A stretch of 64,000 nucleotides of DNA. It comes from Branchiostoma floridae (taxonomy: Eukaryota > Chordata > Leptocardii > Amphioxiformes > Branchiostomatidae). Shown one piece after another: positions 1 through 64,000 of the stretch (its first letter is position 1; every line of letters starts with the position of its first letter). The translations under genes were made by a program, and so were the position numbers. Below the pieces are notes generated by a model. It was not told the origin of the DNA, did no database searches, and was given only the letters and a program-made list of their open reading frames with translations. Where the stretch lies: contig NW_023365881.1 in the NCBI RefSeq assembly GCF_000003815.2, positions 262,551 through 326,550 on the forward strand, read 5' to 3'.

Positions 1-42
1 AAGAATAAGCTTTCCGAACAGATCAAAACTCACACAGCATAA
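1..42 (+). CDS. C-terminal end of a C2H2 zinc-finger gene (partial, runs off the left edge)
   Basis: Frame 1 reads [13 protein letters not shown] then TAA. The same tail (SEQIKTHTA) ends ZNF-A at 9,470 and ZNF-D at 52,616, so this is the last, degenerate finger of another member of the same family. The following bases still resemble finger DNA (a CDQCDY-type stretch) in a shifted context, as they do after ZNF-A. Only 13 residues are visible, so nothing can be said about finger number. Confidence 0.75.
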   Translation, partial: KNKLSEQIKTHTA

Positions 43-783
43 AAACCTGACAGGTGTGACCAGTGCGACTATGCTTCAGCACAGAAAGCCCCTTTGGATG
101 ACCGTAATATATGAAGAATGTGTAGAAGTAATATGATTGGTATATGATATCTTAGATGATGAATAACATTTGTTTGTTCATACATGCTTTTAGGACATAT
201 TGTAATTCAGCTTTTGCCTTGGACCAAAAGTCTTCTGTTGTTCTCGCGAAGAATTGTCACCTCTAAGCTTAGGGTAGATGTGTGTCTTTGCACGCTTTAC
301 TTAAAATCTTTTTTTACGCTTGACTTAAATCCCATTTTCGATGACCACGTGAGAAAGCCAACTGGAAAGGAATCCCACATGTATGATGAGTGTTCTTCTT
401 CTTCACATCCTGGCGGAGGATCACTTCAAGATCAAATGGACTCGGCGATGAGTGATGAGTGTAAAGCATACAAAACTTACTTGGTTGATGTAATGCATTT
501 GGTATATGATAGCTTATATGATAACATTATTTGTCATTGGACACTTGCTTAAATCCATATTAACATGAATGTAGAATGTAAAGAATTATCATTTTTTTTA
601 CGTTTGCGTCTTTGCGCACTATTTGATATCCAGTATGAGCACTAACTCACGTTATAAATATATACATGTATTAAACTTTGGACTAATACTGAATTAATAG
701 TGTATTCACTATTAAGTGGTCTACTGTTACATGAATTGTTGTATTTTATGATGTAATGCAGTAAGCAATAAGTATGTGCAGCT
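43..783. repeat. Conserved ZNF 3' flank, no gene
   Basis: This stretch is repeated downstream of the other ZNF genes (about 9,471-10,200, 47,000-47,760 and, diverged, 52,617-53,095). The best shared block runs from about 280 to 545, around the GATGACCACGTGAGAAAGCC region. Short open frames here are remnants or chance. It probably contains the 3' UTR of the preceding gene. Confidence 0.6.
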
Positions 784-1418
784 GTATGTGCAGCTGTATA
801 TCTCATATCCCTTCATATGAGAACTCATACTGGTGAAAACCCTACAAGTGTGACCTGTGCGACTATTCGGCGGTACAGAAATCCGCTTTTAACCGACATC
901 ACCTANNNNNNNNNNNNNNNNNNNNNNNNNNNNNNNNNNNNNNNNNNNNNNNNNNNNNNNNNNNNNNNNNNNNNNNNNNNNNNNNNNNNNNNNNNNNNNN
1001 NNNNNGGAAAAAACCTTCAAGTGTAACCCGGGGTGTTTTTTTGGGGGCCAAAAATCTTTTTTGGGTGGGCATTGGGGACCAAACCCCGGGGAGTAAACCC
1101 CTACATTTGTGGGAAGGGGGGACCCGGGCAGGTTCGAAAGTTTTTTTTTGCGGGGCTAAAGGGAAATTGTTCCGGGTAAAAAACCCTTCAAGGGGGGCCC
1201 AGGGGGATTTTTTGCCGGGACGTAAGTTTTCCCTGAACCTTTCTTTAACCAAACCACCACCGGTGAGAAACCCTTACATGTGTGGGGAGTGTGGGTACAG
1301 GGCATCTTGCAAAATATACTTACCCCGACATATGAGAACTCATACCGAGGAAAAAACCTTCAAGTGTGACCAGTGCGACTATTCTGCAACAAAGAAATCC
1401 ACATACACCAACATTTAG
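784..1418 (+). pseudogene. Broken C2H2 zinc-finger fragment around an assembly gap
   Basis: Finger-like sequence is readable at 815-905 (HMRTHTGE-type linker, then shifted frames) and at 1,261-1,418 ([12 protein letters not shown]...[23 protein letters not shown]). It ends in a premature TAG at 1,416-1,418 where an intact gene would continue with a His-containing helix. Between these lies the gap at 906-1,005, and 1,006-1,260 is full of homopolymer runs. It may be a true pseudogene, or one repeat-gene copy spoiled by poor base calls. No complete reading frame is present. Confidence 0.6.
906..1005. other. Assembly gap (100 N)
   Basis: One hundred Ns, the usual placeholder for a gap of unknown size. 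Its right border runs straight into low-quality-looking sequence. Confidence 0.99.
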
Positions 1419-1689
1419 CAAAACATATTGGTGACCAAATTCTTATGTTATTCTCGCAAAGAATTGTTACCTCAGTCTTCTGTTTGGGGTTGGACAGGCC
1501 CACTAGCACTATTGTCCAGGGCAAGTGAAAGTGCTGATTGGGCAAGAGCCCGATTGGACAAGTAAGATTATTCCATTGGGTGAAATTGTGATATACTTGT
1601 TACTTTTTACAATATTGACATCAAGTAAGGGTCAACATAGAAAAATAAAGGCAGTGATAAGACTTCCATCGCTGGAAGTGAAAATGTAT

Positions 1690-2440
1690 ATGGTTTGGTT
1701 TGGTTTATTTAGATCTCCATTAGTGAAATACACAAGTCTTCCTGGAGTCCACATTAAAACAATACAGAAATAATAGAAATAACAGAAAGCAAACATATAG
1801 TAAACTGAAAAACAGTGATTTCCATACGTGAAGTAAAATAAAATAAATCAACTTGGTTCTTATATATACAACAAAATGTCCAATTGAATTAACAGAAACT
1901 TAGTAATATCAACTCAAAAACGGAGTGGGAGAGGTCGGAGGTCGAGCAAAATCATAGTAAATCAAATACAATTTGAACTGAAGTATTGAAACAAACAGTA
2001 TTTGAAAGCATATAAATCATATAGCAAAAATAATAATAATAATAGTCATCGGTACATCAAGAATAAAACAAAACATAATTGGAACCAAGAGATGGGTTTC
2101 ATTTTAACCACCATGAAATGAGTGGCTGGTTTTTGTCTTTCTCTGCCTTTACCCACTCTCTTAACTTAGTCTTAAATACTTCCTGGTTTTTTGTTGTAAT
2201 ACTTGTAGGGAGTGTGTTGTAGGTCTTTATACATCTGTATTGAAATGTTCTGGTCAATGAATTTGTACGGGGTTTAGGTTGTACGAAGCCTCCTCTCAGT
2301 GATAGCCTTGTGTTGTGGTGATGTGCGGTGTTTATATTTCTTAAGTTGTCATACATACATTTTGGTTCTTTAGTCGTTACTATCTTATGGAAGGCACAGA
2401 TTGTTGTTGTAAACATTCTTTCCTTAACTGACGGCCAACA
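1690..2440 (-). mobile_element. LINE 3' fragment with reverse-transcriptase C-terminal tail
   Basis: On the minus strand an open frame (2,416 to 2,099) contains an arginine-rich stretch followed by RTFQYRCIKTYNTLP and a terminal FKTKLREWVK. This is the layout of the extreme C-terminus of many non-LTR reverse transcriptases (the 'W/YN-x-LP' tail). Downstream on that strand is an AT-rich 3' UTR ending near 1,690 in an AACCAAACC-type tail preceded by ACTAATGGAGATC. The same 3' end recurs near 60,210. The catalytic RT region is absent, so the copy is dead. The clade is not assigned. Confidence 0.6.
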
Positions 2441-3334
2441 TAGTCGATCATGTATCTTGTGAAATAATCATATGAAAATGACATTTGAATTTGGGGTGAG
2501 TGAAAAATTGGTTCGTACAAGTAAATGATTATGTGCTTGCCCAATAGGACAAATGGATTTTAGAAAACTTGTGCAACCCTGCTGTTGTTCTTGGAAAAAA
2601 AAATAATTGAGAACTCTTAGCTGATCAAGAATAGACATGTTTGAATCCTAGGGTATCTAATAGTCTAGCCTATAGTATGCAATAATGTACAAAGGCAGCT
2701 TTGGGGCATCAAACACTGGGAGTTTTATTTTCACACAAGACATAAGTTCTCCCGGACACAGAGATATCTCTCTATACAAGGATTATGTCAGTACAATACT
2801 ATCCTAAAGCTCCTTTTATACATTACATTAGTACGTACAACAGACGTTTCATCTACAAACAGTTCATTCATGAACACATACGATTTTTTACTAAGATCAT
2901 TATTGTCGCAAACAAATATGACAAAGAAAGAAGGCAGTACAATGGATTGACTAACAGATATTAGGGTTGGGTGGGATTAGGGTGCAGAACAAATTGCGAG
3001 GCGTTGCTGCGTGCTTAGCGTCTAAGAGCAAAGTGTCACTAACGACGGACGTTATCTATTTATAAGACAGAAGGAGATGATTCCTTCCCGTTGACTCATC
3101 TTTACAACCTACTGAGTCAGGACAGATTGGGGATGTTCCCTGCTGAGATCATCCGGCGTCCATCTGAAGTGGACACACTAGAGTCAACGTGCGGCTTTCC
3201 GAGAAGCTGTGGTCTTCAAAACTTAAATGAATAATACATACATCCATTTACACCTAAAAGATCTCGAAAGTTCAGGCTTTACGTAAGTCTTCATTAGCAT
3301 AAGCCTAGAATATAATATTAGATAATGTTTCTCA
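2441..3334. other. Intergenic, nothing recognised
   Basis: No open frame of interest, RNA gene or clear inverted repeat was seen. The next stretch, from about 3,335, is again shared between ZNF spacers. Confidence 0.5.
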
Positions 3335-4690
3335 ATGTTTGTGTTTCGATGAACTATTTGATCACATGTTTTTGACACGTTAAACTTTGGACAAATATGT
3401 ATTGACTATAAAATGCACTACTTGTACACGAATTGTTGTATTCTGTGATGTAATGCAGTATGCAACGTGTGAATGGAGCTGTATGCAATGTGTGTCTGCA
3501 GATATACTTGGAGAGTTTTCTGTGAGTTTTAACAGTACTCGGCTTTATGATTGAAACGTGTAACATTATTTTGTTCCTAATCGCTCAGCAATCTGGAAGG
3601 GCCTTCGATACCGGTTTCCTTTTGTTGGTATCAACAATGCAATGTGAAAACATACTTTTTAACCATTCATTTTTCTGAGCATGAACTGTGGGATACACTA
3701 ACATTCATGTTCATTCGTCAGTTTGGAGGAATAAATGTTTTTGTTATAGATATAAACGTGTAAACGTTTGATTGATTCTACGTTATTGTTATGCTGCAAA
3801 ATAATAAGGTAGGGATTTGCGTTCTGAACTCACGTACATGTACAATTGTTCCTTGACAATTGCATATATTGAATACGTGAACTGATTAAACAGAAAGGGT
3901 AAAATCAGTGTAGAGTCCATTCCAAGACACCATGAGGGTTTTTAGTTGATATTTATAATTAGTCAGAATTATTTTGAATAAAAGAATATCTGAGCAGTAC
4001 TCATATATTTTAATTCCTTTGAATATTTTAGAAACATTTTGAAAGTAACTGTACAAAAATATCTTTATTTAGAATAATTGTGAAACCTCTGTGTGATTAT
4101 TTCACATTTACAAATATTTACAAAAAATGGTAAACCTAACCAAATGGTAAAATTAGTTTATTGCCCCCATAAAAGTAAGCCCTATTGTTGTATCTGTATA
4201 TTTTTAGATTTCACTGCTGGGCACTGGTGGATCCTTTGTGGAGGGCCATTGTTGCATGGCACCCAACCATACTTTGCAAGGATGTGTGAATTGTTATCTT
4301 CCGAACCCACTGAACCATTTTCAAAAAATGGTAGAAAATGGTAAATAATGGTAGAATGCTGTTATCATTATCTAGAAACCATTAGAATTTAGAAGTATCC
4401 AATTCCACACGATGAATATTTCCAAAGTTTTACAGGACCAGGGAAATATTTATAAAGTTGAAACAGTGTTATAAATATTTCTGAAGTATCAAATGTCCTA
4501 GACATATAATTACAAAACTTTAAAATCAATTCTTAACAATGGCCACAAACATCCACATGGTGTCTTGGAATTGACTCTAGTGCAATCACGATTAACACTT
4601 ATTTCCAACCTTGAAAAGAAGACTTTGATAATGCGAAGTAAGTATATAATAGCGTTGAGATCGCAATTTTACTACACATTTATTCCTAGC
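3335..4690. repeat. Shared ZNF spacer upstream of the promoter cassette
   Basis: The sequence from about 3,340 to 3,880 (for example TGAGGAATAAATG near 3,730) recurs before ZNF-B (34,845-35,008 and 37,597-37,780), ZNF-C (42,480-43,040) and ZNF-D (47,560-48,130), and in inverted form before ZNF-E (53,096-53,727). This copy carries extra sequence at about 3,900-4,540 that the others lack. No gene seen. Confidence 0.55.
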
Positions 4691-4864
4691 GCAACTCCGT
4701 TCATCTGCGATCTGTTACTGAGGTCACGAGCTGAGGTAATCAGGTTTTTATGACCTCTGACCTTTGACTTTTGCAAAACCGGAAGTAAGGACTGCAGTGT
4801 CCGTTCCTTTGTTCCAGTAAAGAAAGACGCGATTTTTACGATATTTCCAGACAACACGGACGAG
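4691..4864 (+). promoter_or_regulatory. Promoter and untranslated first exon cassette of ZNF-A
   Basis: A conserved block of about 170 bp ends in GACAACACGGACGAG followed by a splice donor (GTAAGA), so exon 1 ends at 4,864. It contains GAGGTCACGAGCTGAGGT and, at 4,751-4,763, TGACCTCTGACCT, which reads on the other strand as a perfect DR1 (two AGGTCA half sites spaced by one base). The same cassette precedes the other four ZNF genes in the window. It has no ATG in a useful frame, so the exon is read as 5' UTR spliced to the acceptor at 7,777. Confidence 0.65.
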
Positions 4865-5280
4865 GTAAGATTGTCAACCGCCTTATGAAGTCTTTGTCCT
4901 TGTTTAAAGAGTCCTAAATATACACATTTTATCTATCTAGAAGATATAATTTGCGATCGTCTGCGGATGGGTGGGGAGGGGGGCAGAGCTCCGTGGGAAG
5001 ACATAGCACGTTCTATCACAGAAGGGAAACTTGTTGTTCTTGCTCAGTTTTTTCTTCTCCAATGAAATAGAAAAGATCAATCTTCACAACTAGACTATGG
5101 AATAACTTGAAGTTCAATGAGTGGTAGGTCGTTGCATAAGACACTGCATTTTGGTCATGTGCGGCAACAAGAATTCTGGGTGATGATATATCAGGCCCAC
5201 AAAAAGTAAATATTCCTTGTCTTGACCATTTTTGCCATTTGCATAACAACGTCCAGACGCAAATATACAAAAGTAACGGT

Positions 5281-6140
5281 CTCCTCTATCAGCACTGGAG
5301 CAAGGCTACGCGGGTCACGGGTTCCTCACTGGGCTTCCAGTGACGCACATACATTCAAAATGGCGTCGTCACTGTATGTCCAGTAACGAAGAAAGTTTGT
5401 CACTGGTTTCCCATTGATGAATTGCTTTGTTCCAGTGATGAAGCTCTCTCGGTACTGGAATTCCAGTGATGAACCTTGTCTCGTCACTCGGTTTCCAGTG
5501 ATGTACTCCGCTCGTCACTCGGGACCCAGTGATGAACTCCACTCGGCACTCGGGACCCAGTGATGAACGTCATTCGTCACTGGGCACCGAGTGCGGAACC
5601 ATCGAGGTCACCGGTTCCTCACTGGGTTTTCCAGTGATTAGCGACTCTTCGTCACTGGACACCGAGTGATGAAATTATTTCGGCACTGGGCTTCCAGTGA
5701 CCACGTTCTGATAGCACTAGAACGTTCCAGTGCTGAGTTTGATATGCAACAAAAACACTTGTCGCCATAGCCGTGTTACTGTTAAGTTTGGTCCGCTCTA
5801 CCCGAAGGTTGCCTACTCAGTGTATGTTTTTAATCAGTTCATGGCCTCTGTTCTTTGTCTGGCCCGGAAGTGTATCTTTATCCATCTTTGCTTGTTCAAC
5901 TTTATGGTTTCCAGTGCTGATTCCGGTAAACCAGTGACGAAGTTTCTCTTCACTGGAAAACTAGTGACGATAAATATTCCCCACTGGTACTAGTAAGCGA
6001 GTGACAACGCGACTTCATCACTGGATACCGAGTGATGAGAAATTTACCCCTGACCTCTGTAGTTTTGCAGCACTGGAACACCAGTGCTGAAGTGGTCGTC
6101 AGCACTGGAAGCCCTCCTATCAGCACTGGAAACCGAGACT
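5281..6140. repeat. Array of short CACTGG-N4-CCAGTG palindromes (copy 1, first block)
   Basis: From 5,281 to 5,730 there are roughly a dozen imperfect palindromes of about 20 bp, spaced about 33 bp apart, of the form GTCACTGGnnnnCCAGTGATGA (sometimes CACTCGG on the left). A second patch at 5,900-6,140 switches to the CAGCACTGG...CCAGTGCTGA version. They lie in the intron of ZNF-A. The whole array recurs at 48,825-49,700. Confidence 0.75.
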
Positions 6141-6455
6141 ACAAACAAGCTGAAAGGGCTATATCTATCACATTCACACAATTCAATAAAATCACAAAGT
6201 CATGGCTTTTTTTAATTCTTTGATGAAATAAAGCTGTTGTTGTCAATGTCATGTGTAATGTCAATCTCCGCCAAGCAAAGTATCAAGGGGCTCTAATATT
6301 GATTATAAATGTAAAGTGTATTGCAAATTCTTGCCCGTGGGCTAATTGCAGGTAACATAAGAAATTCAAACAGTGTAAAAACAATATCACAAGTGTCTAC
6401 TCTAGTCTAAAGCTAGTAAAGCTAGTGCCACGCAAGATCTACTTGGAGATTAAAT

Positions 6456-6689
6456 TCGAACGGACTCGAATCATGTAGCAGTTTCTATCATGTATTTTGT
6501 ATGTATGTAAATGTAAATTGTGTATATAGACGTATAGGACTTATAAGGACTCAAAACGATGTAACTTTATCTCTAGTTATAAATTCTGTCTGACCCTTGC
6601 CTCTTCTCTCATGACCTCAATGAAAAGCGGCCTGCAGGCCGATTTGAGCTTTCATGAATAAATAAAGGTTCAAACAAACAAACAAAAAC
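6456..6689 (+). mobile_element. 5'-truncated LINE or SINE tail insertion
   Basis: The duplicate segment at 50,020 reads straight through GAGATTAAATAACACGCACAG. Here about 235 bp ending in GAATAAATAAAGG and a CAAA-rich tail interrupts it, with AAAT repeated on both sides (6,452-6,455 and 6,690-6,693). It is a clean, recent retrotransposed insertion in one duplicate only. Confidence 0.7.
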
Positions 6690-6774
6690 AAATAACACGC
6701 ACAGATATATCTAAGTCTAAAGGAAATAACTCAGACAGCCGTACAGACGCATGCTACACGTATATTACCTTCAG

Positions 6775-7610
6775 CGCTGGTCTTCAAGTGCTGAAAAGTT
6801 TCCGAGCACTGGTAAATCCAGTGCAGAACCCGTTACTTTTGTATATCAGCACTCGGTTCCAGTGCTGACGGCGGTTTCAGCACTGAGTAACCAGTGCTGA
6901 ATGACCTTTGAACTGGCTCTCGGCCTCTCCACAGCGAAATCAGCACTGGTACCCGAGTGCTGACGGCAGTTCAGCAGTGGAAAACCAGTGCTCGGAGAAG
7001 TTCAGCACTGGAATTCTAGTGCTTCAGCACTGGAACAAGGCCGTTCAGGGTATCCGCAGGTGATTCAATTTGCAGCCTCTAAACAATGGGTTCCTATACA
7101 AAAAAGAGGAGAAAGCAACTGTTAGTAACTCAACTATCTGACGTTACTGGCACACAAACATACCCTCATATGAAAGCCCGACATCTCAGCTATCCGAAAA
7201 ACCACATTTCGGCATGAATCTAACGGCGAGAACTTCCGGGAAACTGAAAGATTGACCCTTGACCTCAAAACCGCACCACAACCCAGTGAGGAGGCCATGT
7301 GCTAGGACAAAAAAGTCCCAACTTTATACCCCCTAAAAACCACACAAACTCAGCTTTTTGGCCCTAATCACAAAGTTGAAACCCTCCCCTGTCACACCCA
7401 CCTCAAGACTGCTAGGATTTCTACCCATTTGACCAGGAAAAAAATCTTGAAGTTTTAGGCCCTGAACTATAATCGACCACCATCAATTTGCATGGCGGAT
7501 TGACCTGCGGATCCCCTTCAGCACCAGTGCTGACGTTTCTTCAGCACTGGAAAACCAGTGCTAAGGCCGATTTGACCCATTGATTCAGCACTGGAACACC
7601 AGTGCGGAAC
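6775..7610. repeat. Array of CACTGG/CCAGTG palindromes (copy 1, second block)
   Basis: Between 6,775 and 7,040, and again at 7,517-7,605, are palindromes of the CAGCACTGG...CCAGTGCTGA form, for example a GCACTCGGttCCAGTGC-like unit near 6,850. A 468-bp DNA element (7,049-7,516) splits the block. The uninterrupted equivalent is at 50,100-50,455. Confidence 0.7.
7049..7516. mobile_element. Non-autonomous TIR element, TSD TTCAG
   Basis: The insertion begins GGTATCCGCAGGT and ends ACCTGCGGATCCCC, giving near-identical inverted ends, with TTCAG on both sides (7,044-7,048 and 7,517-7,521). The duplicate at 50,350 lacks it and keeps the intact palindrome array. It has no coding capacity. The superfamily is not assigned. 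Confidence 0.7.
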
Positions 7611-7784
7611 CCGTTACTTTTGTATACATGCCGTCCAGACGGGTTTTGTTTACTTTTTGTGGGCCTTACCCTTTGAGTTTGACATATTAGCTCGCCGCAT
7701 ATGCGTCTGACTTCTGTGAAACGTTTCATATACTATTAGATACTATTTTCCTTCTATCATTTGTTGTCCTTCAACAGAAAAGAA

Positions 7785-9470
7785 ATGGCCAGTCCCAGCT
7801 GTGGAGGTTCTACTGAAGATCTGCGTCCCGGCTACTCGGGGAACGAGACTGAAGGTTTGTGTCCTGACCACCCTGGGAACGAGACTGATGAGGGTTTGTG
7901 CACTGGCCACCCTGGGAACGAGACTGATGGTTTGTGTCCTGACCACCCTGGGAACGAGACTGAAGGTTTGTGCCCTGGCCACCCTGGGAACGAGACTGAT
8001 GGTTTGTGCACTGGCCACCCTGGGAACGAGACTGAAGGAGAAAAACCTTACAAGAGTGACCAGTGTGACTATGCGGCAGCATGGAAGTCCCATTTGGACA
8101 AGCATCTGACCAAACACACCGGTGAGAAACCTTACATGTGTGGGGAGTGTGGGTACAGGGCAGCTTACAAGTCCGACTTATCCAGACATATGAGAACTCA
8201 TACCGGAGAAAAACCCTACAAGTGTGACCAGTGTGACTATTCTGCTGCAGAAAAATGCGCTTTGGTCCGACATGTTACAAAACACACCGGTGAGAAACCC
8301 TACATGTGTGGGGAGTGTGGGTATAGGACAACTCAGAAACATAACTTATTAAGACATATGAGAACTCATACTGGTGAAAAACCCTACAAGTGTGACCAGT
8401 GCGACTATTCTGCTGCAGAGAAATCCACTTTGGATGACCACATGACAAAACACACTGGTCAAAAGCCCTACATGTGTGGGGAGTGTGGGTACAGGACAGC
8501 TCTAAGGGCTAACTTATCCCGACATATGAAGACCCATACGGGGGGAAAACTCTTCAAGTGTGACCAATGTAACTATTCTGCAGCACGAAAATCTGACTTA
8601 TCCTTTCATGTGAAGCGTCATACAGGAGAGAAACTCTACATGTGTGACCATTGTGACTATTCTACTACACAAAAATCCAGTTTGGACATTCATCTAGCAA
8701 AACACAGTGGTGAGAAACCCTACATGTGTGATAAGTGTGGATACAGGGCAGCTTGCAAGTCCAACTTATCCAGACATATGAGAACTCATACCGGGGAAAA
8801 ACCCTACAAGTGTGACCAGTGTGACTATTCTGCAGCAGAGAAATCCTCTTTGGACAAACATCTAGCAAAACACACCGGTGAGAAACCCTACATGTGTGGG
8901 GAGTGTGGGTACAGAACAACATACAAGTCGGACCTATCGAAACATATGAGAACTCATACCGGAGAAAAACCCTACAAGTGTGACCAGTGTGATTATTCTG
9001 CAGCACAGAAATCCTCTTTGGACCAGCATCTAGCAAGACACAGTGGTGACAAACCCTACATGTGTGGGGAGTGTGGGTACAGAACAACATACAAGTCAGA
9101 CCTATCGAAACATATGAGAACTCATACCGGAGAAAAACCCTACAAGTGTGACCATTGTGACTATTCTGCTGCACAGAAATTCAATTTGGACCAACATCTA
9201 ACAAAACACACCGGTGAGAAACCCTACATGTGTAAGGAGTGTGGGTACAGGACAGCTCGCAGCTCGCATTTATCCCGACACAAGAGAACTCATACAGAAG
9301 AGAAACCCTACATGTGTGGGGAGTGTGGATACAGAACAGATCGGAAGTCCAACTTATCCAGACATATGAAAACTCATTCAGGTGAAAAGAGAAACCCTAC
9401 ATGTGTGACCAGTGACAGGGCAGCTGGAAAGAATGAGCAGTCCGAACAGATCAAAACTCACACCGCATAA
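7785..9470 (+). CDS. ZNF-A: poly-C2H2 zinc-finger protein, 561 aa
   Basis: The coding exon starts after the acceptor TTCAACAG (exon from 7,778), and the first ATG is 7,785, in an AGAAATGG context shared with ZNF-D. Residues about 10-85 are six imperfect repeats around HPGNET, encoded by a 36-39-bp minisatellite. About 16 C2H2 fingers follow with TGEKP linkers, alternating a [11 protein letters not shown] type and a [11 protein letters not shown] type, and ending in a degenerate unit (SEQIKTHTA). The first finger has Ser in place of its first zinc-binding Cys (YKSDQCDY), so it is probably dead; ZNF-D keeps Cys there. Such arrays normally bind DNA in the nucleus; no KRAB, SCAN or BTB domain is visible. 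The target is unknown. The promoter exon is probably 4,691-4,864. Confidence 0.88.
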
Positions 9471-10568
9471 AAACCCTACAAGTGTGACCAGTGCGACTAT
9501 TCTGCAGCACAGAAAGCCCCTTTGGATGAACCTAATGTATGAGGAATGTATTTGCTATTTAGCTGAGAGGATGAATACCGTTTGTTTGTTCACACATGCT
9601 TTAAGAACATAGTGCAAGTCCGTTTTTGCCTTGGACCAAAGTCTGCTGTTGTTCTCGCCTCTTAGCTTAGGGTAGATGTGTGTCTTTGCAGGCTTTAGTC
9701 AAAATCTTTTTTTTACGCTTGACTTAAATCCCATTTTCGATGACCACGTGAGAAAGCCAACTGGAAAGAAATCCCACATGTATGATGAGTGTTCTTCTTC
9801 TTGTCCTTTACATCCTTGCGGAGGATCAGTTCATGATCAAATGGACTCGGCGATGAGTGATGAGTGTAAAGCGTATAAAACTAACTTTTTTGAGTAATGT
9901 AATTGGTATATGATAGCTTAGATGATAGGGTTTATTTGACACTGGATACTTTGCTTAAATTAACATGAATGTAGAATGAAACGAATTATCATTTTTTGAC
10001 TATTTGATATCCAATATTAGCACTAACTTACGTTATAAATATATATCAAACTTTGGACAATGTGTATTCATTATTAAGTGGTTTTCTGTTACATGAATTG
10101 TTCTATTCTATGATGTAATGTAGTACGCAATAAGTATATGCAACTGTTTGTGGAAAGTTTTATGAGAGTTTCAACACTACTCAGATTTATGATTGAAACG
10201 TGTAACAATTTTGTGATCAAATGGACTTGCCGATGAGTGATGGGTGTAACGCATGCAAAAATAACTTGGTGTATGTAATGCATTTGGTAGATGATAACAT
10301 TTATTTGTCATTGGACACTTTGCCTAAATCCTTATTAACATGAATGTAGAATGTAAAGAATTATCATTTTTTTTACGTTTGCGTCTTTGCGCACTGTTTG
10401 ATATCCAACACTAACTCACGTTATATATGTCTATGAGAAATATGCATCCACTATTAAATGGTCTACTGTTACATGAATTATTGTATTCTATGGGGCAATG
10501 TAATAAGCAATAAGTATATACAGCTGTATGTGGGGACTTTTCTGTGAGTTTTGACAGTACTCTGCTTT
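9471..10568. repeat. ZNF 3' flank with an internal tandem duplication
   Basis: Follows the ZNF-A stop and matches the other ZNF 3' flanks. The block at about 9,836-10,200 (GATCAAATGGACTCGGCGATG...) is repeated at about 10,215-10,568 (GATCAAATGGACTTGCCGATG...), a diverged tandem copy of about 380 bp. It ends at the LINE-A target site ATGATTG (10,569-10,575). Confidence 0.6.
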
Positions 10569-10575
10569 ATGATTG

Positions 10576-11025
10576 GAGTTGGGAAGATCAGGAAGCAGTG
10601 GGAGAGTTACAATCACAGATGAGCTTTCAGCAGAGAGCATCAGTCAGTACTTCGCCAAAGCAGGGTGTGAGAGTGAGTCCCTTCACATCTTCCCACTTCC
10701 GTTCGCAGGCGTGTGTCCTGACTTGTGCTTGATTGGCGAGGTGAAAGTTTTACTCAAGACTACCAACCCAAGGAAAGCTAGTGGGCCGGAGAACGTACCA
10801 AACTGGGTGCTTAAGGACTGTGCTGAGGACTTAGCGCCTGTTGTTTGCCATCTCTTCAACACCTCGTATGCAAAGGGCACAGTGCCCTCCGTGTGGAAGT
10901 CGGCAAATGTTGTGCCTGTACCAAAGGCTGCTGGAGCATCACAAGTGGAGGACTTTCGACCAGTCTCCCTTCTAGCTGTTTTGGCAAAGCTGCTTGAGAG
11001 ATGCGTTCTCAAGAGATTACTCCCT
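10576..11025 (+). mobile_element. LINE-A, 5' half: N-terminal reverse-transcriptase fragment
   Basis: One open frame encodes an RT start with RKASGPENVPNWVLK, VPSVWKSANVVPVPK and FRPVSLLAVLAKLLE, the fingers region of a non-LTR reverse transcriptase. The element is 5'-truncated: it begins directly after ATGATTG and lacks endonuclease. The frame runs cleanly to codon CCT (Pro) at 11,023-11,025, where the 22.4-kb DNA transposon begins. It continues in the same frame at 33,468 (Ala-Leu-Thr). Both halves together make one insertion of about 1.8 kb. Confidence 0.88.
11023..11025. repeat. Left 3-bp target-site duplication (CCT) of the giant transposon
   Basis: CCT lies immediately before the terminal CACTGG and is repeated immediately after the right terminus at 33,465-33,467. 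EnSpm/CACTA elements make short (usually 3-bp) duplications. Confidence 0.82.
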
Positions 11026-11060
11026 CACTGGGGGAAAGGGTATCGGATGTAGCCATATTC
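11026..11060 (+). repeat. Left terminal inverted repeat of the giant transposon
   Basis: Starts CACTGG. Compared with the inward-reading right terminus (33,464 to 33,430), positions 1-4, 6, 9-12, 14, 22-27, 29, 31-33 and 35 match. It is imperfect but in register with no gap, which is consistent with an old copy. Confidence 0.72.
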
Positions 11061-11139
11061 GAGCAGGGATATTTGCGTATTTGTAACAAATGCTAGCGAA
11101 TGCAAACGGATTCGAGTTGGATCCCTAAAATATCCGAAA

Positions 11140-11800
11140 TTTGGTTTTTTTGCATCCGGAATGAAAAGACTCAAAAATATCCCAAAATGGGATTTTCCAC
11201 GGATGCGAAGTCGTTTTTTTAGGGATTTCTTTGGATACCTGGAATGATCGGATCGCAAAGAATCCCCAAACGGTATTTCCCTCGGATGCGAAGTCGTTTT
11301 TAAAAGAATTTCTTCGTATACCTGGAATGAACGGGTCCCAAAACGGCCTTTGCCACCTATGCGAAGTTGTTTTCATAGGAATTTCTTCGTATATTTGTCA
11401 TGGTCGGATCCTAAAGAATCCCAATACGGAATTTGCCGCGGATGCGAAGTCGTTTTCATAGGATTTTCTTCGTATATTTGTCATGGTCGGATCCTAAAGA
11501 ATCCCAATACGGAATTTGCCGCGGATGCGAAGTCGTTTTTATAGGATTTTCCTCGTATATTTGTCATGGTCGGATCCTAAAGAATCCCAATACGGAATTT
11601 GCCGCGGATGCGACGTCGTTTTTAGAGGATTTTCCTTGTATATTTGGCATGGTCGGATCCTAAGAAATTCCAATACGGCATTTGCCCCGGATGTGAAGTC
11701 GTTTTTTTTAGGAATTCGTCGTATTTTTGGAATAATCGGATCCTAATTAGTTTAAAAAAAACGGCTTTTGTTGCGGATACGAAATCGCGTCTTCGTTTAC
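11140..11800 (+). repeat. Left subterminal array, 83-bp unit, about eight copies
   Basis: A unit containing GGATGCGAAGTCGTTTT and GGTCGGATCCTAAAGAATCCC repeats every 83 bp. The GAAGTCG blocks lie near 11,205, 11,288, 11,360, 11,443, 11,526, 11,609, 11,693 and 11,780. Central copies are almost identical, while outer ones have diverged. The heptamer CGGATGC occurs in five copies in this orientation. The open frames crossing it simply follow the periodicity. Subterminal arrays bind TnpA in plant En/Spm; a binding role here is inference. Confidence 0.85.
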
Positions 11801-12150
11801 TTCACACATTCCTGAATATTAACGTTATTCTCACCTATACCTTCACCTCAGTAGGCAGATCCGACATGCCTACTGAGAAAATATTTATACTACTGTATGC
11901 CTATAAAATACATAGGAGTGAATGGATGTATGAATGATAAACCTTTATTCAAAACCAAATACTAAGTGATTGAAACTACAGAAAAGAACAAAAAGAGAAA
12001 ATACAATGTGATTGATGATATGATATACTACTTGTACAATCTAATGTATGTCACAGTATGTCACTTTGTTACCTACTCTAGCATTGTTGAACCTTTCGTT
12101 GTCTATACATTGCCACTGATGCAATTTAACTACATATAACATCATCTCAA

Positions 12151-15100
12151 TCAGCCACTAGCCTCTTCATTCTCCTCATTTTCAAATGGACGTATTCCAT
12201 CTTCCATTTCATACTCTCCGCCTACTGACCAGTCACTTCCCTCTGACACCTCACTTTCCTCTGAGTCTGACACCTCACTTTCCTCTGAGTCTGACACCTC
12301 ACTTTCCTCTGACACCTCACTTTCCTCCGATACCTCACTCTCTTCCTGTACCCCACTCACCCCACTCTCTCCCTGAACCCCACTCTCTCCCTGTACATCA
12401 CTCTCTTCCTGTACCCCACTCACCCCACTCTCTCCCTGAACCCCACTCTCTCCCTGTACATCATTCTCCTCCTGTGCCTCACCCCCCTGCCCAACGTCTA
12501 GGTATTCCTTCCCTACAAAGTGTATGTCTGGCACATCTCTTTTACTAGGCTCGGTAGAGCGAATCCTTTTGTATCTAGATTGGGGGTTCTTTCTGATCAC
12601 GGCTTCCACCCCTGGCTGGCATCTGTCAATGATATCGGTGAGTCGCTTTGCCCGCCAGGATGGACGCCTGACCACCCATGTTTTCTCCTGCTCTTCGTCC
12701 GTTTCCTCATCCGACATGAGGTCAGGCTTGGCGTCGCTCAGGTACTTCAGGGATGCTGGACTCAGGATGTCCTGGCCGACCTTGACCCTGAGCTCCTTCA
12801 TCTAAAAAAACAGAACAAATATGGTTTAGAACATTGGCATCAGAGTCATAGGCTTGGAATTGTGATAACCACAAAGTCCATCCAATCTGAGGACTATTAT
12901 CAAATAATTAGCTAGAGAAAATCTAACATTATGTTAACATTATGAGTAACACAAATACTTTGGGGGACATATATTATCTTACGTGTTAGCCAAATCTGTT
13001 TCAAGAATGAAGTCTCTAAGTGTAATAAATCGTTAGTTAGGAGTGGGGCTGGGTACTGGTTTGGCCAGACCTGTTTTTTACCAGAACCGATTCGCAAGTT
13101 AAAAAATTTCAAGAAATCTATTGTATTTAGACAATGTCACATCCCACTATTACTTTGGCCATGGAATTGGAAAATACCCATGAAACAAAGATGATTAGCC
13201 TACAATATATCAATATTCAATTCATTGTGTCGGTTCTAATTAAGTGAACAATAAAAATGCGCTACGAAAAAAAAACACATCAAATTTGCAAGACACAAGG
13301 TTGGTACGTGCTAAGTGGAAAGTTCCTCAACAATCCTCGTAAAATTTCACTCATAACGAAAAATCAGTGCTCAGAAAAAATAAGCCTGGGGGCAAACAAC
13401 ATTTCTTCTTTCTTGTGCATGTGTATTCAATCCATATTTCCGAGTTTGAGGCATATCTATGTCGTATTCAAAAAAAGAAACTTCAGCGACCAACGAAAAC
13501 AACAACAAGCAGTTATATGCATAGTGGATGAATTGCATGGTTGCTACAAGGCGTTGTTTGGAGTTTTCGTGTGAAGTGATTGGCTAACATTGTTATATTC
13601 TTGTGTGGTTTTGTGAGAAACCACGAGACTTGTCCGGCGATTCAAGATGGAGTTGTTGTTTTAATACGTCCGGCACAAAACCTTCTTTCTTTGGGCCACA
13701 TTTCTGCCACTTAAACTCAGCCAAATGGATTGTATACATGCTCACAAGAAGGAAAGAAATATTGTATGCCCCATGGTTAATTTTTCTGTTCACTGATTCT
13801 TGATTTAGATTGAAAATTTACGAAGATGATTGAGAAATTTTCCACTCGAGCTAAGTATGTACCAACCTCAGCCTCTGTGTATATTGACGGACAGGACCAG
13901 GTCCAGACCTGAAGTCAGAACCAAAACCTCTGGCCTGAACTGGACTTGAACCCGATCAAGCAAAAGGGTATCCACCCCTAGTCAGTAGTTAAGAATATTA
14001 AGATAACGCTTTTCCAGCTACATTATTCAATGATGGAGAGAGACGAAAATCCTTACCCTAGTCCGTCTGTTGACCCGCTTGGTCTTGTCATGTTGTTCCG
14101 CAGACGTCCCATCCCTCTCACTCTTCTCTGCCCGCCGTATGTTGTACTGTATGTTCCTGCATGCCCCTAAAAAGAGAGTATGAATTATAATCCATGATCA
14201 CATAGGAATATTCTAGTATGCATATTTTCATTCACCAATTTTCCATTTGTCTCTTGATATACATGTGTTTAGTCTTACACTGCATTATACTTCTTCAGCA
14301 GCTTTAAAACATGTCAAATATGCTTGTAAGACAACCAAGGAAGCATGTTCGAAGGAAGTGGAATGAATTAACCTAAATCAAGTGCTGAACATAAGGCAGT
14401 TTTTCTTTTTATCTGTGAAGATTCTAATTAACTGGTTTTACCAGACTGCGCCAGACTTACTTTTAGGAAACTAACTTTTGACAGACAACACCTGTGACTT
14501 ACTTCTTATGGCTCTGTCGGGGTATGGGACATCACCATCCTTGATGGCCTGAGTGATGCGCCTGGTCACCTCCTGGTTGTGTTGGCCTTCCATGAACCTT
14601 TAAAAATAAAGTGTATGTTAATCCTAAAAGCATCATAGAAGTCTTTGGCATAAGGTATGGCCTGTGGATCATCATTCAATGCATATCCCTGCGGTGAACA
14701 CCCACCGTGGTAGACCTACTTTGAACGTGTGCATTTTTTTCAAATCTTTTCATTACTGATATCTTGTTGAAATCCATATACATGCAAGCTTATTTTAATT
14801 ACAGTGTTGTGTCTGAGACACTTTTTTCACATGCTATTTGGAAGATCACAGCAATAATTTGTAATTCATAACCTTTCATAGCTAGTATGTCAAAGATTCT
14901 CTGTAAACAAGCATGGCATTTTTGCAATGCAATGAAGTGTAATATCATATTTTACTTACTTTTGATCCCCACGGTAGGTCATGTCCTCCCCCAGTGCCTT
15001 GTAGATTCGCTTTGCCTCACGCTGCAAAGATCCAATGAAACAAATTTAAGTCTTGCTATCACATTTCATACATACATGTTATCTTTCCAGCTTTAAAAGG

Positions 15101-18100
15101 CAAAGGCAATAAATAAAATTCCCTGAAATTACATTCATCCATCATAATATTGCTTGATATAATGATAATAATAATGATAATAATAACATATACATCTGCA
15201 TAAAAACACCTTTCTGATGTTATTGAACATCGAACCATCCCATCAAAAATCAAAGTTCTTGGTCCCTCTCATGCCACCAGGTATCAAGATTAAACAGTGA
15301 CTTAAGTTAATGGCTCATAATGTCATTAAGGTCATGAACTCCTTTCAGCGATGAAGGACAGTTTTTGGAATTGGAGGTCAAACTCTGTGTGCTTCACCTC
15401 GTGATGAAGATGAATGTCGCAGTGAACATGGCAGCCGAGCTGGAACTTTTGAACTTTTCAATAGCCCAGGTAAACAAATAAATTTAAAGGTGGCAAAATG
15501 GACAGCAAACATCATTCACAAAGATTTCAAAAAATTGTGGAAAGATTGACATAACAGGTGACTATCACCTTTTCAAGATGTCAACTCCGAACATTAATAA
15601 AGGACTGCGAAAGTTTCTGCATTTTTGGTACATCCCTAATCTAAGCTTGGTACTCATTTCCCCTTAGTGAAGTGAAGTGAAGAAAGTCGTGTTAAGTGCC
15701 TTTCCCAAGGGCACAAGGTTGTTGACATAGCAGGATCCGAACCTGGAACCACTTGGTCCTGAGCCAAACATTCTACTACAAACCTACCATTATATTATCT
15801 TTGATTGTATATAATCAGGATGAGAAATTGAACAATGTTTTTCACAAGCTGTAGTGACAGGTTCCAAGTAGGCTGCCATGTTCAATGTGACATCGTGAGA
15901 GCGTATAGTCACCATTTTTTTTTAATTACACCAATCTAATAACCTAGTGGGAAGATTCAAGAGCTGGAGGTATAATTTTGGATGGCTCAATAACATCAGA
16001 AATGTTTGTATTCCACATTGTATGTTCACTGAAAGACACTATTCTAATGTCACAGATACTAAGAAACTGTTGTAGTTTGGTGTAATATGCCTTTTAAATC
16101 TTAAATGATACCAGATTTAAAAGCTGACATTTTGAGGTTTTACTACAGATAAAACATTTGCCAAATACTAATCAGTTCAGGGACTGATTGGGCCTCCTCT
16201 CGGAGAGGCGTGACCTGAGTGAAAGGGTACAAAGAATACTTGACAAGAAGTACAAGTGTGTGTGAAGTATGAACAATGTAATAGATTTGACAAGCGAGCA
16301 AACTTACTACCAGTTCTTTAGAGGGTTTGGGGGTTCTGGGAGAAGGAGGGACGACTCGAGGGTGAGTCTGGTTCTGGTTCTGGTTCTGCTGAGTGAGCAT
16401 ATCCATTAGCTGTCTGGTACTCTCCCTGTTCTCCTCCTGACTGTCCTGGACATTTTTGGAGAGTGTCCTGACCTCTTTAGTTACCTGATGTAGAATCCTG
16501 GAAAACAGGCAGAGATCAACATAAAGATTGCATAGTCAGTCATACCATAGGCAATTAATATAGACAGAAGATAGGCATACAGGGCTCTAGCCAGCTAAAA
16601 ATTTATATCGGTCAGCCAGTTAATTCCTATTGTTTCGCAAACCGCGAAAAATTAACTGTTGATACTACAAAGTTTTTGAGAGAAAATAAGATGCCACGCG
16701 GACGTTTTGTAATCTAACTTTTATATGAACAACTTTTAAAGTCGAAACATGCGGGTCGTGTGCACGGGGAATCCCCGCGACCCCCAACAGTGCTCTTGGC
16801 AGTGCGACGGAATGAATTCATTCATAGAAGAAATGTAGGACATAAAAACAATAAGTATAACTTTGCTTTCGTTCTGATATGAGTTTTGAGGCCATAAAAT
16901 CTCCTGAGTGGCACAAATCTAGAAGATAAGCAACACTCTAAACTTGGCAGCAACAAACTCAACGGTTCAAACCGGATTTGAACCGGACAATTACGTCTTA
17001 ATACTGGCGACAAGGATATCCTCCTTACATTGTAAGAAAAATCTAACTACTAGTACAAGTAAGGTTTAGATCCGATGAAAGTTAATAGAATGCACTATTC
17101 CAGGGTTTGGAAGGACTGAACTGTGGTAGTAAATGTGACATTGATAAAATAGTCACTTTCTTTCCTCAAACAACCTCTGCTTGGGGTATGATGTATGCCC
17201 CAGGCACAGATGGGGAAGGCCTGACTTTACTGGCTATCTAGATCTAGTCCATTTCATGAATTTAAACTTTGACTTGAACTTTCAATTACTTTTTATCAGA
17301 ATTTGACCACTTAATTGAGGGGCATCGCTTTGCTGACCAGTTTATGAAAAACTCTGGCATTGACCTTGAGGGTCAAGCAGTTTGTCACAGTTTTTTTTAT
17401 CATTCAGCCAAGTGGACTGACTTGGCTACATGGATTTTTGAACCCAGGCATTTTTCAACTGTCACACTCATAGGGGTTACTGTAGTTTGTTATGTTTCGT
17501 GTGTGAAGAGGTGAAGGTTGTTTACCAGAAGATGCCTGGCGGAAATATCTTTTATCTATTACTTGAGAAGTCGACAGATCTCTAAACAACCTTACAGGAG
17601 AAAAATGAATGTATGTCTTGTGTGTTTTGTTGTCTTTTCAATCACACTTTTACATTCTGTCGGTGGTCGCAGCGTGTGGTATTTTACTTTGAAAGGAATG
17701 CACCGGAACGCGCGGGGGGGTGGGGGAGGAGAGGAGATGGCGCCCATAAACCCCCTAGTGTTTTACATATGGGGACAACACCAGAGCTATACCGACAAAG
17801 AAGGTTACGGCCACACATGTCTTTTGTCCTTTTGAAACAAGAAAACTATTATGCAAATTTTGTTTCGACTATTGTTTCGACTTTTGACAATTCACCTCGA
17901 TGCCTGGTACCAGTGGTGTAACGTTACACACAGAGCAGTCATTGTTGGATCAATTATCACCGGGTCTGCTCACCGCTTCACACCCTTTGTCTAGAACGTT
18001 TAGCAGGCAAACTTGATCAAAGGCAAGTTTGCAAAATAAAACAAACAATTCAATATTCATTTCATTCTGTTCGGCACGACTTGTGAAATAATTCATGCTT

Positions 18101-18847
18101 CTAAGGGTGAAAATACCAGAGTAGGGTTTTGAATAACCATCCACATGACGAGACTGAACAAATACATAATTCTTGTGAATTGGATCGGGTGAAAATGCAT
18201 AAAAGTGTAAATTTCGAGAAACAGCGCTTAGAACAAATTGAAGAAAGATGAAGAAAAAAACATGCACAAAAATATCTAACGTTACTCCCGACCGTAGTCT
18301 GAATGGCCTGATGCGTTTGTATAATCCACCTCCAAAGTTTTTCAATTATGATACATTTCAAGTTTAACAGTTCAAAAATCAAAGAAGAAAAAAAAGTTAT
18401 CTGACACCGCTACTAAAAATACTATAACGTTATAACTTACTTCCACATGTCGTCAATGGTCGGTTTACGGCCATGGTTGTCGTTCGGCTGGTCCCGCGGG
18501 CTTCTGCTGTTTCCAGGTAGCCTCGCCCCGTTCCCGATGCCTCTCCCCGCCCCGACCCCAGCGCCACGGCCCGGCGGTGTGTTGTCGGTCGGCTGGTCCC
18601 GCGGGCTTCTGCTGTTTCCAGGTAGCCTCGCCCCGTTCCCGATGCCTCTCCCCGCCCCGACCCCAGCGCCACGGCCCGGCGGTGTGTTGTCGGTCGGCTG
18701 GTCCCGCGGGCTTCTGCTGTTTCCATCCAGACCGTGCCGGTCTGATGGCGTCGTTCGTGCCATCTCCGCCCCGTTCAGAGCCGGAGCGCGCGGAGAGTTG
18801 TTCAGTGCGCCTTTACCTTTGCGGCCACTTTTCTTGGACTTTGGCAT
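12151..18847 (-). CDS. Transposon companion gene: 504-aa coiled-coil, basic and acidic protein, six exons
   Basis: Exons on the minus strand: 18,847-18,441, 16,497-16,308, 15,021-14,960, 14,597-14,503, 14,166-14,057 and 12,801-12,151. All junctions are GT-AG and the phases close exactly (1,515 nt). Residues 1-13 are Lys/Arg-rich (PKSKKSGRKGKG, a possible nuclear signal). Residues 43-112 are two exact 35-aa repeats plus part of a third. Residues about 130-175 form a likely coiled coil (MWKILHQVTKEVRTLSKNV). Residues 200-345 are a basic, conserved-looking domain with a LMSDEETDEE patch and a PSWRAKRL motif. The C-terminus is a Glu/Ser-rich repeat. The layout (MSDEE then W..RPSWR) faintly recalls vertebrate C14orf93-like proteins, but I do not recognise the family with confidence. 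It is head-to-head with the transposase. TnpA-like helper function is inference. Confidence 0.8.
15635..15785 (-). mobile_element. tRNA-derived SINE fragment in an intron
   Basis: The minus strand reads GGTTCCAGGTTCGGATCCTG, a tRNA B-box-like motif. It is followed by CCTTGTGCCCTTGGGAAAGG and CACTTAACACGACTTTC, a sequence I associate with SINEs of marine invertebrates. The A box and the 5' end are not clear. It lies in intron 2 of the companion gene. Confidence 0.55.
18486..18725 (-). repeat. 105-bp in-frame tandem repeat in exon 1 of the companion gene
   Basis: The string GGCTGGTCCCGCGGGCTTC starts at 18,486, 18,591 and 18,696, exactly 105 bp apart. Two full units and part of a third are essentially identical. 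Each unit encodes 35 residues rich in Gly, Arg and Pro. Because 105 is a multiple of three, copy number can change without breaking the frame. Confidence 0.9.
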
Positions 18848-19220
18848 TGCTGAGTTGGTCTGTTATGAACCACAAGAACCTGAAATTCTGGAGAAATGCA
18901 GTCGGGAGATCACGGCCGAGTGGTGACTCTGCAGGCTCGCCTCTGCAATGATTATTTTCCCAGGGAATTGGACCAGACCCCTGGGGCTTAGTGTTGCAGT
19001 ATTCGAGTAGAGCAGAGTTCTGATTGGTCATCGGAAAGATGACAGCAGAGCAGATGTGAATCAAAGTAGTTTACCGACAGTTCTTGTACATGTGCTAAAT
19101 AGTTGGAATCCACCGGGCCATTCAAATTGATATTTGCTGTGAAATGTCACAGGGCTTAGAGCGTAGTCTGTCTAGTCAGTTCTTGTCCAGTGGTTCGTGT
19201 GGTTGTGGAGGTTTATAGAC
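18848..19220. promoter_or_regulatory. Shared bidirectional promoter region of the transposon genes
   Basis: Only 373 bp separate the two divergent ATGs (18,847 minus and 19,221 plus). The interval has a CCAAT box on the minus strand (ATTGG at about 19,022) and a second ATTGG near 18,966; the adjoining exon 1 is GC-rich. No clear TATA box was seen. Head-to-head spacing this short implies joint control of both genes; this is inferred, not shown. Confidence 0.55.
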
Positions 19221-22200
19221 ATGCCCAGGCGAAAGGGACAAGCTGGAAGCGAGTACGACAGAAATCGTTGGTGCGCGCATTGTAGCGACCTCATCCCAAA
19301 ATCGACATACTACGACCATGTCAGAAGGTATGGGGATGATGCCTGTGGGAACGGCGATCAGCCTTGCACAAAGAGGGTAAGTACCTTGGCTGAAAACACT
19401 CTCTTTATTTTCTTTACAAAATTTGACTGCCACATAGATAACAGTTAATACAGCTGCGTGAGTATTGTCTAAATGATTGTGAAACATCTCCTCGCTCCCT
19501 AATCTCCAAGCAGATCCTACGGTGCCATAAGATAGTATCAAAGCTGGCCAAGGAGTGTAGCCGGCCAAAGGAAGTCAAACGGTGGGTTTGATACTAATAT
19601 TACGCCACAGTAGGTCTGCTTGGAGATTAGACCCCCCCCCCCCCAACCGGACTAATACCCCATAGACTCGAGATTTCTTAGCCAGAACTAGCAGAAGGAC
19701 CATCTTGTGTCCAGGCTTCGAGGATCACTGGATACTAGCATAAATTGGACAAATAGAAAGAATAGTTTGATAGAGGAGCCGGCCAGCCAGAAAGGATTAC
19801 TAGTATGTATGCGAGGACGCATGTATTTATTGCCTGCATATGCAAATAATAATCAATAGGCTTTAAAATCCTTGGACTTACCAAGTGCTCTTATAATTTG
19901 GGGATGGATTTGCTTTGATTTTATAGTATGAATTTAATGGAATTTTTTTCCATTTAACAGTTGACAATCTCACAATGATGATGATGATGGTAATAAATCT
20001 CACAGTACATCAGTATGGAGCTGCAGAAATATGTATTGATGCTGTATTGATATGTTATACTTAGTAATGGGCAGAAGTCAAATACTTGAAATGTACTGGT
20101 CATGCTGTATGTAATATAAATGTATGTGACATTGTGTGTCTTCTCCTTTCTTTACAGCAAAAGTTAGCTGGAGCAACAGTTGAAGTATCTCAGGACTTGA
20201 TGTCAGGTGACCCCAGCCTATCCTCAGAGTCAGATGTGGATGACACAAGCACCCCCCAAGTGATGTCAGAACTGAGAAAGGTAATTTTGATCTCCTTTAG
20301 ACCCCATTCACACTAACAACGAGTGGATTAAACAACAATCTGGGTTAAAATTTGCAATCCGATTGAAAAAAATGCCTTCACACTAATTTTTAGACAGTCT
20401 AATTATCAATTGCCAACACTCCAAGCCATTTCTGCTCCTCTTGTTGTGGCTTAATTGGAAATTTACATTAAAATCATATCTTCCTGAAAGGGAGGTCACA
20501 TGATGGTGATCTCATGGTCACCTCCAGTTGCTTTGTCTAGTCACTGATAAAAGCTCCTTGGTCTAGTGTTTGTGAATTTTTTTTCAGATATTTGATATTA
20601 GCACTAGGTGTTCTATGAAGGCAGCCAACCCTATAAATTTGACCACTGGGTGCAAAATTTTTTTCTTGATTCTCACCGACTGCTTTGCTTCTTGCCGCGA
20701 GTAGCTCATTCCCGGCATATTCAAATCTTAGCATAGACCTGTGCAATACCTTTGGCTTGTATCAATTTGGTTTTAAACTTTGCCAGACCTTCTTCAAAGT
20801 GCGCATGGCATCTTTTACACTAAACTTGCATAGACACCATTGTCATTCATGCATAATTTATCACCCCTGTGTGCTTCTGCCCTACCTAATGTCTCCTTCT
20901 TTTATTCTCAACTGCTGTGAAATGCCCTATTATCTTTGCGAATCTACCCTTGCAAGGTGAAACTTGCCCCTATCTGTGAAATAGTTGCCTCTGTTCATTT
21001 TGTGGGAAATTTTACAGATTGTCAACTGTTGTTTCTGCAGTGGTCCCTATTTTGCATCCAAATCTGTTGGTTTAGGCAACAGTGTCCTTTCCCAAATCTG
21101 TTGGGAAAAAAAATGTTGTGTTTCCTCGAGGAGCTTTTATCAAAAGCTCCTTGGTTTCCTGTTTCAGTCCGTGAAAAAATTAGGTGTCGGTAGGTAGGGA
21201 TTATCTTTTTTTTTTCTTGAATTTTTTTTTAGGCTGGCCAAAATTCTAGTGATACATATTACAATACAGTTGAACAAAGTAAACTGAAATGTATGATGAC
21301 ACTTGTCTTTCAATGTCAAACTTTAATTTTGTGCATGATAGATACATTTATCCTTCATTAGATGGGACAAGCAGTGTTTTACTTCAATAGGAAGCAGGCC
21401 AAATAAAAATTCTAACTGGAAGCTATGTGACTCCACTGCCCACCCAAAAAAAAGTCTAGGGTCGGCAGTTTTTTTTAGGGTAGGTAGGGAAACAGGAAAC
21501 ACAACATTTTTTTTCCTAGGCCTTATGTTTCCAAAATTGACTAGCTCCCGACAGCAGACTTCCACTCCCTCTATCCCTTCCTTGATAATTTTGAATAAGC
21601 GCTCATCCCCTCAAAATAAGAAAGAGGGCGATATAAGAAATAACCTGGGTGTGCTAAAGAATTTGTAAATTACTTACAGTGCATCTAAAGCAGTGGAAGA
21701 CGAAACAGATTTTATTTCCAAGTGTTCTTTTAACCTCACTGAAAGAACCACATTGTTTAAAGAAATCACAATTATATTCCCCAGCTTCCCTACATTTACG
21801 GACAAACAAAAAGCAACTTTCCTCTTAAAATTAATCAGATCCTATGGTAGCACAAGATAGCATAAAAAGCTGGCAGACGAGTGAAGCCGGCTTAGGAGTA
21901 TGTTTTGCTACATGGCAAATGTACACCTCTTATTAGCTGACTACACTAGTTGGCCAGTTTGGTACTATCTTATGCCATTGTAGGATCTGCTGGGAGATTA
22001 CTTAAAATCACAAAACCCACAAATTATAGAAAAAGTGTGACTTGTCTTCCTTAAAAAAAGACATCAAACCCAACCTATCTTGATCAACACTTTAGCATTC
22101 CAGTAGTCCCTTTGTATACTAATATTTACCAAAGTCCATTGTTACATTCATATTCCCTTTATAGTATATGATCTTGTTTGTACCATGTTCTTGCACTGAT

Positions 22201-25200
22201 TAGCCTATGGGCATGAACTTGCAACTAAACTTTCAATGTGTTTTTTCCTACCACTGTAGCAGTCACACCTTCCTGATAAAGTGGCGAACTCTGATGCACA
22301 AGACTGCAGTACTAGTAGTCAACAGGACATGGAAACAGAGGACAATGGACAAGCAACAGATGGGTCTTCTGGGAACTCTGACTCTGAGTCAGACTGTGAG
22401 GTAATTCCAATATCAGCTTGTCTGATTTTGTTTGGAACATCTAATTCTAAGTTACGCGTTTGTGAGAAGGGGGAGGTTGTCAGAGGGATTTCAAGCGTTT
22501 TTTGCCAAGATGCCAGACTGTTTTCAGGGCTCACACAGACAGCCCAGGCTTTAGAGCCCATATGATCCCCAGAATGGATTTTAGATTAGAAGTGTCACTA
22601 GTTGATGACCCCTGTTTCACTGAATGTCCATTTTGTTATTGTTTACCATTCAGTATCATTATCATCATTGTACTTCATTCATGTATCTTTGCAATTAGCC
22701 TTCGGGTATCGATGATTTTGCAATAAAGAATATTATTTTTACCTATATAGTCAGTGTAACACAAACTCTGCTGTCCGGGGCTGTAACTGGCCCCTCCACG
22801 CGGAGGCTGGCAGTTGTGGGCAGGCTGCTATAAGCGAGATTAAATCAGGCTAATTTTTACCCCAGACTCAGAATTCAGGTTGGCTGCCAACTCTTGTGGG
22901 GGGAGGATAGTAACTATCATAATTCTACTATCATAATTCCACCAAGTGCCATAATACCGTCACCTCAAAAAACGTTAGTATAGAGGTCTTCCCAAGATTG
23001 TCTTGAACACTAAATGTTAAATATCCTAAATGTAATACAATTCAAATATTTAGGTGTTGAAGACAATCTTGAGAAGGCCTCTATAACAACGTTTTTTTGA
23101 GGTGGCGGTATAATGGCACCTGGTGGAATTATGCAAATGTATGTTACCTACAGTCAGTATTTTGAAGCTCACCCTATCTAGGTGGGGGATCATAGCACCT
23201 TGTATAATCTGTAGACTCAGGCTGCTCAATTTCAGTAGAACTATACGGTATTAGCCAGAGATGATCTGTCAAGATTTCCATGGAAGAGAAAAATGGATGG
23301 TGTCACAGAATTAAATTTCATTGAATCTAGTTAACCCTCCAGTACTAGTGTTAACTCTGAACGTCATATCAGAATCTGGGATGTGGAGACTTTTTTAAAG
23401 TGGATAAAGAAATTCTGATCCAAATCAAAATGTTTAACTCAATAACTGTAACTAACTTTGTTTTATTTTTTGGGGGGTGTGATCAAAGGGGTCTAACTTC
23501 TAACATGGTAAGGACATGAAGAGTAGAGGTTTTCCAGAAAACAAGAACACAGATCTTCTGATAAATGTAGTAGCATAAAAAAAAATATAACTGCAATGCA
23601 TTTATCATAACTGCCCTGAGTGTATCTTGGAATGTTCAAATCTGCAGGAAGGATATCTTTTCTTTGACAGATAAAGAAATACTAGATTACTGAATTAAAG
23701 AACTGTCATAATGAGTTGACTGACAAAATTGATTTGTCTGCCTCGATACAAGGCTGGAAATACTTGTATCAATGTATGTAACGTTATACACTTTTGTGTT
23801 CCCCAAATTTGAGCTGTGCACCTAATCTTCGAGATATTGTGTAAAATGTATAATGTTATATGTATGTAGGGCCATGTATGGTAAAGGTACCATTGATTTG
23901 TACGCTAGTGTACAGCATGCTGTTGACATTTAGATTTGTCAGAAAAAATGCTAAAATCTTTGTTGTAATACCGAGTTTGAAATTACTCAAGTTGTATTCC
24001 AGCTTTTCGGGTGATGTTTANNNNNNNNNNNNNNNNNNNNNNNNNNNNNNNNNNNNNNNNNNNNNNNNNNNNNNNNNNNNNNNNNNNNNNNNNNNNNNNN
24101 NNNNNNNNNNNNNNNNNNNNTGTTATATGTATGTAGGGCATGTATGGAAGGTACCATTGATTTGTACGCTAGTGTACAGCATGCTGTTGACATTTAGATT
24201 TGTCAGAAAAAATGCTAAAATCTTTGTTGTAATACCGAGTTTGAAATTACTCAAGTTGTATTCCAGCTTTTCAGGTGATGTTTTACTTTTGTGCAACCAG
24301 AATGTTTTTGAGCACCTAAAAAATTTTACAACTCAAACTTCTGACTGTCTAGAATTTGAAGTTAAGGCTTCTTTGTATCCATTTAAAGCCTGCCACAGGT
24401 ATTTTGCAATGCAAAAGGTGCTAATTTCTACTGGCTGAGCTTAGGAGACGAGAAGAAGTTAGATCAAACAACTGAACTGATACTAGTGATTAACAAGTCT
24501 GCCACACAGGCAGGTGTGGAAATTAGCACAAATAATTTTCAAAGAAAGATACAAGGAATGTAAGTTTTGACAATAAACAGAGCTTAAAAATTGTAAGAAT
24601 TTCTAAGCTTTCATTAAAATCATTCCTGAAAATGAATTGTGCCCTGAGATGCTAACTGTCTTTTTAGCTGATATAATCAATTTATTTAAACAATGTATTT
24701 TTTCTTCTTTGGTTTGTTGTGGCAAAGTGGAGCAGAGCCCCAAGCTCAATCAATGATTGTTTACAATGGCAGTCATTTGTACTAACTACAAGCAGAAGTA
24801 TTGGGCTGCTTTACACAAATGGCAAAACAAATGACTTGTCCTAAAAATGTCTTTCAGCACGCTGTGCTTTTTTGTCCGCATAAAAAGATCTCCTGAGGTG
24901 CCACACTGCAGCGTGCCGCAGCACGTCATTTTGGTTTTTACGCTTGCCTTTTCTGTAGTAAGGGACTTCTGGCCGGCTGACTCCCCTAGTGTACTATGAC
25001 TCTATTTGTACAATTTCTACAGGTCACCGATATACAAAGCCTGGTAGAGACTAGGCAAAAGTCTGTACTACCTAACTTTAAAAGTCTGTTTTACTTGAGG
25101 AGTATTGTTCTACTTGACTACGAGGGTAGTTTAAAATTTGAAAAATCTCAGCGTAGAAAGGTTGGATGGAAATTAAGTTCTTGTATACAATTTATTTTCT

Positions 25201-27860
25201 TTTCACAGAAAGAGGACAAAGAGGATACTGAAATATGGAGTGATGCTGAGATGGAAGAAGATACGCTGGACTTTCGACGTGGCACAGACATGGAGGACAT
25301 CAATGATGCAGGCCAAACAGAATCAAACACGTTTATGCCTCTAATCTGTTTATTGTTGCTACTGCTAGCCAAGTGGAAGTCAGTTTTCACAATATCAGAT
25401 TCAGCTGTAGAGGTACTTTTGAAGATTATTGGGAGTATTTTGATGGCCATAGGAACGACACTGTGTATGGAAACTCTGAAGAGCATTGCTTTGGCTATAC
25501 CAAGAACCATATATATGTTTAGAAAGAAACTAGGTCTGGATAGAAATGATTTTGATCGCTATGTTGTCTGCCCTGTTTGTGATTCTGTGTATCCAGTTGA
25601 GGATGCAGTAGTAACTATTCGTGATGGCAACGGTAGAATTGTAAGAAAAAAATCAGCTAAATGTTCTCATGTTGAGTTTCCTAGGCATAAGCAGAGAAAG
25701 TTTCGAAAGCCATGTGGAACCATTTTGATGAAGACTGTCCTTGGTAAACATCAAAAAGAATTCCTATATCCCAAACGTACATTCTGTTATCGCAGTGTAG
25801 TAAAGTCCCTTGAGGACATGTTGCAGAGGCCAGACTTTATTGAGGCCTGTGAAGCATGGAGAAATAGAAGTACACAACATGGAACTTACACAGATGTGTT
25901 TGATGGTCAAATCTGGAAAGACTTCCAAGTGGTCGATGGTGAACCATTTCTTGCTGAGCCATGTAACTTGGCTCTTATGTTAAATGTAGACTGGTTTCAG
26001 CCTTACAAGAACATCAAAGAGTCCATTGGCATTATGTATTTGTCTGTAATGAATCTCCCAAGAGAACAAAGGTTTAAAGAGGAAAATATCATTGTGGTTG
26101 GAATCATTCCAGGTCCACATGAACCCAAACTACACATCAATGGTTTTCTCGAGCCTTTAGTAGAGGAGCTACAAAAGCTTTGGAAAGGTCTATGGCTGCA
26201 TGATAGCTCTTTGGTCAAAAAGCAACGTTACCGTGCTGCTCTGTTATGCCTTGCCTGTGACATCCCTGCAGCCAGAAAAGTTGCAGGTTTTTATGGCCAC
26301 ATGGCAACGAAAGGATGTAGTAAGTGTCTGAAGTCATTCACTAGAGATTGTAATAATCGTGTAGATTATTCTGGGTTTGAAGAGGAGTTTCCTCTCAGAA
26401 GTCACCAGGACCACTGCAGGTATGCTAAAAGGGCAAAAAGAGCAAAAAATAGAGCAGCAAGGGAAAGAATTGAAAAAGAGTATGGTGCTAGATATAGCTC
26501 CTTGCATGACCTTCAGTACTTTAATGTTATTAATATGCACATTGTGGATGTTATGCATAACTTATTGGAGGGTACAGCAAAACGGGTTATGCAAGTGTGG
26601 AGAGATACTGGGGTGCTGTCAAAGGAACAGTTCTGCACACTGCAGGCTCGAGTTGATGAAATGACAGTACCCAGCAACATTGACTCCAGCATACCCGCAA
26701 AGATAGAATCGTCTTTTGAAGGATTTACAGCAGCCCAATGGAAATCCTGGGTTTGCATTTATTCGTTGTTTGCATTGAAAGGAGTAATACCTGAGGAAGA
26801 TTATAATATCTGGAGGTTGTTTGTATCTGCTACAAGACTTCTGTGCTCTAGGATTATAACAGAAGACCAACTTAATGATGCCCATCGCTGTCTGAAAATG
26901 TTCTGCAATGCGTTTGAAGGAAAATATGGAAAAGAATGGTGCACTCCTAACATGCATTTGCACCTCCATTTAAGGGCATGTATTCAAGATTTTGGGCCTG
27001 TTCATGCATTCTGGTGCTTTTCCTTCGAACGTGCTAATGGATCCCTTGGCGACTATCATTCCAACAATCGACACACTGAAATAAATATGATGAGAAAATG
27101 GCTTATAGACTGGAAAGTTGCTTCCAAGCAGAACGAAGGATCAGATTATGATGTAGATTTTGCCTCATTTTTCGATAAACCTGTTTCAAATAAGTCCATC
27201 TTAACTGCAGAGCAGGTAAACATGTTGAAAGAATTAGCCCAGAATGATGATCTACAGCACAACAATTTTGAAGTAAATGATCAGTGCGAATCTATGTTAC
27301 CACCAGTCAAGAGAAGCAGTATGTCAGTAGAGGAGAATGAGGCACTATTAGCCATGTTTCAGGTACTTTATCCCCATGAAGTTGTTAGGGTTTCTCTGAT
27401 CCACAATTACTGTGACAGATACTTGTTAGGAGGTTTTCTACTGTGTCCATCTGAATATAGAAAAGGATCCTCTTCATGTATAGATGCAAAATGGTTTAAC
27501 CATAGACAGATAACTGGTGAACCTATTATCGACCCCAGTGCTTCCCCCAGACCAGGTCGCATTTCTAAGATATGGAAAGTTTTTGTGTTCTTGAAGGCAG
27601 AAGAAACAGAACGAAAGATTGAACACACAGTGGCAGAAGTCAGGTGGTTCAAGGTACATGGGAAACGGTACTTCTATGGGATGAATAGTTCCTGTACAGT
27701 TTGGGAGGAAAGCTATGAACCCTGGTCCTATGCTTCCTTCCTTCCCATGAAAAGGATTTTGAATCAGTGTGCTTTCTGCACATATAAGGTGCCATTCAAC
27801 AACAGATGGGAAGAAACTGTCAATGTTGTCTCAACTTTAACGTCAGTAAGGTGTGTATAA
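19221..27860 (+). CDS. tnp2/Transposase_21-type transposase, 1,023 aa, four exons
   Basis: Exons 19,221-19,376, 20,158-20,280, 22,260-22,400 and 25,209-27,860, each a whole number of codons (all introns phase 0) with GT-AG ends. Residues 1-52 hold a CAHC...H pattern (WCAHCSDLIPKSTYYDH), a possible N-terminal zinc-binding module. Residues 53-170 are acidic and Ser-rich. A CPVC motif at 261-264 and a later CSH...CG pair suggest a second zinc knot. The core has NVDWFQPY (D401), ACDIPAARK (D491) and VMHNLLEG (E594), a candidate DDE triad of the tnp2 (EnSpm/CACTA) family, followed by a MHLHLHLRACIQDFGP block. The catalytic assignment is by family resemblance. No internal stop was found, so the protein may be intact. 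ATG 19,221 is the first in a frame leading to a good donor. Confidence 0.85.
19500..19629. mobile_element. Foldback MITE (TAATCTCCAAGCAGATCC family) in transposase intron 1
   Basis: It begins TAATCTCCAAGCAGATCC and ends GGTCTGCTTGGAGATTA, with complementary arms. The interior has a paired TAAGATAGTATCAAA and TTTGATACTAATATTA. Related copies are at 21,831-22,000 and 57,043-57,159. Confidence 0.72.
20530..21565. repeat. Possible inverted-repeat element in transposase intron 2
   Basis: AAAAGCTCCTTGG occurs near 20,548 and 21,140. A block around 21,100-21,210 (AAAATGTTGTGTTTCC, GGTAGGTAGGGA) is complementary to one at 21,435-21,520 (GGTAGGTAGGGAAAC, GGAAACACAACATT). This suggests a foldback element or two nested ones. 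The borders could not be placed. Confidence 0.35.
21831..22000. mobile_element. Foldback MITE (same family) in transposase intron 2
   Basis: The left arm TTAATCAGATCCTATGGT pairs with the right arm ending AGGATCTGCTGGGAGATTA. It is more diverged than the intron 1 copy and has a longer centre with GCTGGCAGACGAGTGAAGCC. Confidence 0.6.
22933..23132. mobile_element. Palindromic MITE (CCATAATACCGYCAC family), copy 1
   Basis: A near-complete inverted repeat of 200 bp with arms of about 95 bp. The left arm starts ATAATTCCACCAAGTGCC, the right ends GGCACCTGGTGGAATTAT. It lies in transposase intron 3. Shared inner motifs (CCGYCACCTC; CTTGAGAAGGCCTCTATAA) link it to the copy at 27,887-28,050. Confidence 0.75.
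23859..24280. other. Gap with likely false duplication on both sides
   Basis: About 160 bp left of the gap (from 23,859) and 160 bp right of it (from 24,121) are the same sequence, differing by a few single-base indels (GGGCCATGTATGGTAAAGG against GGGCATGTATGGAAGG). The gap of 100 Ns spans 24,021-24,120. This is what two overlapping contigs that failed to merge look like. It sits in transposase intron 3 and does not touch coding sequence. Confidence 0.75.
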
Positions 27861-27886
27861 TCTCGCACAAATAATTGTTACTGTTG

Positions 27887-28050
27887 AACTAGATGCCATA
27901 ATACCGCCACATGAGAAATACATGAAAGAGATGTATACAGCAAATGCACCATCAGTAATCCTGAGCCACGTACACTTCAGATATTTAGCTGTCTTGAGAA
28001 GGCCTCTATAATGTGTTTTTGATGTGGCGGTATTATGACATCAGGAGTTG
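27887..28050. mobile_element. Palindromic MITE (CCATAATACCGYCAC family), copy 2
   Basis: The left arm AACTAGATGCCATAATACCG pairs with the right arm ending CGGTATTATGACATCAGGAGTT. It starts 26 bp after the transposase stop codon, so it may lie in the 3' UTR. Confidence 0.7.
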
Positions 28051-29404
28051 ATGAAAAGGTATCCCTTAATGACTTTATCTGTCTGCTAAAACACACATTG
28101 ATATTCAATGAAAGGTATCATTGATGATGATATGCTACATGTACTTAGGATAGTACAATAGGGAGCAAATACCTTTGTTGTAACAAAGTGAAATGTAAAT
28201 GTAGCAATAAATGTGTCCTGATATGATCCCCCAGATGTTCATTTTTTTAGTTACATGATAATTTATATATGCATACATTCAATGATACTAGGTCTCTCCC
28301 AGTGAAGTGGCATGTTGATAGCACAATGTGTTAGCATTGATAGTCAGGAGTTTTACCTAGAATAAATATGCAGCACTGCAATGTTGTTTTTTTGTTGGGG
28401 TATATTTGGTAGTTGCATACAGAGTGGTGTACAGAAATTATAAGTGAACATACATGTGTCTAGTTCATGTAGCTATATATTTACCTTGTCTGGGGGTGAT
28501 CCAGATATGTTATTAAATATGTAAATATGCTAATATTGCTGAAACTTGACTTTTGCACATTATGTTTCTTAAATTGTTTCCTCACCAGTTTGTATCTGTT
28601 AGCACCTGTGTACCAGAGAGATGGGAATAAAATTTGTTACTTTTGTATAACATGACAGTTCTGCATGTGTTGTATTTCTGGTTTTATCGTGGTCCATATA
28701 AATGAGATAGTCAATAATTTTGTGGTAACAAACTTTTTAAATACAACAATAAATAAATCTATAGTTGTAAAGTTTGAGCTTGATCTGAGACTTTCTGTCA
28801 ATCATTGTAACATGAAATCTGGTCACGATCATGTGGTGAGACCCATTTATCAGCTCGCCTGGTTACAAGTACAGAGTCTGCCATGCTATAGTCTCTAATC
28901 TCTCCCACCCTGGAAACAGCTTGTCCCGCTGCCAAACACAGCACGCGGGTCATATTATAAGCTCTGGGTGCCAATAGAAATCGGGTGCCAACTCTCAACT
29001 TGTGACCATCTCGGGCGAAAGGGCTATACTTAAGTGTGAAAGGGCCATAGTTTAGAGCAAGGGTCTGGTATCCAGGCTATTTATCAGCATATATTATCTG
29101 GAGGTGCTAAACTGTCAAACAATATGAGGTCTGGTGATTTTTTTTTGCGATAAAGCATATTGCAGTAACCTGGATGAAGCTAACAACTAAGAACTCCAGC
29201 TATGCTACTGAACCCAAGAAATCCAACCTACAGAAGCATTTTCAAAGAAAAGAAGATAAATTTTCCGTGACTAAGTGTGGGAATTTTCTCGGCTACTGTA
29301 GTAATCGACTTTTAGTTTCCTTGTCAAACAGTAGTAGTAAAACCTAAATTTGAAAATCAGCATATCAGAGCTAAGCTAGCAGTATGAATGCCAGCTATCA
29401 TCCA
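28051..29404. other. Transposon interior, no gene seen
   Basis: AT-rich sequence between the converging transposase and RFX/DBF4-like genes. Several AATAAA sites are present (for example near 28,208 and 28,626), suitable as poly(A) signals for the transposase mRNA. No coding signal seen. Confidence 0.5.
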
Positions 29405-31668
29405 TTATTCCACAGCCTGGGGAGAACCCTGCTGGCACAGACTTGAAAGCCATGCACTTAATGGCTTTTCATTAATATGCTCATCTAATGTTTTATAGTT
29501 ATCCTGATTAGTAACAAATGCACGGTGTTTTTCAGAGTTTAGATGAAATGTGAGGTCATAGTACTGTTCATTGCAACACTCACAGTAGGATGGACATTTT
29601 CTTGTGACGGTATTTCCTGTCTTCTTGCACGTGGACCTGTTGGGATTTTTGTCATTACCATGAAGGAAAGACAACGATGTACATGTGCTCCATTCCCTAT
29701 TCGTGAACTCTTTATATAATGGCCTATACTTCCCTGACAAATCTTCAACCTTTACGAATGGTGACTTGAGTGTTCTTGTCTGTGGATTTGGCAGTTTGCT
29801 TTCTGCTGGCCTAGGTGGCCCACTGTTCGATAGTATGGAGATATCAAGTAAGGATGTGTCGAATAACTGTTTCCCAGAGTTGCGCAGTTTGTCAAAATCT
29901 ATCTGAGGAGTTAGAGATGCAAGTATACCCTTTCTATCAAAAGCAATACATGTCGTGTTGGTATCTAAAAACATAACATTTGCTCCACCCTTAGAAAGTA
30001 TGAACTTCTGCAAGGCAGCAGCTTTCCCTTTAGCCATTCCAACTTCATAAATAAGAACTTTTTCATTGCTTAAGCATGTGTTATCATCCAATATGTTTAT
30101 ACCGCTGGTGGATGTCCCATGTCCTTGCTCAGATGAAGTCTGTTCACAGTCAGTGGATGCATCGACAAATGGTGGCAGGTGTGCTTGAGATGATGACTCA
30201 CTGGATACTGATTACCTGCAGTCTGCATTGAAGCTCTTACATGGAGTAGGAATATCCTCCACATCTGTGCATTGTTTGATGGTAATATCAGAAATGTCTT
30301 TGCTCTTGCTAGGTTTATGCAAAAACTTCAAGCCAACATAGTGGGTAATACGTTTACTGCCCAGGCGACGTTTCTTGAACTGTCCATGAAAGTGATGGTG
30401 AAGAATTTTGGCAAAAGTGTTTGGTTCAATGCCAGTGCCTGTAGAACTGCGAGTTTCACTGAGAAATCCATGAATGCAGTCCTTCAGCTGTAGACCACAT
30501 GTCACATCACTTGTTGTGGAGATGTTGTCTTGGATCCTAAAAAAGCAGAACATTCCTTATAAGAAGAGCATACCATGCTTGCAGATGAATTTGTGGAGTA
30601 AAATGAGGTTTTAGTAGATGTTTAAACATTATCTCATATAATAAACAGCACAAATCTTATGACTTTTCTGTCACTTCCCATTTCTTAAGGTGGTAGCCCT
30701 ATATATATTTCAAGGTACACCCTAGCATATAGTGATAAATATGACAAATACTATAATATTACTCTAGTAATCAGAATCAGGGTAAGCCCTACCCTGGGGG
30801 CCATCCGAGATCGAGCAGGCTAGGACAGTTTATTCGGTAGCCCAAGACAATTAGGTCCGCCGAGCTCCTAATAGCACCCCGGCCCCGGGGAGTTTAAGCC
30901 CGATTAGGGGTAACGATAACCCCCGGAGCGCTAATGTGATGTCGGCGGGCTGACTGCCTTGGCTCCCCGAACAAATCTCGCGAACAAATCTGCTAGCTAC
31001 TCGGTTCTGTCTGACTCCCAGGGTAGGTAAGCCCCAGGCCTGAGCATATTATTAAGTTTCCCCCAGTAGATAGAAGGGCCAGGGCAGCCTGAATATCCAG
31101 TCGGCGGCAGTGCTCAAGGTGGCCGAAGAAGCAAGTCCGAAGCTTCGGGAGATTAGCGCGGCCTGCCTGCCGGTGGCCTGGCTAAGTTCCTTCGGCTTCC
31201 ATGGCCGCCAGTATAATAACAGTTTATTCTCATGCACTGTGGCCCATATAGACGGACAAATGTATATGTATAAATCATATCTTGAATTGTGGGGTGTCCC
31301 TTCAAGCGGGGGTGTTGGGTTTCCCGCTGTAGGAGGCCCCGAGCGCAAAACTACCGAGTGCCATGGTCGGACCCGGCGGGCGGCGCACAACAACAGCCCT
31401 GAGAGGACCACCCAATACAGTCGGTAAACTGGTTACTGTAGCTTGACGGCAATTAAGCTCATTCTAGGGTAAAAAGACCACCACTGAAAAGACGTCGACT
31501 CGACGACTCGAGCAAAGCGTCTGAAACAAGACTAATTATTATAAATAATATAGCGAGCACAGACACACATTGCATGTAGAGATTGAATATCTAATGTTAA
31601 CCGCACAAAAATAAATCGATCGCTCCTTACCACTTTAGGCACTGTCGGTTGACAGAGTTGGAAAACAT
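29405..31668 (-). CDS. RFX-type winged-helix plus DBF4-type zinc-finger protein, with one in-frame stop
   Basis: Exon 1 is 31,668-31,631 (MFSNSVNRQCLK and two bases of Trp13); donor GTAAGG. Exon 2 is 30,536-29,405; acceptor CTTTTTTAG. The junction completes W13, giving W-IQDN, as in RFX domains (W-LLDN). Residues about 11-84 match the RFX DNA-binding pattern: INxFAKILHHHF then KKRRLGSKRITHYVGL. After a TAA at codon 121 (30,214-30,212) the same frame stays open to residue 389. The stretch from about 172 to 230 could be a BRCT-like region. PFVKVEDLSGKYRPLYKEF (from 272) matches DBF4 motif M, and C331-x2-C334-x9-H344-x5-H350 matches the DBF4-type zinc finger (motif C). DBF4 activates Cdc7 kinase at replication origins; the role here is unknown. 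The TAA may be a recent nonsense change, a sequencing error or readthrough. Confidence 0.75.
30778..31045. mobile_element. Possible MITE in the RFX/DBF4-like intron
   Basis: GGTAAGCCCTACCCTGGGGG near 30,782 is complementary to CTCCCAGGGTAGGTAAGCCC near 31,017. The interior is GC-rich and unlike its surroundings. Borders are approximate. Confidence 0.45.
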
Positions 31669-31746
31669 GATGACTGCACCAAAGTTTCCCGGAAACTTCG
31701 CAATAAATCGTCTCTCCTGAAGTGCGACTGGACCCCTAGCGCCGTT

Positions 31747-32460
31747 GGCAAGTTTAGCTGACCACTTCCAGTGCCGAAAATCTTTACATACTCTTTGCTC
31801 GCCTTGGGCGTCGCGGACACACGTAAAATACGCAGGGATGCTGCATGTTGTGAGTGCGCCTTCTAGCGGCGTTCATAATTTCTACAACAACCAACACATC
31901 AGCTGTACATTACCCAGAAGGCATCTCTCCACTGGACGACACCACGGATGCAAAGAAAACCAAATTCGTATATTTAACGTATCCCAATATTACTAGTACC
32001 CATTGGCAAGTTTAGCTGACCACTTCCAGTGCCGGAAATCTTAACATACTAGTACTCTTTGCTCACCTTGGCCGCCGCGGACACATGTAACACACACACG
32101 GAAGGAACTAATTATTTCACTTTGTCTTCTCGCTACCAAACTTTGACGGTCTGAGAAAATTTAACCTGTTCTCGGAACTAGATGTTCAATGTCGCGGCAA
32201 AAAAGCTTAAGTCTGTGATTTATTTGTTATCAGCAATGAAGTTCAATGTTACAGTCGTCACCGTGAAAATCGTGAACATAACAGCACATTAAAAAAAACA
32301 GTATTTTGCTACATGTTGTGCGTGCGCCGTCTAGCGGCGTTCAAAATTTCTACAATCACCAACACACCAGTTGTAGATTACCCAAAAAGCATCTCTCCTA
32401 TGGAGGACACCACGGATGCAAAAAAAAACCAATTTGAATATCTAAGATATCCCACGATGA
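31747..32460. repeat. Direct duplication upstream of the RFX/DBF4-like gene
   Basis: Block a (31,747-31,830, GGCAAGTTTAGCTGACCACT) recurs at 32,006-32,090. Block b (31,843-31,985, from CATGTTGTGAGTGCGCC through GACACCACGGATGCAAA) recurs at 32,313-32,460. The order a-b-a-b shows a tandem duplication of about 260-470 bp covering the gene's upstream region, with later indels. Confidence 0.75.
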
Positions 32461-32558
32461 CCTACGAGGCACTAAAAGCCAGAAAAACAAACAAACACTT
32501 GTCTCGGATCCCAAAGATTACAACGCTACCACAGTGGCATCCGATGGAACTGTTATGA
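32400..32558 (+). CDS. Possible small ORF or exon, 52 aa (doubtful)
   Basis: ATG at 32,400 opens a 52-residue frame (MEDTTDAKKNQFEYLRYP...) ending at TGA 32,558. The upstream duplicate near 31,937 keeps a similar reading (DDTTDAKKTKFVYLTYP) with in-frame substitutions, a weak sign of coding. An open stretch at 32,750-32,978 ends exactly at a donor-like GTAAGT, but the same GTAAGTA string belongs to the right-end repeat. It could be a divergent small gene opposite the RFX/DBF4-like gene, or chance. Confidence 0.25.
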   Translation: MEDTTDAKKNQFEYLRYPTMTYEALKARKTNKHLSRIPKITTLPQWHPMELL

Positions 32559-32629
32559 AAAGAGAAATAATAAACTTTGAATATGGAAGACCCATGGAAT
32601 GATACGACAAGTAATATGTTTGGCATTTT

Positions 32630-33440
32630 TTGGTATCCATGCCGCTTCCGTTCGGAGGTTGCAAATTCGTATTCTTGGAATTCGGCTGCATCCGAGGCGT
32701 TTTGCGGGTGCGAAAAAAAAGCAGATGTGGATGTTCAAGGCATACCAAGATTGTCATAGGGCATTGCTGCAATGGTGTGGATCCAATGGATGCACCAGAA
32801 AAATACAAAACATCCTTACGAATTCCAGTGTATCGTGAAATGTCACACTTACATGGACACAGCACACTGTGGTATGCGATGTATAAAAAACAAGGAATGA
32901 TACGCCCACATCAGTACAAGCAACATTTTGCTGATAACCAAGAGTCCTCACCACGTATTCTTTCGTTTATGTTAGAAGTAAGTACCCATACGAATATGTT
33001 TGAATCTGTAGGTGATTTAAGGATACCAACGAATGCGTCGCGAATGTGTTTGGGATCCGTTAGCATCCGCCAGGATGTTGCAAATTCGTATTCTTGGTAT
33101 CCGTCTGCATCTGAAGACTTTTCGTTGTAAACAAGAATCCTGACCACGTATTCTTTAGTTTACTCTAAAAGTAAGTATCCATACGAATACAATGTTTGAA
33201 TCCGTTAGTGGCTTACAGATACTAACGAATCCGTGATTATAAGTAAGTATCCATACGAATGCCGTGTTAGCATCCGTTTGTATCCTCCGAGAGTTACGGA
33301 TACCAACGAATGCGTTGCGGATGAAAGTGGGATCCGTCATTTTTTGGGATCCGTGATGGTTTTGGGGATCCGTCAGCATTTGTCAGCATACGTCAGCATC
33401 CGTCAGGTGTTGCAAATTGGAATCCGTCAGCATACGTCTA
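32630..33440. repeat. Right subterminal repeat region
   Basis: Irregular repeats, unlike the regular 83-bp left array. GTTGCAAATT occurs at 32,658, 33,077 and 33,409. AAGTAAGTATCCATACGAAT-like units occur near 32,978, 33,171 and 33,242. GGATCCGT repeats many times at 33,050-33,440. GCATCCG, the reverse complement of the left-end heptamer, occurs at 32,688, 33,063, 33,270 and 33,396. Opposite orientation at the two ends is what a CACTA subterminal region should show. Confidence 0.75.
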
Positions 33441-33464
33441 CATATTCGGTCTTTTCGTCTAGTG

Positions 33465-33467
33465 CCT
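33465..33467. repeat. Right 3-bp target-site duplication (CCT)
   Basis: CCT follows the terminal CTAGTG directly and is in frame as the proline codon shared with 11,023-11,025. Confidence 0.82.
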
Positions 33468-34837
33468 GCACTAACCATGGTCATCCGGGACCAGTATGCC
33501 TACATGAAAGGCTCGTCAACCACATTAGCATTGGTGCGTTTGGTACAAAGCTGGTTATCTGCTCTTGACTCCAAAAAGCCAACACTCGTAAGGGCACTTT
33601 TTGCGGATATGAGCAAAGCTTTTGATAGGGTAGATAACGCCCTGCTGCTGATGTGTGTTAACAATCTACAAGTGAGTCCATACATGCTGGCATGGATACA
33701 CAACTATCTCAAACATAGACAGCAAAGAGTTGTGACCCATGCCAAGTTCAGCACCTGGCACACTTTAACATCAGGAGTCCCACAGGGGGGTGTTCTTTCA
33801 CCCTACTTATTTTTGCTCTTTATGAGCACTAGGTCACCAGTGTATAGTTCCACACTAAATGTTGGCTATGCTGACGACGTCAGCTTGTCGCGATCTCTCC
33901 ATGTGGCTGTGGCAAACAGCGACAGGGCAGTGGAGGAGGAAGCGACTCAGCTGGATGTATGGCTAGCGACAACAAGATGATTTTAAATGGAGGCAAAAGT
34001 CAGCTTAATTTGCAAATATGTTTTAACAGATCAGTTCCTGTCCCACCAGAGATTATCTTAGGGGGACAACAGGTGCCATGGGTTGAACAGGCCAAGGGTT
34101 TGGGATTTATATTGGATAGGTACTTGACGTTTAACAACCAAGTGACATCCATGGTCACGAAGGCCTCTCGTAGGCTTCACTATCTTAGGCTCCTTACTAA
34201 ACAGGGCACTAGTGTCGTGGATTTGGTCCAGGTGTATGTCACACTTATCAGACCTGTGCTCGAATATGGGCACGTACTACTAGTAGGGTGTAGTAAGGAG
34301 CAGGAGAGACAAATTGAAAGAGTACAACGGAGAGCACTCCGTATCGTCTCCTTGGGGGGAAGACGAGAGGTGCCTGCTCTGCCGACGCTGAAAGAACGGC
34401 GAGAGGTTGCGGCAGTGAAGCTACTGAGGGATGTGCTGGACGAGGGTCACCCCCTCCATGGCCTGGTGCCGCCGGCCAGAACTACGGTCACTGGGAGGAC
34501 TCTTAGAAACGACACTGCACTTACTGTGCCAGCTGCCCGGACACAGAGACTGAGAAGGTCGTTCTTGCACCAGGCTATACGCCTGTACAACAAGTCCTGA
34601 TACTCTGCGTAGGACGTTCCTGTCCTTACTTCGGTGTTCTGTGTCAAGTATAATGTACAACTTTGTATAGGCGCTTCTGCATCATGTACTGTAATTTGTT
34701 TAATAGATGTATATACGTATATTTTGTAGTCGACATGTTGAAAATCTGTACATAATCAGTGATATTCAGTTTGTTCTTACAAACTGCGATGCTGATTCTT
34801 TTCTGAATAAACGAATAAACAACAACAACAACAAAAA
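33468..34837 (+). mobile_element. LINE-A, 3' half: rest of the reverse transcriptase and 3' UTR
   Basis: Continues the RT with DQYAYMKGSSTT, ADMSKAFDRV, SGVPQGGVLSP and the catalytic GYADDV box. A frameshift near 33,965-33,975 passes the frame to NKMILNGGKSQ, LGFILDRYLTFNNQV and a C-terminal tail ending RRSFLHQAIRLYNKS (stop at 34,598-34,600). The 3' UTR ends with GAATAAACGAATAAAC and a CAA-type tail. The target duplication ATGATTG follows at 34,838-34,844, matching 10,569-10,575. Truncated and frameshifted, so dead. The clade is not assigned. Confidence 0.87.
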
Positions 34838-35216
34838 ATGATTGAAAAGTGTAACAATTTTGTTCATAAAGGCTCAGCAAACTGGGAGGACCTTCTATAC
34901 CTGTTTCCTTTTGTTAGTATCAACAATGTCAAAACATACTTTTAACCATTAATTTCTCTGAGCACGAATTGTGAGATACACTAACATTCATGTTCAGTTT
35001 TGAGGAATATCATCATCATCATCATCATGGGTTACCCCCATATAACCCCGCGAGGGGCAAAGTAGGGGGGGGGGGGGCTGAGGTCCCGGGTTAGGGCGGG
35101 CAGCCCTCCTGCCTGGCGCGGAAGTTCTCAACTGTGGGAGCACTTACTACCGCGCCAGGCAGGGAATTCCACTCAGGAATCGTTCTAGGAAAATATGAAT
35201 ACTTATATGTGTCTGT

Positions 35217-37003
35217 TCATGCAAAAATTGGTTTGTACTTGTATTGATGGCTGCCTCGGGTTCGCCCTTGGGTCGGAATCAGTAGGTTCTGTGTGTCTAT
35301 ATTAATCTTGTTATTAACTAGCTTGTAAAAGAAGGTGAGGCGGGCGTTCCTCCTCCTTTCGGAGAGAGGACGCCACTGCAGGTCATTGAGCATTTGTGTC
35401 ACGCTGCTAGTCTGCCGGAAGTCATTAAGGGTCACTCTGGCTGCCCTGCGCTGGACGGCCTCCACCGCCTGTATCCCTTTGTTGGTGTACGGGTCCCAGA
35501 CGATGGCACTATATTCCAAGTGGGGCCGTACCAGCGCTTTGTAGCAAGTGGCCTTGACCCTGGATGGACAATGGGTCAAGTTGCGCTGAATGACACCTAG
35601 GACCTTACCAGCTTTGCTAGTGGCGTGGTTGATATGGGTGTCCCACCGCAAATCGTCGGACAGTTGTACTCCAAGATAGGGGTGGGACTTAACACCGGTG
35701 AGGGCTTCTCCACAGAGGGAGTACTGTGTTAAGATGGGGTGCTTCTTACGGGTGATGTGGAGGATGTGGCATTTGGAGGGATTGAACGACATAAGCCAAC
35801 GATTTTGCCATTCTGTTAACGCATCGAGGTCAGACTGTAAATCTTGAGCGTCAGAAGGCTTGCTGATAGTTCGATAAATCAAGCAATCGTCAGCAAATAG
35901 CCGCACATGTGAGTCTACGGAATCGGGTAGGTCGTTAATGTAAAGCAGGAAGAGCAAAGGGCCTAAAACAGTACCCTGCGGAACTCCAGAGGTGACCTTA
36001 ACGGCTTTAGATGTTCCACCGTCAAAGACGACACTCTGGGTTCTCTCCGTAAGGAAGGCCCTGAGCCAAGACTGAAGTAGGCCAGAAATGCCATAGTGCT
36101 CGAGCTTGCTCAGCAGACGTTCGTGAGGCACGGTGTCGAATGCCTTGCTAAAGTCAAGCACCGCGGCATCGACCTGTTTGTTCTGGTCCATGTTTTTGGC
36201 CAGGTCTTGGAGGGTTAGCACCAGCTGGCTCTCGCAGGACAGACCCTTCCTGAAGCCGTGTTGCGCTGGGGACAGAATGCCATGAGCGTCTAGATGTTTC
36301 ATCATGTGGCTGTGCACGATGTGTTCGAGCACTTTACCACAGACCGATGTCAGAGACACCGGCCTATAGTTTGCAGGCAAGGTTCTGTCCCCCTTTTTGA
36401 AGATTGGAGCGATGTTAGCTGTTCTCCAATCTTCAGGAACATCTCCCGTGGATATTGACTGGGAGAATATGACCTGTAGTATTGGCGCAATTTGTTCGGC
36501 TACAGTCTTCAGGAGGCGATGTGGTATTCCGTCTGGTCCTGTGGCCTTGCTGGGGTTAAGACAGGAGAGCTGTTTGGCTACCCCCTCCACTGTGATGTTA
36601 AGGGAGGGGATAGTTGGAGCTTTGGGTTCACCAAGGGTAGGAACGGTGGTCTTATCCTCCCTGGTAAACACTGACTCAAACTGGGCCCCCAGTGCATCAG
36701 CTTTTTCTTTGTGGTCAGATGTTAGCACCCCCTGATGTCTTAGGGCTGACGCACCCGTAGAGTCTTGTCTGATGGATTTGACATAGCTCCAAAAGGCCTT
36801 GGGATTTTCCTCGATGTTAGACTCCAAATAGTTGGAGACGTAATCCCTGTGGGCCTTCCTAACTCTCTGCTTAACTCCCTTCCTACACCTCTTGAACTTT
36901 GCCCAGGCTTCACTGGAGTTAGATCTCCTAGCCTTGAAAAAAAGTTCAGACCGCTTACGCATAGCTTTGCGAATCTGGGATGTTATCCAGGGTTTGCTGG
37001 ATT
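35217..37003 (-). CDS. LINE-B reverse transcriptase (5' end in gap)
   Basis: The frame enters from the gap as KPWITSQIRKAMRKRSELFF, so the ATG at 36,962 is internal and not a real start. RT landmarks in order: KATGPDGIPHRLLK, IAPIFKKGD, NYRPVSLTSVCGK, QHGFRKGLSCESQL, LDFSKAFDTVPH, TSGVPQGTVLGPLLFLLYIND, the catalytic LFADDCLIYR, and a C-terminal tail with GIQAVEAVQRRAARV and a final TRGSHQYKYKPI. No stop or frameshift was seen over 595 codons, so this RT may be recently active. The enzyme copies the element RNA into DNA at a nicked target. Confidence 0.88.
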
Positions 37004-37103
37004 NNNNNNNNNNNNNNNNNNNNNNNNNNNNNNNNNNNNNNNNNNNNNNNNNNNNNNNNNNNNNNNNNNNNNNNNNNNNNNNNNNNNNNNNNNNNNNNNN
37101 NNN
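37004..37103. other. Assembly gap (100 N) inside LINE-B
   Basis: Placeholder gap, unknown true size. About 0.7 kb or more of endonuclease coding sequence would be expected here in a complete element. Confidence 0.98.
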
Positions 37104-37452
37104 ACTTCGGTGCCCTAGGTCCCGGATTTAACTCCACATCTCCAGCCAGAAGGATTATCAGGGTGAGGCTGAAAAGTGTGAATTTAGGTCTGCAGTGGGG
37201 TGCTAGTTTACCATTAGAGTTAATAAAGATAGAGACTAATGTTAACTTCAGGGAGTGATTGGCACATGTGTTGTCCAGCAGAGGAGTTAACGGGAATGGA
37301 CTGTTAAAGGATGGGTTAAGGGTGTGAGGTTTGCCTTCATGCCTGGGAGTGAAGGGGGAGGGATTATGGTGAGGTTTTACAATTAACGCTAAGCAGTGGG
37401 CTGTTAGTAGAATGGTACCCAAAATAACTGAGAATGTAACGAAACATGTCAT
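37104..37452 (-). CDS. LINE-B N-terminus with 2A ribosome-skipping peptide
   Basis: ATG at 37,452 starts 116 residues before the gap. Residues 1-26 are hydrophobic (VTFSVILGTILLTAHCLALIV), like a signal or membrane segment. Residues 104-112 are GDVELNPGP, a perfect 2A core, preceded by a hydrophobic FSLTLIILLA as usual for 2A. Ribosomes would skip the bond between G111 and P112 and release the N-terminal part from the following polyprotein. 2A sequences at this position are known from non-LTR elements of amphioxus and sea urchin. Confidence 0.85.
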
Positions 37453-37949
37453 AATGCTTGACCTGCAGGGGTTCTCTCCTACTCAACAGGAGGAACGCCA
37501 CGCTGGTGAGGGGGCGAATTACATATTGAATATACAAATATACAATATACAAAGCAGAAGTACTATGAAATGAAAAATGGAACGCTCTCACCGGCCGAAT
37601 AAATTTTTCATTATAGATTTGATGTGTACGAGTACCTTTGATTGATTCCACATTATTGATATAATGTAAAAATAAGGTAGCGATTTGCGTACTGAATTCA
37701 CGTACAATTGTCCCTTTCCTTGAAGTATATTGAATACGTGTACTGATGTAACACAAAGGGTATCAATGTATGACAATCACGATTAACACTAATTTCTTAC
37801 CTAAAAATGACTTTGATAATGCAAAGTGAGAAACTACCGAGTGAACAAAGCGAACGAGGTGGTTTTATTTTATCATCCATAAAATTTACTTGCTGTGGCC
37901 TTAATATATAATATCGTTGAGATCGCAATTTTACTACACATTTATTCCT

Positions 37950-38125
37950 AGCGCAACTCCGTTAATCTGCGATCTGTTACTGAGGTCACGAGCTCGGGTA
38001 ATCAGGTTTTATTAACTTCTGACCTTTCACCTTCGCACAACCCCGGATGTGACTATTGCAGTCTTTTCCTTTGTTCCAGTACGAAAGACGCTATTTTTAC
38101 GGTACTTCCAGACAACACGGACGAG
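37950..38125 (+). promoter_or_regulatory. Promoter and untranslated first exon cassette of ZNF-B
   Basis: Matches the ZNF-A cassette, ending GACAACACGGACGAG before GTAAGAG (donor after 38,125). The DR1 site is damaged here (TTAACTTCTGACCTT near 38,011), unlike in ZNF-A, -C and -D. Confidence 0.6.
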
Positions 38126-39012
38126 GTAAGAGTGTCAACCGACACATGAAGTCTTTGTCCTTGTTTGGAGAGTCGTGGCTGAAACTCATTTATCTATCTT
38201 GAAGATATAATTTGCGCGTTCGTCTGCGGATAGGTGGGGAGGGGGGCAGTGCTCTGTGCACAGACATTTCCAAAAAAATACGCTAAAAAGCAGTTAATCA
38301 ACCATTTGCATATGATTTTCGAAACGTTTCAAGTATCAAGGATCCACTAACTTTCATAAAGAATTTAATAAATATTAATTTTTATATTTTAAACACATCT
38401 GCCCACTCCTGGCGAAATGTAGGGGATGCTACCCGAAACGTCTGGCCGTTTCCAAAATTATATCAAGTTGTTTGACAAACCGCTTTTAGCCTTTTTTTAG
38501 GTAAATCTGATTACCTGAATGTCTAACTTTCATTTACACCTAGAAACAACATTTACAATAAAATTTGTGGATATTGTTTTGAAATGTTTTATGAGCTGTA
38601 TCACGGAATGCGTACCAGAAGTCTGAAAACCAAGTTTAAATGTGGACTTTTTCTTAGTGTTTAGGTGGTGCTGATGTTACTATTTAGACTATACAAAAGT
38701 CTAAATGTATCACCCTTCCCACAGTGGAAGTAGGAGCCTGTAGTAGTGACATTAACATAGGCAACTTAGTCACACCAGAAAAAAACTCTCAACACACCAT
38801 CATGTTACTGGGGAAGTGTCTACAACCCATCATGGGTCTAGATGCCAGAGTAACTTTTATTCAAAACAGATGTTAGTATAGTGGCCAGATTACTGGTTAA
38901 ATCATGGGGATTGTACAGTACATATGTGGACTGGGTATAGTATATTGACAACATAACAGTAATTTGCATCGTCTTTTTCCTTCTGCCATTTGTTTCCCAC
39001 AACAGAAAAGAG

Positions 39013-39597
39013 ATGGCCGATCCCAGTTGTAGAGGTTCTACTGACGGTTTGCGTCTTGGCCACCCTGGGAACGAGACTGTAGGTCTGCATCCAGGCCACC
39101 CTGGGAACGAGACTGAAGATCTGCGTCCTAGCCACCCTGGGAACGAGACTGAAGACCTGCGTCCTGGCCACCCTGGGAACGAGACTGAAGACCTGCGTCC
39201 TGGCCACCCTGGGAACGAGACTGTAGGTCTGCATCCAGGCCACCCTGGGAACGAGACTGAAGACCTGCGTCCTGGCCACCCTGGGAACGAGACTGTAGGT
39301 CTGCATCCAGGCCACCCTGGGAACGAGACTGTAGGTCTGCATCCAGGCCACCCTGGGAACGAGACTGTAGGTCTGCATCCAGGCCACCCTGGGAACGAGA
39401 CTGTAGGTTTGGGCCTTGGCCGTCCTGGGAACGAGACTGAAGACCTGCGTCCTGGCCACCATGGGAACGAGACTGAAGACCTGCGTCCTGGCCACCATAG
39501 GAACGAGACTAAAGGTTTGTGCCCTAGCCACCTGGGAGCAAAACACACACTAGGAGGGACCAGACAAGTAGAACTGCTGCATTATTTTTGTATATAG
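39013..39597 (+). CDS. ZNF-B N-terminal exon: HPGNET minisatellite
   Basis: The exon starts after acceptor CACAACAG (39,006), ATG at 39,013 (MADPSCRGST). About 13 copies of a 36-bp unit encode [12 protein letters not shown] / [12 protein letters not shown]. By comparison with ZNF-C, the donor is probably AGACAA|GTAGAA near 39,568, which leaves phase 0. The next finger exon (40,454) needs phase 1. Used together they would hit a TGA after about 19 codons. So either another donor is used or this gene is broken. Reading on without splicing stops at 39,597. Confidence 0.5.
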   Translation: MADPSCRGSTDGLRLGHPGNETVGLHPGHPGNETEDLRPSHPGNETEDLRPGHPGNETEDLRPGHPGNETVGLHPGHPGNETEDLRPGHPGNETVGLHPGHPGNETVGLHPGHPGNETVGLHPGHPGNETVGLGLGRPGNETEDLRPGHHGNETEDLRPGHHRNETKGLCPSHLGAKHTLGGTRQVELLHYFCI

Positions 39598-40453
39598 AAA
39601 GAGTACACTGTTTACCTTAACTCGACAAAAAACTTATGGTACCCTCTCACTGCACTTGGGGCACGCTTGTGGCACTGCGGGGTTCGATAACACAGATGTA
39701 CCTTCACTGCCTATAGAACAACAAACTTGCAGTTATTCGGACCCATAAAGCCATATTTTTTCCACATTTTCACAGATATGATAGACTTAGGCATAAATGT
39801 TTTGGCAAGCCATCCACAGACAATAAAATACTCCATGTCACATAACAACATATAAAAATATAAAACATTTTCCTAAATGAGAAATTTGAAAATTGTTGAA
39901 TACAGTACATATAAACATACATCATTACACATACTTGGTGCAAAACACATAATCGATCGAGTCAAATCTGGTATACAGTTTGTGTCCGTTCTTTTGGGTA
40001 ATTTCTTTGACTGTAAAAGTCTTTCAATGTTATTTACAGCATTTGTAACATATAATTCATTGTCATATGGGAAATCCTTTCATTACGTATCTCATTTTGG
40101 GGCATCTTCATCATTTTTGCAATGATTTTTCATAAAATGACAATGCTGCAATTTCCAATAACACAATTAGAAACGCAACGTTGCCGCAAGTCAGTGTGAG
40201 TGCAGGAGAAAATCAGCGAAATTAACACAACTGTACCGCAGTGAACGAACCTTTAGCACGGCCAATTATCATTTGGACCAGCACACATATATGTTAAAAC
40301 TGAGTTTTCTAAGGTTTGTTTTGCTGATGCGTGTATCTATAATTGTTTTTACATTCAAATTGCAAATCATGTTGAATTTTGGTCAATGAAGTCTGCTACT
40401 TTATGCTGAGTTTGCAATGACTTAATGAATTCATTCATTCATCCATCCAACAG

Positions 40454-41940
40454 ACATTACCGGACAGCATGGCAGAGAAGACAAAGCTTCATGCGCGGGA
40501 ACTTTTGATGTGAAGGTTGAGAAGACTGATTCCTTGTCCCCATGTTTACAAACAGACGATCCTGACGAAGCTGTACTTCAAAAGAAGACAACAGACACGG
40601 GCGGACAGCGGGACAGGGGAGGGCGAGATTCGGGCGAGGAAACGTTTTATTGGGAGGTGAAGAAAACTGGCTCGTCATCACAGCTAAAACAGGGGAGAAA
40701 CCTGCCTGAAGTCAGTACTGAGAAACCCTACATGTGTGGGGAGTGTGGATACCGAGTACGTTATCCTAGCGCCCTGCGGCAACACATGAGAACCCACACA
40801 GGAGAAAAACCCTACAAATGCGACCAGTGTGACTATTCTGCAGCACAGAAATCTTCGTTGGACCTACATCTAACAAAACACACCGGTGAGAAACCTTATA
40901 TGTGTGGGGAGTGTGGATACAGGACTACTCAGAAAATTACATTATCAAAACATATGAGAACTCATACTGGAGAAAAGCCCTACAAGTGTGAAGAGTGTGG
41001 GTACAGGACAGCACAGAATTATACCTTATCTAAACACATGAGAACTCATACGGGTGAGAAACCCTACAAGTGTGACCAGTGTGACTATTCTGCAACACAG
41101 AAGTCTTCTTTGGACCTACATCTAACAAAACACACCGGTGAGAAACCCTACATGTGTGGGGAGTGTGGGTTCAGTACAACTCTGAAATCTACCTTATCCC
41201 GACATATGAGAACTCACACAGGAGAGAAACCCTACAAGTGTCACCTGTGTGACTATTCTGCAGCACAGAAAACTCCTTTGGACGTACACCTAAGAAAACA
41301 CACCGGTGAGAAACCCTACATGTGTGGGGAGTGTGGGTTCAGGACAGCTCAGAAATCTACCTTATCTAAACACATTATAACCCATACAGGTGAGAAACCC
41401 TACAAGTGTAAGGAGTGTGGGTACAAAACAGCATACAAGTCAGACCTATCCAAACATATGAGAAACCATACAGGTGAGAAACCCTACAAGTGTGACCAGT
41501 GTGACTATTCTGCAGCATGGAAATCTTCTTTGGACCTACATCTAACAAAGCACACCGGTGATAAGCCCTACATGTGTGGGGAATGTGGGTACAGGACAGC
41601 TCGGAAAGATACCTTATCTGAACATATGAGAACTCATACTGGTGAAAAACCCTACAAGTGTGACCAGTGTGACTATTCTGCAGCACAGAAATCTAATCTG
41701 GACCAGCATCTAACAAAGCACACCGGTGATAACCCCTACATGTGTGGGGAGTGTGGGTACAGGACAGCTCAAAAATCTAACTTATCCCAACATATGAGAA
41801 CTCATACCGGTGAAAAACCCTACAAATGTGACCAGTGTGATTATTCTGCTGCACACAAAAACAGTTTGGACCATCATCTAGCCAAACACACTGGTGACAA
41901 AGCCTACATGTGTGGGGAGTGTGGGTTCAGGACAATCTGA
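40454..41940 (+). CDS. ZNF-B finger exon: 14 C2H2 fingers, truncated by a frameshift
   Basis: Acceptor CATCCAACAG, then a linker (VKVEKTDSLSPCLQTDDPDEA..., also in ZNF-C) and 14 complete fingers alternating the CDQC and CGEC types. There is no in-frame ATG before the fingers, so an upstream exon must supply the start. Finger 15 ends at TGA after CGFRTI. One base later the DNA reads [13 protein letters not shown], so a single-base change in GGACAATCTGAAG truncated the protein. Nuclear DNA-binding role by family; target unknown. Confidence 0.75.
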
Positions 41941-42345
41941 AGTCTCAGTTATCCCGACATATGAGAACTCACACAGCAAAGAAAGTGTGACCAATGTGAC
42001 TATTCTGTAGCATAGAAAGGCAGTTTGACCCGTCATTCATCAACGCACACAGTAAAGAAAGTAGTCAAGTTTAATTGTTGTGTTTATTCTACGGCAAGGA
42101 AATATTCCTTACATGACCACCTGAGAGAACATACAGTGGAGAAACCTTTCATGTGACAAATGCGGGTACAGGGCAGCTACTATAGGCAGCTACAAAGAAT
42201 GAACTGTCAAAACTCATGCCGCATAAAAACCCTTCAAGTGAGACCAGTGTGACTATTCTGCAGCACACAATCCAGTTTGAGAAAGACAACTGCAACATGG
42301 AAAATCCTACATGTATGATGAGTGTGAAGCGAAGAGAACGAACTT
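41941..42345 (+). pseudogene. Decayed finger remnants after ZNF-B
   Basis: Readable but interrupted finger DNA continues: RHMRTHT, CDYSV followed by TAG, a YSTARKYSLHDHLREHT segment, KPFM then TGA, and an RAAT stretch. These match the last fingers of ZNF-C and ZNF-E. They are the former C-terminus. Confidence 0.7.
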
Positions 42346-43099
42346 GGTTTGAGTAATGTATTTGATATATGATAGGTTACTTAGATGAAAAGATTTGTTT
42401 GTCTTTGGACACTTTCCTTAAATCCTTATTAACATGAATGTAGAATGTAACAATTTATCATTTTTTACGTTTGCGTCTTTGCGCACTATTTGATATCCAG
42501 TATTAGCACTAACTTACGTTATGTATGTCTATTAATGTTTGGACAAATATGCATCCACTAGAAAATTGTCTAGTGTTACATGAATTGTTGCATTCTATGA
42601 TGTAATGTACTACGCAATAAGTATATACAGCTGTATGTGGAGAGTTTTTTGTGATTTTTAACAGTACTCGTCTTTATGATTGAAACGTGTAACAATTTTG
42701 TTCATAATCGCTCAGCAATCCGGGAGGACCTGCGATACCGGTTTCCTTTTGTTAGTATTAACAATTTGAAAACAGTTTTTAACCATTAATTTCTCTGAGC
42801 GCGAATTGTGGGATACACTAACAGTCATGTTCAGTTTTGAGGAATAAATGTTCTTATTATAGATTTGATATAAACGAGTACCTTTGATTCTACATTTAAT
42901 TTATTGTTTTACTGTAAAAATAAGGGAGGGATTTGCGCACTGATTTTACGTACAATTTTTCCTTGAAGTGACAATTGCATATATTGTATACGTGAACTGA
43001 TGTAACAGAAAGGGTAAAATCAGTGTATTGCAATCACGAATAACCCTACTTCCCAACCCAAAAAAAAAGACTTTGATAATGCAAAGTAAGTATATGATA

Positions 43100-43310
43100 G
43101 CACTGAGATCGCAATTTTACCACATATTACTCCTAGCGCAACTCCGTCAATCTGCGATGTGTTACTGAGGTCACGAGCTGAGGTAATCAGGTTTTTATGA
43201 CCTCTGACCTTTGACTTTCGCAAAACCGGATGTGAGTACCGTAGTGTTTGTTCCTTTTTTCTAGCACGATTGACGCGATTTTTACGGTACTTCCAGACAA
43301 CACGGACGAG
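43100..43310 (+). promoter_or_regulatory. Promoter and untranslated first exon cassette of ZNF-C
   Basis: Perfect DR1 complement TGACCTCTGACCT at 43,198-43,210. Exon 1 ends at 43,310 in CACGGACGAG before GTAAGAG. Confidence 0.65.
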
Positions 43311-43654
43311 GTAAGAGTGTCAACCGAGTTATGGAGTCCCCGTTTTAGTGTCTAATTGCATTTGATATGAAAACGTTCATGATTGAAAACGTCTTTACTG
43401 CACGATACTGCACAATACTGGGTGGGTCGGTGGCTGGGTGGGAGGGGGGCAAATTATGCCCTGTGCACAGATGTTCAAGAACGTAGCAGTTTACATATAA
43501 TGTAACAAGACAAGCGGAAACACAAAATCAAATCAAACACAGACCGTTATCTGTACTACTGTGAACTACAGGACAGAATGAGACACCAGTTACTAAATGA
43601 AGCGGGTAAAATCTGTCAAGTATACAGCATACCACTGGAAGAACGAGCAGTGGA

Positions 43655-43770
43655 TATCGTAACAAGGACTGGAATAGCTTACCAGCAGTGACAGTCGAGG
43701 CCGCCACAGTAGACACGTTTGTGTCTCGGGCCTCTGCTCTATAACAGCCTACATAGACAACTGACGGATT
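43655..43770 (+). mobile_element. LINE reverse-transcriptase C-terminal tail fragment
   Basis: The plus strand reads RDWNSLPAVTVEAATVDTFV then SRASAL and TAA, the typical 'DWNSLP...A.TV..F' tail of a non-LTR RT. It lies in the ZNF-C intron. Upstream RT sequence is not recognisable. Confidence 0.5.
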
Positions 43771-44341
43771 CAAGGGTATCGACCATGGACTGTTAATGGA
43801 CTAACGAGTATCGGATTACGTCTAAAAGTGCGTGCGTCACCACCCCCAAACATGCCAGTATAATCTTCGACAAGATTGTGGGCATCAACGGGAAGAGAAG
43901 AGAAGAAGAGAAGAGAACAGTTGCAGCCAGGGGAAGATAACTTAGATAGAGGAAGATGAAAATAGAAATATGTACAACTACAAGGCGCGTTCTCTAACTA
44001 CATGGAAGCTATGGTAATTATCGAATTTGCCACCGATTCAGATTCAAGAGGGCTGACCTGCAGTAGCCTATAAAGTTCAGAGGTCAAATTTTGCCCATGG
44101 CTGGCGGTGAAATAGACGCACAACAACACATAATGCTAACCCTAAGTAACTAATCCCTGTTCCTGTAACAACTGCAAAATAAGACTTATTGACTTATTCC
44201 TGAGTAAGAATAATTAGTTACGATATGTTAAATACAAAACAGCATACAGAATGTTAAGGAAAACAGTTTTACCGAACTAGTAGTGCCTGAGATAAAATTT
44301 CATTTTCCTTCTGCCATTTTTTGTCCCTCAGCATAACAGAG

Positions 44342-46955
44342 ATGGCCAATTGTGGAAGTCCTACTGAAGATCTGTGTCCTGGACATTCTGGGAACAAGAC
44401 TGAAGTTCTGCATCCTGGCCACCCTGGGAACGAGACTGAAAGTTTGTGCCCTGGCCACCCTGGGAACGAGACATACAGCAGGGAGGAAAAGACTACCGGT
44501 AAGCACGATTTTCTCGAATTGGCTGCTGCAAAACCACACGCGTTTCCGTGGCAAAAATCTTAGGTGTTGATATCAGATAACGCCATGCAAATGTAGAACT
44601 GCTAGATATAGGCCTTACCTGCTTCACTTACAGTACTCATCAAAATTGTGTTACTAAAAGCAGATAGATCAGTACAAGTGTTTAAAGTGAGTTTTGTAAG
44701 GTTTTTAATGTTTAGCTTACGTAGAATGCTTTTTTGACAAAATAAATCACACTGCGTTTTGGTCAGTACAGGCTGCTACTATATGTTGTGTTTGCAGTGA
44801 CTGAATAAATTCATTCTTTCTTCCATCACAAAGGTGATCAAATTCATAACGATCACTGTGGGCCTCTTTAGGGTCAATACTGATGACAAATCACTTCAGA
44901 ACGTAAACTCGCGAGAGTTACAGACACGTGGTCTCACTAACATGTGATCTTGCGGATACGTGACGTCAGCAATGACGTGTCTGTCACTCTCGCAAGTTAA
45001 CGTTTGGTCGTCAGTATTGATCCTAAAGAATGCGACAGTGGTCGTTTAGAGTTTCATTCATGTATACCCTAGTGTTGGAAGAGAGTTAAGCATTTTACTA
45101 TGATTACTACTAACACAGATGAGCTTCTATGACAAATTCGTTCATTCATTACTTCATCCATACAGCAGACATAACCGGACAGCATGGCAGAGAAGACAAA
45201 GCTCCATGCGTGGGAACTTTTGATGTGAAGGTTGAGAAGACTGATTCCATGTCTCCATGTTTACAAACAGAGGATCCTGACGAAGCTGTACTTGAAACCA
45301 AGACAACAGACGCGGGCGGACAGCGGGACAGGGGAGGGGAAGATTCGTGCCAGGAAACGTTTTATTGGAAGGTGAAGAAAACTGGCTCGTCATCACAGCT
45401 GGAACGGAGGGAAATCCTGAAGCCTGACATCAGTGCTGAGAAATCCTACATGTGTAAAGAGTGTGGGCTCAGAGTAGGTTCTCCTACTGCCTTGCGCCAA
45501 CACATGAAAACTCACACAAAAGAAAAACCCTACAAGTGTGATCATTGTGAATATTCTGCTACATGGAAGTCCAACTTGGACCGACATCTAGCAAAACACA
45601 CTGGTGAGAAACCCTACATGTGTGGGGAGTGTGGGTACAGGACATCTCTGAAATCTACCTTATCCACTCATATGAGAACTCATACCGGTGACAAACCCTT
45701 CAAATGTGACCAGTGTGACTATTCTGCTGCACAAAGATGCAGTTTGGACAGCCATGTAGCCAAACACACTGGTGATAAACCCTACATGTGTGGGGAGTGT
45801 GGGTACTGGACAACTCGGAAACAGCACTTATCGAAACACATGAGAACACACACAGGAGAAAAGCCCTACAAGTGTGAGGAATGCAATTACTCTGCAGCAC
45901 AGAAATACACTTTAAACCAACATCATCTAGCAAAACACAGTGGGGAGAAACCCTTCATGTGTGGGGAGTGCGTTTTCAGGACAGCAGTGAAGACAGAGCT
46001 ATCCAGACATGTTAGAATTCATGCAGGTAAAAAACCCTACAAGTGTGACCAGTGCGACTATTCTACTGCATGGAAGTACAATTTGGACCAACATGTAAGA
46101 AACCACACTGGTGACAAACCCTACATGTGTGGGGAGTGTGGGTACAGGACAGCTACAAAAGCTGACTCATCCAGACATATGAGAACTCATACCGGTGAAA
46201 AACCCTACAAGTGTGACCATTGTGACTATTCTGCTGCACAGAAATCCACTTTGGACAAGCATGTAGCAAAACACACCGGTGATAAGCCCTACATGTGTGA
46301 CCAGTGTGACTATTCTGCTGCAAGGAAATCCCATTTGGACATTCATCTAGCAAAACACACCGGTGATAAACCCTACATGTGTGGGGAATGTGGGTACAGG
46401 ACAGCTCGCAAGGATGACTTATCCAGACATATGAGAACTCATACCAGTGAAAAACCCTACAAATGTGACCAGTGTGACTATTCTGCTGCACGGAAATCAA
46501 CTTTGGATGACCACATGATAAAACACACCGGTGAAAAACCCTACATGTGTGGGGAGTGTGGGTTCAGGACAGCTCGCAAGTCTGACTTATCCAAACATAT
46601 GAGAATCCATACCGGTGAAAAACCTTACAAGTGTGACCAGTGTGACTATTCTGCTGCACAGAAATCCCATTTGGACCAACATCTAACAAAACACACCGGT
46701 GACAAACCCTACATGTGTGGGGAGTGTGGGTACAGGACAAGTAGAAAGTCATACTTATCCCAACACATGAAAACTCACACAGGAGAAAAACCCTACAAAT
46801 GTGACCAGTGTGACTATTCTGCAACAAGGAAATCTTCCTTAGATGATCACCTGATAGAGCATACACAGGAGAAACCCTACATGTGTGATAAATGCGAGTA
46901 CAGGGCAGCTACAAGAAACGAAATATCTGTACATATCAAAACTCACACCGGATAA
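44342..46955 (+). CDS. ZNF-C: 18-finger C2H2 protein, 647 aa, two coding exons
   Basis: Exon 44,342-44,498 (ATG after acceptor CCCTCAG/ACAG; MANCGSPTEDL; three HPGNET-type repeats) ends ACTACCG|GTAAGC, phase 1. Exon 45,169-46,955 starts after CATACAGCAG and continues in frame (D-ITGQHGREDKAP), 1,944 nt in all. A linker rich in Asp/Glu/Thr precedes 18 intact fingers, mostly alternating CDQC and CGEC types. Fingers 10 and 11 are both of the CDQC/CDHC type, so one partner has been lost or gained. The last finger (CDKCEYRAATRNEISVH) is shared with ZNF-E. The start exon lies behind the cassette at 43,100-43,310. Confidence 0.87.
44860..45030. mobile_element. Foldback MITE in the ZNF-C intron
   Basis: The left arm CTTTAGGGTCAATACTGATG pairs with the right arm GTCAGTATTGATCCTAAAG. 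The inner arms GCGAGAGTTACAGACACGT and ACGTGTCTGTCACTCTCGC also pair. The loop contains TGACGTCA, a CRE-like palindrome. Confidence 0.72.
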
Positions 46956-48130
46956 ATGCCTGTGACCAGTGGACTAGTCTGCACAGCAGCACCGAATTCC
47001 ATTTTTTTACATAACTATATAAGAAAAAACAATTGAAGAGTGCAAAGCATATAAAACTTACTTGATTTGAGTAATGTAATTGATATGTGGTAGCTTAGAT
47101 GATAATTTTTGTTCATACATGCTTTAGGACATAGCGTAAGTCCGATTTTGCCTTGGAGGAAAGCCTTCTGTTGTTCTCGCGAAGAATTGTCCCCTCTAAG
47201 CTTAGGGTAGATGTGTGTCTTTGCACGCTTTACTTAAAATCTTTTTTTACGCTTGACTTAAATCCCATTTTCGATGACCACGTGAGAAAGCCAACTGGAA
47301 AGGAATCCCACATGTATGATGGGTGTTCTTCTTCTTCACATCCTGGCGGAGGATCAATTCAAGATCAAATGGACTCGGCGATGAGTGATGAGTGTAAAGC
47401 ATACAAAACTTACTTGGTTTATGTAATGCATTTGGTATATGATAGCTTATATGATAACATTATTTGTCATTGGTCACTTTGCTTAAATCCTTATTAACAT
47501 GAATGTAGAATGTAAAGAATTATCATTTTTTTTACGTTTGCGTCTTTGCGCTCTATTTGATATCCAGTATTAGCACTAACTCACGTTATAAATATATATT
47601 AAACTTTGGACTAATAGTGAATTAATAGTGTATCCACTATTAAATGGTCTGCTGTTACATGAATTGTTGTATTCTATGATGTAATGTAGTGAGCAATAAG
47701 CATATGCAGCTGTATGTGGGGAGTTTTCTGTGACTTTTAACAGTAATCAGCTTTGTGATTGAAACATGTAACAATTTTGTTCATTATAATAATTATATTA
47801 TAATCGGTCAGCAATCTGGGAGGACCTTCGATACCGGTTTCCTTTTGTATTTAAATGTGAAAACATACTTTTTAACCATTAATTTCTCTGAGCACGAATT
47901 GTGGGATACACCAACATTCATGTTCAGTTTTGAGGAATAAATTTTTGTTATAGATTTGATATAAACGAGTACCTTTGATTGATTCTACATTATTATTATA
48001 CTGTAGAAATAAGGGAGGGATTTGCGTTCCGAATTCACGTACAATTGTTTCTTGAATTAACATTTGCATATATTAAATATGTGAACTGTGAATAAGTAAC
48101 AGCAGAGATATAATAAGTGTATTGCAATCA
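46956..48130. repeat. ZNF-C 3' flank and shared spacer
   Basis: Contains the conserved 3' block at 47,150-47,500 and the shared spacer at 47,560-48,130. No gene. The empty LINE-B target (TTTTGAGGAATAAATTTTTG) is at about 47,925-47,945. Confidence 0.6.
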
Positions 48131-48179
48131 CGATTAACACTAATTCCCAACCTTTAAAAAAGACTTTGATAATGCGAAG

Positions 48180-48404
48180 TAAGTATATAATAGCGTTGAG
48201 ATCGCAATTTTACTACACATTTATTCCTGGCACAACTCCGTCCATCTGCGATCTGTTACTGAGGTCACGAGCTGAGGTAATCAGGATTTTATGACCTCTG
48301 ACCTTTCACCTTCGCACGACCCCGGATGTACATTTGGTGAGTGCAGTGTTTTTTCCTGTTTAAAAGACGCGATTTTTACGATACTGCTAGACAACACGGA
48401 CGAG
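48180..48404 (+). promoter_or_regulatory. Promoter and untranslated first exon cassette of ZNF-D
   Basis: DR1 complement TGACCTCTGACCT at 48,292-48,304. Exon 1 ends at 48,404 (ACACGGACGAG before GTAAGAA). Confidence 0.65.
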
Positions 48405-48824
48405 GTAAGAATGTCAACCGCCTTATGAAGTCTTTGTTTTTGTTTAAAGAGTCCTAAATAAACACATTTTATCTATCTAGAAGATATAATTTGCGATCGT
48501 CTGCGGATGGGTGGGGAGGGGGGCAGAGCTCCGTGGGCAGACATAGCACGTTCTGTCACAGAAGGGAAACTTGTTGTTCTTGCTCAGTTTTTTCTTCTCC
48601 AATGAAATAGAAAAGATCAATCTTCACAACTAGACTATGGAATAACTTGAAGTTCAATGAGTGGTAGGTCGTTGCATAAGACACTGCATTTTGGTCATGT
48701 GCGGCAACAAGAATTCTGGGTGATATATCAGGCCCACAAAAAGTAAATATTCCTTGTCTTGACCATTTTTGCCATTTGCATAACAACGTCCAGACGCAAA
48801 TATACAAAAGTAACGGTCTCCTCT

Positions 48825-50455
48825 ATCAGCACTGGAGCAAGGCTACGCGGGTCACGGGTTCCTCACTGGGCTTCCAGTGACGCACATACATTCAAAATGG
48901 CGTCGTCACTGGATGCCCAGTAACGAAGAAAGTTTGTCACTGGTTTCCCAGTGATGAATTGCTTTGTTCCAGTGATGAAGCTCTCTCGTCACTGGAATTC
49001 CAGTGATGAACCTTGTCTCGTTACTCGGTTTCCAGTGATGTACTCCGCTCGTCACTCGGGACCCAGTGATGAACTCCACTCGGCACTCGGGACCCAGTGA
49101 TGAACGTCATTCGTCACTGGGCACCGAGTGCGGAACCATCGAGGTCACCGGTTCCTCACTGGGTTTTCCAGTGATCAGCGACTCTTCGTCACTGGACACC
49201 GAGTGATGAAATTATTTCGGCACTGGGCTTCCAGTGACCACGTCCTAATAGCACTGGAACGTTCCAGTGCTGAATTTGATATGCAACAAAAACACTTGTC
49301 GCCATAGCCGTGTTACTGTTAAGTTTGGTCCGCTCTACCCGAAGGTTGCCTACTCAGTGTATGTTTTTAATCAGTTCATGGCCTCTGTTCTTTGTCTGGC
49401 CCGGAAGTGTATCTTTATCCATCTTTGCTTGTTCAACTTTATGGTTTCCAGTGCTGATTCCGGTAAACCAGTGATGAAGTTTCTCTTCACTGGAAAACTA
49501 GTGACGATAAATATTCCCCACTGGTACTAGTAAGCGAGTGACAACGCGACTTCATCACTGGATACCGAGTGATGAGAAATTTACCCCTGACCTCTGTAGT
49601 TTTGCAGCACTGGAACACCAGTGCTGAAGTGGTCGTCAGCACTGGAAGCCCAGTGCTGAGCCGGCGTCAGCACTGGAAGCCCTCCTATCAGCACTGGAAA
49701 CCGAGACTACAAACAAGCTGAAAGGGCTATATCTATCACATTCACACAATTCAATAAAATCACAAAGTCATGGCTTTTTTAATTCTTTGATGAAATAAAG
49801 CTGTTGTTGTCAATGTCATGTGTAATGTCAATCTCCGCCAAACAAAGTATCAAGGGGCTCTAATATTGATTATAAATATAAAGTGTATTGCAAATTCTTG
49901 CCCGTGGGCTAATTGCAGGTAACATAAGAAATTCAAACAGTGTAAAAACAATATCACAAGTGTCTACTCTAGTCTAAAGCTAGTAAAAGCTAGTGCCACG
50001 CAAGATCTGCTTGGAGATTAAATAACACGCACAGATATATCTAAGTCTAAAGGAAATAACTCAGACAGCCGTGCAGACGCATGCTACACGTATATTACGT
50101 TCAGCACTGGTCTTCAAGTGCTGAAAAGTTTCCGAGCACTGGTAAATCCAGTGCAGAACCCGTTACTTTTGTATATCAGCACTCGGTTCCAGTGCTGACG
50201 GCGGTTTCAGCACTGGGTAACCAGTGCTGAATGATCTTTGAACTGGCTCGCCGCCTCTCCGCCGCGAAATCAGCACTGGTACCCGAGTGCTGACGGCAGT
50301 TCAGCAGTGGAAAACCAGTGCTCGGAGAAGTTCAGCACTGTAACAAGGCCGTTCAGCACTGGAAAACCAGTGCTGACGTTTCTTCAGCACTGGAAAACCA
50401 GTGCTAAGGCCGATTTGACCCATATTGATTCAGCACTGGAACACCAGTGCGGAAC
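48825..50455. repeat. Array of CACTGG/CCAGTG palindromes (copy 2)
   Basis: Same two blocks as in the ZNF-A intron, without the two transposon insertions. TCACTGG-type palindromes lie at 48,825-49,280. GCACTGG-type ones lie at 49,590-49,700 and 50,100-50,455. One extra unit near 49,637-49,670 is absent from copy 1. Several base changes restore symmetry relative to copy 1 (for example GTCACTGGtttCCCAGTGATG at about 48,935). Confidence 0.75.
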
Positions 50456-50624
50456 CCGTTGCTTTTGTATACTTGCTGTCCAGACGGGTTTTGTTTACTT
50501 TTTGTGGGCCTTACCCTTTGAGTTTGACGAATTAACTCATATGCGTCTGACTTCTGTGAAAAGTTTTATATACTATTAGATACTATTTTCCTTCTATCAT
50601 TTGTTGTCCTTCAACAGAAAAGAA

Positions 50625-52616
50625 ATGGCCAGTCCCAGCTGTGGAGGTTCTACTGGAGGTTTGTGCACTGGCTACTCGGGGAACGAGACTGGAGGTCCAG
50701 GCCACCCTGGGAACGAGACTGATGGTTTGTGCACTGGCCACCCTGGGAACGAGACTGAAGGAGAAAAACCCTACAAGTGTGACCAGTGTGACTATGCGGC
50801 AGCATGGAAATCCCATTTGGACAAGCATGTGACCAAACACACCGGTGAGAAACCCTACATGTGTGGGGAGTGTGGGTACCGGGCAGCTCAGAAGATTAAC
50901 TTAACCGTACATATGAGAATGCACACAGGTGTAAAACCCTATAAGTGTGACCAGTGTGACTATTCTGCAGCACATAAATCCAGTTTATACAAACACCGCC
51001 TAGCAAAACACACCGGAGAGAAACCCTACTTGTGTGGGGAGTGTGGGTACAGGACAGCTGACAGGTCTACCTTATCCCGGCATATGAGAACTCATACCAG
51101 AGAAAAATCCTACAAGTGTGACCAGTGTGACTATTCTGCTGCAGAAAAATTTGCTTTGGTCCAACATCTAACAAAACACACCGGTGAGAAACCTTATATG
51201 TGTGGGGAGTGCGGGCTCAGGACAGCTTGGAAATCTACCTTATTAAGACATATGAGAACACATACTGGAGAAAAGCCCTACAGGTGTGACCAGTGTGACT
51301 ATTCTGCAGCAGAGAAATCCACTTTGGATGACCACATAACAAAACACACTGGTCAAAAGCCCTACATGTGTGGGGAGTGCGGGTACAGGACAGCTCTAAG
51401 GGCTAACTTATCCCGACATATGAAGACCCATACAGGGGGAAAACTCTACAAGTGTGACCAATGTAACTATTCTGCAGCACGAAAATCTGCCTTATCCTTT
51501 CATGTGAAGCGTCATACAGGAGAGAAACTTTACAAGTGTGACCATTGTGACTATTCTACTACACAAAAATCCAGTTTCGACATTCATCTGGCAAGACACA
51601 CTGGAGACAAACCCTACAAGTGTGACCAGTGTGACTATTCTGCTGCACGGAAGTCCCATTTGGACCTACATCTAGCCAGACACACAGGTGAAAAGCCCTA
51701 CATGTGTGATGAGTGTGGGTACAGGGCGGCTCACAAGTCTAACTTATCCAGGCATATGAAAACTCATACTGGAGAAAAACCCTTCAAGTGTGACCAGTGT
51801 GACTATTCTGCAACAAGGAAATCCACTTTATACCAACATGTAGAGAAACACACCGGTGAGAAACCCTACATGTGTGGGGAGTGTGGGTACAGGACAAATC
51901 AGAAATCTACCTTATCTATCCACATGAGAAGTCATACCGGAGAAAGACCCTATAAATGTGACCAGTGTGATTATTCTGCAGCACACAAATCCTCTTTGGA
52001 CCAACATCTAGCAAAACACAGTGGTGACAAACCCTACATGTGTGGGGAGTGTGGGTACAGAACAACTCACAAGTCAGCCCTATCGAAACATATGAGAACT
52101 CATACCGGAGAAAAACCCTATAAGTGTGACCAGTGTGACTATTCTGCAGCACAGAAATCCCATTTGGACTATCATCTTACAAAACACACAGGTGAGAAAC
52201 CCTACAATTGTGGGGAGTGTGGGTACAGAACAACTCACAAGTCAGCCCTATCGAAACATATGAGAACTCACACAGGAGAAAAACCCTACAAGTGTGACCA
52301 GTGTGACTATTCTGCTGCACAGAAATCCAATTTGGACAATCATCTAGTAAAACACACCGGTGAGAAACCCTACATGTGTGGGGAGTGTGGGTTCAGGTCA
52401 GCTGGCAGGTCTACCTTATCCCGACACATGAAAACTCATACAGAAGACAAACCCTTCAAGTGTGGAGAGTGTGGATACAGGACAGCTATCAAGTCCGACT
52501 TATCCAGACATATGAAAACTCATTCAGATGAAAAGAGAAACCGTACATGTGTGACCAGTGACGGGGCAGCTGGAAAGGATGAGCTGTCCGAACAGATCAA
52601 AACTCACACCGCATAA
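50625..52616 (+). CDS. ZNF-D: 21-finger C2H2 protein, 663 aa
   Basis: The exon starts at 50,618 after TTCAACAG; ATG 50,625 ([12 protein letters not shown]). Only three HPGNET-type repeats, fewer than ZNF-A. There are 21 intact fingers plus a degenerate last unit ending SEQIKTHTA. It is the duplicate of ZNF-A with about five more fingers. Finger 3 has a one-residue longer His spacing (HRLAKH). Finger pair 15-16 is nearly repeated in 17-18, pointing to expansion by pairs of 168 bp. Nuclear DNA-binding function is inferred from the family. Confidence 0.88.
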   Translation: MASPSCGGSTGGLCTGYSGNETGGPGHPGNETDGLCTGHPGNETEGEKPYKCDQCDYAAAWKSHLDKHVTKHTGEKPYMCGECGYRAAQKINLTVHMRMHTGVKPYKCDQCDYSAAHKSSLYKHRLAKHTGEKPYLCGECGYRTADRSTLSRHMRTHTREKSYKCDQCDYSAAEKFALVQHLTKHTGEKPYMCGECGLRTAWKSTLLRHMRTHTGEKPYRCDQCDYSAAEKSTLDDHITKHTGQKPYMCGECGYRTALRANLSRHMKTHTGGKLYKCDQCNYSAARKSALSFHVKRHTGEKLYKCDHCDYSTTQKSSFDIHLARHTGDKPYKCDQCDYSAARKSHLDLHLARHTGEKPYMCDECGYRAAHKSNLSRHMKTHTGEKPFKCDQCDYSATRKSTLYQHVEKHTGEKPYMCGECGYRTNQKSTLSIHMRSHTGERPYKCDQCDYSAAHKSSLDQHLAKHSGDKPYMCGECGYRTTHKSALSKHMRTHTGEKPYKCDQCDYSAAQKSHLDYHLTKHTGEKPYNCGECGYRTTHKSALSKHMRTHTGEKPYKCDQCDYSAAQKSNLDNHLVKHTGEKPYMCGECGFRSAGRSTLSRHMKTHTEDKPFKCGECGYRTAIKSDLSRHMKTHSDEKRNRTCVTSDGAAGKDELSEQIKTHTA

Positions 52617-53095
52617 AAACCCTATAAGTGTGAACAGTGCGACTATTCTTAAGCGCAGGAAGCTCCTTTGGATGAACTAATGTATGAGGAATGTGTAGAA
52701 ATAATGTATTTGCTATATGATAGCTTAGATGATGAATAAGATTGGTTTGATCATACATGGTATTAGGACATAGTGCAAGTCCATTTTTGCCGCGGACCAA
52801 AGTCTTCTGTTGTTCTCGCAAAGACTTGTTACCTCTTATCTGATCAATGGTAGATGTGTGTCATTTGCACGCTTTACTTAAATCCTTTTTTACGCTTGAC
52901 TTAAATCCCATTTTTGATGACCCAAGTAAGAAAGCCAACTGGAAAAAAACTATGATGAGTGTGAAGCGTTTAAAGCTAACTTGGTTTAAGTAATGTATTT
53001 GGTATATGATAGCTTAGATGATAACATTTGTGTCATTGGACACTTTGATTAAATTCTTATTAACATGAATGTAGAATGTAACAAAATATGATTTT
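52617..53095. repeat. ZNF-D 3' flank
   Basis: Begins with decayed finger-like DNA (GTGTGAACAGTGCGACTATTC) and continues with the diverged conserved flank. No gene. Confidence 0.55.
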
Positions 53096-53727
53096 TCATA
53101 CATGTATATATGCAATTGTCACTTCAAGGAAAAATTGTAATTGAATTTACTTCAGGGAACAATTTTACGTGGATTCAGTACGCAGATCCCTCCCTTATTT
53201 TTACAGCATAACAATAATGTAGAATCAATCAATGGTCCTCGTTTATATCAAATCTAAAACAAAAACATCTATTCCTCAAAACTTAACATGAATGTTAGTG
53301 TATCCCACAGTTCATGCTCAGAGAAATTAATGGTTAAAAAGTTATGTTTTCACATTGTTTTCCTCACGCCACCGGCCGCACGGACCTGCACCTCACCTGG
53401 ATGTGATGCTCTAATTGAGGGCTTTGTCCAGTACCTTATTGAGATTGAGATACTAAAAAAAGGAAACCGGTATAGAAGGTCCTTCCAGATTGCTAGGCGA
53501 TTATGAACAAAAACACGTTTCAATCATAAAGCCGATTATTGTTGAAACTCACAGAAAACTCCCGGCATACAGCTGCATATCCTAATTGCTTACTGCATTA
53601 CATCATAGAATACAACAATTCATGTAACAGTAGACCATTTAATAGTGGATACATATTTGTCTAAACATGAATAGACATATATAACGTAAGTTAGTGCTAA
53701 TACTGGATATTAAAAAGTGCGCAGACA
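53096..53727. repeat. Inverted copy of the ZNF spacer
   Basis: This segment is the reverse complement of the spacer as seen at about 42,480-42,970: GAGAAATTAATGGTTAAAAAG, then AAAGGAAACCGGTAT and ACATCATAGAATACAACAATT. Forward orientation resumes at about 53,740. About 100 bp of unrelated sequence (53,362-53,455) is inserted within it. Confidence 0.72.
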
Positions 53728-53859
53728 TAAATACTATTATATTGAATTCGAGAAACAGAAAGAGTAAAACCAAAGTATTGCAATCACGATCAACACTAAT
53801 TCCCAACCTAAAAAAAAACACTTTGATAAAGTTAAGTAAGTATATAATAGCGTCGAGAT

Positions 53860-54068
53860 CGCAATTTACTACATATTTATTCCTAGCGCATCTCCGTCAA
53901 TCTGCGATCTGTTACTGAGGTCATGAGCTGAGGTAAACAGGTTTTCATGACCTCTAACCTTTCACCTTCGCACAACCCCGGATGTGAAGACTGCACTGCG
54001 GTGATTCCTTTGTACCAGTACGAAAGAAAGACGCGGTTTTTGCGGTACTTCTAGACAACACGGACGAG
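53860..54068 (+). promoter_or_regulatory. Promoter and untranslated first exon cassette of ZNF-E
   Basis: The DR1 complement has one change (TGACCTCTAACCT, 53,948-53,960). Exon 1 ends at 54,068 (CACGGACGAG before GTAAGAG). Confidence 0.62.
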
Positions 54069-54213
54069 GTAAGAGTGTCAACCGACACATGAAGTCCTCG
54101 TCTTTGTAAAAGTCGTGAATGAAACTCCCTATTTCAAAGCTATAAAGTATAATTTGCGATCGCCTGAGGAGGGGTGGGGAGGGGGGCATTGCTCTGCACA
54201 CGGACATTTCCAA

Positions 54214-55121
54214 GGTAGCAGAACACAGTTTATGCGCAACCCCAAGATTTTGTTGTGTTTCAATATTTTGTGGCTTGTACCCTGAACTCGAACAGATCCG
54301 TTTTTGGTATTTCTAAAGTGCATCCTACTTTATTTTTTATATATTTTTATTAAGTCACTACATTGCCCCCCCCCCCAAAAAAAACATTGTCATCTAGACC
54401 TTTAACCTCTAGACACTGTGCCCTATTGTAAATACTTTGTTTGTTGATTGTTGTATTTTTTAAATGTTTGGTTTATAGTCATATTGATTGTTTGAACCCT
54501 GGAATGTTAGCCTGTAAGGGCTAAATGGTTTCTTGATAAACAACAATAAACTGAATGCGTTGAAGGTAGCAGAACACAGTTTTCGGGCTATGGGGATTTC
54601 TATAGTTAAGGGCCTCAAGGTGACTGGCTTCAACGCGTAAAAAATAAAGTAGGGTGCACTTTTTGAATACCAAAAACGGATATTTCAAGTTCAGGGTACA
54701 AGCCACAAAATATTAAAAAACAAAAAAATCCTGTTGGCGTATCGTCTTCTCATGCCCACTTTGGAATACCACTCTGCGGAGGTCACAGAACTGCAGCCGG
54801 CTGAGCACTAGAAGGGCAGTTGCATAGCGGGGCCCATTTCTACACGAAATAGAAAACTTTCACAATCCAATCCAAACCATACACTCTCAGAGTCAGAGTC
54901 GACACCTTCCGTGACCACGTAGCACAGGTTACATCTGGCTGCCACTCAAATAAGGCTTTTTACCTCTCCTTCAACAAGTTTATCTGTACTACTTTATGTA
55001 TCCGCGTCATAGACCACATTATATTCACGGATAAATACTGTGTTCTGCTACCTCGAAGCCAGTCATCTTGAGGCCCTTAACTATAGAATTCCCCTCAGGC
55101 CTAAAACTGTGTTCTGCTACC
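54214..55121. mobile_element. Composite foldback DNA element, TSD TCCAA
   Basis: Starts GGTAGCAGAACACAGTTT and ends AAACTGTGTTCTGCTACC, flanked by TCCAA (54,209-54,213 and 55,122-55,126). The same terminus also occurs internally at 54,565 and, inverted, at 55,037-55,052, so two elements or arms are nested. A further inverted pair (AATATTTTGTGGCTTGTACC and its complement near 54,690-54,710) encloses a LINE tail at about 54,400-54,560. The ZNF-B intron at 38,260 shows the empty site. Non-coding. Confidence 0.7.
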
Positions 55122-55387
55122 TCCAAGAAATCTAAAAACACGCTAAATAGCGGTTACTCAAGCAACTGGATATTATTTTCAAAATGGTAAAATGTTTAGG
55201 AAGCATTTCATAATAACTGACACCGACGAAAGGTAGTGGATGCTACCTGAAACATCTGGCCGTTTCGAAAATCACATCCAGCTTGAATAAGTGCTGTTTG
55301 ACGACATCCATTTTGGCATTAAGACAACACGTTTGTCAGGTTAAGGTTTTTTTCATCTGTCATTTTTTATTCCACAACAGAAAAGCG

Positions 55388-56947
55388 ATGGCTGATCCCA
55401 GTACAAAAAATCTGCATCCTGGCCACCCTGGGAATGAGACTGGAGATCTTGGCCCTGGCCACCCTGGGAAGGAGACTGAAGATCTATGCCCCAGCCATCC
55501 TGGGAACGAGACCAGCAGCAGGGAGGGCCAGACAGCAGACGCGGGCCGGCAGCAGGACTGGGAAGAACCAGCTTCATGCCAGGAAACGTTTGATGGGAAG
55601 GTCAGGAAAACTGGCTCGTCATCACAGATAGAACGGGGGGAAAGTGGCATGCCTGAAGTCAATACTGACAAAACCCACAAGTGTGACCAGTGTGACTATT
55701 TTGCTACATGTAAGTCCAACTTGGACCTACATCTAGCAAAACACACCGGTGAAAAACCCTACATGTGCGCGGAGTGTGGGTTCAGAACACCGTATCCCAG
55801 CAATTGGCGCAGACACATGAGAACCCACACAGAACATACCCAGGAGAAACCCTACATGTGTGGGGAGTGTGGGTACAGGACAGCTCAAAAGTATCACCTC
55901 TCCAGGCATATGAGAACACATACAGGGGAGAAACCCTACAAGTGTGACCAGTGTGACTATGCTACAGCACAGAAGTTCAATTTACACCAACACCTAACAA
56001 AGCACACTGGTGACAAACCCTACATGTGTGGGGAGTGTGGGCACAGGACAGCTCACAAGTTTGACTTGTCTGTACATATGAGAACTCATACCGGTGAAAA
56101 ACCGTACAAGTGTGACCAGTGTGACTATTCGGCTGCAGTAAAATCCAACTTGAACAAACATCTAGCCAAACACACCAATGAGAAACCCTACATGTGTGGG
56201 GAGTGTGGGTACAGGGCAGCTCAGGAATCTACCTTATCTGAACATATGCAAACTCATACCGGTGAAAAACTGCAAAAGTGTGAGGAGTTGTATTATTCAG
56301 CAGCACAGAAATCTCATTTACACCAACATCACCTAGCAAAACACTCTGTTGACAAACCCTACATGTGTGCGGAGTGTGGGTATAGGTCAGCTGAATATTC
56401 TGACCTGTCCCAACATTTGCGAACTCATACCGGTGAAAAACCCTACACGTCGTCCGACCAGTGTGACTATTCTGCAGCACAGAAAGGCAGTTTGACTCAT
56501 ATGAGAACTCACAACGGTGAAAACCCCTACAAGTGTGACCAATGTGACTATTCTGCAACACGGAAATCTTACTTATCCAATCATATGAGAGCTCATACAG
56601 CAGGAAAACCCTACACGTGTGACCAGTGTGACTTTTCTGCTGCACAGAAAGGCAGTTTGACTCGCCATGCTATAATGCACACAGGAAAGAAAATCTTCAA
56701 GTTTAATTGTGGCATTTGTAGTTATTCTACATCAAGAAAATCCTACTTATCCAATCATATGAGAACTCACAACGGTGAAAACCCCTACAAGTGTGACCAG
56801 TGTGACTATTCTGCAACAAGGAAATCTTACTTAGATGATCACATGATAGAACATACACAGGAGAAACCCTACAAGTGTGATAATTGTGGGTACAGGGCAG
56901 CTACAAGGAACGAATTGTCTGTACATATCAAAACTCATACTCTATAA
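55388..56947 (+). CDS. ZNF-E: C2H2 zinc-finger protein, 519 aa
   Basis: The exon follows acceptor CCACAACAG (55,380); ATG 55,388 (MADPSTKNL). Three HPGNET-type repeats and the linker are in one exon, unlike ZNF-C. About 15 finger units follow. Several are damaged: unit 8 has Leu for its second Cys (KCEELYYS), unit 10 reads TSSDQCDYS with the first Cys lost and a shortened helix, and unit 13 has an extra two residues (FKFNCGICSYS). The alternation of types is less regular than in ZNF-A or -D. The last finger (CDNCGYRAATRNELSVH) pairs it with ZNF-C. The frame is intact. Confidence 0.85.
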   Translation: MADPSTKNLHPGHPGNETGDLGPGHPGKETEDLCPSHPGNETSSREGQTADAGRQQDWEEPASCQETFDGKVRKTGSSSQIERGESGMPEVNTDKTHKCDQCDYFATCKSNLDLHLAKHTGEKPYMCAECGFRTPYPSNWRRHMRTHTEHTQEKPYMCGECGYRTAQKYHLSRHMRTHTGEKPYKCDQCDYATAQKFNLHQHLTKHTGDKPYMCGECGHRTAHKFDLSVHMRTHTGEKPYKCDQCDYSAAVKSNLNKHLAKHTNEKPYMCGECGYRAAQESTLSEHMQTHTGEKLQKCEELYYSAAQKSHLHQHHLAKHSVDKPYMCAECGYRSAEYSDLSQHLRTHTGEKPYTSSDQCDYSAAQKGSLTHMRTHNGENPYKCDQCDYSATRKSYLSNHMRAHTAGKPYTCDQCDFSAAQKGSLTRHAIMHTGKKIFKFNCGICSYSTSRKSYLSNHMRTHNGENPYKCDQCDYSATRKSYLDDHMIEHTQEKPYKCDNCGYRAATRNELSVHIKTHTL

Positions 56948-57240
56948 ATGACTGTGATCAGTGACTATTCTATATCTGCAGTGCAGAAATACTTTTTGGA
57001 TGGACGTCAAGCAAAACACTGGTGAGAAACCCTAAATTTGTGGTAATCTCCAAGCAGATCCTATGGTGCCATAAGATAGACCAAAGCTGGCCAAGGAGTA
57101 TAGCCGGCTAAGGAGTTTGATACAATACATTACGCCACCGTGGATCTGGTTGGAGTTTACATGTGTGGGAAGTGTGGGAATAGGACAACACACAAATCGG
57201 ACCCATCCATATAAGAACTCCGGTGTGACCACTGTGACTT
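56948..57240 (+). pseudogene. Decayed fingers after ZNF-E
   Basis: Finger-like DNA continues after the stop (GTGATCAGTGACTATTCT; AAACACTGGTGAGAAACCC; ACATGTGTGGGAAGTGTGGG), interrupted by a MITE at 57,043-57,159. Confidence 0.6.
57043..57159. mobile_element. Foldback MITE (TAATCTCCAAGCAGATCC family)
   Basis: The left arm TAATCTCCAAGCAGATCC pairs with the right arm GGATCTGGTTGGAGTTTA. It splits a finger remnant. Same family as the two MITEs in the transposase introns. Confidence 0.68.
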
Positions 57241-57629
57241 ACTGTAAATGTATTTAAGTTCACGGGGATTTAATTTGCGGAAGCGGGTAAAAGGACTTTT
57301 CGTGGTGGTTTTAAATACGCGGTAGCACCATGCTCTGTAGTCTCTTACTACCATGGAATAATGTTTGCAGTGGTTTTAAGTTCGTGGTGAAACGGCGTCC
57401 ATGAAAACCTAGAAAATTAAACCACAGCAAAAGTTTCTGCATTTACAGTATTTGCAACACACAATCCCCCTTTTTTTCTTACAGCATAACAGAAACGTAG
57501 AATCGATAATCAGTATTTGGTCATAGAATTAGTCGAAAACGTTTTTATTTCTTGAAACTGAAAAACCAACATGTTAGTGTGTGTATACCGCAAATCATGC
57601 TCAGGGATATCAATGGTATAAAAAGTATG

Positions 57630-57970
57630 TTCTGCTTCTTATGTAGATCCAAATCTACATGGAATGATTTGCCAAACAATGTACAATCTGCTAGTAGGGC
57701 AAGATTTAGGCAGGAGCTCCTTAGACATATGAAAAATTCAACTTGATTAGATGAACTGTAAATAACTGTAAGTATTTGTATGTGTTATGTGGGATCTTTC
57801 GTCTTCCACTGTCTCAGAAAAAGAAGTCAAACTCAATACGTTACATCTTTCAGTTAGACTAGAGTAGTCGCTTACTATACTGTTTTAGTGTTTACCATTA
57901 TTTGTATGTCATTTTCTTTTGTCACTTGCAACTAGCCCTCGGGCAAGGATTTACAATAAACTTATTAATA
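57630..57970 (+). mobile_element. LINE 3' tail
   Basis: Reads SKSTWNDLPNNVQSASRARFRQELLRHMKNST and stop, the C-terminal tail of a non-LTR RT. The 3' UTR follows, ending with a GGGCAAGGATTTACAATAAAC-type sequence. Confidence 0.6.
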
Positions 57971-58319
57971 TATGCTTGTATATATGTTCATATTTTTACA
58001 TGTCATATGTCCAGGAAGATTAGCTGAGTACAATTTGTAAAGTTTTGTATGTCCGCTAATGGACTAATAAAATACCCAAGCATTCTTACATTGTAGACAC
58101 TAACAAAAGGAAACCTACCCGTGCATCCAGATAACAATGGTAAAAGAATACGTTTCTATATCACTGCACAAGGACCTGTGCAATACATTCGTTAATGCTA
58201 CACATGTAGATCAAAATATGCACACCTAACGAAGGAAGATATGTTCAAATATCTCATGTCATCATCTGACCACGATATACTGGAAAATCTCTATAAGTTC
58301 GTCTACGCTGGTTTGAAGC

Positions 58320-58450
58320 AGAGAGAAGATGCATGTAAACTATAGCATATGTATAACATTGCGTTTACTACTTTTTGTATCAAACGCTGCATTTAGCCAC
58401 ATTGGGGCATGGATATGCAATAAACTTCATTGTCATTATTTTCTACATGT
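58320..58450 (+). mobile_element. LINE 3'-end remnant
   Basis: GCATTTAGCCACATTGGGGCATGG...GCAATAAAC resembles the 3' end at 57,940 and one at 22,690-22,735. No coding part. Confidence 0.35.
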
Positions 58451-58859
58451 TAGCAAATATATTTTTGTAAGACCTAAGCATGGGACTGGGAAGCATGTTG
58501 GTGCACTAAATTTGTAATTTTCCTGGCATTGTATAGCATCTGTAACAAGGGTCAAATATCACGAACGAAACTGGAATTTGCGTACCAAATTCACGTACAA
58601 TTGTTGGAGAAATGGTGATCAATACTGTATTGCGTTTTTATCGCTTTATTAAAATCTTCTCTTAGTAAGGTTGGGAATAAGTTTTTTTTTTCATGATTGT
58701 AATACATTTATAATGATTTACAAAATAATTCGTGGTTACTTTAATGAAAAGTCAAGTGAATTTCGTATCAGCAAATACTAGAATATTTTGAGACCTACGC
58801 ACATATTAACTATAAGCTTTTAGGGGTCACTTTTCTTTGGAACAACAACATAAATTTCA

Positions 58860-59240
58860 CAATGTCATTTCTGTTGCCTGTAACTCTACCAGTGACTGAG
58901 CACTGATTATCAGAGAGGCCTGGGTACACATACATAAACAATGCAACAACATATTTACGAAAGAACATATTTTAAGATCAAAATTGTGATCCAGTCGGAA
59001 ATCTTTCACCCAAGCACTTAGTAGTGCTTTCCCCTGACATCCCTGCTCTCTCCATACATGCAAGATCATGGAACAGCTTCCGCGCGGAAAACGGAAAGCT
59101 CTCCTGATCCGTTAAGGCTCGCACAAACTCGTGGTTACCACCCCCACTGAACCTTACAGCTCCATGCGGCTCTTTACTCTGCTTTACATGCAGCACCGGA
59201 ATCCTGTATGAACTCCGGGACCTTGTGCTGAACACAGATG
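58860..59240 (-). other. Possible retroelement C-terminal remnant
   Basis: A minus-strand frame has RSSYRIPVLHVKQSK and FSARKLFHDL, the order seen in some RT tails (R..IP then K.F..LP). The evidence is weak; it may be chance. Confidence 0.25.
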
Positions 59241-59399
59241 ACGTAGTTTTCCTGTTGGTAAAAAAAATCGTGTTAGATTTGATTATGAGCGAGCTTGTGC
59301 GACGTTAGCGGAGAGTCAACCATGATCGTAGCGGTTTGTATTTCAGGTTTGGAGGATGAAAAATGAATGAAGGAACGAGTGAATGAGTAAATAATCTGA

Positions 59400-59700
59400 A
59401 TATAAGAAGCCCGATTCCGTACATGGTGTAGCTGCTGAACAACACTTAAATGTTATGGACTATGGACTATTTGGACATTCGAACAGCTACATTACTATTG
59501 TGTGCCATTCTATCAGGCAATTGTATTCTATTTATATGCTGAGTTTTAAACTAATTCTGTAATTAAGCTTTTAAATTATGTTGTTTTTTCAAAAGTGTAA
59601 GTGTGATCATGTTACATATGCACAAGCATAATTCAGGTAACTGAGGTTGCCTGCGAGGCCTTGTACAGAGTGTATATGTTTCCTGAATAAACCAATCATC
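59400..59700 (+). mobile_element. LINE 3'-end remnant
   Basis: GAGGTTGCCTGCGAGGCCTT followed by TTTCCTGAATAAACC resembles the tail of the insertion at 6,456-6,689 (GCCTGCAGGCC...GAATAAATAAA). Non-coding. Confidence 0.4.
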
Positions 59701-60204
59701 ATATAACGGGAAAATATCACCAGTTCTGTATTAAGTTTTCCACATCCAGAATTTTCCTTTGAAAACGGTGGAAAACATGCACAGAAGTTTCTTCATCGTT
59801 AAAATATTAGAATAAAAACAAAGTGCATCGTCAGATAAATTTCAGCTTGTTTTTAAGACAAAGAAAGCTAGCCTAAGCATTCTTGGTGAAGTACTTCTCT
59901 TGTTGACCTCCTAGAAATATAGTAACGTAATTGAAATAGCTTACAGTCTATTACAGCTTTTACTGCTGATTCATACAGTGGCATTACACATCTTGTATAT
60001 TGTATTGAGGAAGAGGAAATATGCACAACACTAGGATGGAGTTTACATACAGATATCCACCACGGAACACAATGCAGCTTTTCAAGAGTTCCACTTGGAT
60101 GGCTGAGCACCGGTTTTGTCGCTGTTCAACGGAGCATGCTGATTGGTGAGATCCACCTTTGATCTACTTCTCATGTAAATCGATATGTCTGTAAGGAAAC
60201 TGGT

Positions 60205-60330
60205 TCTGGTTTGGATTATTTTGATCTCCATTAGTGACACATGGGAGAACCCATAACACGAGTTTCACGCTGGCAGTACATGCTGTCTAACGAGATAGAC
60301 TCAAATCTTACGACAAATCGATAAAAAGAA
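60205..60330 (-). mobile_element. LINE 3'-end remnant, same family as 1,690
   Basis: TTTTGATCTCCATTAGTGACAC on the plus strand matches TTTAGATCTCCATTAGTGAAA at about 1,707, both preceded by GGTTTGG-type sequence. The 3' end therefore faces left. Confidence 0.45.
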
Positions 60331-60960
60331 ATAAGACATACAATAAGGAACTATCTCACATTTTCTTAAGATTATGCGAACAAATAGATAAGAAGATTCA
60401 AGATGTCAACTCAGCGAAAAGACTAAGCTTTATAATCTGAAAACTGAGTTATAGTTACGAATTTCAAAATAAACTTGAAGAAAATTGATATGACTGGAAT
60501 AGAAATGGAACATTTGCAAGTAAAGACATAATGTTTACTTTCACGTGGTCTAGCATTGAGAATTATTATTCAGGTAATTCTTACTCAAATACATTCAGAT
60601 ATGTATCGTTACCAGCCCCTCCAGCTGTATCCTGCCACTTGCTACATAATGTAGTAAAACACCACAGTAACCATGGTGACAGCCATCTGGCCCAGGTCAA
60701 TGACCTCATTTGTTTTGGAACGGAAGAAGAAGAAAAATAAAATTACGGGTAGTTTATTTGCAAGTTGATGCCTGGGGGCTGATTGCAAGCACAGTGTGGA
60801 AACATAAGAGTCATACATGATGTGACAATGAACAATGATAAACAATATTGTAAAAAGAGGCTAGTCGAATACAAGTCTGTTCTGCTCGATTTTAAGAGGA
60901 TCGTGGCTTTCTGTTCGTCAGTGAATGTGGGGAAGTAGGGTACTGAAATATGAATGTTTG

Positions 60961-61515
60961 CATAGTTGATGTCGCAAGTCACATATGGCGGGCCGATAGT
61001 GTCAACAAATCTAACCAGAAACAGGCGTCTGTTAAGCGTCATGCTGAGATTGTCACACACAGAATAGGAATAATAAAAAGATGTTCCCCTGCGTGAGCTC
61101 CGGATGTCACACAGAACGGGGGTGATAAAAAACGTCCCCGTGCGTGAATTATGTTGTATTGTGTTGAATTGTTCTGCCTCATCATTCTGGTGACAAAGAA
61201 GAAGAGTGATAGACGTCACCTGATACGTCCGGAAGTTGATTTCCTTTTTTTATATAATTTTAGGGATTAAATTGCATTGGAACATTGTTTACCTGGATGC
61301 CTTACTTTCATAAACGCACACCCTTATAGTTGTTCGTACAGAACCCCTTGTTCGCATAGTTAATGCCAGAAGTCACATGTGGCGGGCCGATCGTGTCAAC
61401 AAATCTCACCACAAACAGGCGTCTGTTAAGCGTCATGCTGAGATTGTCACACACAGAACGGGGCTGATAAAAACGTCCCCTGCGTGATATGTTGTTATTG
61501 TGTTGTGTTGGGCTC
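60961..61515. repeat. Tandem duplication, about 396 bp apart
   Basis: GGCGTCTGTTAAGCGTCATG and its surroundings occur at 60,961-61,170 and 61,357-61,515. Both copies also carry GGCGGGCCGAT and TGATAAAAACGTCCC-like strings. No protein is convincing in either copy. Confidence 0.7.
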
Positions 61516-61604
61516 CCATGGGAAATATTTTCCAGATTTCTGTCTCATCAATTATGCAAATCATGTAATATGCAAGCTGTTGTTTACAACGTCAAGGCCA
61601 TTGA

Positions 61605-62640
61605 ATGCTTCATTACCTGTCATATATATATAGCACATATGTAACACGTATTGACGTGACACGTGGTGGGAATTTTAAACCTGTTTTCTACACCATTTTA
61701 CATTATGACTTCACAAAAACGGCAGTCAGGACAATTAGCTTGACACATCCCTTTTGTCTTTCCTTCTTCCCTTGTATGTTCTATAAAATGTTGACAAATA
61801 ATGAAAACCTCTTGTCCCTCTTCCCTAGTTTTCTTTTTTTTCTATTTTGTTATAACCCAATTAAAAACGGATCAGACGATAGCCTACTTGCACTAGTCTC
61901 TACCAGACTTACTACGCTGGCTATTAGAGGGAAAATAATTTGCCAGGAGAGTTTTGCCACCAGAGGAGTTGGCCGGCAAGAGGGGAAACATGAACCTAAG
62001 CGCGGACTGACTCTCCTAGCCAATTTTTTTTCCATATTCTATGATTCCCGCACCCCCGTAGGAAGGCCTGGTGGAGGCTATACTTGCCCCTATTCCGCCC
62101 ACCAAACACAGCTTATTTTTATTCCCCGTGATTTGTTGGGAAAAAGCCGTTGTATTCACGTAATCCGTGGCGAGACGACAAAATTTTGCCTTTCACAATA
62201 CTAGCGTTCTTTTGAATTCAGAGTAAAATGTTGCCCCCCCCCCCCGTTTATCAAACAGGTGTGCAGCAGCCATTAAAAAGGATAAAAAGAAAACAGTGTG
62301 TACATTTAATATGTCTATTCAGTTAATGATAATGCCAAAACAATATGAAGTGGCACTGCCCGCAACAACAAGGGAAGATCGATCAATAAACTACGGTCAA
62401 ACATGCTCAAATCGACCACGCGTGGGACCGCCAAAAGCGGTCGTTTTGCACAGATGGTCGATTTGAAGAGCAGCTTTTACTTCTCTTCTATCAGCCGTTG
62501 TTCCGCTGACTAGACGTACAGTAGATAGGCATCGTCGGGTCTTTATAGCGGCGGCAGGGACAAACTTACCCAATAACGAAAGTAGGTCATTGTACAAGCT
62601 ACAGGAATGCAAGGGATAGACGTCGTATAGCTCAACACAT
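61605..62640. other. No gene seen
   Basis: A 199-codon open frame (61,605-62,204) has no recognisable domain, low-complexity Phe/Leu stretches and no splice or neighbour support. It is treated as chance. A poly-C run lies near 62,235. Confidence 0.45.
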
Positions 62641-62704
62641 CGCGCTTCGGTCTTTGACTTTGACTTTATTTTATATACCGGGAATATAGGAATAAAGGAA
62701 TATA

Positions 62705-62878
62705 CCGTAGAAGGCAGTTAATTGCACACCGGATAATCGCATACTTCTGTTAATTGCACGAAATCCCCAAATCCCATTGCGGTACGGTTCGGCTTAATAA
62801 ATTCGCTTTGTTGCACCATTCGGTTGATTGCACGAAATACACTGGCAAATGGGGTGTGCAATTAAGCGGCTTCCACTG
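62705..62878. mobile_element. pogo/Tigger-like MITE, TA target duplication
   Basis: The left end reads CGTAGAAGGCAGTTAATTGC and the right end, inverted, CAGTGGAAGCCGCTTAATTG. TA lies on both sides (62,703-62,704 and 62,879-62,880). The CAGTNGAANCCNCTTAATT form resembles pogo/Tigger termini. Two internal TTGCACGAAAT motifs are direct repeats. Non-coding. Confidence 0.65.
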
Positions 62879-63454
62879 TATACCAGTGCTGGGGGCCCGT
62901 ACAAGCCTCCCGGTATATATTCCTTTCCCGGAATATTTTCTTTTCCCGGAAAATCGCGAATACACCCCCCCATTCCCAATAAAGAATTACGCCAAGGCCC
63001 CCAAAGACCCCGTGGCTCCCTATGTAGACTGTACCTAGACAGTTTTACTTTGTGTTCTGCCACGGAGTTTTATTGTATGTGTGACCAACATTACATACAG
63101 TATTTCAGAAAAACTATAATAGTAAAGCATTACATCTATCGGACCAGTTCCTGGCAGACTGTACCTGGACAGAGTTCTGTTTTGGCTTCTGCTGCGAGCT
63201 TCTCGTCGGTGGAAATAAAGTTGTGGTTGTGTAAAAAGAGTCTCTTTATTCAGTGTACCAGTTTTGTTTTGTCCCCTGCCTCGGGCGACACAGACAGGCC
63301 CATCCCGCAGGCCTGATAGATAACGGGAAAAAGGACCATTTGTGTGGCGCCAGTCTGCAATAAAACAGGATTTGTTGTACGTTCTTCGGGCGGTACGCTG
63401 CAGACGGAAGACATTTTGCTGTATTGGAGATCATTTCCTTCTTATCTCGGGCAT

Positions 63455-63865
63455 TGCTGTATATCAACAGCGTTCCGAATTAGGTACCGTCTGGAGTAAG
63501 GGTCCCCAGGCTACGGACTGGTAATTCAATATCATTGCTTGTCACAGTTTCCCTCCACACAAACCATTATCGTTCTTCTCCAGATACAACTTTGTGAGAA
63601 TTGGATTATATTTGACGTATTATAATTTCTTCTGTTACAACTGTGTTAGAGTGTCATAACTTCCACTTTTTTGTCGTTGAAAAGGTTCATCAGGCATGGC
63701 TGTATATCATCCCCGTTCCGAATTAGGTACCGTCTGGATAAAGGGTCCCCCGGCTATAGACTGGTAATTCAATATCATTGTTTTTACCGCTAGTTTTCCT
63801 TTACAACGCTTTATCGTTGTTCTCCAGGTACAACTTTGTGAGAATTGGGTTGTATTTGACGTACA
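63455..63865. repeat. Tandem duplication, about 240-bp unit
   Basis: CCGAATTAGGTACCGTCTGG occurs at about 63,475 and 63,717. The copies share TGGTAATTCAATATCATTG and ACAACTTTGTGAGAATTGG downstream. Non-coding. Confidence 0.7.
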
Positions 63866-64000
63866 GTCAAACCTGCCCAAGCGTCCACCTCTTCTCAGCG
63901 ACCATGGCCACCTGGCCATTACGACCGCTTTTTTCGGTCCCGAAAATTCTTCAGTCACAACTGCGTTATTACTTCCGCATTCTTTTTCGTTGAAGAGGTT

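Follow-up and report, generated by a model that had tools for sequence, protein, structure and literature searches.

A DBF4-like gene inside a large CACTA transposon of the amphioxus Branchiostoma floridae

What kind of element splits a LINE reading frame in the genome of Branchiostoma floridae, and what might the genes it carries do for it? In the window, the whole 64,000-nucleotide stretch of DNA analysed here, a first-pass annotation had described a 22.4-kb CACTA-class transposon, bounded to the base and carrying three spliced genes, two of which it could not match to a known CACTA gene. The outermost bases of the element (11026-33464) are CACTGG and CTAGTG, CACT-type ends in inverted orientation, with CCT on both sides; the 5' junction reads CCT followed by CACTGGGGGAAAGGG (11023-11040) and the 3' junction CTTTTCGTCTAGTG followed by CCT (33451-33467). 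The features of the element and its flanks are as follows.

10573..11025, plus strand: 5' half of the LINE frame, without a Pfam match of its own
11023..11025, no strand: left TSD copy CCT, from the sequence and the empty site
11026..33464, plus strand: whole CACTA element, copy A1 of family A, from its ends, TSD, empty site and a near-identical copy
11026..11040, plus strand: 5' terminus CACTGGGGGAAAGGG, an imperfect TIR (9 of the first 13 bases match the 3' end)
11180..11750, plus strand: 5' subterminal array of ~83-bp repeats (repeat family D1, 6 overlapping copies)
24021..24120, no strand: 100-N assembly gap, flanked by near-identical 136-bp stretches (23884-24019 and 24148-24283)
31742..33464, plus strand: 3' subterminal repeats and 3' terminus CTTTTCGTCTAGTG, from the repeat search and GGATCC counts
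33465..33467, no strand: right TSD copy CCT, read in the sequence
33468..33980, plus strand: 3' half of the LINE frame, RVT_1 (Pfam E 4.9e-15)

The interrupted LINE frame halts after the CCT at 11025 and picks up again, without loss of a base, at GCA 33468, as had been described, and empty sites elsewhere in the genome bear this out. A 418-nt query joining both LINE flanks through a single CCT was searched against the genome and gave 20 rows of matches, two of which are the window's own LINE halves. Seven places align over all 418 bases at 96-98% identity, the four inspected base by base being gapless at the junction; two further places cross it at 97% (query 40-418 and 125-418), as do five more divergent ones (65-78%). 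The last four rows represent two places, 82-83% identical on the left part, where the match ends at query base 224 and restarts at 267 after some 125 intervening bases; this LINE subfamily therefore differs at the junction. The expectation that other LINE copies would run through the insertion point is thus borne out by the closest copies and fails for these two.

The termini recur at many other loci. Genome-wide, 40 of 67 candidate 5' ends and 40 of 69 candidate 3' ends were scored, the window's included, with identities of 96-100% and 77-100%, respectively; the 5' end has at least 39 other copies. A near-full, near-identical 22-kb copy, A2 (C9:16211793-16233884), differs from the window copy by 176 mismatches in ~22.8 kb, a count that leaves out two out-of-register repeat rows of nine, and its flanks (AATGC and ATGGG) are without an exact 3-bp duplication. 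Besides A2, 26 other copies were paired by eye and both ends were read in 20 of them; 17 of the 20 have an exact 3-bp duplication, where ~0.3 would be expected at 1 in 64, and 18 start with CACTGG, the remaining two with CACAGG and AGCTGG. Many shorter copies share the family A ends, and the one compared in full (n=1) retains the two ends only. Because the 100-N gap lies between stretches that are 99% identical, the internal length of the element is inexact; both match a single stretch of A2 and are likely one stretch assembled twice.

Two further families, B and C, were found. Family B lies at C17:5344764-5368546 (23,783 bp, TSD GTA/GTA), with a second, near-identical copy on C235 that has different flanks and one degraded end; family C lies at C9:864157-897720 (33,564 bp including 1,072 N, TSD AAG/AAG). 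Their TIRs are near-perfect, with 12 and 13 of the first 13 bases, respectively. GGATCC is enriched near both ends of the window element (six in the first 1.3 kb, four in the middle and six in the last 1.3 kb). The EnSpm/CACTA hallmarks are thus all present: inverted CACTA or CACTG at both ends, 3-bp TSDs (in the window, the 17 copies above and families B and C, inexact in A2), subterminal repeats and a tnp2 (Transposase_21) gene. That the element is a CACTA (EnSpm) DNA transposon leaves hardly any room for doubt, and by analogy it would move by cut-and-paste.

The window element, A2 and families B and C have three genes in common, in the same order and orientations, and so does the C235 copy, which supports the view of a large, gene-rich animal CACTA lineage. 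The predicted spliced cores are confirmed by their conservation across families.

12151..12801, minus strand: gene 1, last exon, with an acidic repeat-rich tail and a DUF4616-like motif (Pfam 20.2 bits, below 27)
14048..14164, minus strand: gene 1, conserved core of an upstream exon (tblastn to B and C, E 0.045 and 0.017)
14504..14581, minus strand: gene 1, conserved core of a further upstream exon (E 3e-4 and E 0.024)
19260..19346, plus strand: short zinc-finger-like exon core (WCxHC...YYxH), conserved upstream of tnp2 in B and C
24990..27860, plus strand: gene 2, main tnp2 exon, Transposase_21, 956 aa open (PF02992 75.1 bits, cut-off 28.6)
29405..30544, minus strand: gene 3, DBF4-like exon, downstream of and convergent to tnp2, from Pfam and copy comparison
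29471..29593, minus strand: gene 3, DBF zinc finger, motif C (PF07535 E 3.9e-14)
29702..29809, minus strand: gene 3, DBF4 motif M (SPFVKVEDLSGKYRP...), from the PDB profile search and shuffle test
30323..30538, minus strand: gene 3, N-terminal domain, a candidate RFX-like winged helix (weak matches; conserved in B and C)

Gene 2 shows 68% amino acid identity to the tnp2 of family B, and the zinc-finger-like exon at 19260..19346 is probably its N-terminal DNA-binding exon. The spliced cores of the two genes left unmatched on first pass stand, and both can now be assigned. For gene 1, the splice acceptor TTTTTTTAG directly precedes the last exon, GTAAGT immediately follows the core at 14504..14581, and an exon related to the last exon is present in families B and C, where the joined exon pieces match PF15394 (DUF4616) at 36.3 and 29.1 bits, respectively, against a curated cut-off of 27. 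These matches identify gene 1 as a predicted DUF4616-type gene, on the opposite strand and upstream of tnp2. The exon at 14048..14164 gives weak yet colinear tblastn matches in families B and C.

A DUF4616 match also stands beside tnp2, on the opposite strand, at three of nine more distant tnp2 loci (C5:3600940, C15:16590477 and C1:31132935; tnp2 identity 43-51%), and this association suggests that other genes of the DUF4616 Pfam family may derive from CACTA elements. A literature search found no paper on DUF4616. At the distant C5 locus, a TIR search over 10 kb gave two weak pairs, neither with a TSD. The three loci share DUF4616 with the window element, but no zf-DBF match was found there or at any other of the more distant tnp2 loci; elements of this kind can therefore do without the DBF4-like gene.

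That gene, inside a CACTA element, is the surprising part of the locus and had escaped recognition on first pass. The DBF zinc finger (PF07535) scores above cut-off in six element copies. When a gene 3 profile was searched against 177,635 PDB sequences, the three matches at E up to 1 were all DBF4, the best being human (4f99_B, E 5.1e-16, covering motifs M and C) and the others from yeast (E 2.5e-8 and 2.6e-8). Compared with the host DBF4, which lies elsewhere (~C15:12305550-12307725), motifs M and C together outscore all 2000 shuffles in each of the three families. Motif M is retained in all three, its Pfam family, Dfp1_Him1_M, matching at E 0.026, below its cut-off. Taken together, these comparisons make us nearly certain that gene 3 is a DBF4 homologue, with motif M followed by the DBF zinc finger as in DBF4. 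It differs from DBF4 in being encoded by a transposon, in its extra, weakly RFX-like N-terminus, in an unrecognisable motif N and in an unsplit motif M. For motif N, shuffles attained the score against host DBF4 1000, 187 and 3 times in 2000 (z -0.1, 1.6 and 4.9), and the PDB profile search with this region returned 24 chance-level matches, no BRCT among them.

The N-terminus matches Pfam RFX at E 0.036 (family A) and 0.17 (family B), both below cut-off, with no such match in family C. The PDB profile search gave RFX1 weakly (E 0.081) and the single-sequence PDB search no RFX, while one-on-one hhalign against RFX reached E 3.5e-4 (probability 37%), compared with E 0.55 (0.1%) for a control region. 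Single-sequence AlphaFold models of the window's main gene 3 exon and of its N-terminal domain are of low confidence (pLDDT 32 and 48) and were given no weight. The window copy of gene 3 has one in-frame stop, at 30212-30214, and A2 none (383 aa open). As dS is saturated between A and either B or C, dN/dS was taken from B versus C only; the value of 0.33 (bootstrap 0.21-0.44, 0 of 300 at 1 or above) indicates purifying selection on gene 3, which is less constrained than tnp2 (dN 0.43 versus 0.22).

What would a transposon gain from such a gene? DBF4 is the regulatory subunit that activates Cdc7 (in DDK), the kinase by which DNA replication is started. In DBF4, motifs C and M are described as contacting the N and C lobes of CDC7, both being needed for activity (PMC7416108), and motif N as a BRCT domain docking DDK on MCM (PMC8927117). 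We lean towards the view that a DBF4-like subunit was taken up by this CACTA lineage, probably as a means of engaging the host Cdc7 and coupling transposition to S phase. Judging from its motifs, the gene 3 protein quite probably binds Cdc7; that replication coupling is its purpose is a tentative suggestion. By analogy with known elements, the transposase, perhaps aided by the DUF4616-type protein, would bind the subterminal repeats, cut both ends and insert at a 3-bp staggered target, and short copies would be mobilised in trans. Through motifs M and C the gene 3 protein would bind the host Cdc7 kinase and switch it on, and its winged-helix-like N-terminal domain would tether this kinase to DNA, perhaps to the element; transposition would thereby be linked to S phase, and a copy produced once the fork has passed could move into unreplicated DNA, with a net gain. 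For Ac/Ds, the account in PMC5371812 has transposition into unreplicated DNA raising copy number and host replication exploited through methylation sensing. A bolder form of the model, speculative and rather unlikely in our opinion, is a transposon with its own DNA-tethered origin-kinase activator, which would recruit Cdc7, fire or advance a local origin and be replicated before jumping, resulting in net multiplication.

Alternatively, the DBF4-like protein could be a decoy that titrates Cdc7 through motifs M and C without a working MCM-docking motif N, slower origin firing giving more time or repair capacity during excision. The clear motifs M and C and the unrecognisable motif N agree with this, but the stretch that stands where motif N would be expected has changed little between B and C (dN 0.24), suggesting that it is used for something, and we regard a decoy as unlikely. 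It seems distinctly doubtful that the DBF zinc finger, along with the parts beside it, was taken on as an accessory protein binding DNA or the transposase and lost the Cdc7 role, as the extra N-terminal domain fused to gene 3 might suggest, since motif M, described as a Cdc7 contact (PMC7416108), is kept in three families. Highly improbable is a functionless host gene fragment, passively captured. Plant CACTA and Mutator elements do carry captured host gene fragments, and motifs M and C lie in one exon, as in a captured cDNA, whereas the host motif M is, from its open frames, apparently split by an intron; yet the gene occupies one position, on one strand, in three families whose gene 3 proteins share only 36-47% identity; its frames stay open over 378-394 aa, and its dN/dS is low, as given above. 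An assembly chimera, suggested by the gap within the element, or a host gene adjoining the transposon is a negligible prospect, given TSD-bounded elements with the DBF4-like gene at unlinked places and the host DBF4 elsewhere.

The element can be set beside the known systems closest to it. Plant CACTA/EnSpm elements (En/Spm, TnpD-TnpA) have CACTA/CACTG ends, a 3-bp TSD, subterminal repeats, tnp2 and a second gene, all with counterparts here; the amphioxus element differs in its animal host, in its third, DBF4-type gene and in a second gene of the DUF4616 family. SmTRC1 and other animal TRC elements likewise encode a Transposase_21 protein in animals, but those with known ends are described as starting with CCC and having 2-bp repeats, in contrast to the CACTG/CACTA ends and 3-bp TSDs found here, and the portion of the source describing them names no DBF4-like gene (PMC1636069). 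Among the papers that our literature searches listed, none deals with a DBF4 gene carried by a transposon, nor with this element, for which a Repbase entry may exist.

In conclusion, a host-type cell-cycle gene has been acquired by a transposon and, as its substitution pattern indicates, maintained by selection across three families. It has long been asked how cut-and-paste transposons take advantage of host replication, and a transposon-encoded protein related to the DDK activator would tie such an element to origin firing in a direct, testable manner.

Window positions 11026-33464 had been proposed in the first-pass annotation to be an exactly bounded CACTA transposon, and these boundaries proved real: CCT stands on both flanks, the element begins with CACTGG at 11026 and ends with CTAGTG at 33464, and the interrupted LINE retrotransposon frame resumes at the very next base past the element, unbroken across it. 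A 418-nt join of both LINE flanks was used as an empty-site query against the assembly (513 Mb, 431 contigs), in which the window is C323:262551-326550, and gave 20 rows. The junction is spanned at seven places full-length at 96-98% identity (with no gap in the four of the seven that were read), at two further places partially at 97%, and at five divergent places at 65-78%. The expected continuity of other LINE copies therefore holds for these, but not for two copies (82-83%; C10:522074-522520 and C17:225344-225755) that differ at the insertion point, where the match ends at query base 224 of 418 and picks up again after a further 42 query bases, the two matching parts being separated by about 125 bases.

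The element carries three genes, and a local gene cluster of long open frames of tandem C2H2 zinc fingers, all of one type, surrounds the insertion:

Gene 1, left part of element, minus strand, DUF4616-type
Gene 2, plus strand, tnp2 (Transposase_21, 75.1 bits; 956 aa open)
Gene 3, right part of element, minus strand, DBF4-like (zf-DBF, E 3.9e-14)
C2H2 frame, 7740-9470
C2H2 frame, 40429-41940
C2H2 frame, 45123-46955
C2H2 frame, 50580-52616
C2H2 frame, 55217-56947

A second, different LINE reverse-transcriptase-like frame, named by eye, lies on the minus strand at 35217-37127 and runs into an assembly gap. At 23884-24283, a 100-N gap separates two 136-bp stretches that are 99% identical, probably one stretch assembled twice; other 100-N gaps lie at 906-1005 and 37004-37103.

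The window element belongs to a repeated family, A, whose 5' 300 bases were found at 40 scored places (of 67 candidates) at 96-100% and whose 3' 300 bases at 40 (of 69) at 77-100%, the window included in both. Apart from a near-full copy (C9:16211793-16233884; 22,092 bp, about 0.8% divergent), at which no exact target-site duplication was found, 26 other copies were paired by eye. Both ends were read in 20, of which 17 have an exact 3-bp duplication and three (C18, C9:18.06 and C10:17.9) do not. One short copy on C8 (3152 bp) shares with the window element only about its first 515 and last 450 bases, and C15 holds a truncated copy. The three genes were also found together elsewhere, as had been anticipated, in identical order and orientation in two related families:

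Family B, C17:5344764-5368546, 23,783 bp, target-site duplication GTA/GTA
Family C, C9:864157-897720, 33,564 bp including 1,072 N, target-site duplication AAG/AAG

A near-identical family B copy on C235 has different flanks and one degraded end. Between families, tnp2 identity is 65-69% (401-877 codons compared). Every testable feature of the element fits a CACTA transposon, and its class is therefore already known.

Families B and C both keep a small exon resembling a zinc finger, which lies some 6 kb upstream of tnp2; in the near-full copy the tnp2 match is split across two frames. Among the 48 scored tnp2 rows (of 97 candidates), 18 lie at C6:21.59-27.80 Mb, close to one end of a 28-Mb contig, and 14 of these 18 contain stops: the stretch is a graveyard of old CACTA elements. 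Against DUF4616, the window exon of gene 1 scores 20.2 bits, under the cut-off of 27, while exon pieces joined in order reach 36.3 bits in family B and 29.1 bits in family C. A genome search for DUF4616 gave 33 rows, many without a tnp2 row nearby among those 48 scored. At three of nine more distant tnp2 loci (at least 400 aa matched), DUF4616 adjoins tnp2 on the opposite strand:

C5:3604128-3604900
C15:16593069-16593881
C1:31128540-31129352

No DUF4616 match was found within 100 kb of the other six (C16, C6, C19, C5:21.35 Mb, C13 and C292). Its place beside tnp2 at these three loci makes DUF4616 a recurrent partner gene. The Pfam family, whose function is not assigned, thus resembles a partner protein of CACTA elements, and gene 1 may have a role similar to that of plant TnpA. 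Vertebrate members, such as C14orf93, might be domesticated.

None of the papers listed in literature searches, which did not extend to Repbase, reports a transposon with a DBF4-type gene. Genome-wide, zf-DBF (PF07535) gave 10 rows: six element copies, host DBF4 (around C15:12305550-12307725), a weak C6 row and two rows at C10:10427475-10429262, where the match lies in two pieces 1.7 kb apart and probably marks a further DBF-finger gene of the host. When a three-family profile of gene 3 was run against the PDB, every match with E of 1 or less was a DBF4, and motifs M and C of the human protein were aligned. Against host DBF4, motifs M and C outscored all 2000 shuffles in every family, and the motif N score was reached by 1000, 187 and 3 of 2000 shuffles in the three families. 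The finger cysteines and histidines, presumably the zinc ligands, are among the invariant residues. Between B and C, gene 3 dN/dS is 0.33 (0.21-0.44); the linker stands at 0.74 and the N-terminal domain, which weakly resembles an RFX winged helix, at 0.29. By comparison, tnp2 is under stronger constraint (dN 0.22, dS 1.9). The window gene 3 exon is split by an in-frame stop, and the near-full copy has 383 aa open.

According to PMC7416108, DBF4 motifs C and M contact the two CDC7 lobes, and activity requires both motifs together; according to PMC8927117, motif N docks the kinase onto Mcm2. Ac/Ds gains copies by moving out of replicated into unreplicated DNA (PMC5371812, whose main text mentions neither Dbf4 nor DDK). 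The gene 3 protein could act as a decoy, which we consider unlikely, and a role independent of Cdc7 seems slightly less probable still. Under the preferred reading, a DBF4-like activator, the element would provide a Cdc7 partner of its own, perhaps one tethered to DNA, and its movement might thereby be tied to S phase.
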